A DNA stretch of 64,000 nt from Massilia aquatica (GTDB lineage: Bacteria > Pseudomonadota > Gammaproteobacteria > Burkholderiales > Burkholderiaceae_D): contig NZ_VVIW01000009.1 in NCBI RefSeq assembly GCF_011682045.1, forward strand, positions 62,001-126,000, written 5' to 3'. This document shows positions 1 to 64,000 of this stretch, in pieces. The stretch's first letter is position 1. Each line of letters starts with the position of its first letter. The translations under genes and the position numbers were made by a program. Below the pieces are notes generated by a model. It worked only from the letters and a program-made list of their open reading frames with translations. It did no database searches and was not told the origin of the DNA.

Positions 1-1
1 C

Positions 2-1267
2 ACTGACACCGGCAATGTCGAACAGCAGGTCGCGGCCTTGCTGGCCAAGCCCTTGTCGGCCGAAGACGCGGTCACCATCGCGCTGCTCAATAACCGCGGC
101 CTGCAAGCAGGCTACGCGGAACTCGGTATCGCCGAGGCGGACCTGGTGCAGGCCGGCCGCATCGCCAATCCGGTGCTTAGTTTCGGCCGCATGAAAAGCC
201 ACGAGGGCGTCGAGATCGAGCGCACGCTGATGCTGCCCGTGATTGGCCTGTTGACCATGCCGGTCGCTACCCGCCTCGAACGGCGCCGTTACGAACAGGC
301 GCAACTGCGCGCCGCCGGCGAGGTGCTGCGCACCGCCGACGCCACCCGGCGCGCCTGGTACGGTGCGGTCGCCGCCCAGCAAAGCGCCGAGTACATGGAG
401 CAGGTAAAAAACGCCGCCGAAGCGAGCGCCGAACTGGCGCGCCGCATGGCGCTGGCCGGCAACTGGAGCCGCCTGCAGCATGCGCGCGAGCAGGCGTTCT
501 ACGCCGATGCGGTGGCCGGTCTGGCGCGCGCGCGCCAGGTCCGCACCCTGGAACGCGAACAGCTCACGCGCCTGCTGGGCGTGTCGAACCCGGCTGCCTT
601 CACCCTGCCCGCACGCCTGCCCGACCTGCCAGGGGCCCCGCGCGAGGTGCACGATGCCGAAGCCCAGGCCATGGGCAACCGGCTCGACATGCTCATGGCG
701 CAGAAGGAACTGGCCGGACTGGCATCGTCGCTGGGCTTGAGCCGCGCCACCCGCTTCGTCAACCTGCTCGACCTGAGCTACCTGCGCAACACCGGCGAGA
801 CCGGCGAGCGCGCCACCGGCTACGAAATCGAACTGCAGATTCCCCTGTTCGACTGGGGCGGCGCCAGGGTGGCCAAGGCCGAGGCAATGTACATGCAGGC
901 CGTGCACCGCGCCGCCGGCCTGGCTGTCGACGCCCGTTCGCAGGTACGCGAAAGCTATAGCGGCTACCGCACCGCCTACGACCTGGCGCGCCACTACCGC
1001 GACGAAGTGGTGCCGCTCAAAAAACGCATCGCCGACGAACAGCTGCTGCGCTACAACGGCATGCTGATCAGCGTCTTCGAACTGCTGGCCGACGCGCGCG
1101 AGCAGGTCGTCGCCGTCAACGCCGCCATCGAAGCGCAGCGCGACTACTGGATCGCCGACGCCGCCCTGCAAGCGGCGCTGACCGGCAGCGGCGACGCCGC
1201 AGCCGCAGGAACCGCCACGCCACGCGCCGGCAGCGCAGCGCCCGGCGCCGCTCCGGCCCCACACTGA
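2..1267 (+). CDS. TolC-family outer membrane efflux protein (5' end outside window)
   Basis: The frame is open to the first base of the window, so the N-terminus and any signal peptide lie upstream. The first possible internal start (TTG at 38) falls inside conserved sequence and is unlikely to be real. The visible 421 residues are mostly long alpha-helical, Ala/Arg/Glu-rich segments. They include two repeats typical of outer membrane efflux proteins: an N-terminal half with AVTIALLNNRGLQAGYAELG and a second half with QSRLQ-like helices and the beta segments YEIELQIPLFDWGG. The C-terminus is Ala/Pro/Gly-rich. Family knowledge: such proteins form the trimeric outer membrane channel of RND or other exporters. 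It is followed 13 bases later by a multicopper oxidase, which suggests a copper or other metal resistance locus (inference). Confidence 0.9.
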   Translation, partial: TDTGNVEQQVAALLAKPLSAEDAVTIALLNNRGLQAGYAELGIAEADLVQAGRIANPVLSFGRMKSHEGVEIERTLMLPVIGLLTMPVATRLERRRYEQAQLRAAGEVLRTADATRRAWYGAVAAQQSAEYMEQVKNAAEASAELARRMALAGNWSRLQHAREQAFYADAVAGLARARQVRTLEREQLTRLLGVSNPAAFTLPARLPDLPGAPREVHDAEAQAMGNRLDMLMAQKELAGLASSLGLSRATRFVNLLDLSYLRNTGETGERATGYEIELQIPLFDWGGARVAKAEAMYMQAVHRAAGLAVDARSQVRESYSGYRTAYDLARHYRDEVVPLKKRIADEQLLRYNGMLISVFELLADAREQVVAVNAAIEAQRDYWIADAALQAALTGSGDAAAAGTATPRAGSAAPGAAPAPH

Positions 1268-1280
1268 AAGGACATGCAAC

Positions 1281-2675
1281 ATGGTCTCACGTAGAAATTT
1301 CTTCACTGGCGCGGGCGCGCTTGCGGTCAGCACGGCGCTGGTCTCGCGCGCCGGCGCCGCCTCGCTGCCGGAAGCGGTCATCATGGACAAGGCGGCGACC
1401 CAGCCGCCTTTAACGCCGCCCAACGGCCGCCCGTACAACCCGGTGGTCACCCTCAATGGCTGGACCCTGCCGTGGCGGATGAAAGACGGCGTCAAGGAAT
1501 TCCACCTTGTCGCCGAGCCGGTGGTGCGCGAAATCGCACCCGGCATGAAGGCCAACCTGTGGGGTTACAACGGCCAGTCGCCAGGACCGACCATCGAAGT
1601 GGTGGAAGGCGACCGGGTACGCATTTTCGTCACCAACAAGCTGCCCGAGCACACCAGCGTGCACTGGCACGGCCAGCGCCTGCCGAACGGCATGGACGGC
1701 GTGACCGGGCTGACCCAGCCCGGCATCGATCCAGGCAAGACCTTCGTCTACGAATTCGTGGCCAGGCGTCCAGGCACTTTCATGTACCACCCGCACGCCG
1801 ATGAAATGACGCAGATGGCGATGGGGATGATGGGCTTCTGGATCACCCACCCCAAGGACCACAACTTCATGCGGGTCGACCGCGACTTCTGCTTTTTACT
1901 GAACGCTTACGACATCGACCCGGGCAGCTACACGCCCAAGGTCAACACGATGCTCGACTTTAACCTGTGGACCTTCAACAGCCGCGCCTTTCCCGGGATC
2001 GACCCGATGGTGATCGCGCACAACGACAAGGTACGCATCCGGGTCGGCAACCTGACCATGACCAACCACCCGATCCACATGCACGGCCACGAATTCACGG
2101 TCACCGGCACCGATGGCGGCTGGACCCCGCCGGCGTCGCGCTGGCCGGAAGTGACGACCGATATCGCGGTCGGCCAGATGCGCGCGATCGAGTTCGTCGC
2201 CAGCGAGCCGGGCGACTGGGCCTTCCACTGCCACAAATCGCACCACACCATGAACGCCATGGGCCACGACGTGCCGACCCTGATCGGGGTCGACCAGCGC
2301 GAGGTGCTCGGCAAGATCAACAAGCTGGTGCCGGGCTACATGGTCATGGGCGACAAGGGCATGGCGGACATGGGCGAGATGGAGATGCCGCTGCCGGACA
2401 ACACGCTGCCGATGATGACCGGCTACGGCCCGTTTGGCGGCATCGGCATGGGCGGCATGTTCACCGTGATGAAGGTGCGCAAAGGCCTGGCGCGCGGCGA
2501 CTACAAGGACCCGGGCTGGTACAAGCATCCGCCGGGCAGCGTGGCATACGAGTGGAAGGAAGGCGGGATCGCCAGGCCGGAGCCGCTGCGTGCCCCGGAT
2601 GCCGACAACATGGCGGCGAAACCGGGCGAGAAGGTGCTGCAAGTGACCAAACCGGGCAAAAATCATGCACACTGA
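1281..2675 (+). CDS. Tat-exported multicopper oxidase
   Basis: A 464-residue protein that starts with a twin-arginine signal (SRRNFF, then a hydrophobic stretch and an AxA site near residue 27), so it is exported folded to the periplasm. All four copper-ligand motifs are visible: HWHG near residue 130, a YHPHADE motif near 171, HPIHMHGHE near 263, and the C-terminal HCHKSHHTM near 317 that carries the type 1 Cys and the T2/T3 His. A Met-rich tail after residue 340 (MVMGDKGMADMGEMEMP and GGIGMGGM) resembles the copper-binding segments of CopA/CueO proteins. The probable role is periplasmic Cu(I) oxidation. AAAGGA lies 8 bases before the ATG. It is probably co-transcribed with the TolC gene before it and the small secreted protein after it. 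Confidence 0.92.
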   Translation: MVSRRNFFTGAGALAVSTALVSRAGAASLPEAVIMDKAATQPPLTPPNGRPYNPVVTLNGWTLPWRMKDGVKEFHLVAEPVVREIAPGMKANLWGYNGQSPGPTIEVVEGDRVRIFVTNKLPEHTSVHWHGQRLPNGMDGVTGLTQPGIDPGKTFVYEFVARRPGTFMYHPHADEMTQMAMGMMGFWITHPKDHNFMRVDRDFCFLLNAYDIDPGSYTPKVNTMLDFNLWTFNSRAFPGIDPMVIAHNDKVRIRVGNLTMTNHPIHMHGHEFTVTGTDGGWTPPASRWPEVTTDIAVGQMRAIEFVASEPGDWAFHCHKSHHTMNAMGHDVPTLIGVDQREVLGKINKLVPGYMVMGDKGMADMGEMEMPLPDNTLPMMTGYGPFGGIGMGGMFTVMKVRKGLARGDYKDPGWYKHPPGSVAYEWKEGGIARPEPLRAPDADNMAAKPGEKVLQVTKPGKNHAH

Positions 2676-2703
2676 CGCTTTTTTCAACCATTGAAAGAAG
2701 CTG

Positions 2704-3132
2704 ATGCGCCAATTCGTTCTGCTTGCCGTCCTCGGACTGGCATCGCTCCAGGCCCTGGCGGCGACGCCTGGCGAAACGCTGGCGGCCTTCCACGCCGCCC
2801 TGCACGCGGGCGACGAGGCGCGCGCGATGACGCTGCTCAGCCCCGAGGCGGTCATTTACGAGGCCGGTCACGTGGAACGTTCGCGCAGCGAGTATGCCGA
2901 TCACCATCTGGCCAACGATATTGCCTTCGCCAGGGTGACCACGCGCAGGGTGGTACGGCATAAGGAACGGTTCGAGGGCAATCTGGCGATTTTGCTCGAC
3001 GAGGTCGAAACCAGGGGGGCCTTCAAGGGCAAGACCGTCAATGCGGTCGGCACCGAAACGGCCATCCTGGAGAAAAAGGGCGACGGCTGGGTGGTGCTGC
3101 ATTTTCACTGGTCGTCGCGCAAGGCCAAATAG
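2704..3132 (+). CDS. Secreted NTF2/SnoaL-like protein
   Basis: 142 residues. An N-terminal signal peptide (hydrophobic LLAVLGLASLQALA, cleavage likely after ALA near residue 19) precedes a single NTF2-like fold: ETLAAFHAALHAGDEARAM, then SPEAVIYEAGHVERSRSEY, ending in the strand GWVVLHFHWSSRK. This matches the DUF4440/SnoaL-like group. These domains usually bind small ligands, and no catalytic residue can be assigned. It lies 28 bases after the multicopper oxidase, with GAAAGAAG before its ATG, so it is probably the last gene of the metal locus. It ends one base before a convergent gene. Confidence 0.8.
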   Translation: MRQFVLLAVLGLASLQALAATPGETLAAFHAALHAGDEARAMTLLSPEAVIYEAGHVERSRSEYADHHLANDIAFARVTTRRVVRHKERFEGNLAILLDEVETRGAFKGKTVNAVGTETAILEKKGDGWVVLHFHWSSRKAK

Positions 3133-3133
3133 G

Positions 3134-3655
3134 TCAGTCCAGGTCCGCCAGTGCGCGCCACATGTGGACCTTGGACAGATAGCGTGCGCCGAGTGCGATG
3201 GCGTACGGCTCCACGCCGAACGTGGAAAAACCGAGCCGCTGGTACAGGCTGCGGGCGGACGCATTGGCTTCGGTGACCGTGAGCTGGATGATTTTTGCAT
3301 GCGGACGCGCGCTGGCGTAATCGAGCGCGGCGTTCATCAATTGCGCACCAAGGCCCGAACGGCGGCAGCGCGGCGTGACGTACATGCCGAACAGGGTGAC
3401 CTTGTGGCGGCCTTTTTCGCGTGCTTCGAACGACAGGCCGGCGCTGCCAACGAGGGCGCCATCGTCGTCAAAGGCGCCGAGCACCACCTCGTTCGAATCC
3501 GGATCGGGGTTCAGGCGCGCTTCCCACCATGATGCGGGACGCAGCGCGCGCTCGTCGGCACTGGAGGTGTAGGCGTCGGGATGCAGCGCGAGCGCCTCGA
3601 GCGTGATCGCGCGGTATGCCGGGGCGTGGGCTGGATTCAGGCGTTGGAGCTTCAT
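3134..3655 (-). CDS. GNAT-family N-acetyltransferase
   Basis: 173 residues with a single Gcn5-related acetyltransferase fold. Strand 4 and the acetyl-CoA pyrophosphate loop read VTLFGMYVTPRCRRSG followed by LGAQLMNAALDYA (the R/Q-x-x-G-x-G/A signature, with G-L-G). The C-terminal half carries the usual IQLTVTEANASARSLYQRLG block. Substrate unknown; small-molecule or protein amines are both possible. It lies downstream of the terminator that ends the sugar-acid operon, so it is probably transcribed on its own. Confidence 0.88.
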   Translation of the reverse strand: MKLQRLNPAHAPAYRAITLEALALHPDAYTSSADERALRPASWWEARLNPDPDSNEVVLGAFDDDGALVGSAGLSFEAREKGRHKVTLFGMYVTPRCRRSGLGAQLMNAALDYASARPHAKIIQLTVTEANASARSLYQRLGFSTFGVEPYAIALGARYLSKVHMWRALADLD

Positions 3656-3670
3656 GCTCCCATCTTAACC

Positions 3671-3693
3671 AAAAAGCGGGCCCGCAGGCCCGC
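3671..3693 (-). terminator. Rho-independent terminator of the sugar-acid operon
   Basis: A perfect 7-bp GC stem (GCGGGCC/GGCCCGC) with the 4-base loop CGCA. On the minus strand it is followed directly by TTTTT. The stem begins 3 bases after the lactonase stop codon at 3696, so it ends minus-strand transcription of that operon. Confidence 0.88.
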
Positions 3694-3695
3694 AT

Positions 3696-4589
3696 TTATC
3701 CGCGAAACGCGGTCTCCGGCATGCCCTGCACGCCAGGGCGCACCAGCAGCACGGCGCCAGACTCGGTATCCTCGGGCAGCCTGCCGGCCGCGATCGAGGT
3801 GACCAGCAGGGTATCCATGCCGGCGCCGCCGAAGCTGCACATCGACGGTTTCAGCAGCGGCAGGTCGATGGTGCGATCGAGCTTGCCCTCGGGCGTGAAG
3901 CGCAGCAGGCAGCCGCCGTCGTTCCCGCAGATCCAGTAGCAGCCGTCGACATCGACCGCCGCGCCGTCGGGACGGCCGCGGTGGGCGTTCATGTCGACCA
4001 ACACGCGCTGGTTGCTCGGCGTGCCGCTGTCGGTGTCGTAGTCGAAGGCCCAGATCAACTGGCGCGCTACGTGCGAGTCGGACAAATACATGGTGCGCCC
4101 GTCCGGCGAAAAACCGAGGCCGTTCTGCACCACCAGGTTCGACACTACCGGCGCTGAAAAGCCCTGCTCGCGCGTGTAGCGGTACAGGCTTCCCTCGGCG
4201 CGCAGTTCAGGCTTGTCCAGGTACAGCGTGCCGCTCCAGAAGCGCCCCTGGCGGTCGCAGCGGCCATCGTTGAAGCGCATACCCTGTTTCATGCCGGGCA
4301 GCGCAGCGAGCAGCACGGCATGGACGTGCTGCTCGATGTCCATGGTGAGCTCGAACACGCCGGTTTCCATCCCGGCCACCAGGGCGCCACTGTCGGTGAG
4401 CGCGATACAGGCAGGCATTTCGGCGGTAAACCAGATACGCTGTTCGCCGCTTGCGGCATCAAGGCGCCAGATGCGCCGGCCCAGGATGTCGACCCAGTAC
4501 CAGGCGCCCTCCCGCGCGTTCCACAGCGGGCTTTCGCCCACCGCGCAGTGAACGCCGGGTACTTTTTCGATGCTCGCTTGCGTGCTCAT
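3696..4589 (-). CDS. SMP-30/gluconolactonase-family lactonase
   Basis: 297 residues forming one SMP-30/gluconolaconase beta-propeller. The metal-binding residues are recognisable: Glu in VGESPLWN near residue 19, Asn in RFNDGRCDRQGRFWSGT near 104, Asn in VQNGLGFSPDG near 157, and Asp in RPDGAAVDVDGCYW near 207. The family hydrolyses aldono- or sugar-acid lactones. As last gene of the cluster with a dehydratase and KGSA dehydrogenase, it probably opens the lactone formed from an oxidised hexose, pentose or uronate (inference). It lies 7 bases after the MFS gene and directly before a strong terminator. Confidence 0.9.
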   Translation of the reverse strand: MSTQASIEKVPGVHCAVGESPLWNAREGAWYWVDILGRRIWRLDAASGEQRIWFTAEMPACIALTDSGALVAGMETGVFELTMDIEQHVHAVLLAALPGMKQGMRFNDGRCDRQGRFWSGTLYLDKPELRAEGSLYRYTREQGFSAPVVSNLVVQNGLGFSPDGRTMYLSDSHVARQLIWAFDYDTDSGTPSNQRVLVDMNAHRGRPDGAAVDVDGCYWICGNDGGCLLRFTPEGKLDRTIDLPLLKPSMCSFGGAGMDTLLVTSIAAGRLPEDTESGAVLLVRPGVQGMPETAFRG

Positions 4590-4596
4590 ATTGCCC

Positions 4597-5964
4597 TTAC
4601 AGATCGGTGATTTCGCGGTAGCGCGGTACCAGTGTTTTCATCATCATCCATGCCGCCAGGTAGGCCAGCGCGCAGATCGAGAACATGATCATGTAGCCGG
4701 TACTGATCTGGCCCATGGCGCCATAATAATCGAACAGCCAGCCACCGAGCTTGGTCAGCAGGACGCCGCCCATGCCGCCGAACATGCCGCCGATGCCCAC
4801 CACCGAACCGACGCTATGTTTCGGGAACATGTCGGACACGGTGGTGAAGATGTTGGCCGACCAGGCCTGGTGCGCGGAGGCGCCGATGCCGATCAGGATC
4901 ACCGGTACCCAGAAGCTGAGGTAGCCGAACGGCTGCGCCAGCAGCACCACCAGCGGAATGAAGGCGATGCACAGCATGGCCTTCATGCGGCCGTCGTAGG
5001 GATTGTCGCCGCGGTTGATGAAGTAGGTCGGGAACCAGCCGCCGCCGATACTGCCGACCATGGTCATGCTGTACAAGACGGCCAGCGGCACGATGATGTC
5101 GGTGCCTTTCAGGCCATAGGTCGCGGCCAAATATTTGGGCAGCCAGAAAAGGAAGAACCACCACACGCCGTCGGTCATGAATTTGCCGAGCGCGAAGGCC
5201 CAGGTCTGGCGGTAGCCGAGCAGCTTGAACCACGAGGTCTTCGGCTTGACGACGCCTGCCACCGGCTCCGGCACCACCGCGCAATCGCTGTTGATGTAAT
5301 CGAGTTCCGCCTTGCCCATGCGCTTCTGTTCGGCCGGAGTATCGTAGAACACCATCCACAACGCCATCCACACAAAGCCGATCGCGCCGATGATGATGAA
5401 GGCCATCTGCCAGCCCCACGCGGCGGCGATCAGCGGCACCGTGAGCGGCGCCAGGATTGCGCCGACGTTGGCGCCGGAGTTGAAAATGCCGGTGGCGAAC
5501 GAGCGCTCCTTCTTGGGGAAGTACTCGGCGGTGGCCTTGATGGCGGCGGGGAAGTTACCCGCTTCGCCCAGCGCCAGCACGGCGCGCGACATCATGAAGC
5601 CGGCGATCGACACCGGCACCACGGTCATGCCAAGGCTGGTCAGGATGCCGTTGATGCCCTCGCCCACGCCAATGGCGAAGGCGTGCATGATCGCGCCCAG
5701 CGACCAGATGGTAATGGCCAGCACGAAGGCGCGCTTGGTCCCGAGCTTGTCGATCACGCGGCCGGCGAACAGCATCGAGAACGCGTACACAAACTGGAAG
5801 GCCGCCGTGATGTTGGCGTAATCGGTATTGGACCAGCCGAATTCTTTGGACAGGTCGGTGGCTAACAGGCTCAGGACCTGACGGTCCAGATAATTGATGG
5901 TGGTGGCGAAGAACAGGAGGGCGCAAATGGTCCACCGGTACTTGCCTATGACTTGCTGGTTCAT
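4597..5964 (-). CDS. MFS transporter, sugar-acid (ACS) type
   Basis: 455 residues with 12 predicted membrane segments. The N-terminal signature RWTICALLFFATTINYLDRQ and VLALGEAGNFPAAIKATAEY are typical of the anion:cation symporter group (hexuronate, galactarate and galactonate carriers). The start is taken at the ATG whose product begins MNQQVIGKYRW. An upstream in-frame ATG at 6030 would add 22 residues rich in charged and odd amino acids, and is less likely. From context it should import the sugar acid that the dehydratase and KGSA dehydrogenase degrade. Confidence 0.92.
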   Translation of the reverse strand: MNQQVIGKYRWTICALLFFATTINYLDRQVLSLLATDLSKEFGWSNTDYANITAAFQFVYAFSMLFAGRVIDKLGTKRAFVLAITIWSLGAIMHAFAIGVGEGINGILTSLGMTVVPVSIAGFMMSRAVLALGEAGNFPAAIKATAEYFPKKERSFATGIFNSGANVGAILAPLTVPLIAAAWGWQMAFIIIGAIGFVWMALWMVFYDTPAEQKRMGKAELDYINSDCAVVPEPVAGVVKPKTSWFKLLGYRQTWAFALGKFMTDGVWWFFLFWLPKYLAATYGLKGTDIIVPLAVLYSMTMVGSIGGGWFPTYFINRGDNPYDGRMKAMLCIAFIPLVVLLAQPFGYLSFWVPVILIGIGASAHQAWSANIFTTVSDMFPKHSVGSVVGIGGMFGGMGGVLLTKLGGWLFDYYGAMGQISTGYMIMFSICALAYLAAWMMMKTLVPRYREITDL

Positions 5965-6053
5965 CGGTCGCTTCTTTATGGTTGTTTTTAGAAACAGCGC
6001 GCTGCCGCCAGGCGTCTCCACACCTTGCATCGACGGCAGCGCGACCAGCCTTC

Positions 6054-7634
6054 TTACTTAGGTTGTTGCATGCCTCCGTCGACAAGGCGGGTCAGGCCCA
6101 GGGGATTATGGTCGGCCAGTGCCTCCGGAAGCAAGTCCGCCGGCAGGTTCTGGTAGCACACCGGACGCAGGAAGCGGTCGATGGCGGACGCGCCCACCGA
6201 GGTGCTGCGGCTGTCGGAAGTGGCCGGGAACGGGCCGCCGTGGACCATGGCATGCGCCACTTCGACGCCGGTAGGGTAGCCGTTGAACAGGATGCGGCCC
6301 GCCTTGCGTTCCAGGACCGGCAGCAGCGCAGCGGCATGGGCGCGGTCGGCGGCCAGGGCGTGCACGGTGGCGGTCAACTGGCCTTCGAGGTGTTCGGCGA
6401 CCTGCTGCATTTGCCCGGCGTCGCGGCAGCGCACCAGCAAAGCGCACGGTCCGAAGATTTCGGACTCCAGCGCAGGAGTGGACAGGTACGTGGCCGCGTC
6501 GCACACGTACAGCGAGGCTTGCGCTGCGCAGCCGGCGCCGTCGGCTTTGCCCTGGGCCACCAGGGTCACGCCGTCGATGCCGGAGAGCTGTTCAACGCCG
6601 CCGACATACGCCTTGTGGATGCCTGGCGTGAGCATGGTGCCGGCGCCCTTGGCTTGCAGCGCGGCGGCTGCCGCTTCGATGAACTGGTCGAAGTGGTCGC
6701 CCTTGAGGCCCATGACCAGGCCCGGGTTGGTGCAGAACTGGCCGACGCCCAGGGTCAGCGAATCGACGAAGCCTTGCGCCACGGCGGCGCGGTCGCTTGA
6801 TAGGGCCGCCGGCAGCAGGAACACCGGATTAATGCTGCTCATTTCGGCATACACGGGAATCGGTTCCGGGCGCAGGGCCGCGGTGCGCATCAGCGCCAGG
6901 CCGCCCTGGCGCGAGCCGGTAAAGCCAACCGCCTTGATGGCCGGATGGTCGACCAGGCGCTGGCCGATCTGGCGGCCTTCGCCGAACAGCATCGAGAACA
7001 CGCCTTCGGGCAGTTGGCAGTCGGCCACCGCTTGTTGAATGACCTTGCCAACCAGTTCCGAGGTGCCGAGGTGGGCGCCGTGCGCCTTGACCACGACCGG
7101 GCAACCGGCCGCCAGCGCCGAGGCGGTGTCGCCGCCGCCGACCGAGAAGGCCAGCGGAAAGTTACTGGCGCCGAACACGGCGACCGGGCCCAGTGGGATC
7201 TTGCGCAGGCGCAGATCGGGACGCGGCGGCACCCGATCCGGCAGGGCCGAATCGATGGTGGCGTCGATGAAGTAGCCGTCGCGCGCGACCTTGGCGAACA
7301 GGCGCAGTTGATTGACGGTGCGGCCACGCTCCCCTTCCAGGCGCGCGGTCGGCAGGCCGGTCTCTAACGCGGCGCGTTCTATCAAGGCAGGGCCGAGATT
7401 GAGGATGCCTTCGGCGATGGTCTCCAAAAAGACCGCGCGCTGTTCGAGCGTGGTGTTGCGGTACGTGTCGAAGGCGCTTTGCGCCAGGGCGCAGGCGGCA
7501 TCGACATCGGCGTCGGTGGCCAGGCCGAAGTCCGGGCCCATCGAGTCGTTGCGGGACGGGTCGATCGCGCGCACCACGCCTGCCGTGCCGCGCAGGGTGC
7601 GTTGGCCGATGACCATTTCTCCATTGATGTGCAT
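6054..7634 (-). CDS. Alpha-ketoglutarate semialdehyde (2,5-dioxovalerate) dehydrogenase
   Basis: 526 residues, an NADP-type aldehyde dehydrogenase of the KGSALDH group. Visible motifs: [15 protein letters not shown] near residue 150 and PVVVKAHG near 182 (nucleotide binding), GFTGSRQGG near 236, the Glu of [12 protein letters not shown] near 268, and the catalytic Cys in [11 protein letters not shown] near 300. The enzyme oxidises 2,5-dioxopentanoate to 2-oxoglutarate, the last step of the non-phosphorylating D-glucarate/galactarate and pentose pathways. The dehydratase that makes its substrate is the next gene upstream in the operon (20-base spacer), which fixes the assignment well. Confidence 0.94.
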
Positions 7635-7654
7635 ATGCGTTTCCTCGGTCCGGA

Positions 7655-8566
7655 TTATTGGGCGCCCTGGGCGCTGATCAACTTCTGTAGCATCGCGTCT
7701 TCTTCCGCCGTCATGTCGGTCAATGGCGCGCGTACCGGGCCGGCCGAGTGGCCTACCAGGCGCGCGCCGGCCTTGACGATGCTCACTGCGTAGCCGGCCT
7801 TGCGGTTGCGGATTTCTAGGTAAGGCAGGAAGAACTGGTCGAGCAGGCGGTTGGTGGTCGCGTGGTCGTCGGCGGCGACGGCGTGGTAGAAGTCCATCGC
7901 CATTTTCGGCATGAAGTTAAAGACGGCCGACGAGTACACCGGGGTTCCCAGCGCCTTGTAGGCCGCTGCGTAGACTTCGGCGGTAGGCAGGCCGCCCAGG
8001 TAGCTGAAGCGGTCGCCCATGCGGCGCCAGATCTGCACCATCAGTTCGATGTCGCCGATGCCGTCCTTGAAGCCGATCAGGTTAGGGCAGCGCGCGGCCA
8101 GTTTTTCGAGCGAGTCGGCGCTCAGGCGGCACTGGCCGCGGTTGTAGACCACGACGCCGAATTTGACCGACGCGCAGACGGCTTCGACGTGGGCGATCAG
8201 GCCATCCTGGCTCGCTTCGGTCAGGTAGTGCGGCAGCAGCAGGATGCCGTGGGCGCCAAGGCGCTCGGCTTCCTGGGCCAGGGCGATCGCGGTGCGGGTC
8301 GGGCCGCCGGCGCCGGCCAGGATCGGCACCTTGCCGCGGCAGGTGTCGACTGCGGTGCGGATCACGTCCGAGTATTCGCTTGGGGTCAGGGAGAAGAACT
8401 CACCGGTGCCGCCGGCCGCGAACAAGGCGCTGGCGCCGTACGGAGCCAGCCACTCGAGGCGCCCGGCGTAGGTGCGCGCGTTGAAATTGCCCTGGTCGTC
8501 GAAATCGGTCAGCGGGAACGACAGCAGGCCGGACGACAGGATTTGTTTGAGTTCTTGCGGATTCAT
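7655..8566 (-). CDS. kdgD: 5-dehydro-4-deoxyglucarate dehydratase
   Basis: 303 residues, DapA/NAL superfamily class I aldolase fold. The substrate loop reads [16 protein letters not shown] near residue 40, a Tyr sits in [11 protein letters not shown], and the Schiff-base Lys sits in [13 protein letters not shown]. The GTGEF and FKDG forms are those of KdgD, which dehydrates and decarboxylates 5-dehydro-4-deoxy-D-glucarate to 2,5-dioxopentanoate. The start chosen has GGAG 7-8 bases before it. An earlier in-frame start at 8623 would run through the promoter region. It leads the catabolic part of the operon. Confidence 0.94.
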
Positions 8567-8615
8567 GAGGTCTCCAGATTTTGTAGGCGGGTTGTTTGGC
8601 ACTAGTGATACGTCA

Positions 8616-8626
8616 TCGTACAACTA
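8616..8626. promoter_or_regulatory. Candidate GntR-regulator site before kdgD
   Basis: The 11-mer TCGTACAACTA lies 50 bases before the kdgD start. Its exact reverse complement occurs at 9560-9570 inside the palindromic site before the adjacent GntR gene. Two ACTAGT hexamers flank it at 8601-8606 and 8623-8628. The sharing suggests one regulator for both promoters. Binding is inferred. Confidence 0.6.
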
Positions 8627-8782
8627 GTCTTCGACATAAGCAAGCACAACGTTGAGACGGATTGCGGCGCCGCCGGGGCGGACTGGGAAGGCGGGAAGCG
8701 GGAAGGAAGCGGGGGGAAAGCGGCGATGAGCGGGAGCGCTGGCGGGCAGGCTCCCTTGGGGACGATCGGTGAGGCGGCGGCG

Positions 8783-9538
8783 TCAGGCCCCGTTCGACTC
8801 CAGTTGCTGCTGCGCCTGGCGCAGGCGTTCGCGGCTGTTGCTCAGGTGGGTGCGCATGGCGGCGCGCGCCGCTTCCGGGTCCTTGCGCAGGATCGCGTTG
8901 AAAATGTCTTCGTGCTCGCGGTTGACCCGTTCCAGATAGGCGGCCGGATCGTCGTGCCCGAGCTGCGGCATGTTGATGCGCGCACGCGGGATGATGGTGG
9001 TGCCCAGCTGGCTCAGGATGTCGACGAAATAGCGGTTGCCGGTGGCCTGTGCGATCAACAGGTGAAACTGTACATCGGCGTCAACGGCGGGGCTTCCGCG
9101 CGCGACGCTGCGCTGCATGGCGCCCAGCACCTTGGCCAGTTCGGCCACCTGCGCTTCGCTGCGCCGGGCCGCCGCCAGCCAGGCCGCTTCGGCCTCCATG
9201 CTGATGCGCAGCTCCAGCATCGCCAGCACGTCCATGACGGTGACGATGCTCTCGGCGTTGATGGCCAGGCCCGCGTTGCTGCGTTCGATGACGAAGGTGC
9301 CAATGCCGTGCCGGGTCTGCGCCCAGCCGGCCGCCTGCAGGTGCGAAATGGCTTCGCGCACCACGGTGCGGCTTACGCCGTGCTGCTCCATGATGGCCGA
9401 CTCGGTCGGCAGCTTGTCGCCGGGCTTGAGCACGCCCTGCTGGATGCTGCCCGTGATGTGTTCGACCACGCCTTGGGCAAGGGTGCGGTGTTTCTTGCGG
9501 GGCGGCGGCAGCGCCTGGGCGGGTGTGGATGGTGTCAT
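8783..9538 (-). CDS. GntR-family (FadR/FCD subfamily) transcriptional regulator
   Basis: 251 residues. The winged helix at about 25-90 contains GVLKPGDKLPTESAIMEQHG and SRTVVREAISHLQAAGW, the classic GntR DNA-binding signature. The C-terminal all-helical FCD domain has the metal/ligand residues of EAEAAWLAA, DVQFHLLIAQATGN and ILRKDPEAARAAMRTHL. FCD regulators usually respond to small organic acids. It stands directly before kdgD on the same strand, so it most likely represses the sugar-acid operon and itself. The start (MTPSTPAQ) is preferred over two upstream codons that would overlap the promoter. Confidence 0.93.
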   Translation of the reverse strand: MTPSTPAQALPPPRKKHRTLAQGVVEHITGSIQQGVLKPGDKLPTESAIMEQHGVSRTVVREAISHLQAAGWAQTRHGIGTFVIERSNAGLAINAESIVTVMDVLAMLELRISMEAEAAWLAAARRSEAQVAELAKVLGAMQRSVARGSPAVDADVQFHLLIAQATGNRYFVDILSQLGTTIIPRARINMPQLGHDDPAAYLERVNREHEDIFNAILRKDPEAARAAMRTHLSNSRERLRQAQQQLESNGA

Positions 9539-9548
9539 GCACATATTA

Positions 9549-9567
9549 TACAACTTGAATAGTTGTA
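9549..9567. promoter_or_regulatory. Palindromic operator in the GntR gene promoter
   Basis: A perfect inverted repeat TACAACT-TGAAT-AGTTGTA begins 11 bases before the regulator start codon. The right arm overlaps the 11-mer TAGTTGTACGA that is repeated before kdgD. Position and symmetry fit autorepression. Confidence 0.65.
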
Positions 9568-9633
9568 CGACATCTTATGATTGGATGGGGTGTATACTTG
9601 GTCGACCTAGAATACCCATAGAAATGAGCTGGC

Positions 9634-9900
9634 ATGAATTGCCGTGACAATTGCGGCGCCTGCTGCACCGCCCCTTCCATCACCAGTCCGATTCCAGGCA
9701 TGCCCCATGGCAAAGCTGCGGGCGAGCGCTGCATCCAGCTGGGCGCGGACAATCGCTGCCTGATTTTCGGCAAGCCGGAACGGCCCGCGTTTTGCGGCGG
9801 CTTGCAGCCGTCGGAAGAGATGTGCGGGAGCAGCCGCGAACATGCGATGCAGTGGCTGGGGGAACTCGAGCGGGAGACCGCGCCGGCGTGCAATGACTGA
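9634..9900 (+). CDS. YkgJ-family cysteine cluster protein
   Basis: 88 residues with the conserved Cys pattern of the YkgJ/CxxCxxCC family: NCGACC at residues 6-11, then RC near 33, RCLIF near 42, FCGG near 54 and a last MCG near 64. These proteins are thought to bind zinc or an iron-sulfur cluster, and their function is not settled. It is transcribed away from the GntR gene, and the palindromic site at 9549 lies between the two starts, so shared regulation is possible. Confidence 0.85.
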
Positions 9901-9903
9901 TCT

Positions 9904-10261
9904 ATAACTGCCCGGCCCAGCGCAACGACGCCGTGCCAGCTTTCAGAGCGGTACAGGATGTCGACGCGGTGAACGCCAGCCTGGCGCTCGTGCACTCAAC
10001 CGATGGCATGCGGCGTTGCGGACAGGAGGATGATGCGCGCAGCCCCACCATCGATCACCACCTCGATATAGCTGCACTCACCGCTGGCGGCGGCGTCGAC
10101 CGACAGCGCACTCCGGGATCGGCGAAGCGCAAACTGCCGTCGGCCTGCGCCACGGTCCTGCCCATGCGCGCGATGCGCGGGTCGTCCGCGCGCACCGGAG
10201 GCTCGGGCCAGGCGCGGCCACAAGCGAGCATCAGTGCGACCGCCAGCGCGCTGCGGCTCAT
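9904..10261 (-). pseudogene. Remnant of a CE2-type acetyl esterase (N-terminal domain only)
   Basis: The start is intact: ATG at 10261 with a signal peptide (ALAVALMLACGRAW). Then DPRIARMGRTV and DGSLRFADPGV match the N-terminal beta-sandwich of carbohydrate esterase family 2. The homologous reading then moves to a second frame (SVDAAASGECSYIEVVIDGG and LLSATPHAIG, ending in a stop) and to a third (AGVHRVDILYRSESWHGVV). At least two frameshifts are needed. Homology ends near 9904, so the whole SGNH catalytic domain is gone. The gene lies 3 bases after the GDSL remnant, in the same direction as the mannanase. Confidence 0.75.
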
Positions 10262-10264
10262 GAC

Positions 10265-10820
10265 TTACTTCATCAGCTTTTTCACGTCGGGCAGCATGGC
10301 ATCGGCCCAGATGGCGTAGCCCTTTTGCGTCAGGTGCAGATGGTCGCCCATGATGTCGGTGCCGATGCTGCCGTCAGGGCGCACGAAGGAAGCGCCGTAG
10401 TCGCGGAAAACGACGTGGCGGCCGTCGTCCAGGGTCGCCACCATCTTGTTGAGCGTAACGACATTCTGGCGCCCCTCGCTCTTTGCCAGTTCGCCGGTCG
10501 GCAGCACAGCATTGAGCAGGATGCGCGCCTCCGGATACAGCTTACGCAAGGCCGCGACCACCGCCTTGATGCCGGCGAAAACCTGTTCCGGCTTCTCGTC
10601 GCACAGCCCGAAGTTGTTCACGCCGATCAGCAGCACGATCGCCTTGGGCGAGAGTTTGGCCATGCGCTTGTCGTGCAGGCGCCACAGCACATTGCCGGTA
10701 TTGTCGCCGCCGATGCCGAAATTGCCCGCCTTGTAGGCGCCGAAACTGGCGACCCAGATGTCGCGCGACAGGGCCGGCCAGGGCGCCGGCCACCAGGATG
10801 GAAAGAATACGCAAGTTCAT
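10265..10820 (-). pseudogene. Remnant of a secreted SGNH/GDSL esterase with internal deletion
   Basis: ATG at 10820 starts a signal peptide (MNLRILSILVAGALAG). Within a few codons the homologous reading jumps frame to RDIWVASFGAYKAGNFGIGG, then continues unbroken to the stop at 10265. The C-terminal part keeps block III (LLIGVNNFG, with the Asn) and block V (GDHLHLTQKGY, with the Asp-His pair). The GDS block with the catalytic Ser, which should precede the RDIW region, is absent. An internal deletion of roughly the first catalytic block has therefore killed the enzyme. Confidence 0.78.
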
Positions 10821-10970
10821 GAACGACCGGCGTGCTTGCGCAGGCCGGCCTGCTTGTCGAGGATGCGCAGCACGCCGAAGGCCGAACACCAGTTTCCCGA
10901 ACTTCTGCGCATGCGCGTTCGCGGCCAGCAGCAGTCCCGCCGGGATCAGCAGCGTCCTGATGATGTTCAT
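10817..10970 (-). pseudogene. Remnant of a secreted protein: signal peptide fused out of frame to a C-terminus
   Basis: ATG at 10970 starts a clear signal peptide (IIRTLLIPAGLLLAANAHAQ). A few codons later the plausible protein lies in another frame, reading FGVLRILDKQAGLRKH to a TGA that overlaps the next ATG (ATGA). The body of the gene is missing. I cannot name the family from the two ends. It has the same kind of internal collapse as the two esterase remnants downstream. Confidence 0.55.
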
Positions 10971-10989
10971 GGTGGCCCTCTCGGCAGGT

Positions 10990-12321
10990 TTACTTCTGGA
11001 GTGAGCGCAGTTTGTCGGCGTGGTCCTTGATCAGCGCCAGCGAGCTGGCGTCGGAGTCGAACACCGAGTACAGGCCCTGTTCTTCCTGCGGCGGGTCGCC
11101 CATGAAGTCATTACCCTGCTTCCACCAGTAGTCGGCATTGGCGGCGCGTCCGGCGCCGCCCCAGGCCCAGAAGTTCCAGCCTGCGATCGGGTCGCCGGCG
11201 GCGGCGCGCCGGCCGATCAATTCAAAAATCTCGCCGTAGAAGCGGTCGCGGATTGTGGTGCCGGCCTTGATGTCGAACGAGGCGCCGTCGCGGTCAAGGC
11301 CAAATTCTTCCAGCACGATCGGTTTGCCCAGGGTCTTGGCCATGTCGATGTGCGAGTTCAGGTAATCGCGGCTCCTGGCGATCGCGCCGTCCCAGCTCTC
11401 GACCGGCTTTTTGGAATCGAACCAGCCCCAGTTCTTCGGCCACAGGTGGTACGTCAGGTAATCGACATGCTTCGACGAATGCGAGGCCATGAACAGTTTG
11501 GCGTCCTGCGCCGATCCGGCCAGGCCTTCGCTGCCGCTGCTGACCAGGTGGTTCTTGTCAAGTTCATGGATGTACTGCGCGGTGTCGGCGATCCAGGTGG
11601 TGTAGATCGCCTTTTCCTTGTCGCTGGCCTTGCCGTTGCCCGGACGCGGCTCGTTCGCCAGCTGCCACGACATGATGACCGGGTCGTCGCGGTAAGACTT
11701 GCCGTTGATGGTGTTGACGCGCTGGACGATCTTCTTGATCGTGCCGCGATACTCCGTCTGCGCCTCCTTGTTGGCGTAAAAGCGCGCCGTCTTGGCCATG
11801 TAGCCGTCGTAATCACGGGTCACGTTCGGGTCCAACGCCGGCGTGCCCTCGAACCAGTTCAGGTACTGCGTCATTCCGCCCGACCACTGCCAGAAGTTGT
11901 TCAGGTAAAGCACCACCGTCATATCGCGCTTGCCCAGTTCATCGACCAGGAAGTCCAGGCCCGCCAGCAGGTCTTCATCGTACTTGCCCGGGCCGTTGGT
12001 GGTGGCCGGACGCACTGCGCTGGTCATCTCGGTTTTTTCGGAGACGGCCAGCACGCGCACGTTATTGATGCCGATCGCCTTCATGGTGTCGAGCTCCTTG
12101 CGCAGGCGCGCGCGCTCGCCCACGCCGGACGGTGAACCCAGATAGCCGCCGTACCAGAAATTGGCGCCGGCGATGTAATACGTTTGGCCCTTGCGCGCGA
12201 AGTGCGTCTGCTTGACCGTCACGAATTCGCTCTTGTCCGCCGCGCCCACCGGCGCCGCCGCTGCGCCACTGACCAGGCCCGCCACTGCCAATGCCGCAAC
12301 CACTTGGTTCATCTTGATCAT
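10990..12321 (-). CDS. Secreted GH5 endo-beta-mannanase (cellulase-family glycosidase)
   Basis: 443 residues. The signal peptide (VVAALAVAGLVSGAAA) precedes one GH5 TIM barrel. The start of the barrel reads YYIAGANFWYGGYLGS. The acid/base Glu is in SWQLANEPRPGNG near residue 215, and the nucleophile Glu is in KPIVLEEFGLDRD near 335. The long loops and the YGGYLG start resemble GH5 subfamily 7 mannanases. The proposed role is cleavage of beta-1,4-mannan outside the cell or in the periplasm. AAAGGT lies 8 bases before the ATG. It follows the GH3 gene by only 6 bases, so the two form an operon. Confidence 0.9.
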   Translation of the reverse strand: MIKMNQVVAALAVAGLVSGAAAAPVGAADKSEFVTVKQTHFARKGQTYYIAGANFWYGGYLGSPSGVGERARLRKELDTMKAIGINNVRVLAVSEKTEMTSAVRPATTNGPGKYDEDLLAGLDFLVDELGKRDMTVVLYLNNFWQWSGGMTQYLNWFEGTPALDPNVTRDYDGYMAKTARFYANKEAQTEYRGTIKKIVQRVNTINGKSYRDDPVIMSWQLANEPRPGNGKASDKEKAIYTTWIADTAQYIHELDKNHLVSSGSEGLAGSAQDAKLFMASHSSKHVDYLTYHLWPKNWGWFDSKKPVESWDGAIARSRDYLNSHIDMAKTLGKPIVLEEFGLDRDGASFDIKAGTTIRDRFYGEIFELIGRRAAAGDPIAGWNFWAWGGAGRAANADYWWKQGNDFMGDPPQEEQGLYSVFDSDASSLALIKDHADKLRSLQK

Positions 12322-12327
12322 CGCGTT

Positions 12328-14571
12328 CTACCTTTTCACGTTGGAAGGAAGTGATTTGCCATGAAGGTCAAGCGTGTGCGCCGGCAGGTCGACCATGATG
12401 CTGCTTTCACCGGTGCCGGCGGCATCCTGCGCCAGTATCAGCTTGTACTTGCCCCTGGCGATGCGCCAGGTCTTGGACGGGCCGTCGAGCACGGCCAGCA
12501 TGCGCGGCTCCACGCTCAGGGTCACGTCGCGGCTTTCGCCGGGCTGCAGGTCGACCTTGTCCCAGCCGGCCAGGCGCTTGGGCGCTTCCCAGCGGGTGCT
12601 GACGGGAGCCGCGTACAGCTGCGCCACGTCCTTGCCGGCCACCGTGCCCGTGTTAGCGACCTTGAAGCGCACCTGCAACTGACCGTTCTTGTACTCGCCC
12701 GCCAGGCCCGAATAGGCAAACTGCGTGTACGACAAACCATGCCCAAACGGGAACAGCGGCTTGTGTTTTTTGAGGTCGAACCATTTGTAGCCGACCGCCG
12801 CGCCTTCGTGATAGTCGACCTTGAACTGCATCTGCGGCTTGGCCGGATCGCCATCGATCACAGGGCGCGGCAATTGGGCCAGCGAGGCCGGGAAGGTAGC
12901 CGGCAGGTGGCCGGACGGATTCACATCGCCAAACAGCACGCGCGCGATCGCTTCGCCGCCGCGCGTGCCGGGGTACCAGGCTTGCAGCACGGCCGCCGAC
13001 TTGTCGAGCCACGGCATCAGTACCGGCCCGCCGGTCTCCAGCACCACCACGGTGCGCGGATTGGCGCTGGCGACGGCGTCAATCAAGGCATCCTGCCGGT
13101 CCGGCAGCGACAGGTCGACCGCGTCGTTGGCCTCGCCGATCCAGTGGGTGCCGAACACGATCACCGCGTCCGCCGTGGCGGCCAGTTGTGCCGCCTTGGC
13201 AGGGTCGGCGCCGCTGTCGAAAACGATCTTTGCGCCGGGCGCCAGCTTGCCGATTTCGGTAACCGGCGCGGACGGGTGGTACACCACGGGACCGGGCCAC
13301 GTGGCCGGCAGCAAACCCTTCACGGCGCTGCCGCCAATCGGATACACCTGCGACGACCCGCCGCCGGACAACACGCCCTTGTCGGCGTGGCCGCCGATCA
13401 CTGCAATCGTTTTCACGTCTTTGCGCAAAGGGAGCGTTTGATTCGCGTTCTTGAGCAGGACCATGCCTTCTTCAGCATCCGTGCGGCTGATCAGGCCATG
13501 CGCGGCGAAGTCGATCGCGCCGTCCGGCTTGACCGGATGGTCGACCACGCCCTTGTCGAACATGGCGAACAGGATGCGGTACACCATATTGTCCAGGCGC
13601 GCCTGCGGCACAGCCCCGGTCTTGACCGCTTCTTCGAGCGCGCCCGCAAAGTACGGCGACTTGTCGAATTCGGAGCCGGACTGCTGGTCCAGGCCATTGT
13701 TGGCCGAGGCCACGGTGCTGTGCACCGCACCCCAGTCGGACATCACATAACCCTTGAAACCCCAGTCCTGCTTGAGCACTTCGTTGAGCAGCCACGCGTT
13801 CTCGCACGCGTACGGACCGTTGACGCGGTTGTAGGCGCACATGACCGAGCCCGGGTCGCCCTGTTCGATCACCAGCTGCATGGCCATCAGGTCGCTGGTG
13901 CGCGCCGCCACATTGCCGATGCGCGCATCGAGTTCGTTGCGGCCGGTCTCCTGGTTGTTCAGCGCATAGTGCTTGACGGTCGAAATCAGATGGTTGGACT
14001 GGATGCCCTTGACCGCCTGCCCCACCATGACCCCGGACAGCAGCGGGTCTTCGCCGGCGTATTCGAAATTGCGGCCGTTGCGCGGATCGCGCATCAGGTT
14101 CACGCCGCCCGCCAGCATCACATTAAAGCCCGAGGCGCGCGCTTCAAGCCCGATCATCGCCCCGCCCTGGTACGCCAGCGCCGGGTTCCAGGTGGCCGCC
14201 GTGGCAAGGCCGGATGGCAGCGAAGTGCGCTCGCGCGGATTGGCGCTCGCTTGCGAGGCCACGCCAAGGCCGGCGTCGGTCTCGAACAGCGCCGGCAAGC
14301 CAAGGCGCGGCACACCCGGAATGTAGCCGGCCGATGACGGCAGGGCGGCGGCGATCTTGATGGTTTTCCTGGGTGCGAAGTCGGCGCCGAAGTAGCCGTA
14401 CACCCATTGCAGCTTTTCTTCCTGCGTCATTTGCTTGAGCGCCAGGGTGGCGCGCTTCCCGGCGCCGAGCGCAGGGTCCAGCCAGGGCTTGGGTATATCC
14501 GCCGCGCCGGCCAATAGCGGCAGCGCGGCCGCGATCGCCACGGCCAGGGCGTGCTTGATCAGGGTACTCAT
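12328..14571 (-). CDS. Secreted GH3 beta-glucosidase / beta-mannosidase-type glycosidase
   Basis: 747 residues: a signal peptide, then the GH3 N-terminal barrel (about 25-370), the alpha/beta sandwich (about 390-600) and the C-terminal fibronectin-III-like domain (from about 650). The nucleophile Asp lies in KGYVMSDWGAVHS near residue 280. KHYALNNQETGRNELDA (substrate-binding KH) and the acid/base loop SGGGSSQVYPIGG fit the beta-glucosidase group. It should release glucose or mannose from short beta-linked oligosaccharides. AAGGAG lies 9 bases before the ATG. It heads the minus-strand mannan operon. Confidence 0.92.
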   Translation of the reverse strand: MSTLIKHALAVAIAAALPLLAGAADIPKPWLDPALGAGKRATLALKQMTQEEKLQWVYGYFGADFAPRKTIKIAAALPSSAGYIPGVPRLGLPALFETDAGLGVASQASANPRERTSLPSGLATAATWNPALAYQGGAMIGLEARASGFNVMLAGGVNLMRDPRNGRNFEYAGEDPLLSGVMVGQAVKGIQSNHLISTVKHYALNNQETGRNELDARIGNVAARTSDLMAMQLVIEQGDPGSVMCAYNRVNGPYACENAWLLNEVLKQDWGFKGYVMSDWGAVHSTVASANNGLDQQSGSEFDKSPYFAGALEEAVKTGAVPQARLDNMVYRILFAMFDKGVVDHPVKPDGAIDFAAHGLISRTDAEEGMVLLKNANQTLPLRKDVKTIAVIGGHADKGVLSGGGSSQVYPIGGSAVKGLLPATWPGPVVYHPSAPVTEIGKLAPGAKIVFDSGADPAKAAQLAATADAVIVFGTHWIGEANDAVDLSLPDRQDALIDAVASANPRTVVVLETGGPVLMPWLDKSAAVLQAWYPGTRGGEAIARVLFGDVNPSGHLPATFPASLAQLPRPVIDGDPAKPQMQFKVDYHEGAAVGYKWFDLKKHKPLFPFGHGLSYTQFAYSGLAGEYKNGQLQVRFKVANTGTVAGKDVAQLYAAPVSTRWEAPKRLAGWDKVDLQPGESRDVTLSVEPRMLAVLDGPSKTWRIARGKYKLILAQDAAGTGESSIMVDLPAHTLDLHGKSLPSNVKR

Positions 14572-14697
14572 CGTGCTTGTCTCCTTTTGTATTTACCCGC
14601 TCGGCGCCTGGAAGGGTCGCCGGCCGGTTTATATGGATGAGACGAGTGTGCATGCGCAGCCTTTGCCGGTCAAACAAAAAATGGCATTTTCGACCAT

Positions 14698-14718
14698 GTT
14701 TAGCCCTGATCACTAAAC
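14698..14718. promoter_or_regulatory. Inverted repeat between GH3 and LacI-type genes
   Basis: GTTTAG and CTAAAC face each other across 9 bases. The same arms recur at 14774-14795. The 267-base divergent region holds both sites and no gene. They are candidates for the LacI-type operator, although they lack the usual central CG. Confidence 0.4.
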
Positions 14719-14773
14719 ACGCGGAAGGCCGCTTGCGGGGCGCTGCGGCGTCCCTGGCACGCTTCTCTGCCCT

Positions 14774-14795
14774 GTTTAGTAAAACCCGGCTAAAC
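14774..14795. promoter_or_regulatory. Second GTTTAG/CTAAAC inverted repeat before the LacI-type gene
   Basis: This has the same 6-base arms as the site at 14698, here with a 10-base spacer. TAAACTGTTTG at its right edge is also roughly symmetrical. Two matching sites about 76 bp apart between divergent sugar genes suggest a cooperative operator pair (inference). Confidence 0.42.
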
Positions 14796-14940
14796 TGTTT
14801 GCAAACCGGACCAATCGTTTGACCATGGGCGCATCGATATGCAAGACTCACAGCATAAAAAGGCATCTGCCACTGGAGAACCTTGTGACACATCCGATCC
14901 CGTACCGCTTGACCACGCGCAGCCCGGGCGTCCCGCTCCG

Positions 14941-15960
14941 ATGAGCGCCGCCAGCCCATCGAACGTCACCATCCGCGACATCGCCAAGTTTGCCGGCGTC
15001 TCGGCGGGGACCATTTCGCGCGCGCTCAAGAACGAGCCGGGACTGACCGAGACCACGCGCCAGATGGTGCTGTCGGCCGCCCATACACTGGGCTACGATT
15101 TTGCCAACCTGCGGCGCAAGCGCATGCGCCGCCTGACTTTTCTGCTGCACCGCCAGCACAACACGGCCGCCAGCAGTCCGTTCTATTCGCCGGTGCTGCA
15201 CGGCGCCGAGGAAGCCTGCCGCAAGCAGGGCATCGTGCTCTCGTTCATGGCGGTCGGCCCGGCCGACGGCGTGACCGAGCAGCTGCGCATGCACGCGCCG
15301 GACGCGGTGGTGTGCGCCGGCTTTTTTGAACCCGAGCTGCTGGGCGCCCTGCGCGCGAGCGGCAAGCCGCTGGTCCTGATCGACATGAAGCTGCGCGGTT
15401 ACAGCTCCGTCAATCCGGATAATTTCATGGGCGGCTACCTGGCCACCAAACACCTGATCGGCCTGGGACGCACCCGCATCGGCATGATTTCGGGTTCGCT
15501 CGGCCACTACAGCGTGCGCGAACGGAACAAGGGCTACCGCCAGGCCCTGTTCGAGTCGGGCATGCTGGCCGACCCGCGCCTGGAAGCGAGCCTGCCCGAA
15601 GGCGTCGACCTGGAAACCGGGGCCGCCGAAGCGATGCAGTCGCTGCTGGCCCTGCCCAACCCGCCGGACGCGGTGTTCTGCTACAACGACAGCGCCGCCC
15701 TGGTGGCGATGCGCTGCTGCCTGGCGGCCGGCCTGACGGTGCCGCACGAGGTGTCGATCGTCGGCTTCGACGATATCTCCAGCGCGGTGCTGGGACACCG
15801 CCCCCTGACCACGCTGCGCATCGACAAGAAGCAGCTCGGTGCGATGGGTGTCGAACTGCTGCTGCGCGACCATCAGGAAGCGCCCGTGGAGCAGGTCGCG
15901 CCGGTGGAGCTGATCGTGCGCGCCAGCACCGTGTGCGACCACTTCGGGCCGCACAAATAG
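14941..15960 (+). CDS. LacI-family transcriptional regulator
   Basis: 339 residues from this start. The HTH (VTIRDIAKFAGVSAGTISRAL) occupies residues 8-28, followed by the hinge helix. The periplasmic-binding-like sensor runs from about 65 to the end, with FDDISSAVLGHRPLTTL near the C-terminus. An in-frame ATG at 14839 would add 34 low-complexity residues. Neither start has a good Shine-Dalgarno sequence, and I prefer the one that places the HTH at the N-terminus as in LacI proteins. It is divergent from the GH3-GH5 operon and upstream of the isomerase and kinase, so it probably controls the mannan cluster. Confidence 0.92.
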   Translation: MSAASPSNVTIRDIAKFAGVSAGTISRALKNEPGLTETTRQMVLSAAHTLGYDFANLRRKRMRRLTFLLHRQHNTAASSPFYSPVLHGAEEACRKQGIVLSFMAVGPADGVTEQLRMHAPDAVVCAGFFEPELLGALRASGKPLVLIDMKLRGYSSVNPDNFMGGYLATKHLIGLGRTRIGMISGSLGHYSVRERNKGYRQALFESGMLADPRLEASLPEGVDLETGAAEAMQSLLALPNPPDAVFCYNDSAALVAMRCCLAAGLTVPHEVSIVGFDDISSAVLGHRPLTTLRIDKKQLGAMGVELLLRDHQEAPVEQVAPVELIVRASTVCDHFGPHK

Positions 15961-16064
15961 AGCGAACTTCCTTTACCGACTGACCAAGCGATGCGCAAGC
16001 GCGGCCTTCCGGCCCGCGTCCGCACGCTTATTTTTACACCCTTTTTTGACGACGAGACTTGACG

Positions 16065-17273
16065 ATGGCCCCCGATTTCCGATCACGCGACACCCTGCTG
16101 GACCACATTCGCCACACCAAACGCTTCTACGATCCGCGCTGCGTCGATCCGAGCGGCGGCTTCTATCACTTCTACAAGGATGACGGCACGGTCTACGACG
16201 CGCACACGCGCCACCTGGTCAGCAGCACGCGCTTCATCTTCAATTATGCGATGGCGTTCCGCCAGTTCGGCGACCCGGCCGACCAGCAGCGCCTCCTGCA
16301 CGGCCTGGACTTCCTGCGCGCCGCGCACCGCAACCCCGCCACCGGCGGCTATTGCTGGCAGTTGCGCTGGGCCGACGGCAAGGGCGAAGTTCTTGATGCC
16401 ACCAACCACTGCTACGGCCTGGCCTTCGTGCTGCTGGCGTACTCGCACGCGCTCATGGCCGGCGTGCAGGAAGCGCGCCAGCATATCGAAGAGACCTTCG
16501 CGCTGATGGAGCGCCGTTTCTGGGAGCCGCAACATGGCCTGTACGCCGACGAAGCCAGTGCCGACTGGTCGCAACTGGCCCAATATCGCGGCCAGAACGC
16601 CAACATGCACGCTTGCGAAGCCTTGATCAGCGCTTTTGAAGCCACCGGCGAGAAGGTCTACCTGCACCGCGCCGTAACGCTGGCCCACAACATCACCATG
16701 CGCCAGGCCGCGCTGTGCGACAACACGGTGTGGGAGCACTACCACCAGGACTGGTCGGTCGACATGGACTACAACCGCCACGACAGCACCAACATCTTCC
16801 GCCCATGGGGATTCCAGCCGGGCCACCTGACCGAGTGGAGCAAGCTGCTGCTGATCCTGGAACGCCACCAGGCGCACCTGAACGGCGACAGCAAGTGGCT
16901 GCTGCCGCGCGCGTCCGCCCTGTTCTTGCAGGCGATGGAAAAAGCCTGGGATGCGCAGCACGGCGGCATTGTCTACGGCTTCGCGCCCGACGACAGCATC
17001 TGCGACGGCCACAAATACTTCTGGGTGCAGGCCGAAAGCCTGGCCGCGGCCGCGCTGCTTGGCGCGCGCACGGGCGATGCTGTGTACTGGGACTGGTACC
17101 AGCGCATCTGGGAATACAGCTGGACCCACTTCGTCGACCACCAGCACGGCGCGTGGTACCGTATCCTCAGCCCCGCCAACGCCAAGCTGACCGACGAAAA
17201 AAGCCCGGCCGGCAAGGTGGATTACCACACCATGGGCGCCTGCTACGAAGTGCTCACCGTACTGAAGGACTGA
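16065..17273 (+). CDS. AGE-family sugar isomerase, probable mannose 2-isomerase
   Basis: 402 residues forming the (alpha/alpha)6 barrel of the N-acylglucosamine 2-epimerase family. Conserved His/Arg/Glu patches are visible: TRHLVSSTRFIF near residue 47, ATNHCYGLAFVLLAY near 110, NANMHACEALISAFEAT near 180, and the late HKYFWVQAESLAAA and VDYHTMGACYE. Family members interconvert mannose and fructose or epimerise GlcNAc. With a mannanase cluster beside it and a fructokinase gene directly after it, mannose to fructose is the best guess. ATG at 16065 is preferred over the TTG two codons earlier. Confidence 0.87.
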   Translation: MAPDFRSRDTLLDHIRHTKRFYDPRCVDPSGGFYHFYKDDGTVYDAHTRHLVSSTRFIFNYAMAFRQFGDPADQQRLLHGLDFLRAAHRNPATGGYCWQLRWADGKGEVLDATNHCYGLAFVLLAYSHALMAGVQEARQHIEETFALMERRFWEPQHGLYADEASADWSQLAQYRGQNANMHACEALISAFEATGEKVYLHRAVTLAHNITMRQAALCDNTVWEHYHQDWSVDMDYNRHDSTNIFRPWGFQPGHLTEWSKLLLILERHQAHLNGDSKWLLPRASALFLQAMEKAWDAQHGGIVYGFAPDDSICDGHKYFWVQAESLAAAALLGARTGDAVYWDWYQRIWEYSWTHFVDHQHGAWYRILSPANAKLTDEKSPAGKVDYHTMGACYEVLTVLKD

Positions 17274-17274
17274 C

Positions 17275-18204
17275 ATGGACGCACCGATATTCCCTGCGAT
17301 GTTCCCTGCTTTCGTGGCCGCCGGCGAAGCGCTGACCGACATGATCGCCGCACCGGGCCAGCAACAGTGGCGCAGCCAGGTGGGCGGCTCGACCTGGAAC
17401 GTGGCGCGCGTGATGGCGCGCCTGGGCGTGCCGAGCGCCTTCGCCGGCGCGATCAGCTGCGACGTCTTCGGCGACCAGCTGTGGGACGCCAGCGTGGCCG
17501 CCGGGCTGGATATGCGCTTCGTGCAGCGCGAGGCGCGCTCGCCGCTGCTGGCGATCGTCTGGCGGACCGACCCGCCCAGCTACTTTTTCGTCGGGGACGA
17601 CAGCGCCGACCTGCACTTCGACGCGGCGCGCCTGCCCGATGGCTGGCGCGCGCACTGCAAATGGGTGCACTTCGGCGGCATCAGCCTGGCGCGCGAGCCG
17701 CTGGCGGGCAAGCTGCTGGCACTGGCCGCCTCGCTCAAGGCCGATGGCGTGAAGATCAGCTACGACCCGAACTTCCGGGCGCTGATGGACCAGCGCTACG
17801 ACGCCACCCTGCAGCGCATGACGGCGCTGGCCGATGTGATCAAGGTGTCCGACGAAGACCTGGCCGGGCTGTTTCGCACCAGCGACCTTGAACAGGCATT
17901 TGCCACGCTGCGCGGCTGGAACCCGGGCGCCACCTACCTGTACACGCGCGGCGCGCAAGGCGCCTCGCTGCACACCGGCGCCGATAGCTGGCACGCCGCT
18001 TCGCCGCGCATCACCGTTGTCGACAGCGTGGGCGCGGGCGACGCCAGCATCGCGGCGCTGGCCTGGAGCTTTCTGCACGCGCCGCAGCGCGCGCCGGCCG
18101 GGCACCTGCGCTTCGCGGTGGCCGCCGGCGCCGCCGCCTGCCAGTCGGCAGGCGCTGCACCACCGTCGCTGGACGCCATCGAAGCGCTGATGGACGGCGC
18201 TTAA
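17275..18204 (+). CDS. PfkB-family carbohydrate kinase, probable fructokinase
   Basis: 309 residues, ribokinase fold. The N-terminal signature TWNVARVMARLGVPSAFAGA (GGx-type substrate loop) sits near residue 38. The catalytic C-terminal signature VVDSVGAGDASIAALAW is near 244, with the anion-hole GAGD and catalytic Asp intact. It starts one base after the isomerase stop codon, so the two are coupled. Together they would turn mannose into fructose-6-phosphate. Confidence 0.9.
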   Translation: MDAPIFPAMFPAFVAAGEALTDMIAAPGQQQWRSQVGGSTWNVARVMARLGVPSAFAGAISCDVFGDQLWDASVAAGLDMRFVQREARSPLLAIVWRTDPPSYFFVGDDSADLHFDAARLPDGWRAHCKWVHFGGISLAREPLAGKLLALAASLKADGVKISYDPNFRALMDQRYDATLQRMTALADVIKVSDEDLAGLFRTSDLEQAFATLRGWNPGATYLYTRGAQGASLHTGADSWHAASPRITVVDSVGAGDASIAALAWSFLHAPQRAPAGHLRFAVAAGAAACQSAGAAPPSLDAIEALMDGA

Positions 18205-18300
18205 AGCGCTGGCCGCAAGCCGCCAAGCGCCAAGCCGGCGCCCGCGCTGCCGGCGCGCAGCGCGTTACAATGCGTGATCGGTCACGAGAAAGCGCCGCCC

Positions 18301-19062
18301 ATGCCCGTCAACTACGCCAGGAAGCTCACCGCCCCAAGCCGCTCGCGCGACGCCAATGCGCACCTGGGCTACCTGCTGGCGTTCGTGGCGGGCGCCATCA
18401 ACGCCGGCGGCTTTCTGGCGGTGCAGCGCTACACCTCGCACATGACCGGCGTGGTTTCCGCCATGGCCGACGACCTTGTGCTGGGCGCGCACGCGCTGGT
18501 GCTGACCGGCCTCGCAGCGCTGCTCTCGTTTACCGCAGGCGCGGCATGCACGGCCATCATGGTCAACTACGGCCGCCGGCGCGCGCTGCACGGCGAGTAT
18601 GCGCTGCCGCTGATGCTCGAATCGGTGCTGCTGCTTTGCTTTGGCCTGATCGGTGCGCGCCTGGCTCACGTGGACGGCCTGTTCGCGTCGGCGACGGTAC
18701 TGCTGCTCAGTTTTATCATGGGACTGCAAAACGCCCTGGTCACCAAACTCTCGCGCGCCGAAATCCGCACCACCCACATCACCGGCATCGTCACCGACAT
18801 CGGCATTGAGCTGGGCAAGATGATGTACCTGAACCGGCCGGCGCCCGGCCAGGACGGACTGGCGCCGGTGGCGGGCGACCGCCAGCGCCTTAAAGTGCTG
18901 TCCACCCTGGCCGCCAGCTTCTTTCTCGGCGGCGTGGCCGGTGGCTTCGGTTTCAACCGCATCGGCTACGTGGCGACGGTGCCGCTGGCGCTGGTACTGA
19001 TGTGCCTGGCCATCCTGCCGCTGCTGGACGATCTTAAAAATATTGCAATCAGAAAACAATAA
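18301..19062 (+). CDS. YoaK/DUF1275-family membrane protein
   Basis: 253 residues with six or seven hydrophobic segments. The family motif FVAGAINAGGFLAVQRYTSH lies at residues 25-44, and TSHMTGVVSAMADD and LSRAEIRTTHITGIVTDIGI follow. The family is widespread with no settled biochemical role. The start is the ATG with GAGAAAG 8 bases before it; a GTG at 18274 is less likely. It is transcribed alone, away from its neighbours. Confidence 0.87.
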   Translation: MPVNYARKLTAPSRSRDANAHLGYLLAFVAGAINAGGFLAVQRYTSHMTGVVSAMADDLVLGAHALVLTGLAALLSFTAGAACTAIMVNYGRRRALHGEYALPLMLESVLLLCFGLIGARLAHVDGLFASATVLLLSFIMGLQNALVTKLSRAEIRTTHITGIVTDIGIELGKMMYLNRPAPGQDGLAPVAGDRQRLKVLSTLAASFFLGGVAGGFGFNRIGYVATVPLALVLMCLAILPLLDDLKNIAIRKQ

Positions 19063-19194
19063 CCCGCCGCCCCGGCGAAAAACAGGCTGCGCATGCGCCC
19101 GGATAAGAAGCCGGAGGCGTGCTCGTGGTAAGCTTCGACCCCGCACCGTGCCGTCTTCCGGTTCGACTTCCCCGATAACAATACAAACTGCTTA

Positions 19195-20033
19195 ATGGAC
19201 ATAACTCTCGCTCTCGCGCTCAAGGCCATCATCATGGGCCTGGTGGAAGGATTCACCGAATTCCTGCCGATTTCCTCGACCGGCCACCTGATCCTGGCGG
19301 GCAGCCTGCTCGACTTCACCGACGAAAAAGCGAAAGTGTTCGAGATCGTGATCCAGGCCGGCGCCATCATGGCGGTGTGCTGGGAATACCGCGCGCGCAT
19401 CGCTTCGGTGATGTCCGGATTGACGAGCGACCCGAAAGCGCAGAAGTTCATGCTCAACCTGATCGTCGCCTTCCTGCCGCTCGCGGTGCTGGGTCTTTTG
19501 CTGGGCAAGATGATCAAGTCGGCCCTGTTCAAGCCGGTGCCGGTGGCGATGGCCTTCATCATCGGCGGCATCATCATCTTGTGGGTGGAGCGCCGCAACA
19601 AGCTCAATCCCCCGGTGGTGCGGGTCGAAACGGTGGACGACATGACCCTGCTCGACGCCTTCAAGGTCGGCTGTGCGCAAGCCGTGGCGCTCATTCCCGG
19701 CACCAGCCGCTCGGGCGCGACCATCATCGGCGCCATGATGTTCGGCCTGCCGCGCAAGGCCGCCACCGAATTCTCGTTCTTCCTCGCGATCCCGACCCTG
19801 CTGCTGGCGACCGTGTATTCGCTGGTCAAGGAACGCGATGTGCTGTCGATGGCCGACCTGCCGATGTTCAGCATCGGCTCGATCGCCGCGTTTATCTCGG
19901 CCTTTTTGTGCGTGCGCTGGCTGCTGCGCTACATCAGCACCCATGACTTCACGGTCTTCGCCTGGTACCGCATCGTGTTCGGCATCGTGGTGCTGGCCAG
20001 CTCGCACTACGGATGGGTCGTTTGGGCGGAATA

Positions 20034-20034
<1 letters not shown>
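19195..20034 (+). CDS. uppP: Undecaprenyl-diphosphatase (BacA/UppP)
   Basis: 279 residues, an integral inner membrane protein. Both catalytic signatures are present: [16 protein letters not shown] at residues 16-31 (Glu-rich motif) and [14 protein letters not shown] near 169-182. It dephosphorylates undecaprenyl pyrophosphate to recycle the lipid carrier for peptidoglycan and O-antigen, and gives bacitracin tolerance. Length is normal for the family. Its stop codon overlaps the recQ start (TAATG), which implies translational coupling. Confidence 0.96.
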
Positions 20035-21840
<1,806 letters not shown>

Positions 21841-21857
<17 letters not shown>

Positions 21858-22746
21858 CGCTTGCTCCAAGCGCCTGGCGGTAGCGTCCCGGCGGGGCGCC
21901 CACCGCCTTGCTGAAGCGGTGGCTGAAGTGACTCAGGTCGGCGTAGCCGCAGGCGGCGGCAATCTGCTGCAAGGGCAGCTTGCCGGCCTTGAGCAAGGCG
22001 CGCGCGCGTTCGATGCGGCGCTGCGCCACCCAGCTCGACGGCGGCATGCCGAACGAGATGCGGAACATGCGCGCCAGATGAAACTCCGACATGCAGGCCA
22101 GTTGCGCCAGTTCGCCCAGGGTGACCGCTTGGGCCAGGTGCTGCTCGATGTAGTCGGCCAGGCGGCGCCGCACCAGTGGCGCCAGGCCGCCGCGCAGGCG
22201 CAGGTCGCGCCGCACGATGGCTTGCGAACGAAGCAGTTCGCTCAGCGCTTCGTGGCTGATTTCGTTGGCGCGCAACAGGTCGTCCGGTTGTTCCCACGAC
22301 TGCGCGAGCAGCGCTTCGCATAGCTGCACGATGCGCGGACTTTCGAAGTAGGTGCGGTCGGCCAGGGTCAGCTCGCGCGGCTCGCGGTCCAGTTCCACCA
22401 CGGCGCGCCGGGTGAAATGCTCGGGCATGAAGTACACATGCAGCAGGCGCAGATGATCGCGCACCACCCATTGCGACTCGTGCCAGTCGGGCATGGAACA
22501 GAGCCGCTGCGGCGCGCCGTAACGCCCCGGCACGCCGGCGCGCTCGGTACGGTAGCCGCCGCCCAGGTAGCACGACAGGGTGTGGTGGCCCGGCTGGACG
22601 TAGCTGGTGACGGCTTCACGGGTGTCGCGCTGCCAGATCGCCGCAGCCATGCCGTCGCCCAGCCACGCGAAGCGTTCGAGCGTGGCATCGGTGCCGCTCA
22701 TGGTGGTGAAGACCGCGTGCGAAATAGGTAATGGGCGTGAGTGCAT
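21841..22746 (-). CDS. AraC-family transcriptional regulator
   Basis: 301 residues. The N-terminal sensing region (about 1-190) has no named motif beyond a cupin-like [13 protein letters not shown]. The C-terminal AraC domain holds two HTHs: [20 protein letters not shown] and [20 protein letters not shown], the latter followed by the usual GxxPGRYR form. It is divergent from the EamA transporter gene (about 100 bases between starts) and may regulate it. Its 3' end overlaps recQ by 17 bases tail to tail. Confidence 0.9.
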
Positions 22747-22847
22747 GCTGAAAAGTCTAGCATGGCATGCTCGCCGTTGCCGGCCGGCGGCGCGAAATGC
22801 GCAAGATCAGACAAGCCGCGCCAGCCCTGCACATTCATGATGGCGGC

Positions 22848-23777
22848 ATGAATATCTTCCTCTACTTTCTCACGGTCCTGATCTGGGGCACCACCTGGAT
22901 CGCCATCACCTGGCAACTCGGCGTGGTGCCGGCGCCGGTGTCGATCGCCTACCGCTTCTGGATCGCCAGCGCGGTGCTGATGCTGTTCCTGGTCGCCACG
23001 CGTAAACCAGTCTGGCCGCCGCGCAGCGCCTGGCGCTATCTGCTGGCGCAGGGCATTGCGCTGTTCTGCTGTAATTTCCTCTGCTTTTACTACGCCAGCC
23101 AGTCGGTGCCGAGCGGGCTGGTGGCGGTGGTGTTTTCGACCGCGCCGATCTGGAACGCCATCAATGGCCGCCTCTTCATGGCTCGCCCGATCCGGCGCCA
23201 GGTGCTCGGCGGCGCGCTGCTGGGCCTCGCGGGCATCGCCCTGCTGTTCCTGCCGCAGATGCGCGGACACTGGAACGACAGCGGCATGCTGTTCGGCCTG
23301 GGACTGGCGCTGCTCGGGACATTGTGCTTCTCGACCGGGAACCTGCTGTCGTCGCGCATGCAATCGCTCGGCCTGACGCCGTGGCTGACCAACACCTGGG
23401 CCATGCTGATCGGCGCCACCATCCTGGGCATCGGCGCGTGGCTCCTGAACATGCCCTTCGTGGTCGAACCGGGCGTGCGCTACGCCGCCTCGCTGCTGTA
23501 CCTGGCCATTCCCGGCTCGGTGGTCGGCTTTACCGCCTACCTGCTGCTGGTCGGGCGCATCGGCCCGGACCGCGCGGCCTATTCGACGGTGCTGTTTCCG
23601 GTGGTGGCGCTGAGCGTGTCGACCGTGCTCGAAGGCTACCAGTGGAGCGCGCTCGCCGTGGGCGGCCTGCTGCTGGTGTTGGGCGGGAACCTGATGGCCT
23701 TCATGCCGGCCGGTGCGCGCCCACCCAGGTCGCCCGGTGCCACAACTGTTCCAGCGGCCCCTGCGCGTGGCGCCTGA
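22848..23777 (+). CDS. EamA/DMT-family permease
   Basis: 309 residues with ten predicted membrane segments in two EamA repeats. The first begins FLYFLTVLIWGTTWIAIT, and each repeat ends in the proline-bearing AxxxF-type helix (ASQSVPSGLVAVVFSTAPIW, PGSVVGFTAYLLLVGRIGP). The family exports metabolites such as amino acids or purines; the substrate is unknown. ATG at 22848 places the first helix at the N-terminus. The Pro/Ala-rich tail overlaps the convergent DUF418 gene by 77 bases. Confidence 0.9.
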   Translation: MNIFLYFLTVLIWGTTWIAITWQLGVVPAPVSIAYRFWIASAVLMLFLVATRKPVWPPRSAWRYLLAQGIALFCCNFLCFYYASQSVPSGLVAVVFSTAPIWNAINGRLFMARPIRRQVLGGALLGLAGIALLFLPQMRGHWNDSGMLFGLGLALLGTLCFSTGNLLSSRMQSLGLTPWLTNTWAMLIGATILGIGAWLLNMPFVVEPGVRYAASLLYLAIPGSVVGFTAYLLLVGRIGPDRAAYSTVLFPVVALSVSTVLEGYQWSALAVGGLLLVLGGNLMAFMPAGARPPRSPGATTVPAAPARGA

Positions 23778-24876
23778 GCCACCAGGCACAAAAGGCGCAC
23801 TGGAGCAGCGCCAGCAACGCGCCGATCAGCAGGCACACGCTGGCGCCGGTGACCTTGTACAGGCCCAGGCCGAAGCCGTAGTAGATGAAGGAACCGATGA
23901 TCGACTGCGTGAAGTAGGCGCTCAGGCTCATTCGGCCCAGGGGGGCCAGTACGCGCAGCGCGCGGGTGAGTGCGCCGCCCTGGTACAGCATGACAAAGCA
24001 CGCCACCAGCACCAGCATGAAGGCACAATTGGACCATGAGGCGACCATGGTGACGAGCGGGCGGCGCACGGCGGCGCTGGCGACCCAGTCCGGCAGCAAG
24101 ATGCGCACGGTGTACAGCGGCAGGAACAGCACGGTGGCGGCCAGCAGGGTGCGGCGCCAGAAGCGCATGGCCTGCGCGCTGGCCTCGAACAGGCCGCGCC
24201 TTCCGGCCAGCATGGCGAGCATGAACAGCGACAGGATCTGGAAGATGCGGCCGTTTTCCCAGCTCCAGTGGATCACCGCCAGCTTGCCGTTGGTGAGGTT
24301 GCCGGCCCAGGCGCGCAGCATCGAGTCGCCCGTCAGGTAATCGTTGATGCGGCCGAAATACTGCCACGAGACCGGGTCGCCGATCTGCACCTCCGGATGG
24401 CGCAGCGCGTCGGCCAGCACCAGCCATTCGTAAGGCTGGAGCATGAGGATGACGGCCAGTGCCAGCAGGGCCCCATCGCGCAGGCGCGCCACCGGCAGCA
24501 GGCACAGGCCGATGACGGCATAGATGGTGAGGATATCGCCGTGGAAGAACATCGAGTTGAGCATGCCGAAGCCGAACAGCAGCAGCAGGCGCCAGGCGTA
24601 GCGTACGCGAAAATCCTCGCCGCGCTCCTTGCGCGCCTGCGACTGCAGATGGAAGGTCAGGCCGAACAGCAGTGCGAAGATGGCATACGATTTTCCGCCG
24701 AAGAGGAAGAAAGCGACTTCCCACACGGCTTTGTCGAGGGCGGCCAGCCAGGGTGGCGCGCCGGCGACGACGTAGTACAGGTCGAAGTGCTCGATGTTAT
24801 GAAGCAGCATGATCGACACGATAGCAAAGCCACGCAATGCGTCGACCACGCCGAGGCGGGGGGCTTGTGAACCCAT
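23701..24876 (-). CDS. DUF418-domain membrane protein
   Basis: 391 residues, about ten membrane helices. The N-terminus (LGVVDALRGFAIVSIMLLHN) is the usual DUF418 start, resembling acyltransferase-3 proteins. The C-terminal DUF418 block contains GRMSLSAYFTQSIIGSFIYYG. Function is unknown in the family. The start at 24876 has GAGGAG 8 bases before it; an upstream TTG at 24894 lacks one. A perfect palindrome stands 28 bases before the start. Confidence 0.9.
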   Translation of the reverse strand: MGSQAPRLGVVDALRGFAIVSIMLLHNIEHFDLYYVVAGAPPWLAALDKAVWEVAFFLFGGKSYAIFALLFGLTFHLQSQARKERGEDFRVRYAWRLLLLFGFGMLNSMFFHGDILTIYAVIGLCLLPVARLRDGALLALAVILMLQPYEWLVLADALRHPEVQIGDPVSWQYFGRINDYLTGDSMLRAWAGNLTNGKLAVIHWSWENGRIFQILSLFMLAMLAGRRGLFEASAQAMRFWRRTLLAATVLFLPLYTVRILLPDWVASAAVRRPLVTMVASWSNCAFMLVLVACFVMLYQGGALTRALRVLAPLGRMSLSAYFTQSIIGSFIYYGFGLGLYKVTGASVCLLIGALLALLQCAFCAWWLRRHAQGPLEQLWHRATWVGAHRPA

Positions 24877-24903
24877 CGTATTGACTCCTCGCAAAGAAGT
24901 ACC

Positions 24904-24917
24904 AGAATACGTATTCT
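24904..24917. promoter_or_regulatory. Perfect 14-bp palindrome before the DUF418 gene
   Basis: AGAATACGTATTCT is fully self-complementary and lies 28 bases before the DUF418 start codon, in the only AT-rich stretch nearby. It is a candidate operator for an unidentified dimeric regulator. Confidence 0.45.
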
Positions 24918-24941
24918 ATTTGGAAACGCTACCACTTTGGA

Positions 24942-24983
24942 GAAAAATAATCGGCGATGCAGCCTGCACGGCCGCATCGCCGA
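24942..24983 (-). terminator. Rho-independent terminator of trmB
   Basis: A perfect 10-bp stem (TCGGCGATGC/GCATCGCCGA) with a 13-base loop. On the minus strand it is followed by TTATTTTT. It lies 19 bases after the trmB stop codon. Confidence 0.88.
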
Positions 24984-25002
24984 CTGCCTGTTTACGAGCA
25001 GC

Positions 25003-25710
25003 TTATTTTTTGATGAAGACCAGGTCCCAGACGCCGTGACCGAGCTTGATGCCGCGGTTTTCGAACTTGGTCAGCGGGCGGTAGGCCGGCTGCGGCGCAT
25101 AGCCCTCGGCCGTGTTTTGCAGCAGCGGTTCGGCGCCCAGCACCTCGAGCATCTGGACCGCATAGTCTTCCCAGTCGGTGGCGCAATGCAGGTAGCCGCC
25201 CGGCGCAAGGCGCTCGGCCAGCAGCTTGACGAACGGCGGCTGCAGCAGGCGGCGCTTGTTGTGGCGCGCCTTGTGCCACGGGTCCGGGAAGAACACGTGC
25301 ACGCCGGCCAGCGAGCCGGCCGGGATCATCTGATTAAGCACTTCAACGGCGTCGTGCTGGATCAGGCGCAAGTTGGTCAAACCCTGTTCGCCGATCTGCT
25401 TGAGCAGGCTGCCCACGCCGGGCGTGTGCACTTCGACGCCGATGAAGTCCTTCTCCGGCATGCCCTTGGCGATGTGCGAGGTGGTGTCGCCCATGCCGAA
25501 GCCGATTTCGAGGATCACCGGCGCGGTGCGGCCGAAGGCTTGCTCGAAGTCGAGCGGCGCTTTTGCGTACTCGACCAGGAACTTCGGTCCCAGTTCTTCG
25601 AGCGCGCGCGCCTGTGCGATCGACAGGCGGCCGGCGCGCGTGACGAAGCTGCGGATGCGATGTTCAGTCGGGTCGTACAACATCGGGCGGTTCGGGGTAT
25701 CTGCGGACAT
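25003..25710 (-). CDS. trmB: tRNA (guanine-N7-)-methyltransferase
   Basis: 235 residues, normal for bacterial TrmB. The SAM-binding motif reads [18 protein letters not shown] near residue 60. [33 protein letters not shown] and the C-terminal TKFENRG are family signatures. It methylates G46 of tRNA variable loops to m7G. It is the chromosomal gene bordering the phage-derived island, with 53 bases between its start and the Rz1-like stop codon. Confidence 0.95.
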
Positions 25711-25723
25711 GGGGATGGATGAA

Positions 25724-25759
25724 GAAAAAAAGGCCGGACGGCATTATATCGTACCGGCC
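25724..25759 (-). terminator. Terminator at the end of the phage lysis genes
   Basis: The arms GGCCGG and CCGGCC, or alternatively GGACGGC and GCCGTCC, can pair across an AT-rich loop. On the minus strand they are followed by TTTTTTT. It starts 4 bases after the last stop codon of the island. Confidence 0.75.
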
Positions 25760-25763
25760 GTCC

Positions 25764-26018
25764 CTACAGGCAGCCGGCCAGCAGCGCTTCGAGCTGGGCC
25801 TCGTAGCGCAGGTGCAGGGGCAGGTCGCGCGCAATGGCCAGGATTTTCTCGCCATCGCTGGCGTCCGGCGCCAGCGTGCGCGTGGCAAAGACCGGGCGCT
25901 CGGGTGCGCCCTTGATGCACGGCGTGTACACCGGCACGCGCACTTCGCGCAGCAGCGGCGGCGCGGTGGCGCAGGCGGCCAGCAGTGCGCCCGCCATCAG
26001 CAGCGTGATCGCCTTCAT
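25764..26018 (-). CDS. Rz1-like outer membrane spanin (lipoprotein)
   Basis: 84 residues. The short signal sequence LLMAGALLAAC gives a lipobox with Cys at residue 16, so the mature protein should be a small lipoprotein, partly Pro-rich at its start (ATAPPLLREVRVPVYTPC). Its ATG overlaps the stop codon of the Rz-like gene (ATGA), the usual arrangement of a two-component spanin pair. Role by family: fusing inner and outer membranes in the last step of lysis. It is the last gene of the island. Confidence 0.75.
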   Translation of the reverse strand: MKAITLLMAGALLAACATAPPLLREVRVPVYTPCIKGAPERPVFATRTLAPDASDGEKILAIARDLPLHLRYEAQLEALLAGCL

Positions 26019-26401
26019 CGGATCGACTCCAGGATCAGGTTCACGGCCGGCATGGCCTCGGCGCAGGTGGTGGCCTTCACGCCCGCGACCCGGGCCAGCG
26101 CAAGGTCGAAGCGGCGTGCGCTGGCCGCGGCCTGCTGGCGGGCCGCTTCGCCGCGCTGTTCGGCCAGGGTGGTCGCCAGGCCGGCGGCGGCGACGGCCGC
26201 GTTCTGCGCATCGAGCGCGCCGCGCAGCTGCGTCACCAAGGTCTGCTGTGCGCGCAACTCGGCCTGGGCCTGGTCGCGCGCGCTGGCGGCCAGCCACCAG
26301 GCGGTGACGCCGGCCGACGAGGTCACCAGCAGCAGCGCCAGCAGGACGGCGCTGGCGAGCTTCCAGACGCTGCCGCCGGCCAGGGTGGCAAAGGCGCTCA
26401 T
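26015..26401 (-). CDS. Rz-like inner membrane spanin
   Basis: 128 residues. One N-terminal membrane helix (VWKLASAVLLALLLVTSSAGV, trimmed edges uncertain) is followed by a long Ala/Gln/Arg-rich coiled coil to about residue 105, and a short tail with one Cys. This is the shape of Rz proteins, which span the periplasm and pair with an Rz1 lipoprotein. The gene starts inside the stop codon of the endolysin (ATGA) and ends inside the start of the Rz1-like gene, so the lysis genes are translationally linked. Confidence 0.78.
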   Translation of the reverse strand: MSAFATLAGGSVWKLASAVLLALLLVTSSAGVTAWWLAASARDQAQAELRAQQTLVTQLRGALDAQNAAVAAAGLATTLAEQRGEAARQQAAASARRFDLALARVAGVKATTCAEAMPAVNLILESIR

Positions 26402-26913
26402 GCCAGCACCTTGAGCGCGCGCGCGGTCAGCGCCAGGCGTTCGACCAGGCCATTGGCGCCGCCGTTGATGCGGCGCGTGAGTTTGACGAACTCGCGTGCA
26501 TCGGCCAGGGCATTGAGTCCATTCGCATGCCAGAACCAGCCGGCCGAACGGCACGCGTTGGCCGGCTGCTCGAGCAGTTCCGGATGGGCGATCAGGTCCA
26601 TCCCGAGCGCCTTGCCGCATGCGCTGTAGTTGCTGCGCCCGGTAAGCTGGATCAATCCGCGTCCGCGAAAGCGCACGCCGTCGCCCGCCACCACGTTGCC
26701 AAGATCGCGCCGGCCTTCGTAGGCGGCGCCGCTGGCCAGCTCGCGCACGTAGCGCAGGTGGCCGGATTCATGGCCCACCTGCGCCAGGAATGCCGCCTGG
26801 CGCACCGGCGTGTCGATGTCGAATTCGGCCATCGCAGCGTTCAGGCCGGGCAGGAACATGCCGGCTTTGGCGCGCGCGAACGGCATGATGCTGCGCAGTT
26901 CTTCAAGCGTCAT
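26398..26913 (-). CDS. Phage endolysin, GH19 (chitinase-like lysozyme) family
   Basis: 171 residues. VRQAAFLAQVGHESGHLRYV has the GH19 catalytic Glu (HESGH, near residue 44). FRGRGLIQLTGRSNY is the family's substrate-binding block, and the C-terminal INGGANGLVERL is typical of GH19 endolysins. No signal peptide is seen, so export would need a holin. It sits between two small membrane proteins and the spanins, completing a lysis cassette. Confidence 0.92.
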   Translation of the reverse strand: MTLEELRSIMPFARAKAGMFLPGLNAAMAEFDIDTPVRQAAFLAQVGHESGHLRYVRELASGAAYEGRRDLGNVVAGDGVRFRGRGLIQLTGRSNYSACGKALGMDLIAHPELLEQPANACRSAGWFWHANGLNALADAREFVKLTRRINGGANGLVERLALTARALKVLA

Positions 26914-27151
26914 GCGGTTCTCCGCGGCGGTTGCCGGCGACGTACAGCGCAATGCCGACCGCGAACAGGCATTCGAAAATGTCGCGCGCAACCACGCACG
27001 AGGCCACCCCGGCGGCGCTGCCGGCCACCAGGGCGATGTGGGCGTAGCGCACGCCAGGCGCGGTGCGCTTATCCATTTTGTTGAGGGCCAGGGTACTGGC
27101 ATAGGCGACGTACAGGCCGGCCAGCGCCTGGATGATTGAAACGATCGGCAT
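26903..27151 (-). CDS. Small phage membrane protein, holin candidate
   Basis: 82 residues with hydrophobic stretches SIIQALAGLYVAYASTLAL, YAHIALVAGSAAGVASCVV and a third near the C-terminus, and a charged Arg-rich tail. I do not recognise the family. Size, three short helices and its position directly before the endolysin (11-base overlap) suggest a holin or an accessory membrane protein of the lysis cassette. Confidence 0.65.
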   Translation of the reverse strand: MPIVSIIQALAGLYVAYASTLALNKMDKRTAPGVRYAHIALVAGSAAGVASCVVARDIFECLFAVGIALYVAGNRRGEPHDA

Positions 27152-27155
27152 GCGG

Positions 27156-27488
27156 TTATTCCTTCGGGTCATTGTGTTCCGACAACCATGGCAGCTTGAT
27201 GTCGCGCAGGCGGTCGATCAGGGAAAACAGGACGGGCACCGCGCGCATCGCCGCCAGGCCGGAAAAGAACGCGATTGCGCGGTCGAGTTCTTGCGGCAGG
27301 CCGAGGTAATGCAGGATCAGCGGCGTTGCCATCACCGACACCACCGTGCCGACGGTAATGGCGGTCAGCGCCTGGGGGCGCGTCATTTCTTTTGCGTAGC
27401 TGAGCGAGACTGCGGCGCCGATGAAGGAAAAGATCAGCACGCTGTATTTGATGCCCGCGACGCTGTCGCCAGTCGGATCGATTTGCAT
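27156..27488 (-). CDS. Phage membrane protein, second holin candidate
   Basis: 110 residues. Three hydrophobic segments are visible: YSVLIFSFIGAAVSLSYA, LTAITVGTVVSVMATPLIL and IAFFSGLAAMRAVPVLFSL. The C-terminus is charged (DRLRDIKLPWLSEHND). The shape resembles phage holins with a short N-terminal tail. GGGAGG lies 5 bases before its ATG. It is the first gene after the terminator at 27501, so the lysis genes may have their own promoter or rely on read-through. Confidence 0.65.
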   Translation of the reverse strand: MQIDPTGDSVAGIKYSVLIFSFIGAAVSLSYAKEMTRPQALTAITVGTVVSVMATPLILHYLGLPQELDRAIAFFSGLAAMRAVPVLFSLIDRLRDIKLPWLSEHNDPKE

Positions 27489-27500
27489 GGATGCCTCCCA

Positions 27501-27525
27501 TAAAAAAAACCCGCCGAAGCGGGTT
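27501..27525 (-). terminator. Terminator between tail-fibre and lysis genes
   Basis: The stem AACCCGC/GCGGGTT with the tetraloop TTCG on the minus strand is followed by a run of seven or eight T. It lies 8 bases after the stop codon of the last tail gene. UUCG-type loops are particularly stable. Confidence 0.88.
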
Positions 27526-27532
27526 GGGTGGG

Positions 27533-28198
27533 TTACTGATAATAACTGAGGCTGACCCATCCGCCGGGCGGAACCCCGATCGGGTAGGGCTGGCCGGGAG
27601 CGACGGCAAAATCGCCGTCCGAAAGTTGGTTAGCCGGGCCTCCCACACCGCCAGGAAATGTTCTCCCAAAAGCGCTGGCGGGCGCACCGTTGGTGGCAGG
27701 AATCGTATACCTGGAGTTAAGCACGGCACTGGCACTGTTACGAATCTCCCCGTTTTGCGGAAACACACCGTTATACGTAATGTAGGCCGAACCCGGGACG
27801 AAATCGTAGTAAGGCACCAAGGTGCTCGTCAACCTGTACTTGTCGCCAAAATTCGGGTGAGAGTACTGAGTGACTTGCGTCCGATAAAAACCGGCCGCGC
27901 CGCCACCGTTGTTCAGGCGCGCCGCAGCGTCGTATTCCGCATCCTCCCAGGCACTCCACCAGCCGTAGTTACCGAGCGTAAGACCTTCGGGGAACTGACC
28001 ATCATTAATGTACGTCACCTCGGTACAATAGGTCGATACGGCAGCACTCGACTGGGCCGTCCCTGATGATCCCTGTCCAACCAAAGAAACGATGCGGGTG
28101 GTGGTCGCCGGGCAGGGCCACGTGGTGTTCGAATAGAACGTCAGGTTCACCAGCTGGCGCGAACCGCTCATGCCTTGCCGGAAAAGTAGCATACTCAT
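27533..28198 (-). CDS. Phage tail-associated protein, probable fibre tip
   Basis: 221 residues, Gly/Tyr/Ser-rich with many aromatic residues (LGNYGWWSAWEDAEYDAA, GVPPGGWVSLSYYQ) and little charge. The composition resembles receptor-binding or adhesin tip proteins, but no family motif is recognised. ATGA coupling to the 401-residue protein upstream and a terminator just after its stop make it the last gene of the tail module. Confidence 0.6.
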   Translation of the reverse strand: MSMLLFRQGMSGSRQLVNLTFYSNTTWPCPATTTRIVSLVGQGSSGTAQSSAAVSTYCTEVTYINDGQFPEGLTLGNYGWWSAWEDAEYDAAARLNNGGGAAGFYRTQVTQYSHPNFGDKYRLTSTLVPYYDFVPGSAYITYNGVFPQNGEIRNSASAVLNSRYTIPATNGAPASAFGRTFPGGVGGPANQLSDGDFAVAPGQPYPIGVPPGGWVSLSYYQ

Positions 28199-29403
28199 CA
28201 GCGCATCACCTTTCCGAAAATATTGACCCCGCCATCGACCGTCCACAGCAAGATCCAGTCGGCGACGGTGGTGCTTGCCAGCATCGTCACCGGCACCGCG
28301 CCCAGGGTGGCGGCATGCGAACCATCGGACTTGATCCACTTGATGTTGGTCGGATTCCAGCGTCCCGACAGCGCGTAGCCTTCGATCAGCAGTTCGCCCA
28401 GCTGCCCGGCCGGCGGCCAGTTGACGATGTTGAGCACGTTGGCGCCAGCCACCGGCGCCCAGCGCTGCACCTGGCCGTTGCGGAAGTCCAGGGTGTTGAC
28501 TGTGCCGGCGTCGTAGCGCACCACGCGCGCCGCCACCGCGCTGCCGTCGGCGCGGGTGATGGTGGCACGGAAGGTGGTGGTGGTCAGCGCCAGCACCTGC
28601 ACTTCGTCGCCCGCCGCCAGCACGTTCGAGCCGCCCTTGATCACCAGGTTGGCGTCGCCCTGGATCGGCGTGTTGCCGGAGGCGATGAAACGGCGCGTAG
28701 CGCCGGCCTGCGGCGCCGGCGGAAAGCCGGTAATCGCATCGGTGGTGGTCAGCACCACCGTGTTGCCGCCGGCCGCCCAGATGTCGGGCCTGGCCGAGGA
28801 CACCATGTCGGCGCCACGCTTTTCGTTGATGGCGTCGGTCGCGTTTCCGGCCAACACGCTGCTGCCGGCCGGACCGGCGGCGCCGGCCACCGAGATGTTC
28901 CAGTTCGATACCGTGCCAACCCCGCTGAACGAGGTAATGTTCAGCACCAGGCTGGTCCCGGTATAGCTGACCACGGTGCCGAACATGCGCGCAGTCGGAT
29001 CGCTGGCCGACACGGCCACCATCGGCACGTTGACGCGGAACTGCTTGGCCGCCTGGGTCTCGAACGTCCGGTTGCCATTGCCGATCGGCAGCGGCGACAC
29101 GCTGGTACTGGTGAGCTGGGTGCCGTTGGCCGTTTCGGCCGCCGCCGCCGCCAACGCCGCCGAGTCGGACGAAGCCTTGGCCGAGTCCTTCGACGCCAGC
29201 GCCGATTTATCGGCCGCCGTGGCGCTGGTCAGGGCCTCGGCGGCGTTATGCTCGACGTTGGCGGCCACCGCGACGAACTGCGGCACGCCGGCGATGATCC
29301 AGCGCACGAAGGCGTCCAGGCGGCTGGAAAAGGTCGCGCGGTCGCCGCGCTGGATGACCGGGACCGGGCCCGGGGTAATTGGAGGTGGAATTTCGATTGC
29401 CAT
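28198..29403 (-). CDS. Phage tail fibre-like protein
   Basis: 401 residues. An N-terminal segment (to about 50) precedes an Ala/Ser/Lys-rich helical stretch at about 55-95 (ATAADKSALASKDSAKASSD), as in fibre shafts. The remainder is Thr/Val/Asn/Gly-rich and beta-like, with the short collagen-like AGAAGPAGSS near 190. The C-terminal half resembles phage side-fibre domains that end in receptor-binding parts. It lies between the 308-residue tail protein (TAATG overlap) and the presumed tip protein (ATGA overlap). Confidence 0.7.
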   Translation of the reverse strand: MAIEIPPPITPGPVPVIQRGDRATFSSRLDAFVRWIIAGVPQFVAVAANVEHNAAEALTSATAADKSALASKDSAKASSDSAALAAAAAETANGTQLTSTSVSPLPIGNGNRTFETQAAKQFRVNVPMVAVSASDPTARMFGTVVSYTGTSLVLNITSFSGVGTVSNWNISVAGAAGPAGSSVLAGNATDAINEKRGADMVSSARPDIWAAGGNTVVLTTTDAITGFPPAPQAGATRRFIASGNTPIQGDANLVIKGGSNVLAAGDEVQVLALTTTTFRATITRADGSAVAARVVRYDAGTVNTLDFRNGQVQRWAPVAGANVLNIVNWPPAGQLGELLIEGYALSGRWNPTNIKWIKSDGSHAATLGAVPVTMLASTTVADWILLWTVDGGVNIFGKVMR

Positions 29404-30329
29404 TAGATAAATCCTTTCACTTCGAGGTTAACAGTACAGAGATCGGGGCCGTCGAACGAGAGCGTCGGCGTGCCCAGTCCGAACACCCGCAGGGGTGAGT
29501 AATCGACCAGGTCGGTGGCGATCCACACGCAGGGAACCGCCTGCAGTTCCTTGAGCGTGGCGTAGACCGCCGCCGCGTCGCTGATGCCGAGCTTGGCCGC
29601 CAGGCTCATGTCGGTGGTGTTGGCGCCCAGTTCGATGGTGGTGCGGCCGAATTTGTCGACATCGACATAGCTGAAGGTCTGCGGCGTGACCTTGGCGCCG
29701 TACTCGGTCAGGCCGAGCGGGCGCATGTCGCCCAGGGCGATCAGGCCGCACTTCACCGGCCCGGTGATCTTGCTCAAGGTGATCGTCACCTGGGCATCGT
29801 TGTAGGCTTCCAGGCCGGTGCCGACAAAATCGGTCTGCGGCTTGAAGCGGTCGAAGCACCACTCGTAATAGTCGGGCGGGTCCGACCCTTCCAGGTCGTC
29901 CGAATAGCTGTAGACCACCTTGCCGCCGGGAGAATCGAGCACCGTGATGTCGATCCTGTCGGCGTCCAGGCCGAACATGGCGATGGCGTTGAAGGCGCCC
30001 ACCCGCAAGGTCACGCTCAGGGGCGAGGCAACCGTGCACTGGGTCGACACGTAGCCGTCGAACATGGCCCACAGATTGGTCGGCCCCTGGTCGACCCACC
30101 ACGGCACGGCGCCGAACTGGTTGATCAGCAGGGTCGGATCGTGGCCGCTGTTGGGCGAGGCCGAGACGCTCTCGTAAATGCGGTGGGTGACGGTGCTGAT
30201 GCACCGCTCGCCCAGCGCGTAGGCCTTGTTCGGGAGGTAGGCGCCATAATCGTTTTCGAGCACCGAGGTGCTCACGATCATGGCGCCGGTGACCTTGACG
30301 GGCACCAGGACACTGCAGGGTTGGCTCAT
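29403..30329 (-). CDS. Phage tail protein of unknown family (after tape measure)
   Basis: 308 residues. The N-terminal region includes AYLPNKAYALGERCI, similar to short carbohydrate-binding or attachment segments of tail proteins. The remainder is beta-rich (LRVGAFNAIAMFGLDADRID, SFSYVDVDKFGRTTIELG-like). I cannot match it to the lambda M, L, K, I or J proteins. Its position directly after the tape measure (4-base ATGA overlap) makes a tail-tip or hub role likely. Confidence 0.62.
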   Translation of the reverse strand: MSQPCSVLVPVKVTGAMIVSTSVLENDYGAYLPNKAYALGERCISTVTHRIYESVSASPNSGHDPTLLINQFGAVPWWVDQGPTNLWAMFDGYVSTQCTVASPLSVTLRVGAFNAIAMFGLDADRIDITVLDSPGGKVVYSYSDDLEGSDPPDYYEWCFDRFKPQTDFVGTGLEAYNDAQVTITLSKITGPVKCGLIALGDMRPLGLTEYGAKVTPQTFSYVDVDKFGRTTIELGANTTDMSLAAKLGISDAAAVYATLKELQAVPCVWIATDLVDYSPLRVFGLGTPTLSFDGPDLCTVNLEVKGFI

Positions 30330-33300
30330 GCGATTGCTTTCGTTCGAAGGTTATTGCCGCCGGAGCTGACGTTGTTGAACTGCTTGGCCAACTGATCGCT
30401 GCTGCCGGCCGTCTTGCCCGTGTTGGACGAGATCTCGATCAGTGCTTCGGCCTGCGACTGCACCACCATGCGCAGCTCGCGAATTTCGCCGGCCAGGTCG
30501 CCGCTGCCGGCGTTGACCAGCAGCGAGCGCGTTTGCCCGGCGTTGTAAATGCGCGCCGGACCGGTCGCTTCGAGTTCCGGACCGTTCTCGCCCACCAGGC
30601 GCACGCCGCCCTCGAACTGGCCGCCGTCGGCATAGCCCGGCACACCGTGATCGCGCAGGAACTGCGCCAGCGTGCCGTTCTCGCGCGCCTGCAGTTCCGG
30701 CAGGGCCGCTTTCCTGAACTCGAGCTCCTCGACCGCATCGACCGAAGCGCCGAAGGCGTTCTTCCAGAACGTCAGCCCGGCTGTCTCGCCGCGGCGATGC
30801 AGGATGTTTTGGTACAGCTGGTCGACCGTCAGCAGCGTTGGTGCGGCCCCGACCGATGTGACCGGCGCGGCGCCGACCGAAGTCAGCGGCGGCGCGCCGC
30901 CCCCGCTGGCACTGGATGGAATGCCATGCTCGCTCAGGAATTGCTGCCAGGCGCCTTTCTCCTTGGCCTCGAGTTCGGGCTTGGCCGCCTTGGTGAAATC
31001 GGCCACTTCGCCGTCGTCGATCGATTCGCCGAAAGCCTTCTTCCAGAAGTCCAGCCCACCCTGCTCGCCCTTGCGGCCGAGGATCTGTTCGTACAGACCC
31101 TCGACGGTGCGCGGGCTTTGGGTGGTCTTGACCACGGTCAGCGCCGTGCCGAATTGCTTGAGCGCTTCGGTGACGGACAGGATGCCGGTGTTCAGGCCCA
31201 GGGCGGCGTCGAGTTGCAACTTGGCGCTGTCGATGATCTCCTGCTGCTTTGCCATCGCATCTTCGTGCTGCTTCTCGAGCAGGCGCAGTTCCGCTGCGGT
31301 ACCGCCCTCGATGGCGCTGACTGAGCGGTTGATGGCCGCCACGGTCAGCTCCGCCACATCGATCTCGGCCTTCGCGTTCTGCTGCAAGGCGGCAATGCTG
31401 TTGCCGGTGCGTGCCTGGTCGCGCGCCCATTCCTCGAAACTCCGGAACAGTTGCTGCGATGGTTTGGCGATGGTTGCCAGCGCGTCGTCCAGGCCCTTGA
31501 TATCGGCCGTGCCGCCGCCACGCGTGGTGGCCGCTGCGCGCGCCAGCAACTCCTGGGCCGACCTGCGCTGGGCCCCGTCGAACGCTTTCGATTCGATCAC
31601 GGTCGAGGCCAGCGCCGTGTTGAGTTTCTCGAACACGGCGCGCACCGCATCGGCGCGCTGGGTAATGCCGTCGATGGCCACCTTGGCGTCGTCGGCGCGC
31701 TTCTGGATCGCCTTGACGTTGGCCTGGTAAGCCGTTTCCAGATCGGCCTTGTCCTGCTCGACCGCCGCTTTCACATTGTTAAAGGCGGTATTCGCGCCGG
31801 TGACGGCATTGCTTGCCGCCAGCGCCTGGTCCTGCAAGGCGTTGCGATGCTTGACCAGGGCGACGGTGGAGGCTTCCAGTCCCACCAGCTCGGTTTCGCG
31901 GGTGGCCTTGAGCGCACCGATCTTGTTACCCGTCAATTCCATGATCTGGATTTCGATGCTGCGGTTCTTGGCTTCCAGCGCCTTGGCCGTGGCCAAGTCC
32001 TGCAGCGCGTTGCGCTCCTTGACCAGGGCCGCAGTCGATGCCTCCAGTCCCACCAGCTCGGCTTCCCGGGTGGCCTTGAGCGCACCGATCTTGTTGCCCG
32101 ACAATTCCATGATCTGGATTTCGATGCCGCGGTTCTTGGCCTCCAGCGCCTTCGCTGCGACCACGTCCTGCAGCGCGTTGCGCTCCTTGATCAGGGCCAC
32201 GGTCGACTCGTCGAGGCCGACCACTTCCTTGGCGCGCTGCTCGGCCAGCGTCAGCGCGGCATTTTTCAAGGCCTGGATCTGGTCATCGATGCCCTTGTTC
32301 TTCTCTGCCAGGGCCTTGGCTGATAACAAGCCCTGCACTTCATCGAACAGCCCCTGGTTTTGCGTCGCAATGTCGCTGCGGCGTTTTTGCTGCAAGTTCT
32401 CGGGCGTCATCTTCAGTTCGTCGCGCTGGGCCTCCAGCCCCTTTTTCTCGCTGGCGATATCGGCGGCCGTTTTCACCACCTCGTCGATGGCGGGAACGAC
32501 CGAGGCAAACGCTTCCTGCAGCGCCATCAGGGCCACATAGGTCTTGGCATCGCCTTCCTTGGTGACATCGAGCGCCAGGACGGTCTCCTTGAACTCCTTG
32601 CGCGTGTCGACATGGCCCAGCTGCAGTGCGGCCATCTGGGTCTTGACGAATTTCTCGACCGGCGCCAGGCGCTCGGCTTCATTGAGAAAATTGTCGGCAA
32701 AGCCGCTGATATTGTCGGACAAGGCATCGATGCCGCCGGCCAGATGGATGAAGTCTTCGCGCGCCTGCAAGCTCGACAGGCCGGTGGCGCTGAACGCCAT
32801 GCCGATCGAGCCAAGCGCAACGTCGAGCGCCTGGTAGTTCGAGGCCACCCTCACCAGGGTCTCGCCCAGGCCTTCGCCGACCTTCACCAGGTCGGCCAGC
32901 ATCGGGAACGCATTGTTTGCGACCGTATCGAAGGCCGCGCTGACGCCGGCCGACAATTCATCGACCAGCTCCTGGCCCTTGAGATTGCGGGTGCTGACGC
33001 CAAAGTCGATGACCACGGCGTCGATGGCCTTGGTCAGGCCGGCGCCGTCGACACCGAGCTGGGCGCCGGCGCCGACCAGCAGGTCGCCGAGGCTGTCGAA
33101 GATCAGCGTGAATGGCTTGAGCGCTTTCGCCTCGAGCGCGCGCTTGTTGGTGAAGTCCTCGCGGCTGTCGCCGTGGAACCAGCCGCCGTCGCTGGTCTTG
33201 GTGACGTCTTCGTACTGGAAGCCGCTGCCTTTGCCGGTGCGCAGCGCGCCCAGCGTCCCCTGGAAGCGCACGCCGGTATCGGTAATGGTGGTGCTGGTGT

Positions 33301-36025
33301 CGGAACCGAAAAACGATTCACTCTTGGCGTCGCGGGTGCCGAAGGCGCTGCCGCTGGTCAGGCCGGCGGTCTGGAAGATGCCCCTGGCCGCGCCGCCGAG
33401 CGCCGATTCGATGTTGCGCAGCGCTTGCAGCATGCGGTTCTGGTAGGTCAGTTCGACCGACGAATTCTTTTCCAGCAGTTCGAGCGACTTGGCCATCGAT
33501 TCCGACTTGGCGGTTTCGTCACCGAACACGGTACCGGTGCCCTGCGTCTTCTGGCGCTCTTCAAAGGTGGTGGCCACCGGCGCGCCACCGCCACCGCCGC
33601 CCGACACCGCCACGCCGATCGCCGCCAGCATCGCCGCCACAACGGCGAACGCCGGCAGGCAGGCCGGGAACGGCAAGGCCAGCGAGGCGGCCAGGGCGGT
33701 CACGCCGAACACGCCCTGTTTGGCGGTCTCGACAGCCACGACCGGCGCCAGGGTCGATGTTTCGGCGGCCACTTCCGTGGCCTTGGAGGTGACAAACAAG
33801 CCGGTGAACGCTTCGAGCAAACCGGTCTTGGTCAGCATCGACTTGATCGCCATCGCCGTTTCGACTGCGCGGAAGGTTTTTTCCGCCGCTTCCAGCGATT
33901 TGTAGCCAGTGCTGCCCTCCTTGAAAAAGCCCTTGGCGGCGGAGGCCATGTCGCCATACGAGCCGAGCCGATCCTTGGTTTCCTTGACCGCGATCTGGCG
34001 CGTCACTTCAGCGAGCTCCTTCGATCCGCTGGCGTACTTGCTGGTCGCGTTCTGGCGTGCCTTGGCGGTCGCTTCTTCCTTGGCGCCATACTCGCCGAAG
34101 ACGGTGATCATCTTGTTCATCGCTTCGCCGGCGCTGCCGAACGCCTGCTTGAGCGCTGCGCCAAAATCGAGGGCCTTGCCCGGATCGAGGAACTTGTCGA
34201 GTTCCTCGCCGGCCTTCTTGAGCGCATCCATGCCCTCGATCTGCACGCGCAGCGTGGTCCTTTGCTCGGTCAGGTTCAGGGTTTGCTGGATGGCCGTGGT
34301 TTCCTCCGGCGTCGCGCCGTCCACCAGCTTCTTCTTCAGTTTATTCGTGTCATGCTCTTCAACTTCCTTGGCCGATTTGCCATGGACCTCTTTCTGGCGC
34401 GCCAGGGCATCGACCTCGTCCTTCATTTTCTTGGCGCCATTGGTGTACACCTCGAGCGCAGCGGCCGCGTCTTGCTGGCGCTTCTTCTCGGCCTTGCTGG
34501 CCTCCTCGTTGGCGGCCGTCTCCTTTTTGATCGCCGCCGCCAGTTCCAGGATGCGCTGGCGCTGCGACTCCTGCGGCGCCTTGGCCGCTTCGCGTTCGGC
34601 CGTGCTCTGTTTGACCGCCGCTGCCGACAGCCCGATTTCGCTCCGCTCCTTCTCCAGGGATTTAATATAGTTATCGGTGTCCTTGTTCGCGCTAGCACGG
34701 TTTTCCTCGGCCCTCTTCTTGGCCGCTTCGCGCTCTTTCTGTTCGCGCAACAATTCATCCTTCAAGCCGATTTTCTTCCGATCTTCCTTCGGTTTCTCGG
34801 GCGCATCGGGGGAGAACACCTTTTCCATCCTGCCGAACGTGGCGCTCATGCTGTCGATCTTGTCCTGGCGGATGTCGGCGTTCATGGCCGTAATCTGCGC
34901 GTAGGTCTGCTTGGCCGAAGCCAGGGCGCCACTCCAGTCGCGGTTCATGAGTTTGCCGATCGCCTCGCCGTAGCCACCGACGCCGACCGCGATTTCCGCC
35001 ATCATCCCGCCGATCGTCTTGCCAACCTGAGAGAAGACTTCGCCCACCATGAGGGCTACGGCAAACAGCGATTTCAGGAAACCGCCAAGCACATGCGCTG
35101 CAAAGCCGAGCAGTTCGCTGCTCTTCATCGTCTCCAGGAACACGCCCGACAGATTGGTCAGGGTCGGCAGCAAGTCGGCGGCGATGCGGGTGGCCATCCC
35201 CGTGGCGCCGAGCTTGATCAGGTCGAGCTGGCTGTTGAACTTGCCGGCGCTCTCGGCCGTTTCGTCGCTGATCGTCAGGCCCAGCGCGCGCGCGTTCTCT
35301 TCCATCTCTTTCAGGCCCTTGGCGCCGTCATTGAGCATTGGAATCAGGGCATCGCCACCTTCGCCAAAAATCTTGACAGCCAGCGCGCTCTTCTGGGCGC
35401 CGTCCTCCATGCCCTTGAACGCCTCGGCCACCGAATAGAGCACGTCCTTGCTCTTGGCGAAGCCGACACCGACCGTCTCGGTCTTGATTTTCAGTGCGCC
35501 AAGGCCGCTATTGCCTTCAGCGATGCCGGTGGCGAGCTTGGCCATCGACTTCTCGAACACCGTGCCGCTGGCGCCGCCTTGGGTGAATGCCAGTTGCAAA
35601 CCGGCGACGTCCTTGGTGGCGATGCCAGTCTTCTTGGCCAGCGCGCCGACGGCATCGGCGGCATCGATGCCGCCCTTGATCCAGGCAGGAAAATCCATCA
35701 CCATGTTCTTGGCATAGCCGACCAGCGCGCTATTGGCGGCCGCCATCGCCTTGCTCATCGCGCTCGCCGCCTGTCCGCCTGCCGCGGCCACGCCGCTGGC
35801 CGCGTTCGTGGTCAGCGTGGTCAGTGCGCTGGCGGCGGTGGCGACCACGCCATTGAGGTTGTTGACGGCGTCACCGACCGTGGTCGAAATATTGCCCAGC
35901 GCGGCAACGATCTTCTTTTGCATGTCATCGACGGAAGTCCTGACCAGGACGTCGACATCCTGCATAAAGCGCTGCAGCTGCGCAATATCAGCGCGCAGCC
36001 GGGTTTCCATGTCTCCAGCGATCAT
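30326..36025 (-). CDS. Phage tail tape measure protein
   Basis: 1899 residues. The N-terminus is coiled and Ala-rich. A TMP core at about 100-350 contains ALAKKTGIATKDVAGLQLAF and VKIFGEGGDALIPML. Long Lys/Glu/Ala coiled coils follow, with a hydrophobic segment near residue 790 (LAASLALPFPACLPAFAVVA). Three imperfect 56-residue repeats lie at about 1230-1400. Two DUF4214-like units (LYEQILGRKGEQGGLDFWK near 1635 and LYQNILHRRGETAGLTFWK near 1733) are joined by a TSVGAAP-repeat linker. The C-terminus has RLVGENGPELEATGPARIY, a common tape measure ending. Tape measure length sets tail length, so this predicts a long non-contractile tail, since no sheath gene is present. Confidence 0.95.
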   Translation of the reverse strand: MIAGDMETRLRADIAQLQRFMQDVDVLVRTSVDDMQKKIVAALGNISTTVGDAVNNLNGVVATAASALTTLTTNAASGVAAAGGQAASAMSKAMAAANSALVGYAKNMVMDFPAWIKGGIDAADAVGALAKKTGIATKDVAGLQLAFTQGGASGTVFEKSMAKLATGIAEGNSGLGALKIKTETVGVGFAKSKDVLYSVAEAFKGMEDGAQKSALAVKIFGEGGDALIPMLNDGAKGLKEMEENARALGLTISDETAESAGKFNSQLDLIKLGATGMATRIAADLLPTLTNLSGVFLETMKSSELLGFAAHVLGGFLKSLFAVALMVGEVFSQVGKTIGGMMAEIAVGVGGYGEAIGKLMNRDWSGALASAKQTYAQITAMNADIRQDKIDSMSATFGRMEKVFSPDAPEKPKEDRKKIGLKDELLREQKEREAAKKRAEENRASANKDTDNYIKSLEKERSEIGLSAAAVKQSTAEREAAKAPQESQRQRILELAAAIKKETAANEEASKAEKKRQQDAAAALEVYTNGAKKMKDEVDALARQKEVHGKSAKEVEEHDTNKLKKKLVDGATPEETTAIQQTLNLTEQRTTLRVQIEGMDALKKAGEELDKFLDPGKALDFGAALKQAFGSAGEAMNKMITVFGEYGAKEEATAKARQNATSKYASGSKELAEVTRQIAVKETKDRLGSYGDMASAAKGFFKEGSTGYKSLEAAEKTFRAVETAMAIKSMLTKTGLLEAFTGLFVTSKATEVAAETSTLAPVVAVETAKQGVFGVTALAASLALPFPACLPAFAVVAAMLAAIGVAVSGGGGGGAPVATTFEERQKTQGTGTVFGDETAKSESMAKSLELLEKNSSVELTYQNRMLQALRNIESALGGAARGIFQTAGLTSGSAFGTRDAKSESFFGSDTSTTITDTGVRFQGTLGALRTGKGSGFQYEDVTKTSDGGWFHGDSREDFTNKRALEAKALKPFTLIFDSLGDLLVGAGAQLGVDGAGLTKAIDAVVIDFGVSTRNLKGQELVDELSAGVSAAFDTVANNAFPMLADLVKVGEGLGETLVRVASNYQALDVALGSIGMAFSATGLSSLQAREDFIHLAGGIDALSDNISGFADNFLNEAERLAPVEKFVKTQMAALQLGHVDTRKEFKETVLALDVTKEGDAKTYVALMALQEAFASVVPAIDEVVKTAADIASEKKGLEAQRDELKMTPENLQQKRRSDIATQNQGLFDEVQGLLSAKALAEKNKGIDDQIQALKNAALTLAEQRAKEVVGLDESTVALIKERNALQDVVAAKALEAKNRGIEIQIMELSGNKIGALKATREAELVGLEASTAALVKERNALQDLATAKALEAKNRSIEIQIMELTGNKIGALKATRETELVGLEASTVALVKHRNALQDQALAASNAVTGANTAFNNVKAAVEQDKADLETAYQANVKAIQKRADDAKVAIDGITQRADAVRAVFEKLNTALASTVIESKAFDGAQRRSAQELLARAAATTRGGGTADIKGLDDALATIAKPSQQLFRSFEEWARDQARTGNSIAALQQNAKAEIDVAELTVAAINRSVSAIEGGTAAELRLLEKQHEDAMAKQQEIIDSAKLQLDAALGLNTGILSVTEALKQFGTALTVVKTTQSPRTVEGLYEQILGRKGEQGGLDFWKKAFGESIDDGEVADFTKAAKPELEAKEKGAWQQFLSEHGIPSSASGGGAPPLTSVGAAPVTSVGAAPTLLTVDQLYQNILHRRGETAGLTFWKNAFGASVDAVEELEFRKAALPELQARENGTLAQFLRDHGVPGYADGGQFEGGVRLVGENGPELEATGPARIYNAGQTRSLLVNAGSGDLAGEIRELRMVVQSQAEALIEISSNTGKTAGSSDQLAKQFNNVSSGGNNLRTKAIA
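31839..32342. repeat. 168-bp tandem repeats inside the tape measure gene
   Basis: The segment starting GCGTTGCG recurs at 31839, 32007 and 32175, an exact 168-bp spacing (56 codons). The encoded units share blocks such as AKALEAKNR, EIQIMEL and GNKIGALKATRE. The right-hand copy is more diverged. Confidence 0.85.
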
Positions 36026-36048
36026 GTGCGGTCCAATCTATGTTGTGG

Positions 36049-36402
36049 TTACTGTGTTTTGTTTGATACGTCGATCGCGATGTGGTCGAACATGGCCAGC
36101 ATGTCCAGTTCCCAGCGCGTAAAACGGACGCCGTAGACGTCCTGGTAAGCGGCGATTTCCTGCGTACTGATGCGTTCCACGCCGTTCATCGACGGCGCCC
36201 TGACGAGGCGCGTGAACGCCTCCCAGACCGGCAAACCCAGGCGCGGCCACTCGATGAGCAGCCGCGCGTCGCGCTTGCCGGTGTTGGCCGCCAGCCTGAG
36301 CAAATGGGTGCGCAGGCTGGCGCCGTCGCCTTGCCGCGCCGCCAGCTCATACTCGGCGCGGCAGCACTCCGCTAGGCTTTCGCGGAGTCTTTGATAAAAA
36401 GC
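36049..36402 (-). CDS. Tail assembly chaperone extension, read by -1 frameshift (GT-like)
   Basis: This frame is open from just after a TGA at 36403 and codes for LRESLAECCRAEYELAARQG, then LIEWPRLGLPVWEAF, and ends ELDMLAMFDHIAIDV. It lacks any ATG before residue about 69. The only other candidate start is a TTG at 36303, which would discard good protein sequence. It overlaps the 150-residue chaperone gene by 31 bases in the -1 frame, with a run of five T on the coding strand in the overlap (36396-36400). The best reading is a frameshifted G-GT product, as in lambda-like tails. The product bridges tail tube and tape measure during assembly (family knowledge). Confidence 0.7.
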   Translation of the reverse strand, partial: AFYQRLRESLAECCRAEYELAARQGDGASLRTHLLRLAANTGKRDARLLIEWPRLGLPVWEAFTRLVRAPSMNGVERISTQEIAAYQDVYGVRFTRWELDMLAMFDHIAIDVSNKTQ

Positions 36403-36824
36403 TCAGTCTTGCGCAGGCCGGCCAGCGCCTGGGCACGCACCCATTGCTTTTTCGGATCGGTAAACAGCTTGCGCGCGGCCTCGGCCGTGAACAGCACCGG
36501 GGCGCCGCCCTGCGACAGGTTCCAGCCCAGGGTGGAGGCGACCAGGTAGTCGGTCTCTTCTTCGATGTCGTCGACCGGGTCGGTGCTCGGCATCTTGCCG
36601 GTCTGCGAATATTCGGAACGCAGCTTGCGGGTGCGCGCCAGGTCGATGCGCTTGCGCGCCTGGTGTTCCGGGCTGGCCAGTTCGATGTAAGCCGAGCTCG
36701 GCTCGTTGGTCTTCGGGTTGAGCAGCACCAGGCGGCCGGCCACGATGTCTTCGTAGTCGTCCAGGTCCAGGTTGTTGATCAGTTTGAAGGTGAGGTCGCT
36801 GACGTTGTTGTCGATGGTGTTCAT
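36372..36824 (-). CDS. Phage tail assembly chaperone (G-like)
   Basis: 150 residues. The acidic N-terminus (DLDDYEDIVAGRLVLLNP) and the Lys/Arg-rich middle (HQARKRIDLARTRKLR) are typical of siphophage tail chaperones. It lies between the tail tube and the tape measure, the invariant position of lambda G/GT-type genes. Its last ten codons hold the probable frameshift site that yields the longer form. Upstream on the coding strand is a 178-base gap with a 15-base tandem repeat around TTTGTCATTCCC and no gene that I can see. Confidence 0.8.
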   Translation of the reverse strand: MNTIDNNVSDLTFKLINNLDLDDYEDIVAGRLVLLNPKTNEPSSAYIELASPEHQARKRIDLARTRKLRSEYSQTGKMPSTDPVDDIEEETDYLVASTLGWNLSQGGAPVLFTAEAARKLFTDPKKQWVRAQALAGLRKTELFIKDSAKA

Positions 36825-37002
36825 GTGGTTTTTCTTTCGCGAGTAAATGGGGGAATGACAAATGAGGGAATGACAAACAGAACTGCAATGTGCCCGTGCC
36901 GGAACGCCGCGCCCGCGAAAGGCGACAGCGGTCCGGCCGGTGCTGGTGATGCGGCGCCAGGCAATCCCGGCGCAGCGTTGTTGCGTGAAGAAGCGCGGCC
37001 GC

Positions 37003-38214
37003 TTACGCTGCCGAGTCCTGGATGGCGATGGTGGTCAGGTCGGTTGCCAGGGCGGCACCGCCGGCGTTGTTGAGCAGCGCCTGGAACGGGAAGGTCTGGA
37101 TGATGGCTTTTTCGCCGTCGTCCTTGGACGCGCCGCCGATCTTGATGCGCGGGATGCTGAAGGCGATGAAATCGGCCGCGCCGGTGTTATCCGACGTGAA
37201 CACCGCGTACAGGCTGATTTCGCTTTCGTTGTAGAAGGCGTCGCGCAGCGCGGTCGAATCGAACGTGGCCGTGATCTGGCCGGTGACGATCACCCGTCCC
37301 GCGGCCTGGAACGTGACCGTGTTCGAGCCGACCGTCGGCTCGCCGGTCTGGGCCGCGGCGATGTCGATGCTCAGGCCGGTCACGTTGGCGACCGTCATGC
37401 CGCCCACGCGCAACACGCCGTTGACCGAGGCCATGGTGCTGGTGGCCGTGACCGGCAGCGGGTTGGTGAAGTACTGGCCGACATTGGTGACCGCGTTCTG
37501 GCCCTGGAATTCCACGTTGCAGGTGGCCATGCCGGTCGGCGGCAGCGAGATGCCGATTTTCGACACTTTGCAGCCGGTGAACACTTCGCTGGTCGGCACT
37601 TCCGGATACCAGTGCTCGATCGAATACGACTTGTCGGCGTGGCCGGTTTGCGGGATCAGGGATTTCTTGCCCCACACCGTCACATTGGCCGATGCGATCG
37701 GGCCTTCCGACGCCAGCGAGGTGCCGTTGAGCACCAGGCAGGTCAGCACCAGCGCGCTGACGTTGGTGACCAGGATGTTCTTGTTCAGGTTGGCAGGGTT
37801 GAAGGCGCCGACCGTGAGGCGAATGACATCGCCGATCTTGATGCCTTCGAGCAGGAACGAGCCGGCCGCGCGGGTGATGCTGTAAGCGCCGGGAACACCC
37901 GAGATGGTGATGGCGGCGCCGACGATGGCGGGGGTGGCCGTGAATGGCTTCTTCAGGGCCGCAGCCATGAAGTCCGCATAGGTCTTGGCCGACAGCTCGC
38001 CGCTGATCGCGCCGCCGACCTTGCGCTGGCCGTGACGGAAGTCGCTCATCTGGAAGTCGGTGCGGATCTCGTTGGACTGGTAGGTGTCCTTGGTCATGTC
38101 CAGCGACGAGGTGACGCGGCGCACGGCTTGCGATGCGGCCGCGGCCGGCTGCACGCCGTAGGTGAGTTCTTCTTTGTAGCTGACTTGTTTGTAAATGCCG
38201 CTTGCAGTGCCCAT
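37003..38214 (-). CDS. Phage major tail tube protein
   Basis: 403 residues. The N-terminus (GIYKQVSYKEELTYGVQP) matches the start of many siphophage tail tube proteins. SLDMTKDTYQSNEIRTDFQM and RKVGGAISGELSAKTY follow, then beta-rich sequence including a central extra domain (about 130-210), which explains the length. AAAGGAA lies 5 bases before the ATG. This is the only virion gene upstream of the chaperone. No capsid or connector gene precedes it. Confidence 0.85.
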   Translation of the reverse strand: MGTASGIYKQVSYKEELTYGVQPAAAASQAVRRVTSSLDMTKDTYQSNEIRTDFQMSDFRHGQRKVGGAISGELSAKTYADFMAAALKKPFTATPAIVGAAITISGVPGAYSITRAAGSFLLEGIKIGDVIRLTVGAFNPANLNKNILVTNVSALVLTCLVLNGTSLASEGPIASANVTVWGKKSLIPQTGHADKSYSIEHWYPEVPTSEVFTGCKVSKIGISLPPTGMATCNVEFQGQNAVTNVGQYFTNPLPVTATSTMASVNGVLRVGGMTVANVTGLSIDIAAAQTGEPTVGSNTVTFQAAGRVIVTGQITATFDSTALRDAFYNESEISLYAVFTSDNTGAADFIAFSIPRIKIGGASKDDGEKAIIQTFPFQALLNNAGGAALATDLTTIAIQDSAA

Positions 38215-38366
38215 GTTGATTCCTTTAGACGAAAAAAAACCGCAAGCGAATGCTGTGCGGTTGTGGTTGGATGATTCTGATCCTGCTGTGATGGTGCGGG
38301 ATTGCACCTTGGTGTCGATTGACTGGGTTGTCCAGGCCGGTGCTGTTTGCGCGCCCCAATGCAAAA

Positions 38367-38394
38367 AGCCCGCTAGGTTAGTAGCGGGCTTTTC
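38367..38394 (-). terminator. Terminator between the early and tail regions of the island
   Basis: A perfect 9-bp stem (AGCCCGCTA/TAGCGGGCT) with a 6-base loop. On the minus strand it ends in TTTTT, and the plus-strand side also has a T-rich tract. It lies between the 205-residue phage protein and the tail tube gene, so tail expression needs its own promoter or antitermination. Confidence 0.88.
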
Positions 38395-38430
38395 TTTGGA
38401 CGAGCGAACCCGACCTGAGCCTCAATTATA

Positions 38431-39048
38431 TCAAAACAAAATGCCCGTGCAAATGTTTTTGCGAAGTTTTTCGCGCAGTTGCGCACGCGCCTCGGCCGCC
38501 ACGTCCACCAGCGACGCGTTCGGAAACGCCCACACCGTGGCCAGGCTGCAGGCGCGGTAGATGGCCCACACGTGGATGCGCTCGAGGCTGCCGATCATGG
38601 CGTCGGTGGCTTCGGCCATCTTGATGTCGCTGGCCTGCTGCGCTTCGTACAGGTCGACGCCGTGGCCGTCGCCGTCGCCGCGCAGGCCGCGCATGGTGCG
38701 CGTGCCCAGGTCGCGGTCGGCGTCGCCGGCCATCCAGCGCTTCCACAGTTCGAGGCACAGATTGACCGGATCGTCGGCCAGGCGCTCCTGCACCGGCCGC
38801 GCCGGCGCCAGGTCGTTGGAAGCGGCGCGCTGCTGGTTCTGCTGGTTCTGCGGATTCTGCTTGCCCGGCGCATCCTGTGCGCCGCAGGCGCGCAGCGCCG
38901 GCATCCGCGGCGACGCGGCCGCTACCGGCGCCGGGGCCCGGGTCAGCACGCGTGCGCGCGCCGGTACGGCCGCTTCGGCGCGCAGCTTGCCTGCATTGCC
39001 TGCGCTGCCCGCGTCGTTGCCGCGCCATGCCATGGTCAGTGTGTCCAT
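38431..39048 (-). CDS. Phage protein of unknown function, possible late regulator
   Basis: 205 residues. The first 100 are low-complexity (Ala, Pro, Gln, Asn, with QNPQNQQNQQ). The C-terminal half is well-formed helix (DDPVNLCLELWKRWMAG, IHVWAIYRACSLATVWAF). I do not recognise the family. Position before a terminator, between replication genes and the tail operon, is where many phages carry the late-gene activator or antiterminator. That is only a positional inference. GGGAG lies 8 bases before the chosen ATG; an in-frame ATG at 39084 is possible. Confidence 0.6.
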   Translation of the reverse strand: MDTLTMAWRGNDAGSAGNAGKLRAEAAVPARARVLTRAPAPVAAASPRMPALRACGAQDAPGKQNPQNQQNQQRAASNDLAPARPVQERLADDPVNLCLELWKRWMAGDADRDLGTRTMRGLRGDGDGHGVDLYEAQQASDIKMAEATDAMIGSLERIHVWAIYRACSLATVWAFPNASLVDVAAEARAQLREKLRKNICTGILF

Positions 39049-39479
39049 CGTGTTTGCTCCCTTGGTGATGCAGTTGGTGTTCATATGTCGATTCCCCATA
39101 AGTGGTCATTAGAGGGGTTGGTTGAACCCTCTTGATTGCATGTGTAAAAGAGGTGGTTTCCCGCCCCCTGAGCAAAACAGACAAAAACTGCTATCGCACG
39201 TAGCCGCTTCACGGGTGGTCAATCCCGCCAAGGTGCAGCCCTTACCTCCCCTCGGTCCGCTTGTCGGGCGCACTCTTGTCGAATGCGACCTGCAAGCGGG
39301 CCAGTTTTTTCAACACTCACCGCTGTTCGCTCCGGACCGTGCTCGCGGTCCTCGGCAAGGCCCCCTCGCGCCTTGTTCTTGTCTTGCCTGGTGTATGGCT
39401 GGCGGCCAGTCTTTGCGCGGTGTGGGCCGATACAGGCCCGTGCACGTTTTTTCGGGTGTCGTCCGCTCCACCCGGCGCC
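39049..39479. other. Gap between primase and the 205-residue phage protein
   Basis: No gene that I can support. On the minus strand a 23-codon reading frame ends near 39238 (KKLARLQVAFDKSAPDKR); it looks protein-like but has no good start, so it may be the tail of a lost gene. The middle of the stretch is less biased in base use than its neighbours. It may contain the promoter of the 205-residue protein. Confidence 0.4.
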
Positions 39480-40436
39480 CTACATGGGACGCACCAGACG
39501 CGCTTCGCGCATGACCTTGTGTTTGATTTCGGCGAACACGCCGGCCTGCATCTGCAAGATGGCGTGCCCATGGCGCAGGCCGGGCCGCAGTGCGGCGGCG
39601 CGCGCTTCCAGCTGCGTCGACAGGTAATCGTTCCAGTCGCTGCCGGCGCACTCGGGATAGGCCACGCCCACGCCGAGCAGGGCCGCCGCTGCGCGCGCGT
39701 ACTCCAGGCCCGGATTGCGGCCGATGCGCGCCGCGGTTTCCCAATCGTTGTCGGCGCACACCACGGCCAGCCCGGCGGGCCGGCGCGCGCTGGCGACGAC
39801 CGGCAGGTTGCCGGCGTTGAATGCGACCACCACGCGGCACGCGGGCACGGCGTGAAAGATGGTCAGCCCGGTGGCGAAGCCTTCGGCAAAGGCCGTGAGG
39901 GTCGCGCCGGGACGCTCGATGACGTAACAGGCGCCACGCGTGGTGGCGCCCGGATGAAAGCGTTTTTCGCCGTCCGCCGCAATGCGCTGCAGGCTCAGGA
40001 TGGCGCCGTCGCACAGCATCGGCACCACCAGCGCACCGGCGGCGTCGACCCGCAGGCCGTGGCAGCCGGCCACGCCGAAGCCTTTGCCGGCCAGGTAAGG
40101 ATGTTCATTGCGCAGCGGCGCGCACTGCGCGTAGCGGCTGCGCGCACTCAAGGTGGCGGCGGCCAGCGCGGCGCGCCGTTCGGCCTGGCGGCGCGCGATC
40201 AGGGCGCGCTCGAGCGGCGCCGCCAGCGCACCGGCGCGGCCGGCGCGCCACATCAGCGGCTCGGCATGGACCGCGTAGTCCTGGCACCAGCCGACCTGGC
40301 CGTCGTCGGCCAGCTTGATGCTGCCGTTCTTCTTGCGCGGGTGGTTTTCGGTGCGGCAGCGCTGCCATTTGCCCGGCGTGAGGTAGTCCGGCGCGATGAT
40401 GCCGTGCGCGCCGATGAAGGCAAGGAAGCCGCTCAT
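39480..40436 (-). CDS. Phage Toprim-domain primase-like protein
   Basis: 318 residues. The N-terminal part (about 20-60) contains CRTENHPRKKNGSIKL and VGWCQDY, a zinc-finger-like primase start as in phage and plasmid DNA primases. The Toprim domain follows: Glu in TAFAEGFATGLTIF near 197 and the DxD in VVCADNDWETAARIG near 240. It should make RNA primers with the helicase encoded directly upstream (ATGA overlap). The usual C-terminal helicase domain of T7-type primases is absent here and supplied by the separate gene. Confidence 0.82.
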   Translation of the reverse strand: MSGFLAFIGAHGIIAPDYLTPGKWQRCRTENHPRKKNGSIKLADDGQVGWCQDYAVHAEPLMWRAGRAGALAAPLERALIARRQAERRAALAAATLSARSRYAQCAPLRNEHPYLAGKGFGVAGCHGLRVDAAGALVVPMLCDGAILSLQRIAADGEKRFHPGATTRGACYVIERPGATLTAFAEGFATGLTIFHAVPACRVVVAFNAGNLPVVASARRPAGLAVVCADNDWETAARIGRNPGLEYARAAAALLGVGVAYPECAGSDWNDYLSTQLEARAAALRPGLRHGHAILQMQAGVFAEIKHKVMREARLVRPM

Positions 40437-41887
40437 GCCTGCCTCCCCTTGGCAAAGGCGATGGCGCGCGAACGCACCCATCCCAGCACGGCCGCCGTGG
40501 GCGCGCGCGGCGCCGGCGCCGGCTCGTCCGGCCAGGCGCCGTACTTTTCCCTGAACTTGTTGGCGGCCCAGCCGTGCGCGTAGCCGCGTTGGTGCGCGAT
40601 CGCCAGCAGCTGGGCGTGGAAGTCGGCCTTGTCGGCCGTGCCGGGGCGCGCGGCGGCGGCCACTTCGTGCAACGCGCCCTCGGCGTGCTGGGTCAGGGTG
40701 CGCGCGTCGTGCATTTTTCCGCACACCGGGCAGGCCGGCAGCGCATCGTGCACATGGGCGCAGGCCGGGCACCTCATCGGCATGCGCTCCCTGGGGGTGC
40801 GGGCGGCGCGCGCGCCCCGTTCGGCGTCGTCCAGCACGCTGGCGCCATGTTCCAGGAAGTCGTGCATGGCGCTCCAGAAGCGCAGGCAGTTGCCGCTGTG
40901 ATCGAGCACGATGCATTCGCGCTTGCCCGCATGGCTGCGCAAGCCGCGCCCGAGGATCTGCATGTGCTCGGCCAGGCTCGACTTGAGCGGACGCGCCATG
41001 ATGATCACCTCGACATCGCTGACGTCGAATCCCTTGCTCAGCGCGCTGACGCTGATCAGGCCGCGCAGGTAGCTGTCCGGCTTGCGAAATTCGGCAATCG
41101 CCGCGGCGCGCGCTTCGTCGCCGCTGCGGTAGGTCACCAGCTCGCACAGGACGCCGGCGGCGGCGAACTGGCGCTGCATCTCTTCGCAGTGGCGCACGTT
41201 GCAGCCGAAGGCGATGAATTTCTTGGCCGCGCCGTGACGCAGGTACTCCTCGACGCAGTCGCCGATGATCGGCATGGCGCGCTCGGCGGCGGCATCGTCG
41301 CTCCATTCGCCGGCCACGGTCTTGACGCCGCTCATATCGGGCTCGCTGGCGGCGAAGACGCGGAACGGCACCAGGAATTGTTCGCGGATCAGGGTATTGG
41401 TGGTGGCGACGGTGACGATGCGGTCGTAGAAGCGCCCCAGCCCCCTGGTGATGGGCGTGGCGGTCAGGCCGATGCAGACGGTGGCGCGCGCGATGATGCG
41501 TTCGGTGATGGTCTTTTGCAGGGCGTGGCATTCATCGACGATGATCAGGTCGGCCTGGGGCCAGCCGCGCCGCGCCAGCGTTTGCACGCTGGCCACCTGG
41601 ATCGGCTCCGCCGGGCGATAGCGCCAGTGCTGGCCCTGCAGCACACCGTGGTCGATGGCATAGCGGTCGAGCGTGGCGCTGGTCTGGTCGATCAGGGCGA
41701 TGCGATCGGCGACAAAGATGGCGCGCCGGCCCTTGGCGCGGCACTCGGCCATCATGTGCGCGGCGATCACGGTCTTGCCGCCGCCGGTGGGAATCGACAG
41801 GATCAGGTTGCGCGCGCCGTCGCGGATATGCGCGCGCAAACCGTCCTCGGACTGGCGCTGGTAATCGCGCAGTTCAATGGCGTGCAT
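40433..41887 (-). CDS. Phage SF2 DEAD/DEAH-type helicase
   Basis: 484 residues, superfamily 2 helicase. Q-like start LRDYQRQSEDGL, Walker A in SIPTGGGKTVIAAHMM near residue 35, Walker B in LIIVDECHAL (DECH) near 115, motif III in CIGLTATPITRG, and motif VI in ILGRGLRSHAGKREC. A Cys4 zinc site lies near residue 375 (MRCPACAHVHDALPACPVCG). It overlaps the ParB-like gene upstream and the primase gene downstream by a few bases. Likely role: DNA unwinding in replication of the element. Confidence 0.9.
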   Translation of the reverse strand: MHAIELRDYQRQSEDGLRAHIRDGARNLILSIPTGGGKTVIAAHMMAECRAKGRRAIFVADRIALIDQTSATLDRYAIDHGVLQGQHWRYRPAEPIQVASVQTLARRGWPQADLIIVDECHALQKTITERIIARATVCIGLTATPITRGLGRFYDRIVTVATTNTLIREQFLVPFRVFAASEPDMSGVKTVAGEWSDDAAAERAMPIIGDCVEEYLRHGAAKKFIAFGCNVRHCEEMQRQFAAAGVLCELVTYRSGDEARAAAIAEFRKPDSYLRGLISVSALSKGFDVSDVEVIIMARPLKSSLAEHMQILGRGLRSHAGKRECIVLDHSGNCLRFWSAMHDFLEHGASVLDDAERGARAARTPRERMPMRCPACAHVHDALPACPVCGKMHDARTLTQHAEGALHEVAAAARPGTADKADFHAQLLAIAHQRGYAHGWAANKFREKYGAWPDEPAPAPRAPTAAVLGWVRSRAIAFAKGRQA

Positions 41888-42821
41888 GGGCGGCCTCCTT
41901 GAGCGACGCGATGGCAGGCACGATCGCGGCGTTGGCGTCGACGCCGAGCAGCGCGCGCACGCGCTCGAGCAGGCGGGCGTAGCGCCGCGCCTTGCTGTCG
42001 GCGTCGTTGCAGGTGGCGTTCAGCTGCGCCAGGCGGCCGGACAGCTGGTCGAAGCGCAGCGACCAGGCCGCGACCTGCTGCGCCAGGTCGGACGTGCTCA
42101 GTTCGCGCACCAGCGCGCCGAGGCGGCGGATTTCCTTGTCGGCCGCTTCGAGTTCGATCAGCAGCTCGGGGCGCGCGGGGTGCGCGGCTGCGCCGCCCGA
42201 TACAGGCTGCGATGGCGATGGCGGCGCGGCGAGGCGTTCGTGCGCGGCGGGCAAGCTCAATTCGCCGCGGCCCACCATTTTGGCCAGCTCGGGCGCGGCA
42301 CGCGCGACCTTGTCGGCCATCTTCTGGGTGCGGATGCTGGCGCCCGCGCGCGCGGCGCGCTCGGCCACGGTATCAAGGTGCAGCCTTGCACCCTGCCCCG
42401 CCGTGCGGTCGCCGCCGCTGCGCTGGGCCCGGCTCCAGTCCTGCGCGCTGGCGACGATGGCGGCCTGCTGCCCGGGCGACAGATGGCGCCGGTGCAGATT
42501 GGCCGACAGCACATACGCGGCCGCGCCGGTGCCGTCCAGTTCGATGAAGCGCGGCGCGGTGCCGGTGTCGAGGCAGGCGCGGTAGCGGTTGCCGCCGTCG
42601 AGGATCGCGCCCTGGTACAGCACGATCGGCTGGCGCATGCCATGGGCGGCGATGTCGCGTTTGAGCGCATCGAACTGGCTGCCGGACAGGCGCGGAAACA
42701 GGGTGCACAGCGGGTGCAGTTCGTACACCGGCGCGGGCTGCGAGGAGGCGCTGCCGCTAGGGTGCGGACGTGACTGTCCCGCACCGGCGGACAAGCCGCT
42801 GGCGTGATGGGTGTTGCTCAT
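41874..42821 (-). CDS. ParB/RepB-like nuclease-fold protein of the phage island
   Basis: 315 residues. The ParB N-terminal domain reads LKRDIAAHGMRQPIVLYQGA, then ILDGGNRYRACLDTG near residue 85, then ANLHRRHLSPGQQAAIVA near 125, the CTPase-box region of ParB proteins. A helical middle (about 150-200) and a coiled C-terminus follow. No ParA gene is seen nearby, so it is more likely a phage regulator or replication factor than a partition protein. Confidence 0.85.
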   Translation of the reverse strand: MSNTHHASGLSAGAGQSRPHPSGSASSQPAPVYELHPLCTLFPRLSGSQFDALKRDIAAHGMRQPIVLYQGAILDGGNRYRACLDTGTAPRFIELDGTGAAAYVLSANLHRRHLSPGQQAAIVASAQDWSRAQRSGGDRTAGQGARLHLDTVAERAARAGASIRTQKMADKVARAAPELAKMVGRGELSLPAAHERLAAPPSPSQPVSGGAAAHPARPELLIELEAADKEIRRLGALVRELSTSDLAQQVAAWSLRFDQLSGRLAQLNATCNDADSKARRYARLLERVRALLGVDANAAIVPAIASLKEAAHARH

Positions 42822-42828
42822 GTTTGCC

Positions 42829-43044
42829 TCAGGTCAGTTCATCGATCCGCTTGTGCGGGCATGAGGACGTTTCAGCGTGGAGCGCGCAGATCGCGTGAAA
42901 AGTGGCGATTTTGCATTCCGCCTGACCGTTCAGGATACGGTTGACGGTCGGCTGGGTTGTTCCCAGGGCCGTGGCAATGCGCATTTCCGTCCACCCGGTA
43001 GCGTCTTTGATTTCCCGTAACAGGGTGGAGATATCTTTATCCAT
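42829..43044 (-). CDS. Cro-like HTH protein
   Basis: 71 residues with one HTH (MRIATALGTTQPTVNRILNG at about 22-41), and nothing else. It faces the S24 repressor gene across 89 bases of regulatory DNA, exactly as cro faces cI. ATG at 43044 is chosen; a GTG two codons earlier is possible. The predicted promoter puts transcription start almost at this ATG. It heads the minus-strand operon with the ParB-like, helicase and primase genes. Confidence 0.85.
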   Translation of the reverse strand: MDKDISTLLREIKDATGWTEMRIATALGTTQPTVNRILNGQAECKIATFHAICALHAETSSCPHKRIDELT

Positions 43045-43050
43045 GTACAC

Positions 43051-43079
43051 ATTCTATACGCAATCGAATAGATTGGCAA
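43051..43079 (-). promoter_or_regulatory. Promoter of the Cro-like/early operon
   Basis: Reading on the minus strand: -35 TTGCCA (43074-43079), a 17-base spacer and -10 TAGAAT (43051-43056), followed by the ATG at 43044 about 7 bases later, so the mRNA is probably leaderless or nearly so. The imperfect operator AATC-GAATA-GATT (43062-43074) lies within the spacer. Confidence 0.65.
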
Positions 43080-43107
43080 CAAACCTGTCGGATTTTTCTG
43101 GTCATTT

Positions 43108-43126
43108 CTATTCGTCTGTGTATAAT
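43108..43126 (+). promoter_or_regulatory. Promoter element and operator half-site of the repressor gene
   Basis: A perfect -10 hexamer TATAAT (43121-43126) ends only 7 bases before the repressor ATG, so this transcript should also be leaderless, as is lambda cI from PRM. CTATTCG (43108-43114) is the inverted copy of CGAATAG (43065-43071), and is a likely operator half-site. No good -35 is seen, which fits an activated promoter. Confidence 0.6.
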
Positions 43127-43133
43127 CTCGGTC

Positions 43134-43856
43134 ATGACTATCTCACACCGACTCACACAAGCGATGGAAGAAGCCGGTTTCCAGTCGCAAAGCGCGCTCT
43201 CGCGCGCCTCCGGCGTACCGCAGCCGACGATTAACCGTATTCTCAACCGCAGCGGCGCGCGCGGTCCCGAGGCGGCCACCCTGGCCGCCCTGGCGAGCGC
43301 GTGCAATGTGGCCTTCGAGTGGCTGCACGAAGGCACCGGGCCGATGGCGCGCCGTGGTGCCGATGGGGCCGATGGGGCCGATGGCGCCAGCCTGGCGCGC
43401 ATGCAGCCCGTTGTCGTTGCGGAAGACGGCGATCCGCGCTTCGTCAAGATCAAGATGGTGACCTTGCGCCTGTCGGCCGGCATCAGCGGTTTCCAGGCCG
43501 ACCCCGAGCACGACCCCGGATCCACCTTGCCGCTCGACGCCGGCTGGCTGGGGCGCAACCACTATGTGGCCGAGCGCCTGGTGGCCACGCGGGTCAAGGG
43601 CGAGAGCATGGAGCCGACCTTGTATGACGGCGATATCATCGTCATCAACACGGCCGATAACCGGCCGGCCGATGGCGCTGTGTTCGCGGTCAACTACGAA
43701 GGCGAGGCCGTGGTAAAGAGGCTCTCGCGCGACGCCGGCGACTGGTGGCTGGAGTCCGACAACTCCGACAAGCGCAAGTACCATCGCAAGGTGTGCCGCG
43801 GCAGCGACTGCATTATCGTGGGGCGCGTGGTGCGCAAGGAAAGCGACCGCATCTGA
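43134..43856 (+). CDS. S24-family CI/LexA-like phage repressor
   Basis: 240 residues. The N-terminal HTH (SALSRASGVPQPTINRILNR at 20-39) binds DNA. A flexible linker holds GADGADGADGAS. The C-terminal S24 domain has the catalytic Ser in VKGESMEPTLYDGD near residue 159 and the Lys in GEAVVKRLSRD near 193. An Ala-Gly pair in LRLSAGISGF is a candidate self-cleavage site. RecA-stimulated cleavage would induce the island after DNA damage (family knowledge applied here). Its stop codon overlaps the start of the next small gene (TGATG). Confidence 0.92.
   Translation: MTISHRLTQAMEEAGFQSQSALSRASGVPQPTINRILNRSGARGPEAATLAALASACNVAFEWLHEGTGPMARRGADGADGADGASLARMQPVVVAEDGDPRFVKIKMVTLRLSAGISGFQADPEHDPGSTLPLDAGWLGRNHYVAERLVATRVKGESMEPTLYDGDIIVINTADNRPADGAVFAVNYEGEAVVKRLSRDAGDWWLESDNSDKRKYHRKVCRGSDCIIVGRVVRKESDRI
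43359..43385 (+). repeat. 9-bp tandem repeat in the repressor linker
   Basis: Three copies of GCCGATGGG (the last ends GGC) code for Ala-Asp-Gly repeats between the DNA-binding and S24 domains. Slippage would change linker length without breaking frame. Confidence 0.8.
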
Positions 43857-44158
43857 TGCGCGTGCGCGCCGGGCCGATGAAGTCGGCCTGCATCACGGTG
43901 GGCGGCCTGGTGCTGGCGATCGTGCTGGTCGACTCCATCGACACGCGGCCCGAACGCGGGCCGGCGCTGCTGGTGCGGCTGCAGCCGCATTTCCCGGCAC
44001 TGCCGATCATGCTGGTATCGATCGAGGATAATGGTTTTCGCGCTTTCGCCACGTTCCAGACTAGCGAACTGCTGGCGCTGGTGCAGCTTGAGCACGTGGC
44101 ATTTGTCGAGATCGATATCGATGCCGCATCCGCGGATACCGCTCAACTGCCGTTCTAG
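43856..44158 (+). CDS. Small membrane-anchored protein coupled to the repressor
   Basis: 100 residues. One N-terminal membrane helix (ITVGGLVLAIVLVDS) is followed by about 75 residues of mixed, beta-like sequence ending VAFVEIDIDAASADTAQ. The start overlaps the repressor stop (TGATG), so both are translated from one mRNA, probably in the repressed state. Family not recognised. Genes expressed with a repressor are often immunity, exclusion or other lysogenic-conversion functions (inference only). Confidence 0.6.
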   Translation: MRVRAGPMKSACITVGGLVLAIVLVDSIDTRPERGPALLVRLQPHFPALPIMLVSIEDNGFRAFATFQTSELLALVQLEHVAFVEIDIDAASADTAQLPF

Positions 44159-44303
44159 CTCACCTCGAATCAGGGTCCGACAGCTTCGCGTAGCGTCCCG
44201 CGTCGGGCCCCTCCGCCATAATTATTGCTTATCTGCACGTTATAATGCATAAAGTCGGCACGATCTTTACATCATCTCCTTACCAGCACTGCGCTCATCG
44301 CCT

Positions 44304-44459
44304 ATGATCTTCAACGTCGAAGCCGCTGTCGTGCTCGGAATAATCGCCGCCTTGTTCTATGGTTTCTGCGCGCTTTTCCCGACATTTTCCTACGTTGGCA
44401 CGCCCTTTGTCCTGGCAGCGCTGACGCTCGGCATTAGCGGCGGCGCCGAGTTTTTTTAG
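44304..44459 (+). CDS. Very small membrane protein (51 residues)
   Basis: Two hydrophobic stretches (AAVVLGIIAALFYGFCALF and GTPFVLAALTLGISGG) fill most of this 51-residue frame, with hardly any charged residue. It stops 2 bases before the next gene, whose only ribosome site (TAGGA) is too close to be effective alone, so translational coupling is likely. A TATAAT at 44241 may be part of its promoter. Family not recognised. Confidence 0.5.
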   Translation: MIFNVEAAVVLGIIAALFYGFCALFPTFSYVGTPFVLAALTLGISGGAEFF

Positions 44460-44461
44460 GA

Positions 44462-44947
44462 ATGCAGCCAAGAATCGGCCTGGTCATGCCGGTATGGTGG
44501 GTGGGTGTGGGTTTGTTTGCGTTCAACATCATGATTTTCTGGGGCCCGATCCCCTTTTATGCGCTGCTGGCCACTACCGCGCTGCTTGTTTACTGGCGCC
44601 GTGTGTCGCTTGAGAAAACGAAGTGGCTCGCGGCGCAGCGCGCGCTGCGCGACTACGAGGCCGACGACAAGCTGCCCTTGCAGGAACGCGGCCAGCTGAT
44701 ACGCAGCGCGCTCTTCTGTACCACATGGACAAGGACCCGTCCGCAACACATGCTTCATAATCAAAACGCGATGACGTATCTGCTCAGGGACCTGGGAGCG
44801 TGGCTCACGGCAGACGAGCGTTCGACCATCAACGCGATGCTGGCCGAAATGACATCGCGCTATCGCCAGCGATACGTCAGGCAGGTGAAGGACTTCCTGG
44901 AGCACAAAGGCGAACGCCATGGCATCGGGCAGTTTCGCGCCAGCTGA
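44462..44947 (+). CDS. Hypothetical membrane protein with helical tail
   Basis: 161 residues. Two N-terminal membrane helices (VMPVWWVGVGLFAFNIMIF and IPFYALLATTALLVYW) are followed by an amphipathic, charged cytoplasmic part of about 110 residues, rich in Arg, Glu and Gln (LTADERSTINAMLAEMTSRY). No family recognised. It is coupled to the 51-residue membrane protein before it, and the pair may form one small complex. Confidence 0.65.
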   Translation: MQPRIGLVMPVWWVGVGLFAFNIMIFWGPIPFYALLATTALLVYWRRVSLEKTKWLAAQRALRDYEADDKLPLQERGQLIRSALFCTTWTRTRPQHMLHNQNAMTYLLRDLGAWLTADERSTINAMLAEMTSRYRQRYVRQVKDFLEHKGERHGIGQFRAS

Positions 44948-45025
44948 GCAGACAGGCTGATAGGGGTACAGGTGGACAGGTGCGCCACATGTTCATTGAC
45001 TGTAGCGGTTGAATGCCGGTTGCCG

Positions 45026-45448
45026 TTATTGCGCTGTGGCGGGCGTCTTGCCGGCAGCGGCGTCGGCTTTGATGCGGCGCAACGATGCCAGGATCTGCTC
45101 CACGCTCTGGCCGCTCGGATACGCCATCACGTGCCCTTTGCCGTTTGGATCAAGAAAATGCACTCCGGCGACGCCAATTTCCGGTTGCCGGTCGCAGCTA
45201 CTTTCGTAGGCAGGCACGCTGTCGAGTTGCGGCCCTTTGAAATGCTCCAGAACCTTGACGGTGACGCGCTCGCCGCTGGGGGAGTGCACCAATTCGCCGC
45301 CCTCTGCGTACACCACATGGGCGGCGATGTTGTAGAGCTGCTCGACAGTGTAAGGCGTAAATTTGCCTGCCGGCGTGCATGCCGTAGCAGTGGCGGGAAA
45401 GCACATCAGTGACGTCAGCCAGAGGAACATACTGGAGATTGTCTTCAT
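45026..45448 (-). CDS. Secreted protein with TIMP/netrin-like (OB-fold) features
   Basis: 140 residues. The signal peptide ends in ATATA, and the mature protein begins with Cys (CTPAGKFTPYTVEQLY). HVVYAEGGELV and VTVKVLEHFKGPQLDSV follow, then a second Cys in ESSCDRQPEIGVAGV. The pattern of N-terminal Cys plus strands around V-x-A/G-x-V and a W/FKG-type strand resembles bacterial proteins related to tissue inhibitors of metalloproteinases. The neighbour at 45469 has the same plan, so they look like a tandem duplication. Function unknown. Confidence 0.65.
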   Translation of the reverse strand: MKTISSMFLWLTSLMCFPATATACTPAGKFTPYTVEQLYNIAAHVVYAEGGELVHSPSGERVTVKVLEHFKGPQLDSVPAYESSCDRQPEIGVAGVHFLDPNGKGHVMAYPSGQSVEQILASLRRIKADAAAGKTPATAQ

Positions 45449-45468
45449 GCTGGCCTTAAGATAGGGAT

Positions 45469-45930
45469 TCACTGATGGGCGTCGAGGATGTGCAGCACAT
45501 CCTTTGGCACGTCGCCGTTCGCGAGGCGCTTGCTCAGCATGCTCATCGGATGCACCCGCCCATTCTCGACATAGCCGACGATCAGCCATTCCGCACCAGC
45601 CTCGACCGAAAAATCAAACACACCATCGCAGCTTGAACCCGTTGGCTTTGCAACGTACCCGCGTCCGGACACCATCTCCCGGGGCGTCCCGCGCCACCAG
45701 CGCGTCGTTTCAAACTCAAAATTTTGATCAACGAGGAGCAAAGGCGATGCTGGCAGCGATACGACCGACGTTACTTTTCCAAGGAACACGACTTGCTTGG
45801 GATCTTTTTTGGCCAAAAATGCTTTGAGGTCGTACGCTTCCTCAGCAAGTTTGCATGCATGGGCAGGCATAGCAGTACTGAAGAGTGCCAGGATAAGGGA
45901 GACGGAGAGCGAGGTTGCAATGGCGCGCAT
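45469..45930 (-). CDS. Secreted protein, paralogue of the next gene
   Basis: 153 residues. The signal peptide (ATSLSVSLILALFSTAMPAHA) leaves Cys as the first mature residue (CKLAEEAYDL). QVVFLGKVTSVVSL, then FEFETTRWWRGTPREMV, a Cys in GSSCDGVFDF and EWLIVGYVENG follow, matching the order of elements in the 140-residue protein 20 bases downstream. Both genes are probably one operon. The strands V-F-L-G-K-V and W-W-R-G suggest a TIMP/netrin-like OB fold (inference from pattern only). Confidence 0.68.
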   Translation of the reverse strand: MRAIATSLSVSLILALFSTAMPAHACKLAEEAYDLKAFLAKKDPKQVVFLGKVTSVVSLPASPLLLVDQNFEFETTRWWRGTPREMVSGRGYVAKPTGSSCDGVFDFSVEAGAEWLIVGYVENGRVHPMSMLSKRLANGDVPKDVLHILDAHQ

Positions 45931-46024
45931 GGATCCTTTCGTTCGCCGGAATGAACGCAGGCCAGGCTCGCGCATGCTCGATGGATTTTATGCGTTCACT
46001 GCAGACGACTGAATGCTAGTTCAC

Positions 46025-46098
46025 TGGAGCGGGTGAAGGGAATCGAACCCTCGTCGTAAGCTTGGGAAGCTTCTGCTCTACCATTGAGCTACACCCGC
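46025..46098 (-). tRNA. tRNA-Gly (TCC)
   Basis: A 74-base cloverleaf with acceptor GCGGGTG/CACCCGC, D-loop AGCTCAATGGTAGAGC, anticodon loop TTCCCAA (anticodon TCC), T-arm GAGGGTTCGATTCCCTTC, discriminator T and encoded CCA. It is nearly identical in layout to the E. coli glycine tRNA of this type. Confidence 0.95.
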
Positions 46099-46185
46099 GT
46101 GCAACGCATTTTACGCTTGAATGACTGCTACCGGCAAGTTTACCCAGCCGCAAAATGAAGATGCCGGGAAACGATGATGTTTTGG

Positions 46186-46261
46186 TGGTGCGGCTGGCGG
46201 GGATCGAACCCACAACCCTTGGCTTCGGAGGCCAATACTCTATCCATTGAGCTACAGCCGC
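46186..46261 (-). tRNA. tRNA-Arg (CCG)
   Basis: A 76-base cloverleaf with acceptor GCGGCTG/CAGCCGC, D-arm AGCTCAATGGATAGAGT, anticodon loop CTCCGAA (anticodon CCG), T-arm with GGTTCGATCCC, and ACCA at the 3' end. It lies 87 bases upstream of tRNA-Gly on the same strand, so the two may be one transcript. Confidence 0.95.
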
Positions 46262-46538
46262 ATTCCTGGTCCGCTTCGGACGCTTGAATGACCTGAACGG
46301 TCGCAGGCATTATAAGCTCCCCGCCGCCCCGCACCCAAGGGTTTTCGCCATCTTGGCCCTGATCCTCCGGTGCGCCTGGCCATCCCACCCGGCGCCGGGC
46401 GGTTTTCGACACTTGCAGCGCGTCACCGCAAAGATCCGGTCAAGGCTTGCGACTTTGTCGCGCCACAAACTAGCGCCGATCACATGCATAGACAATGGGC
46501 CGCCGGGCTGCCGTCCGAACCATGCCAAGGAGCGCGCA

Positions 46539-47669
46539 ATGAACAGACGCTTTGCAACATTTCTCGACATGTCGCTGTGGATCAGCGCCCTGATGGCGCT
46601 CGTCTATCACGTGCGCTTCCTCATGTTCGTCGATTACGACGCGGTGCAGGCGCGCTCGCTGATCGACCAGATCTTCTATTTCCTCACAGGACTCGGGCAC
46701 GAATCGTTTGCCGTGTTTTTCGTCATCAACGGCATCTTCGTGGGCCTGTTCCTGCGCCACATGCCGGCGGCCCAGGGCGATCGCGCCCTGCTTGCGCGCT
46801 GGTGGCGCTCGCATCTGGCGCTGTTGCCGCTGCTGGCGCTGGGCGGCCTGCTCGACCTGGGCGGCGTACATTTCCTCAACGGTTCGGGCGTGTATTCGGA
46901 CTTTCCGGCCTTTAGCACCGTCACCCTGAGCTGGACCACTTTTTTCGGCAACCTGTTCATGCTGCAACCGGCCCTGGTGCCGACCTTCGGCAGCAACGGC
47001 ATGCTGTATCTGTACGCCTACCTGTGGTGGTCGTGCTGCCTGCTGGTCCTGCTGCGGTGCGCATGGCGCAGCCGCACGGCGTGGCAGATGGCGGCCGGCG
47101 CCGCGCTGCTGCTGGTCCTGGCGCTGTGGATGCCGCCGACCTTCTGGCCGTGGCTGGCGATCTGGCTGCTCGGCGTGGCGGTCGGCCTGCGCGGACCGTG
47201 GCCGCGCCCCCTGCTCCATCCGCTGGCGGCCTGGGCCTTGCTGGCGGCGGCGATCGTGTTTTCGCGCGTGGCCGGCGCCCGCACCGACCTGCTGCCGGCG
47301 CCCTGGGGTGAGCTGCTCATGCTGTGGAAGTACGTGATCGTCGGCGTGGGATTCGCCGCCGTCGCCAGCGTGCTCTACCGCAGCCCGATGTGCGCGGCAC
47401 CTGCGCCGCGCGGCGCGGCGTCCTCCTTCTTTGGCAGGCTGAACCGCCATCTGGCCGACAGCGCCAGCGTCGCCTTCCTGTTTCATTTTCCCTTGATGAT
47501 GCTGCTCACCGCAATCGGCGCCGACCTGTTCGGCCACCGCCTGATGCAGCAGCCAGGGCCGCTGTGTTACGTGCTGGTGGGCGCCATCGTCGTGGTGTGT
47601 TACGCGGCAAGCCATGCGCTGGTGCGCTGCGTCGGCACCCGCGCCGGCGGCTTGCGGCCGATCGTGTGA
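46539..47669 (+). CDS. Acyltransferase-3 family membrane protein (OpgC-like)
   Basis: 376 residues with about ten membrane helices. RRFATFLDMSLWISALMALV and the early His (YHVRFL, near residue 24) fit the acyltransferase-3 group, as do HESFAVFFVINGIFVGLF and FLFHFPLMMLLT. Family members transfer acyl groups from the cytoplasm to periplasmic glycans; the acceptor here is unknown. The start is clear: AAGGAG lies 8 bases before the ATG. Confidence 0.8.
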   Translation: MNRRFATFLDMSLWISALMALVYHVRFLMFVDYDAVQARSLIDQIFYFLTGLGHESFAVFFVINGIFVGLFLRHMPAAQGDRALLARWWRSHLALLPLLALGGLLDLGGVHFLNGSGVYSDFPAFSTVTLSWTTFFGNLFMLQPALVPTFGSNGMLYLYAYLWWSCCLLVLLRCAWRSRTAWQMAAGAALLLVLALWMPPTFWPWLAIWLLGVAVGLRGPWPRPLLHPLAAWALLAAAIVFSRVAGARTDLLPAPWGELLMLWKYVIVGVGFAAVASVLYRSPMCAAPAPRGAASSFFGRLNRHLADSASVAFLFHFPLMMLLTAIGADLFGHRLMQQPGPLCYVLVGAIVVVCYAASHALVRCVGTRAGGLRPIV

Positions 47670-47694
47670 CTCCCCTGTCGCAGCGCGCGCGTCT

Positions 47695-49176
47695 TCAGGC
47701 AAGCGCCGCCGGCGCCGCCAGTTCGCGCGCCTGGCGAAAGCCGTCGACCAGCACGCCGAAGGCTTGCGCCTTCATGTCCTCGCCCGGCACCCGCAAGATA
47801 TACGAGGGGTGGTAGACCACCACCACCCAGCGCCCCTCGTGCATGAAGGGTTTGCCCAGCACCTCCTTGAGCGTGGCGTGCGGATTGCCCGTGACCGCCT
47901 TGAGCGCGGTGCTGCCGAGGGCGACGACGACCTCGGGCTGGACCTGTTCCAGCTCGCTGCCGAGCCAGTAGGCGCAGGCGTCGACCTCGCGCTGGGCCGG
48001 GGTCTTGTGCATGCGCCGCTTGCCGCGTGGCTCCCACTTGAAATGTTTGACGGCGTTGGTGAGGTAGATCGTGCGCCGGTCGAGCTCGGCCTTGGCCATG
48101 GCGCGGTCGAGCAGTTGCCCGGCCGGGCCCACAAACGGCAGCCCGGCCAGGTCTTCCTGGTCGCCCGGCTGCTCGCCCACCAGCATGATGCGCGCTTCGA
48201 GCGGGCCGACCCCGCCCACGGCCTGGGTCGCGTGCTGCCACAGTTCGCAGCGGCGGCACTGGTCGAGCGTGCTGGGCGCGTCGCGCTGCGGCTGGGCCTT
48301 GTCGGCACTGATGGGAATGACGGTGCCGCCGCGCTGCCCCACGCTGTGGGTCTGCCCCACCCTGCGCGCGCCGGCCGCCGCCTGCGACACCATCTCGGGC
48401 ACCAGCGCGCCTTCGGGCAGGTTCTTCCAGAAACGCGTGGGGATGTGTCCGTGCATCAGGTCGGCATTGAGGCGGGCCGGATTGAAGATGCTGCGGTAGT
48501 AGGTGAGCCACAGGGCTTCGCCGGCGTCGTCGATGTCTTCGGGGCCGCGCATCAGCGGGCCGGTGCTGTGCAGGGTGGCGCCGTCCCACAGCACGCTGGC
48601 CTCGGGCGTGGCGATCATCCAGCTGACCTTGCCCATGCGGCTGGTAAAGTGGCGCGCCACCTGCGGCAGTACGTCGTGGGCGGGCTCGAACCAGGCCACG
48701 AAACGGGGCGGACCGGCGTCTTCGCGGCGCTCGCGGAAACGGATGTAGGCATGCATGTCATGCTCCTCGCGGCGTACCGCCTTGACCATGGCGTGCAGGC
48801 GGGCGCCATCTTCGTCGGCCGCCGAGAGCACGTCTTTTTCGCCCTGCTGCCAGCGCCACAGCACCAGGTACAGGAACGCCCAGCGGTTCGGCACGCGGCA
48901 GCAAGCCGCGCTTTGCAGCATGTCCATCAGCTGGCGCGGTATGCGCATGGTGGACTTGCTCTCAGCTTGGACCGCGCCAGAAGGCTGCGGTTCCTCACCC
49001 TGCGAAAAAAGATCGCCGTCATCCTTGTGCGAAATCCATTGCACCGCATGGGGCGGCACCTTGTGCGCCAGCAAGTCGCGCGCGGCGTGGCGCCACTGCT
49101 CGAAGGAGTGGACCAATACCGGACGCCCGGCCGCAGCCGAGGCGGCCGCGCTTACGCCGCCTGCAGTTCCGCCCAT
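47695..49176 (-). CDS. DUF4130-UdgX fusion, uracil-DNA binding repair protein
   Basis: 493 residues. The N-terminal half (about 1-280) is the DUF4130 'probable DNA metabolism' domain (VHSFEQWRHAARDLL, VPNRWAFLYLVLWRW, VARHFTSRMGKVSWMI). The C-terminal half is a family 4-type uracil glycosylase of the UdgX class: CRRCELWQHATQAV, motif A VGEQPGDQEDLAG, the diagnostic loop GKRRMHKTP, and motif B VYHPSYILR. In UdgX the His of the KRRIH loop forms a covalent bond with the uracil site in DNA (known for the family). Its start overlaps the radical SAM gene by 25 bases; both lie under one LexA box. Confidence 0.92.
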   Translation of the reverse strand: MGGTAGGVSAAASAAAGRPVLVHSFEQWRHAARDLLAHKVPPHAVQWISHKDDGDLFSQGEEPQPSGAVQAESKSTMRIPRQLMDMLQSAACCRVPNRWAFLYLVLWRWQQGEKDVLSAADEDGARLHAMVKAVRREEHDMHAYIRFRERREDAGPPRFVAWFEPAHDVLPQVARHFTSRMGKVSWMIATPEASVLWDGATLHSTGPLMRGPEDIDDAGEALWLTYYRSIFNPARLNADLMHGHIPTRFWKNLPEGALVPEMVSQAAAGARRVGQTHSVGQRGGTVIPISADKAQPQRDAPSTLDQCRRCELWQHATQAVGGVGPLEARIMLVGEQPGDQEDLAGLPFVGPAGQLLDRAMAKAELDRRTIYLTNAVKHFKWEPRGKRRMHKTPAQREVDACAYWLGSELEQVQPEVVVALGSTALKAVTGNPHATLKEVLGKPFMHEGRWVVVVYHPSYILRVPGEDMKAQAFGVLVDGFRQARELAAPAALA

Positions 49177-50384
49177 AAATCCAGCTGCCGTGGTGAGTGC
49201 TCGGCCATGGAGCGGCGCAGGACCTCGGACGCGGTGGTGTCCGAGGCCGGGCGGTAGTCGGCCGTGACGATGAACGGGGCGATCTTTTTCATGCTGCAGC
49301 GCAGGCGCGTGAGGTCGGCGTAGCGGATGCGGCGCAGGCGGCGCAGTTCCACCAGCCGTTTGGCGTTGCGCAGGCCGATGCCGGGCACGCGCGCGATCAT
49401 CGATTCTTCGGCCATGTTCAAGTCCATCGGGAAATGCTCGCGGTGCGCCAGCGCCCACGCCAGCTTGGGGTCGATGTCGAGCGCCAGGTTGCCGGCTGCC
49501 GGCAGCAGTTCGGCCGCGTTAAAGCCGTAGCTGCGCATGAGAAAGTCGGCCTGGTACAGGCGGTGCTCGCGCTGCATGGGCGGCGGCGCTGCCGGCACCG
49601 AGTCCGGGCTTTGCGGAATCGGGCTGAAGGCCGAATAGTAGACCCGCTTGAGCTTGTAGCTGCCGTACAGGGTTTCGGCGGTGTTAAGGATGGTCTGGTC
49701 GTCGCTGGCGTCGGCGCCGACGATCATTTGCGTGCTTTGCCCGGCCGGCGCGAACCTGGGCGCGCGTGGTTCCTGGGCTTTTTCGTCGAGCTTGCGGCGG
49801 ATCGAACCCATGGCCAGCTTGATGGTGTGCACGCTCTTTTCGGGCGCCAGGCGCGTGATGCTGCCCTCGGTCGGCAGCTCGATGTTGACGCTGAGCCGGT
49901 CGGCGTACTTGCCGGCGGCGGCGATCAGGGCGGGGTCGGCGTCGGGAATGGTCTTGAGGTGGATATAGCCACGAAAATTGTGGACTTCGCGCAACTGCCG
50001 CGCGATGGCGACCAATTGCTCCATGGTGTAGTCGGCCGACTGGATGATGCCGGAACTGAGGAACAGGCCGTCGATATAGTTGCGCAGGTAAAAGTCGACG
50101 GTCAGCTTGACCACTTCATCGACCGAAAAACGGGCGCGCGGCACGTTGGAAGTGCGGCGGTTGACGCAATACTGGCAGTCGTACACGCAAAAGTTGGTCA
50201 GCAGGATCTTGAGCAGGGACACGCAGCGCCCGTCCGGCGTGTAGCTGTGGCAAATGCCCATGCCGTTGGTGGCGCCGATGCCGTCCTTGCCCTCGGACGA
50301 GCGCTTGGGCGCGCCGCTGCTGGCGCAGGAAGCGTCGTATTTGGCCGCGTCGGCGAGGATTTCGAGCTTGTCGGTCAGTTCCAT
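49152..50384 (-). CDS. Putative DNA modification/repair radical SAM protein
   Basis: 410 residues. The radical SAM cluster motif is CVYDCQYC near residue 65 (CxxxCxxC), within LTNFCVYDCQYCVNRRT. LSSGIIQSADYTMEQL, YIHLKTIPDADP and VNIELPTEGSI are typical of the family annotated as DNA repair radical SAM proteins, usually paired with DUF4130/UdgX proteins. A helix-hairpin-helix near 345-365 (ARVPGIGLRNAKRLVELRR) suggests DNA contact. Exact chemistry is unknown. It is the first gene of an SOS-type operon with the DUF4130-UdgX gene. Confidence 0.92.
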   Translation of the reverse strand: MELTDKLEILADAAKYDASCASSGAPKRSSEGKDGIGATNGMGICHSYTPDGRCVSLLKILLTNFCVYDCQYCVNRRTSNVPRARFSVDEVVKLTVDFYLRNYIDGLFLSSGIIQSADYTMEQLVAIARQLREVHNFRGYIHLKTIPDADPALIAAAGKYADRLSVNIELPTEGSITRLAPEKSVHTIKLAMGSIRRKLDEKAQEPRAPRFAPAGQSTQMIVGADASDDQTILNTAETLYGSYKLKRVYYSAFSPIPQSPDSVPAAPPPMQREHRLYQADFLMRSYGFNAAELLPAAGNLALDIDPKLAWALAHREHFPMDLNMAEESMIARVPGIGLRNAKRLVELRRLRRIRYADLTRLRCSMKKIAPFIVTADYRPASDTTASEVLRRSMAEHSPRQLDLWAELQAA

Positions 50385-50398
50385 GGCCTGGTCTTTAA

Positions 50399-50414
50399 CT
50401 GTATGTATATACAG
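50399..50414. promoter_or_regulatory. LexA box (SOS operator)
   Basis: CTGTATGTATATACAG is a perfect CTGT-N8-ACAG site with an alternating TA core. The flanking bases (A before, TA after) further match the consensus. It lies 15 bases before the start of the radical SAM gene, overlapping where its promoter must be. Confidence 0.9.
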
Positions 50415-50474
50415 TATGGTACACCATTCCCATGGCGCGGTGCACGCGATAGGCGTGCACTGTACGCAAGGGCG

Positions 50475-52709
50475 TCAGGCGCGCTTGGCCTGCGGCACGC
50501 CGGCGTGGCAGGCCGCCAGCTGCACTTCCTGTTCCTGCAGCACGTCGAGGAAGCGGCCCAGCGAGACCGGATGGTGGAACAGGTAGCCCTGCATGGTCAG
50601 GCAGCCGTTCGACTTGAGGTAGCGCGCCTGCACCTCGGTTTCCACCCCTTCGGCGATCAGGTGCAGGCCCAGGCCGCGCGCGATCGAAATGATCGCCAGG
50701 ATGACCGGGTAATGCCCTTGCTCGTCGTGGATTTCCTTCACAAACGACTGGTCGATCTTGATCGTGTGGATCGGGAAGCGGTGCAGGTAGGACAGCGACG
50801 AATAACCGGTGCCAAAATCGTCGATCGCCACCGACACGCCCAGTTGGCACAGCTTGTTCAACTGCTCGATCGCGTACTGCGGATTGCGGATGCAGATATT
50901 CTCGGTGATTTCGACTTCGATCTGCGCCGGCGAAATCCCGTAGCGCAGCAGCGCGCCGCGCATCTTCTCGAAAAAGTCGCCGCGGTCGAGGTATTGCGGC
51001 GACAGGTTCAGGGACAGGCGAATCGCTTCGCCGCCGTGCTCGTTCCAGACCAGCATGTCGCGGCACAGCGCGCCCAGCATCCAGTCCGAAATCGGCAGCA
51101 TCAGGCCATTGTCTTCGGCGAACGGCAGGAACTCGTTGGCGGTCAACAGGCCGCGCTGCGGATGGTTCCAGCGCATCAGCCCTTCGGCGCCGATGATGCG
51201 CCCGGTGATCACGTCGATCTGCGGCTGGTAGTACATTTCCAGCTCGTTCTGCTCGAGCGCCTTGCGCAGGCTCTGTTCGAGCGCGATCTTCTGGTGCGAC
51301 ACGTCGAGCATCGAGTTGTGATAAAAACTCTGGCCGTTCTTGCCCAGCGCCTTGACCTGGTACATGGCGATGTCAGCGTGGCGCAGCAGCTCGTCGATCG
51401 ACTCGCCGTCGCCCGGATAAATCGCAATGCCGATGCTGGCCGAAATATGCACCTGGTGCCCATCGAGGTCGAACGGCAGGTGCAGGCAGGCCAGGAATTT
51501 CTCGGCGATGGCTTTCGCTTCGGCGCGCCCGGCCAGTTCCGGCAGCACGATGGTGAATTCGTCGCCGCCCTGGCGCGCCAGGGTGTCGCCATCGCGCAGG
51601 CATTGCTTCAGGCGCAGCGCGACCTGCTGCAGCAGTTCGTCGCCCTTGACGTGGCCGAGCGTGTCGTTGACCAGCTTGAAGCGATCGAGGTCGATGAACA
51701 TCACCGCCAGCTCGGTCAGCTTGCGCTTGGCCTGGATGATGGCCAGCCCGAGGCGGTCCTTGAACAGCATGCGGTTCGGCAGGTCGGTCAGGATGTCGTG
51801 GTAGGCCTGGTAGGAAATGACTTCTTCGGCGCGCTTGCGGTCGGTGATATCGCGCGCCACGCCGTAGGTGCCGTAGAACTCGAGCTTCTTGACGTCGTTG
51901 TCCGGCACATGCATGCCCATCGAATTGAGCGAGATGGTCATCAGGGTGGTGGTGAACTGGCGGTCCTGGCCGGCGCGCGCATGGCATTTGAGGCGCAGTT
52001 CGACATTGCGCGAGGCCCGTTCGTCGACGCGGCGCTCGTTGAAGGCGTAGCGCGCGCGCTCCAGGTCTTCGTCGTGCACCAGCATCGTGTAGTGCTGGCC
52101 GATCAGGTCTTCGCGCGCGAAGCCGAGCAACTGGAAGGCGCGGTCGTTGACGAAGGTGAAGCGGCCCTCGTGATTGAGGGTGTAGATGATGTCGGGCGAA
52201 CTGTCGACCAGGTAGCGGTACAGCTTTTCGGAGTTTTCCAGCTGCGAGGCGATGCGCTCGTTGTCCAGGGCCAGGCTGCGCTGCTGCAGCGCGTTGCCGA
52301 CCGTCTTGAGCATCTCTTCGCGGCTGTAGGGCTTGCGCAGGTAATCGTAGGCGCCGCGCTTCAAGGCGCCGATGGCGGCCTCGATGCCGACATCGCCGCT
52401 CATCACGATCACGTCGGCGTCGATCGCGCGCGCGTTGATGAAGTCCATGATCTCATGGCCGCTCATGTCGGGCAGGCGCAGGTCGAGCAGGACCAGGTCG
52501 AAGCGCCCGGCCGCCAGCTGCGCCAGCGCCTCGGCGCCGCTTTTGGCGGTGACCAGGTCGAAGCCGCGGTCGCGCAGCAGTTCGTGCAGGGCCGACAGCA
52601 GGCGCGGCTCGTCGTCGATCAGCAGGATGCGCGGCAGGGCATGCGCATCGGCCTGGCTGGAAGAGGCGTCATCGGTCTGCAACAGCGCGCTGGCGGGATT
52701 GTCGTTCAT
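50475..52709 (-). CDS. REC-PAS-GGDEF-EAL cyclic-di-GMP signalling protein
   Basis: 744 residues. A receiver domain (about 28-145) has DDEP, phospho-Asp in LVLLDLRLPDMSG and the Lys of YLRKPYSREEM. Then come a PAS domain (YLVDSSPDIIYTL, about 185-300), a GGDEF domain with intact ARQGGDEF and MFIDLDRFKLVNDTLGH, and an EAL domain from about 480. EAL-domain residues: EGLMRWNHPQRG, NICIRNPQY, AIDDFGTGYSSL, KIDQSFV, AEGVETE. Both catalytic domains look active, so it may make or degrade c-di-GMP. No partner kinase lies beside it. Upstream is 331 bases without a gene, holding only the promoter. Confidence 0.95.
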   Translation of the reverse strand: MNDNPASALLQTDDASSSQADAHALPRILLIDDEPRLLSALHELLRDRGFDLVTAKSGAEALAQLAAGRFDLVLLDLRLPDMSGHEIMDFINARAIDADVIVMSGDVGIEAAIGALKRGAYDYLRKPYSREEMLKTVGNALQQRSLALDNERIASQLENSEKLYRYLVDSSPDIIYTLNHEGRFTFVNDRAFQLLGFAREDLIGQHYTMLVHDEDLERARYAFNERRVDERASRNVELRLKCHARAGQDRQFTTTLMTISLNSMGMHVPDNDVKKLEFYGTYGVARDITDRKRAEEVISYQAYHDILTDLPNRMLFKDRLGLAIIQAKRKLTELAVMFIDLDRFKLVNDTLGHVKGDELLQQVALRLKQCLRDGDTLARQGGDEFTIVLPELAGRAEAKAIAEKFLACLHLPFDLDGHQVHISASIGIAIYPGDGESIDELLRHADIAMYQVKALGKNGQSFYHNSMLDVSHQKIALEQSLRKALEQNELEMYYQPQIDVITGRIIGAEGLMRWNHPQRGLLTANEFLPFAEDNGLMLPISDWMLGALCRDMLVWNEHGGEAIRLSLNLSPQYLDRGDFFEKMRGALLRYGISPAQIEVEITENICIRNPQYAIEQLNKLCQLGVSVAIDDFGTGYSSLSYLHRFPIHTIKIDQSFVKEIHDEQGHYPVILAIISIARGLGLHLIAEGVETEVQARYLKSNGCLTMQGYLFHHPVSLGRFLDVLQEQEVQLAACHAGVPQAKRA

Positions 52710-53040
52710 TGGAACCTTAAACGGAATCCATCGTCCGCATCCGCAACGCGCACTGGCCCGGCCGCTGCGGGAATCGGTGCTGCCAGGGCGCGCCTGGGCC
52801 GCTTGCGAAGATCGTTGTCCGAATGCTGCATGGTGTCGAAAACTGCCGCCAAATAGTCGATGGTTGGAGGTGGCGCGCAACACGGGCGACCACGACGAAT
52901 AATCAGGATACGCCTGGCGCGCGCGGGGTTTGGGCAGCGTGTCAGGTTTAAAAAACGGCTATCTTAGCATATATGCACGAATGTTGACCCTAGGAACGTT
53001 ACTCAAAGCAAAACTTTTTCTTGTCAAGTGGGGCTGCGCA

Positions 53041-54321
53041 TCACGTTCGCAGGGCCGCCGGACGCCTGCGGTGGTACAGGCGCGAGGCCACCCACAGGCC
53101 CAGCGCGCACAGGGCGAAGCCAACCTGGCCCATGGCCAGCCACAGCATCGAATGCGACAGGAACGGCGCGATCACGCCCGCCACCAGTGCGCCCAGCAGG
53201 GTGACGGCGAACGACTGGCACGAGGCAACGGTGCCGCGGATGTGCGGGAACAGGTCGAGCGCGAGCAGGGTGGCGCCGGGGGCGATCAGCGACATGCCGA
53301 AGGTATAGAAAAACATCGGCGCCACGCTCCACGGCAGCGCCGGCGTAAAGACGCTGTGATACAACAGATTGGCGCTGGCCGCCGTGAGCAGGAAGCCGAA
53401 GCCGATGCCGATCTGGCGCGCGAAGCTCATTTTGCCGGCGATGCGGTTGGCCGTGAGCGCGCCCAGGAAAATGCCGGACACCGAGGGAATGAACAGCCAG
53501 CCGAATTGGTCGGGTCCGAGGCCCAGGTGCAGCGGCAGCGCCACCGGCGCGGCGGCGATGTACAAAAACAGGCCGGCGAAGTTGCAGGCGACGATGCCGG
53601 CCTTCATGTGGAACAGGGGCGAGCTGAAAATGGCGCTGTAGTTCTGCCACAGGTAACGCGGGTTGAAGGGCTGGCGCTTTTCAGGCGGCAGCGTTTCGGG
53701 CAGGCGCCGGTAGCAGTACACGAACAGGATCACGCTGTAGGCCAGCAGCACCAGGAAGATGGTGCGCCAGTCGGCATACTTGACGATCCAGCCGCCCAGG
53801 ATGGGCGCAATGGCCGGCGCGATCGTGAAGATCATCGTCACCAGCGAAAGCAGGCGCGCCGCCGGCGCATCGTCGTACAGGTCGCGGATGATGGCCCGTC
53901 CCACCACCACCCCGGCCCCGGCCGAGACCCCCTGCATGATCCGGAAGATCCACAGGTAATGCACCGAGTGCGAGGCGGCGCAGCCAAAGGTGCCGATGGC
54001 GAACACCACCAGCGCGCACAGCACCACGTTGCGCCGTCCGAAGGCGTCGGCCAGCGCGCCATGCCACAGTACCATGCCGGCAAAGGCGAGCATGTAGGCG
54101 GTCAGGGTTTGCTGGACTTCGATCGGGGTGGCGTTCAGCGACGCCTGGATGTTGGGGAAGGCCGGCAGGTAGGCGTCGATCGAGAACGGTCCCAGCATCG
54201 ACAGCCCGGCCAGCAGGGTCGCCAGGCCCACCATCCCGGGCACCGCGCGCCGCGTCACGGGCGGCAGGGGGACCGGTGTAACGGGGTCCGGCGGCAGGTC
54301 GGGCGGCGGGCTGGGGAACAT
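53041..54321 (-). CDS. Bcr/CflA-family multidrug MFS transporter
   Basis: 426 residues with twelve membrane helices after a Pro-rich N-terminus of about 30 residues. Signatures: MLGPFSIDAYLPAFPNI, GALADAFGRRNVVL (motif A) and GVSAGAGVVVGRAIIRDLYD, all typical of the Bcr/CflA drug-export group. Likely a proton-driven exporter of small toxic molecules. It starts 2 bases before the stop-codon end of the methyltransferase gene upstream and is probably co-transcribed with it. Confidence 0.92.
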   Translation of the reverse strand: MFPSPPPDLPPDPVTPVPLPPVTRRAVPGMVGLATLLAGLSMLGPFSIDAYLPAFPNIQASLNATPIEVQQTLTAYMLAFAGMVLWHGALADAFGRRNVVLCALVVFAIGTFGCAASHSVHYLWIFRIMQGVSAGAGVVVGRAIIRDLYDDAPAARLLSLVTMIFTIAPAIAPILGGWIVKYADWRTIFLVLLAYSVILFVYCYRRLPETLPPEKRQPFNPRYLWQNYSAIFSSPLFHMKAGIVACNFAGLFLYIAAAPVALPLHLGLGPDQFGWLFIPSVSGIFLGALTANRIAGKMSFARQIGIGFGFLLTAASANLLYHSVFTPALPWSVAPMFFYTFGMSLIAPGATLLALDLFPHIRGTVASCQSFAVTLLGALVAGVIAPFLSHSMLWLAMGQVGFALCALGLWVASRLYHRRRPAALRT

Positions 54322-54323
54322 GC

Positions 54324-55526
54324 TTACTCCGGTTTTGGCTTGGCTTCTTCGCGCCGGTTGTAGCCGGCCACCATGTCGAACCTGAACAGGCGGCATTCGA
54401 GGGCGCCGTTGAAGAAGGGCGTCTTGCGCGCTTCTTTCAGGCGCAGCAGTTTCGGCAAGGTCAGGTCGGCGGTGAACAGGAACACGGTCCAGCCGGCGAA
54501 GCGCTGCTTGAGCGTGGTGCCCAGCGCTGAATAAAACGCGACCGACATGTCGTCCGCCGGGATGGTGCTGTCGCCGCGCACGCCGATGCGCTCGCCGTAC
54601 GGCGGGTTGGTCAAGAGGATGCCCGGCTGCTCGGTCGGCGCCTTGACCTCTTGCGCTTCGATCTGCTTGAGCGGCACGTCGAACAGGATGCCGGCGATTT
54701 TCAGGTTGTGGCGCGTCATGGCCACCATGTCGCCCGAAATGTCGCTGCCGAAGATGGTCGGTTCGCTTGGCAGCGGCAGCGGCTTGATCGCGTTCTTCAT
54801 GTCCTGCCACGGGGCGGCCACGAAGTTGTGGAACTTCTCGAAGGCGAAACTGCGGCGCGCGCCGGGCGGAATGCCCTGCACCATCTGGGCCGCTTCGATC
54901 AGGATGGTGCCCGAGCCGCACATCGGGTCGAACAGCACCGTGCCCGGCTTCCAGCCCGAGACGCGCAGCATGCCGGCGGCGAGGTTTTCGCGCAGCGGCG
55001 CGTCGCCCGTTTCTTCGCGCCAGCCGCGCTTGAACAGGGCTTCGCCGGAGGTGTCCAGGTAGACCGTGAAGTTGCGGTTGTCGAGGAAGCCCACGATGCG
55101 CATGTCCGGCTCGCGCGTGTTGACCGACGGGCGCTTGTCGAACTGGTCGCGGAAGCGGTCGCAGATGGCGTCCTTGATCTTGAGCGTGGTGAATTCCAGG
55201 CTGCGCAAAGGCGACTTGACGGCGGTGACGTCGACCCGGATGGTGTGGTCGACGCTGAACCAGTCTTCCCATTGCTGGGCCAGGACCAGGTCGTAGATGT
55301 CGTTCTCGTTGGCGTAGCTGGCGTGCGCCATGCGCATCAGCACGCGCGAGGCGATGCGCGAGTGCAGGTTGATGCGGTACGAGTCAGTCTGGTCGCCGGA
55401 GCAGTGCACGCCGCCGGGAACCTGGTTGTGCACCTTCATGGTGGTGCTGGTCAGGGCGATTTCGCCCAGTTCTTCGGCAAGCGCCGCTTCCATGCCGCGT
55501 GGGCATGGGCAGAAAAATGATGGCAT
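54324..55526 (-). CDS. THUMP-domain class I rRNA methyltransferase (RlmL/Trm14-like)
   Basis: 400 residues. The N-terminal ferredoxin-like and THUMP region (about 5-160, FFCPCPRGMEAALAEELG, IASRVLMRMAHA) binds RNA. The UPF0020 methyltransferase domain follows, with SAM motif FDPMCGSGTILIEAA near 195 and the catalytic ILLTNPPYGERIG near 300. The NPPY motif means N-methylation of a base, and the family includes the 23S rRNA G2445 enzyme. It lacks the second RlmK-type domain of the E. coli fusion. Normal length for the short form. Confidence 0.9.
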   Translation of the reverse strand: MPSFFCPCPRGMEAALAEELGEIALTSTTMKVHNQVPGGVHCSGDQTDSYRINLHSRIASRVLMRMAHASYANENDIYDLVLAQQWEDWFSVDHTIRVDVTAVKSPLRSLEFTTLKIKDAICDRFRDQFDKRPSVNTREPDMRIVGFLDNRNFTVYLDTSGEALFKRGWREETGDAPLRENLAAGMLRVSGWKPGTVLFDPMCGSGTILIEAAQMVQGIPPGARRSFAFEKFHNFVAAPWQDMKNAIKPLPLPSEPTIFGSDISGDMVAMTRHNLKIAGILFDVPLKQIEAQEVKAPTEQPGILLTNPPYGERIGVRGDSTIPADDMSVAFYSALGTTLKQRFAGWTVFLFTADLTLPKLLRLKEARKTPFFNGALECRLFRFDMVAGYNRREEAKPKPE

Positions 55527-55568
55527 GTGGTGAACCCTTTGTCCGTTGTGAAAAATCGTTTAGTCCTC

Positions 55569-55661
55569 CGTCGTTCCCGCGCCAAGGTGGCCCTCGGCGG
55601 GAACCCATGGCACCTACGATAAGCGAAGGTGCTATGGATTCCCGCCTGCGCGGGAACGACG
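55569..55661. repeat. REP-like hairpin element with nested inverted repeats
   Basis: Outer arms CGTCGTTCCCGCG (55569-55581) and CGCGGGAACGACG (55649-55661) are perfect complements. Within them GGCGGGAACCCATGG and its partner CTATGGATTCCCGCC pair less perfectly. The sequence resembles the dispersed 'CGTCATTCCCGCG' elements common in proteobacteria. It sits between two genes of the same direction and could also act as a weak terminator. Confidence 0.82.
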
Positions 55662-55685
55662 AGGTTAGTGGCCGGAACGGGCGTT

Positions 55686-56285
55686 TCAGCTCAGCGCCCG
55701 CTCCACAAAATCGAGCCGGTCCTGTCCCCAGAACCCTTCCCCATCGACTACATACCACGGCACCCCGAACACATTGGCGGCCATGGCTTCATCGGTGTTG
55801 CGCTCGTACTGCTCCTGCACGCCGGCCGTGGCCGACGACTTGACCAGCATTTTTCCATCGAGCCCGCAGGCGCTGGCGATCTGCGCCAGGGTGTCCTCGT
55901 CCGAGATATTCCGGTCCTCGGCCCACAGCGCGCGCATGATCGCGCCGGTCAGCCCCAGCGCCGCCTCGGCGCCCAGGCTGGTGCGCGCGGCGATGATCAG
56001 GCGCGCCGCCGCTTCCGGCGGCACCGGGAAGAACGTCGGGTGCGCAATCAGCGGCAAGCCCAGATGGGCCGACCAGCGCGCCAGCTCCTGCAGGCGGTAG
56101 GCCTGGCGCTGGGGGGCGCGCTTGGCCAGCGGCAACCCGCCCGACACGCTGAACACCTTGCCCAGGTCAAAAGGCTTGATGTCGATCAGCGCCCCGCGCG
56201 CATTTGCCATGGCGACGAAGCGCTCATGCCCCAGGTACGCCCAAGGCGACTGCGGCGCGAAAAAATACTGAACCGTTTTACTCAT
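55686..56285 (-). CDS. 2-hydroxychromene-2-carboxylate isomerase-like protein (DsbA fold)
   Basis: 199 residues. The N-terminus YFFAPQSPWAYLGHERF has the thioredoxin-fold start with Ser in place of redox Cys, the catalytic Ser of HCCA isomerases and kappa-class GSTs. VFGVPWYVV near 168 (cis-Pro loop) and WGQDRLDFVERAL at the C-terminus match the family. No naphthalene pathway lies nearby, so the natural substrate is probably another glutathione-dependent isomerisation. Confidence 0.88.
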   Translation of the reverse strand: MSKTVQYFFAPQSPWAYLGHERFVAMANARGALIDIKPFDLGKVFSVSGGLPLAKRAPQRQAYRLQELARWSAHLGLPLIAHPTFFPVPPEAAARLIIAARTSLGAEAALGLTGAIMRALWAEDRNISDEDTLAQIASACGLDGKMLVKSSATAGVQEQYERNTDEAMAANVFGVPWYVVDGEGFWGQDRLDFVERALS

Positions 56286-56295
56286 GAAGCCCCCG

Positions 56296-56706
56296 TCAGA
56301 AGGGTTTGACCACGACCAGGATCACGATGGCGGCCAGCAGCAGCACCGGCACCTCGTTGAAATAGCGGAACCAGACATGGCTGCGCTTATTCGCGCCATT
56401 TTCGAATTTCTTGAGCAGCGAGCCGCACGCGTGGTGGTAGCCGATCACCAGCAGCACCAGCGTGAGCTTGGCGTGCATCCAGCCGCCCCGGAAGCCATAC
56501 CCCAGCCACAGCCACACGCCCAGCAGCACGGCCGGCACGGCCAGCATGGTGGTAAAGCGCAGCAGCTTGCGCGCCATCAGCAGCAAGCGCGCGGTGGCGA
56601 CATCGTTGGTCTCCTGCGCCAGATTGACGAAGATGCGCGGCAGGTAAAACAGCCCGGCGAACCAGGAGGCGATGAAGATAATGTGAAACGCTTTAATCCA
56701 GAGCAT
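56296..56706 (-). CDS. hemJ: HemJ protoporphyrinogen IX oxidase
   Basis: 136 residues with four membrane helices. The N-terminus has KAFHIIFIASWFAGLFYLPR (conserved His near residue 8 and W-F-A-G-L-F-Y-L-P-R), and the middle has GWMHAKLTLVLLVIGYHH with the second conserved His and Lys. This is the UPF0093/HemJ signature. It converts protoporphyrinogen IX to protoporphyrin IX in haem synthesis. Length is slightly short but typical. Confidence 0.9.
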   Translation of the reverse strand: MLWIKAFHIIFIASWFAGLFYLPRIFVNLAQETNDVATARLLLMARKLLRFTTMLAVPAVLLGVWLWLGYGFRGGWMHAKLTLVLLVIGYHHACGSLLKKFENGANKRSHVWFRYFNEVPVLLLAAIVILVVVKPF

Positions 56707-56725
56707 GGCAGTCCAAAATAATAAG

Positions 56726-57991
56726 TTAAGTACGCACTTCGCCGTGGCCGAAGACCACGTACTTGAGCGAGGTCAGTCCTTCCAGCCCGACCGGACCGCG
56801 CGCGTGCAGCTTGTCGTTGGAGATGCCGATTTCGGCGCCCAGGCCATACTCGAAACCGTCCGCAAAGCGGGTCGAGGCGTTGACCATCACCGAGGCCGAA
56901 TCGACTTCGCGCAAAAAGCGCAGGGCGTCGCTGTAGTCTTCGGTGACGATGGCTTCGGTGTGCTTCGACGAATAGGTATTAATATGATCGATCGCCGCGT
57001 CCAATCCGTCCACCAGCTTGACCGACAGGACCGGCGCCAGGTATTCGGTGGACCAGTCTTCTTCCACCGCCGCCACCAGGTGCGGGTAGCCCGCCAGCAG
57101 CGCGAACGATTCGGGATCGGCGCGCAGTTCGACTTCCTTGCTCGCGTACAGGGCGGCCAGGCGTGGCAGCACGGCCGGGGCGATGGCGCGCGCGATCAGC
57201 AGGGTTTCCATGGTGTTGCAGGTGCCGTAGCGGTGGCACTTGGCGTTAAAGGCAATCGCCAGCGCTTTTTCCAGGTCGGCCTTGGCGTCGATGTAGACGT
57301 GGCAGATGCCGTCCAGGTGCTTGATCATCGGAACCGTGGCTTCGGCCATCAGGCGCGCGATCAGGCCCTTGCCGCCACGCGGCACGATCACATCCACGTA
57401 CTCGGGCATGGTGATCAGCGCGCCGACGGCGGCGCGGTCGGTGGTGTCGACGATCTGCACGCCGTCGGCCGGCAAGCCGGCGCCGGCCAGCCCTTCGGCC
57501 ACGATTTTCGCCAGCGCGCGGTTGCAGTTGATCGCTTCCGAGCCGCCGCGCAAAATGGTGGCGTTGCCGCTCTTGATGCACAGGCCGGCCGCGTCGACCG
57601 TGACGTTCGGACGCGCTTCATAGATGATGCCGATCACGCCCAGCGGCACGCGCATCTGGCCCACCTGGATACCGCTCGGGCGGAATTTCATGTTGGAGAT
57701 TTCGCCGATCGGGTCGGCCAGCGAGACGATCTGGCGCAAGCCTTCGACCATGGTGTCGATGGCCTTGTCCGACAGCTGCAGGCGGTCCAGCATGGCCGGT
57801 GCCAGCCCCGCAGCGGCGGCGGCGTCGAGGTCGAGCTGGTTGGCCTCGCGCAGCAGCGCGCTGTCGCGCACGATGGCGTCGGCGATCAGCAGCAAGGCGC
57901 GGTTGCGCGTGGCGCTGTCGGCCCTGGCCATGGCGCGCGAAGCGGCGCGGGCGCGCTGGCCGACCTGTTGCATGTATTCGGTGATGTTCAT
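56726..57991 (-). CDS. proA: Glutamate-5-semialdehyde dehydrogenase (gamma-glutamyl phosphate reductase)
   Basis: 421 residues, aldehyde dehydrogenase fold. [19 protein letters not shown] near 118 and the catalytic Cys in [18 protein letters not shown] near 258 are ProA signatures, followed by [19 protein letters not shown]. It reduces gamma-glutamyl phosphate to glutamate semialdehyde in proline synthesis. The ATG whose product begins MNITEYMQQ is chosen; an upstream ATG at 58033 adds 14 unlikely residues. proB is not in this window. Confidence 0.95.
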
Positions 57992-58053
57992 TATCTCGTC
58001 TACGTAGGTGAAGCGCATCCATCGCGCCGGCACCGTGCTAGTGCCGCTGCGAT

Positions 58054-59070
58054 CTAACCGCGCGTTACTTTCAAGGCCAGCTGCAACATCGCATCCCAGG
58101 CGTCGCCGGCAAAGCCCTTGGCGCGCAGGCCCTTGATCATTTTGTCGACCTGCGCGGCGTCGCGCATCGCGCCTTCCAGGGTTGGCAACGAGATGCGGCG
58201 CAGCGCAGGCTCCATCATGCGTTCACGCGGACCCCAGATGCGGTGTTCCTTGAGCAGCACGCCGAGCGGCCGTCCCTGCGCCATCCCGGATTTCAATTTT
58301 AACAGCGTACGGATTTCTTCGGCGACCGCCCATAAAACCAGCGGCAACGCCTCGCCTTCGCCTTTCAGGCCTTCGAGCATGCGCACCAGGCGCGCCGGGT
58401 CGCCCGCCAGCATGGCCTCGGACAGCTTGAACACATCGTAGCGCGCCACGTTGAGCACCGCATCGTGCACCTGCTCGAAGGTCAGCTTGCCCGGATCATG
58501 CAGCAGGGCCAACTTCTGAATCTCCTGATGCGCCGCCAGCAGGTTGCCTTCGACCCGGTCGGCGATGAAGTCGAGCGACTGGCGGTCGGCGGAGAGGCCG
58601 TGCGCTGCCAGGCGCGTGCCGATCCAGCCGGGTAGCTGGGGGCGTTCGATTGAGGGAATTTCGATGTACACGGCGGCCTGCTGCAGCGCGCCCACCCAGG
58701 CCGCCTTGGCGGTCTGCCAATCGAGCTTGGGCAGGGTGATCAGGGTGAGGTTGTCGGGACTGAGATCCTTGGCGTAGCTTTGCAGCGCCGCCCCGCCATC
58801 CTTGCCCGGTTTGCCGGTCGGGATGCGCAATTCGATCAGCTTCTTGTCGCCAAACAGCGACAAGGCCTGGTTGGCGGCCAGCAGTTCGCCCCATTTGAAG
58901 GTGCGCTCCACCGTCAGCACGTCGCGTTCGGAGTAACCGTTGGCGCGCGCGGCGCGGCGGATTTTATCGGCCGCCTCCAGCGCCAGCAGATGCTCGTCGC
59001 TGGCGATCACGTACAGCGGCGCGATGGTCTTGGCCAGGTGCCCTTCGAGCGCGTCAATCCTTAGCTGCAT
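58054..59070 (-). CDS. holA: DNA polymerase III delta subunit
   Basis: 338 residues. The N-terminus ([19 protein letters not shown]) and the AAA-like region ([20 protein letters not shown] near 65, [13 protein letters not shown] near 120) are typical of HolA. The C-terminal domain has VYKL-type helices ([20 protein letters not shown] near 230). Delta opens the beta clamp in the clamp loader. Located between lptE and proA, the usual order in this group. Confidence 0.94.
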
Positions 59071-59077
59071 CGCATGC

Positions 59078-59596
59078 TCATGTCGGCTTGACCGCCACCA
59101 GGCGGCGCAGGATCTGCTGCACCAGGTCGGTCTGCATGTCGCGGTACAGCAGCACTTCTTCCGATTCCTTGCCCAGTACCTGGCTCTCGTCGAACGTAAT
59201 CGAGCGCTTGAGCGAGATTTCGGTAGCCGGTAGCAGTTCCGCGCCCTTGTTGTCGCGCAGGCGGAATACCAGCGTGTAAGTCAGCAGGTATTCGCGCACG
59301 CGGCCCTGGGCGTTGAGCGAGAGGATCTGCTTGCCGCGCGTCTCCGACAGCACGTCGAACAGGGTCTCGGCCTTGGCCGCGTCGGCCACCACCTGCACGT
59401 TGTCGCCGCCGCGCAGGTTGCGCCGCAACTCGGTACCGAGGGCCGAGGTTTCGGGGAACGACAGGTAGATGCTATTGAACGGCATCTTGAACTGGCCGTT
59501 CGAACCGCGCAGCTGGAAACCGCACGCGGACAGGGACGCGAGCAGAATCAAGGCAACGGCGGCGCGCGCCACAGTGGCGGAGCGGAGAATGGTCAT
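59078..59596 (-). CDS. lptE: LPS-assembly lipoprotein LptE
   Basis: 172 residues. The signal peptide ends in the lipobox LSAC (Cys at residue 25), and the mature protein begins CGFQLRGSNGQFKMPF, the LptE hallmark. STALGTELRRNL-like and VLLYRDMQTDLVQQILRRL near the C-terminus are also conserved. It plugs the LptD barrel that inserts lipopolysaccharide into the outer membrane. It starts 3 bases after leuS ends and 7 bases before holA. Confidence 0.95.
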   Translation of the reverse strand: MTILRSATVARAAVALILLASLSACGFQLRGSNGQFKMPFNSIYLSFPETSALGTELRRNLRGGDNVQVVADAAKAETLFDVLSETRGKQILSLNAQGRVREYLLTYTLVFRLRDNKGAELLPATEISLKRSITFDESQVLGKESEEVLLYRDMQTDLVQQILRRLVAVKPT

Positions 59597-59599
59597 CGC

Positions 59600-62287
<2,688 letters not shown>

Positions 62288-62470
62288 TCATTATACTGGC
62301 ACATCCCGTATCCGGGCACGGCCGGGGGCTGGTCGTCAAAATTCGCTGAACTATGGGGCGGGCTTGCTGTCAAAAGAACATGGCAAGCACATTCGACGCC
62401 TGTCACCGCACTCCAGGCGAAATACTTGGGTGTTCTGCTGAACCGAATATCACGTACCGGAGACTACGTC

Positions 62471-62938
62471 ATGACAATCGAATTCGATCCGATAGCGTAC
62501 GCGCAGCAACTGGAGTCGACTGGGGTTCCCAGGCAACAGGCGGACGTGCATGCCAAGGCACTGAACGAAGTGGCGAGCGAAGGAGTGTCGATATCCGACC
62601 GCCTGCAAATGAAGAACGACTGGCAATGCGATATTCGCCAGTCGGACCAACGTTTGACCGCGCAAATTAATCGGGCAAAGACTGAACTCAGCGCCGAGTT
62701 ACAGACGTTCAGAGCCGAATTTAGCGCAAAAATCGGAGTGCTCGATGCCAAAATCGATGCTGTCCGAAACGATCTGAACGCAAAAATCGACAGTGTGCGG
62801 ACAGAGCTGAACGCGAAGATCGAGATGGTGGCTGCAGAGCTGCGTTCGGTAAAACATGAATTGACCATACACCGCTGGCTATTCGGGCTCCTCATCGCCA
62901 TGAACGGCGCGATGCTTGGCAGAATTTACTTTCCATAA
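62471..62938 (+). CDS. Coiled-coil tail-anchored protein (DUF1640-like)
   Basis: 155 residues. The N-terminal 45 residues are globular (FDPIAYAQQLESTGVPRQQA). A long coiled coil (about 60-130) contains 11-residue repeats: LDAKIDAVRND, LNAKIDSVRTE, LNAKIEMVAAE. A C-terminal membrane helix (WLFGLLIAMNGAMLGRIYF) ends the protein. The arrangement matches the DUF1640/CCDC90-like family often found beside mobile or phage-related genes. Lower GC than its neighbours. Function unknown. Confidence 0.8.
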   Translation: MTIEFDPIAYAQQLESTGVPRQQADVHAKALNEVASEGVSISDRLQMKNDWQCDIRQSDQRLTAQINRAKTELSAELQTFRAEFSAKIGVLDAKIDAVRNDLNAKIDSVRTELNAKIEMVAAELRSVKHELTIHRWLFGLLIAMNGAMLGRIYFP

Positions 62939-63002
62939 CGCCAGCTTTAAGAACGGTGTGCAGAGGGTAAAATGGGCTTTTTGCCACCCGCCCGGTACCA
63001 CG

Positions 63003-63767
63003 ATGGTCCTCTACCAGGAACACCCGCCCCACCCCGCGCTGGCGCCCTATCTGGCTTGCCTGTGGACCTGCCAGGTACTGCCCGGCGCCTCCGCCGTCAC
63101 GCACCGGGTGCTGCCGGACAACTGCATGGATATCCTGTGGCAGGATGTGGCCGCGCTGAGCCGGGTATCGGGCATGATGAGCACAGTCATCCACGTGCCC
63201 GTGCACCAGCCCGTGCGCACCATCGCGGCGCGCTTCAAGGCGGGCGCCGCCGCGCACTTTTTCGCCATGCCGCTGCATGAACTGGCCGACCGGCATCCTT
63301 CCCTGGACGAGCTGTGGGACGGCGCCGCAGCGCGCCAGTTCACCGATGCACTATGGTCGCGCGCCTTATCGGACAGCGAGGCCGTCGCCACCGTCGAACG
63401 CCTGCTGCTGCAACGCCTGCGCGGCACGGCCGCCGACCTCAGGCCGGGCCTGGCAGATGCGGCCGTGAGCGCCATCGAGCGCTCGCACGGTTCCCTGCGC
63501 ATCGAGACCCTGGCCGCGCAGCTGGGCGTGTCGCGCCAGCACCTGTCCAGCCAGTTCCGCGCCAGGGTTGGCCTGGGCGCCAAGCAGTTCGCGCGCGTGT
63601 GCCGCTTTCGCCAGGCCAGCGCACGCATCCGCGCCGCCAGCGACCTAAAGCAGCTCGACTGGTCCAGCCTCGCGCTCGAGCTGGGCTACTACGACCAGCC
63701 GCACCTGATCCACGAATTCCGCCAATTATCGGGCAGCACGCCGGAGTCGTTTGCCGCGCGCGCCTGA
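63003..63767 (+). CDS. AraC-family regulator with DUF6597-like N-terminus
   Basis: 254 residues. The N-terminal region (PHPALAPYLACLWTC, VLPDNCMDILW, ARFKAGAAAHFFAMPLHEL) is the sensor type seen in AraC regulators related to Ada-like and DUF6597 proteins. The C-terminal HTH_18 has LRIETLAAQLGVSRQHLSSQ and the second helix pair LALELGYYDQPHLIHEFRQL. The ATG at 63003 fits the start of the domain. An in-frame ATG at 62916 would overlap the coiled-coil gene. No obvious target gene lies beside it. Confidence 0.88.
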   Translation: MVLYQEHPPHPALAPYLACLWTCQVLPGASAVTHRVLPDNCMDILWQDVAALSRVSGMMSTVIHVPVHQPVRTIAARFKAGAAAHFFAMPLHELADRHPSLDELWDGAAARQFTDALWSRALSDSEAVATVERLLLQRLRGTAADLRPGLADAAVSAIERSHGSLRIETLAAQLGVSRQHLSSQFRARVGLGAKQFARVCRFRQASARIRAASDLKQLDWSSLALELGYYDQPHLIHEFRQLSGSTPESFAARA

Positions 63768-63820
63768 CCGTGACCATCGTCCCGGCACGGTGCGCACGTC
63801 GCGTGTCGTCGCTGGCAACC

Positions 63821-64000
63821 TTAGATCGTCCAGCAGCAGAACCCTTCATTGTCGATCTCACGGAGCAAGGCGGATATTCTACCGATATCATCGGCGGAAA
63901 TTTCCACGGCGCCTGTCAGCGGCTTGTGCAGCATGCAAACGTTTTTCCGAATGCGCTCATAGGTGTCTCCAGAAAGCCGGGCTTGCTCAGCGAACTGAAG
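63821..64000 (-). CDS. 3' end of an unidentified gene, cut by the window edge
   Basis: A 59-codon open stretch runs from the right edge to TAA at 63821. It reads naturally as protein: FAEQARLSGDTYERIRKNV, then AVEISADDIGRISALLREID and the end GFCCWTI. Base composition is lower in GC than the AraC gene. Family not recognised. Confidence 0.6.
   Translation of the reverse strand, partial: LQFAEQARLSGDTYERIRKNVCMLHKPLTGAVEISADDIGRISALLREIDNEGFCCWTI

Follow-up and report, generated by a model that had tools for sequence, protein, structure and literature searches.

A headless siphophage island in Massilia aquatica, probably a domesticated F-type tailocin-like element under SOS control

The window analysed here is a 64-kb stretch of contig NZ_VVIW01000009.1 of Massilia aquatica, and all positions are counted within it. 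A headless phage island occupies positions 25764–44158, between trmB and a tRNA-Gly gene. It follows the gene order of a temperate phage, with an S24/Cro switch, a ParB-like protein, a helicase, a primase, a gene at the position of a Q regulator, a tail module and a lysis cassette. The same layout is found at the same site in the independent genome of a close relative, M. rubra CCM 8692, and is thus not an assembly accident. The host flank on the left is formed by trmB (25003–25710, minus strand), which is present in all 17 studied genomes of the genus, with 98–99% protein identity in G002, G004 and G008. The earlier note had named trmB as the neighbour; it lies just outside the interval given there. 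The other components it had listed, namely a tail tube, chaperone, tape measure, three tail proteins, lysis genes, helicase, primase, and ParB-like, Cro-like and S24 proteins, were all found approximately where it had placed them.

The tail module, on the minus strand, contains the tail tube (37003–38214; PF18906, 3e-38), tail assembly chaperones 1 (36372–36824; phrog_313, 7e-7) and 2 (36049–36303; PF23812, 4e-10), and the tape measure protein (30326–36025; phrog_7740, 7e-26). The tube reading frame, of 453 amino acids, extends upstream through the deletion scar described below; the homologues begin at 38214. In sliding counts against M. rubra, residues about 500–1400 of the tape measure are highly diverged and indel-rich, while the ends are conserved and the frame is intact. 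Three further proteins follow. The tail-tip-side protein (29403–30329; phrog_6278, 1.5e-63) has 60 homologues and a model with pLDDT 89.7, with weak fold matches (best E 2.5e-3). A putative fibre-like protein (28198–29403) has no family match, and its C-terminal 105 residues match proteins at the same position in the prophages of G004 (41%) and G010 (32%). The last one (27533–28198) is probably a variable tip or receptor-type protein, as it is only 66.5% identical to its M. rubra counterpart, versus 95–99% for the neighbouring proteins; a database search returned three proteins, itself included. The tail genes are of the non-contractile type, and no sheath family of Pfam or PHROGs was matched in the island.

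A terminator-like hairpin (27508–27525, minus strand) marks the boundary between the tail and lysis genes. Its stem is kept in M. rubra, and it is weak on its own account, since the hairpin scan yielded 21 sites versus 18.0 in shuffled sequences. Like F-type tailocins, the island has its own lysis cassette, also on the minus strand. It consists of a holin (27156–27488; phrog_2359, 1e-12; PF16931, 5e-4, under its cut-off), a small membrane protein (26903–27172), a GH19 endolysin (26398–26913; PF00182, 3.5e-10; phrog_181, 5e-70) and a weak Rz-like pair. The small membrane protein is assigned by synteny with the prophage of G055, where a 67% identical counterpart is likewise located between holin and endolysin. 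The Rz-like spanin (26015–26401) has a weak match to the phrog_214 Rz-like spanins (E 0.013), and the overlapping gene (25764–26018; phrog_3580 of unknown function, 4e-7) is labelled as an Rz1-like small lipoprotein-type spanin by its position and signal-like start.

The replication genes, all on the minus strand, encode a Toprim primase (39480–40436; PF13362, 1e-9; phrog_2249, 1.4e-47) with motifs EGFAT and DND, a RadD/DEAD-type phage helicase (40433–41887; phrog_16, 2.8e-74) with motifs GGGKT, DECH, TATP and QILGRG, and a ParB-like protein (41874–42821). The latter matches phrog_21315 of unknown function (2e-18) and the ParB-like phrog_4715 (9e-7), and its match to Pfam ParB_N is under the cut-off (E 0.19). 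The helicase and primase are encoded separately, by genes that overlap slightly and are read in different frames.

The switch includes a Cro-like HTH regulator (42829–43050, minus strand; PF13560, 6.5e-8) and an S24 repressor of the CI/LexA type (43134–43856, plus strand; PF00717, 2e-20; phrog_4, 8e-44), separated by a divergent operator region (43051–43133). In this region a scan found promoter-like sites, and two palindrome-like sites, TCTATACG-N4-CGAATAGA and TCTATTCG-N4-TGTATAAT, lie over both -10 boxes; their half-sites are mostly conserved, with single changes, across the seven genomes possessing the switch. The repressor has what we take to be the cleavage-type residues of S24 repressors, namely the AG of LSAGISG, the serine of GESMEPT and the lysine of AVVKRL. 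The last few residues of Cro are in a different frame in M. rubra, where tblastn gives pieces in two frames. A small gene behind the repressor (43856–44158, plus strand) may encode its partner, as the headless cluster of Massilia sp. Root335 has a 39% identical homologue immediately after S24.

The gene at 38431–39084 (minus strand) is assigned by its position: homologues precede terminase genes in L062 (MAG contig JACMLV010000680.1), IMGVR_3300028586_000052 and contig C33 of the same M. aquatica genome. We propose that its product may act as Q, a late-gene antiterminator or activator. Profile searches gave neither a named family nor a match to a known Q, and no match was obtained in a fold search with a poor model (mean pLDDT 67.3). 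The surrounding layout is nevertheless of the Q type, combining the regulator gene, a late-promoter-like site and an early terminator hairpin. The promoter-like site (38425–38453, minus strand), TTTGCA-17-TATAAT with an extended -10, is a consensus match only; it is conserved in M. rubra and reads TATAGT in an intact cousin phage. It is followed by a 12-bp perfect terminator hairpin resembling tR' (38364–38393, minus strand). In the intact cousin, a hairpin of 12 bp, whose arms differ in part of their bases, is found at an equal distance from the regulator gene. Both the promoter scan (5 late-promoter-like sites versus 2.6 in shuffles) and the terminator scan are little above shuffled sequence.

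As the earlier note had claimed, no head, terminase, portal or integrase genes were found in the island by Pfam, PHROGs or tblastn with 129 proteins of six cousin phages (target 25700–46300); the profile searches thus gave none of the head or terminase homology that it had named as evidence against its reading. Credible tblastn matches were limited to homologues of the Q-position gene, primase and helicase, and the next-best one (E 2.6e-4) is short and antisense to the tape measure gene. Among the called genes of the whole window there are no matches to head, packaging or integration families, and profile searches found no terminase small subunit or packaging-redirecting genes. The headless state is real and common to two species.

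The scar of the head-module deletion, a new finding of the present analysis, lies within 38287–38351, delimited by matches to intact phages on either side. Its upstream side corresponds to the DNA following the Q-position gene in an intact cousin phage, and its downstream side to the DNA immediately preceding the tail tube in other intact phages. The upper bound of 38351 comes from a 21-base match in L062; C33 sets it at 38358. M. rubra has the same join (97% over 350 nt). In three complete-looking cousins, C33, IMGVR_3300047320_000341 and L062, the order of early, late-regulator and tail genes is like that of the island, but a 9–10.7 kb packaging, head and neck block, absent from the island, separates the late-regulator gene from the tube. 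The prophages of G004 and G010 also combine an island-like order with a head block. The tube is 76–80% identical in L062 and the IMGVR cousin, and the primase 66–70% in C33 and the IMGVR cousin; the C33 tube has no sequence match. About 9–10 kb were lost at the scar, including the tail terminator gene, which is missing from the island. The deletion places the tail and lysis genes behind the late-promoter-like site and terminator hairpin.

We consider the island most likely to be a domesticated headless siphophage, operating as an SOS-controlled F-type tailocin-like element. DNA damage would cause self-cleavage of the S24 repressor, and the early operon, from cro through the Q-position gene, would then be transcribed. 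The Q-position protein could let RNA polymerase starting at 38425–38453 read through the hairpin at 38364–38393, and the late transcript would enter the tail and lysis genes directly because the head block is deleted. Tails would then assemble and be released by the holin and endolysin, and the tip and fibre proteins would target related strains. Retention of the replication genes may have two causes. They precede the late regulator within one operon, and their products would be required in their own right, either to support late transcription, as with rhizoviticin, or to copy the island and so raise gene dose. We speculate, as a possible elaboration, that the induced island copies itself in place using the helicase, primase and ParB-like protein and so yields more tails per cell; if so, a phage replicon would be kept as a gene-dose amplifier for a DNA-less weapon. 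Counted against the tailocin reading are the occurrence in only two of the 17 genomes, the lower dS of the island than of its flanks, the high dN/dS of two small genes, the frame difference at the cro end, the positional assignment of the Q-position gene, the hairpin between tail and lysis genes, the weak scans, and the missing tail terminator, without which capping of the tubes at their proper length may fail.

The same narrow distribution suits a defective prophage that has not yet decayed and whose genes are useless to the host, an explanation we find unlikely. Five relatives have at this site only the switch (cro and S24) and one LydA-type holin, as though such elements erode, and head-bearing loci are common (28 of 56 tail-tube loci in the family sample). 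The earlier note had named common intact relatives together with a recent, decaying deletion as evidence against its reading; intact relatives are common, with a complete-looking one, C33, in the same genome, but this copy is neither recent nor visibly decaying. Against M. rubra, with a codon bootstrap for each module, dN/dS is 0.14 (0.10–0.20) for the tail, tape measure and tip protein excluded, 0.21 (0.12–0.32) for lysis, 0.22 (0.15–0.31) for replication and 0.22 (0.14–0.33) for regulators, all far under 1 since the shared deletion, and the compared frames are open in both species. Only the middle of the tape measure and one tip protein change rapidly. For two small genes dN/dS reaches 0.91 and 0.71, from 3 and 2 synonymous changes, respectively. 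Nothing indicates renewal of the replication genes from phages: the helicase and primase are 96% and 98% identical between the two islands versus 46–62% and 61–70% in the phages compared. Purifying selection fits a domesticated particle better than a recent decaying deletion, and the shared site and scar suggest a locus kept as a host function, rare as it is in the genus. The reading put forward in the note, a tailocin in the making or a domesticated particle, is supported in part, as regards the headless state and the selection that keeps the genes open. Since dS is lower in the island (about 0.10–0.13) than in the flanks (0.19–0.23), the two copies may have spread via recombination rather than descent.

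The stumps with a conserved LydA-type holin (pairwise dN/dS 0.14–0.33), together with the open and conserved lysis genes, could instead indicate an SOS-controlled lysis device for cell suicide or DNA release, with the tail genes as passengers. This is quite improbable, given that the tail genes, tape measure and tip protein aside, are the most constrained module and that passengers would not need a diversifying tip protein. Least credible is a satellite or split phage, in which the island would replicate and provide tails and the C33 cousin, with its related helicase, primase and late-regulator genes, heads and packaging: the C33 phage carries its own tail genes, the tail terminator and neck proteins for head docking are missing, and neither the integrase and terminase small subunit or packaging-redirecting genes of PICI-like satellites (among called genes) nor an attachment repeat was found. 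The attachment site of the cousin prophages is tRNA-Gly(ccc) (46025–46098, minus strand), with partial copies in relatives: G004 and G012 have the whole gene and a 46–47 bp partial copy, and G010 a partial copy, its whole gene being outside the fetched stretch. No second copy or attachment repeat was found in the 64-kb window, and profile searches gave no integrase; a complete or merely defective prophage would be expected to have both.

With the domesticated tailocin-like reading preferred, the locus bears on phage-to-tailocin conversion, which has mostly been reconstructed from end products. Here several stages stand side by side: the genome itself has both the scar and a complete-looking cousin, sister species have only a bare stump, and another genus has fully stripped clusters. 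Selection on the replication genes after head loss in two species argues that they work, and it can now be tested whether such genes in headless islands are remnants or have a function. Our literature search found no paper with both 'tailocin' and 'Massilia'.

Stripped clusters with S24, a Q-position gene and tail genes were found at 24 loci of sister genus g6 and in Massilia sp. Root335. Like the island, they have S24, the Q-position gene and the tube, here within 1.5–1.8 kb and with a hub protein behind, and they gave no TerL, portal or capsid match; four g6 loci and Root335 were checked gene by gene. In the sister genus the gene after S24 weakly resembles antiterminator Q (phrog_127, E 0.0022) and is followed by the tail, and a T-tailed hairpin precedes the tail genes in two of the three clusters checked (G021 and Root335, not G063b). 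The tube is 33% identical to that of the island in g6 and 67% in Root335. Unlike the island, these clusters gave no match to ParB, helicase or primase in the fetched stretch, the g6 clusters occupy another chromosomal site (which in 21 of 24 adjoins a propionyl-CoA-synthetase-like gene), and Root335 retains the tail terminator.

F-type pyocins of Pseudomonas aeruginosa consist of non-contractile tail and lysis genes at a fixed chromosomal site and have no head genes, and the island resembles them in these respects. They differ from it in site, tail family, regulators and the absence of replication genes, whereas the island has open and constrained ParB-like, helicase and primase genes. Headless systems are also described without replication genes in a review (PMC12090994). 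The island further resembles rhizoviticin of Allorhizobium vitis VAR03-1, an F-type tailocin supported experimentally by deletion mutants and killing assays (PMC10811719). Both loci are headless, with tail and lysis genes, a LexA-family repressor and retained early replication-related genes, and both have related intact prophages at tRNA genes; rhizoviticin is found at the same locus in eight strains. Its early part and its tail part derive from two phages, whereas those of the island follow one phage layout joined at the scar, and it has DnaA-like and DnaB-like proteins and an integrase remnant in place of the ParB-like protein, RadD-type helicase and Toprim primase of the island, which has no such remnant. 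Six early genes of rhizoviticin could be deleted, and five of the six deletions reduced tail-gene expression; its authors interpret the retained replication genes as an early stage (PMC10811719). The absence of replication genes is thus a common, not a strict, feature of F-type tailocins, which weakens the suggestion of the earlier note that the helicase, primase and ParB-like genes set the island apart. Rhizoviticin is a published precedent, and islands of this kind are already known.

The window comes from a 7.47 Mb genome of a genus that includes Massilia rubra. Profile searches of the called genes found a temperate-phage gene order between two host genes, trmB (25003-25710, minus strand) and tRNA-Gly (46025-46098). 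Read leftwards on the minus strand from the Cro-S24 switch, the island (25764-44158) encodes a Cro-like protein (42829-43050), a ParB-like protein, helicase, primase, the 38431-39084 gene product, tail tube and two chaperones, followed by the tape measure (30326-36025), three tail-side proteins, a holin, a small membrane protein, an endolysin and an Rz-like pair. Only the S24 repressor gene (43134-43856, plus strand) and its small partner gene have the opposite orientation. The earlier note's claim of a headless phage island is confirmed: family searches found no resemblance to head, packaging, neck, sheath or integration proteins among the called genes, and tblastn with 129 proteins of six cousin phages against 25700-46300 found no head remnants, the only credible matches being to primase, helicase and the 38431-39084 gene. 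The headless finding is real and well described.

The 29403-30329 protein has a good structure model whose weak fold matches include the phage T1 tail tip, the diffocin baseplate and the monocin cap; no PDB match reached E <= 0.001 in the fold search. Region 38200-43200 has no iteron-like replication-origin repeats, only two-copy direct and imperfect inverted repeats. A reading as a defence system was rejected: of ten proteins, PADLOC matched the helicase alone (best E 1.5e-18), a hit that comes from the helicase domain the two have in common. Beyond the repressor, two small frames of 51 and 161 aa (44304-44947) correspond to a single 214-aa frame in M. rubra (G008) and in G002; the window frame is shifted.

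The missing block is present in intact cousin phages. On a contig of a Burkholderiaceae MAG (L062), the homologue of the 38431-39084 gene precedes genes for the small and large terminase subunits, portal, protease, capsid, adaptor, head closure, neck and tail terminator, with a tube 76% identical to that of the island coming next. The viral contig IMGVR_3300047320_000341 encodes helicase (50%) and primase (70%), then homologues of TerL, portal, protease, capsid and terminator, and a tube with 75-80% identity to the island tube. A complete-looking cousin prophage was also found on another contig of the same genome, C33 (L200, L201; G000:C33:427000-466000). It contains ParB, helicase (57%), primase (66%) and the 38431-39084 homologue (42%), as well as TerL (also matched by phrog_9), portal, capsid, tail and lysis genes; its TerL, portal and capsid are 93-98% identical to those of a prophage at tRNA-Gly in G004 (TerL 98%). 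Between this regulator-position gene and the tube gene, L062 has about 9.0 kb, C33 about 10.4 kb (to the presumed tube gene) and the island 216 bases.

These 216 bases are a mosaic of two phage-derived sides. The part nearest the 38431-39084 gene, taken with the gene's own end, aligns with IMGVR_3300028586_000052 directly behind the homologue there (58 of 76 bases, E 7e-13). Behind the C33 homologue there is likewise a 79% match, over 42 bases that include a hairpin. The last part (38287-38220) matches IMGVR_3300047320_000341 directly before the tube (59 of 70 bases, E 4e-15), with shorter pre-tube matches in L062 and L164. Since the two sides match different phage positions, the junction falls inside 38287-38351, where the upper limit depends on 21 matching bases in L062. 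The junction in M. rubra is the same (97% over 350 bases).

The upstream part of this region contains a promoter-like site with an extended -10 and, about 30 bases further on, a perfect 12-bp hairpin. An intact cousin phage has a 12-bp hairpin at an equal distance, with arm bases partly different. Lambda Q control has this order of regulator gene, promoter, early terminator and late genes, and by its position 38431-39084 (minus strand) would be the late regulator gene. Its product has no match in family profile and fold searches; the structure model has a mean pLDDT of 67.3, and the fold search with it returned nothing.

Because the scar is common to both species, the differences between the window and M. 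rubra copies arose in the headless state. We pooled dN/dS by module for this pair, with codon bootstrap intervals. The replication genes have a dN/dS of 0.22 [0.15-0.31] over 1117 codons, the tail module (tube, chaperones and the 29403 and 28198 genes) 0.14 [0.10-0.20], the lysis module 0.21 [0.12-0.32] and the regulators 0.22 [0.14-0.33]. The highest single-gene values in these modules, 0.91 and 0.71, belong to two short genes (84 and 89 codons) that have three and two synonymous changes, too few to interpret. The cro frame differs between the two species at its extreme end. The tape measure and the tip protein (27533-28198) were excluded from the pools because both stand apart, and both were probably exchanged by recombination. 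The tape measure (dN/dS 0.57) is conserved at its ends, and its middle is replaced between the species, with changes and in-frame indels concentrated at about residues 500-1400; tail length or lumen contents may thus differ between them. The tip protein is 66.5% identical to that of M. rubra, with a dS of 0.53. The dS of the island (0.10-0.13) is below that of the flanks (0.19-0.23); recombination may therefore have brought the copies together after the species split. Such an exchange still postdates the scar, and the selection argument is therefore unaffected.

The Cro-S24 switch was found beside trmB in seven of the 17 genus genomes, and was not found in the other ten, where the stretches were at most 20 kb, three being 6.9, 12.6 and 15.7 kb. 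Five of the seven carriers (L042 in G002, L043 in G004, L044 in G015, L045 in G010, L046 in G013) have instead a single holin gene between trmB and cro, of the LydA type and different from that of the island, with the junction close to the beginning of the ParB-like gene. The G015 copy, which was scanned, matches PF16083 (E 7e-11), and the gene is conserved in the five species, with pairwise dN/dS values of 0.14-0.33 that show purifying selection. These loci are stumps of the same element type. It is odd for a CI-type switch to control one holin by itself, and the arrangement might have a separate function of its own. At the DNA level, the S24 genes of the two island carriers share 97% identity with each other and 84-87% with those of the other five, and trmB is 94-97% identical throughout: the site has two allele lineages of long standing. 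Beyond the switch, G004 and G010 contain complete-looking prophages. In G004 and G012 the whole tRNA-Gly gene is accompanied by a 46-47 bp copy of its end, and G010 has a partial copy, with the whole gene outside the stretch compared; tRNA-Gly is therefore where such phages attach. The window contains no second tRNA-Gly copy and no attachment-site remnant at the left end of the island.

An even draw of 392 family genomes gave 61 tube matches in 48 genomes, counts that may be low since four candidates were scored per genome. With five weak fragments (E > 1e-20) left out, the 56 strong tube loci comprise 27 headless loci, 28 with head genes, which does not imply a working prophage, and one in neither class (L138 in G251; no head gene seen, no S24). 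Head genes were called in 25 of the 28 by TerL, portal or capsid homology, with probe proteins from G412/L062, G086 and G055, themselves among these loci; G063a was assigned by gene-call comparison with G086, and L144 and L123 by eye from ORFs.

The headless loci are those of the window and M. rubra, one in Massilia sp. Root335 (G416) and 24 in a sister genus, g6 (L099-L115, L125, L126, L129, L131, L133, L016, L018). The g6 loci have S24, a Q-position gene and then the tail; 21 of the 24 have a propionyl-CoA-synthetase-like gene in the stretch, and a xanthine/uracil-permease-like gene marks the far boundary of the two that were read through (L016, L018-L019). The set resembles an F-type tailocin that has become fixed in a genus. 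Homology of their 180-aa Q-position gene with 38431-39084 was rejected (blastp E 2.6). The Root335 cluster (L064, 7209-20421) has retained a tail terminator and has a fibre gene of the S74-peptidase type; its S24, HTH and terminator genes have counterparts of 100% identity in an IMG/VR entry that is listed as a virus (L149). The island ParB, helicase and primase have no match at E 1e-6 in the 24 g6 loci or Root335, with coverage reaching about 11.5 kb upstream from the tube in most, so among the headless clusters of the sample, replication genes were seen in the window and M. rubra islands only. For most head-gene loci there was likewise no match, their stretch usually ending short of the early region.

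From its sequence, the most fitting reading of the island is a domesticated element resembling F-type tailocins, of a kind that is known but rare. New here are the readable scar, the tail genes placed behind the old late-promoter region, and evidence that selection has maintained the replication genes after head loss. The replication genes may have a role in transcription or in raising copy number. Among open-licence PMC papers, we found no paper on tailocins mentioning Massilia, none related naming Janthinobacterium by title and abstract, and by title no other headless loci with replication genes. A review describes headless systems as being without replication genes (PMC12090994), and the earlier note held that the replication module sets the island apart. 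This holds within our sample, but not against rhizoviticin, the F-type tailocin of Allorhizobium vitis VAR03-1, whose locus also retains replication-related genes (PMC10811719); the combination is thus not without precedent. Five of the six deletable early genes of that locus were needed for tail-gene expression, and the authors regard rhizoviticin as an early stage (PMC10811719). Rhizoviticin is the closest known system.
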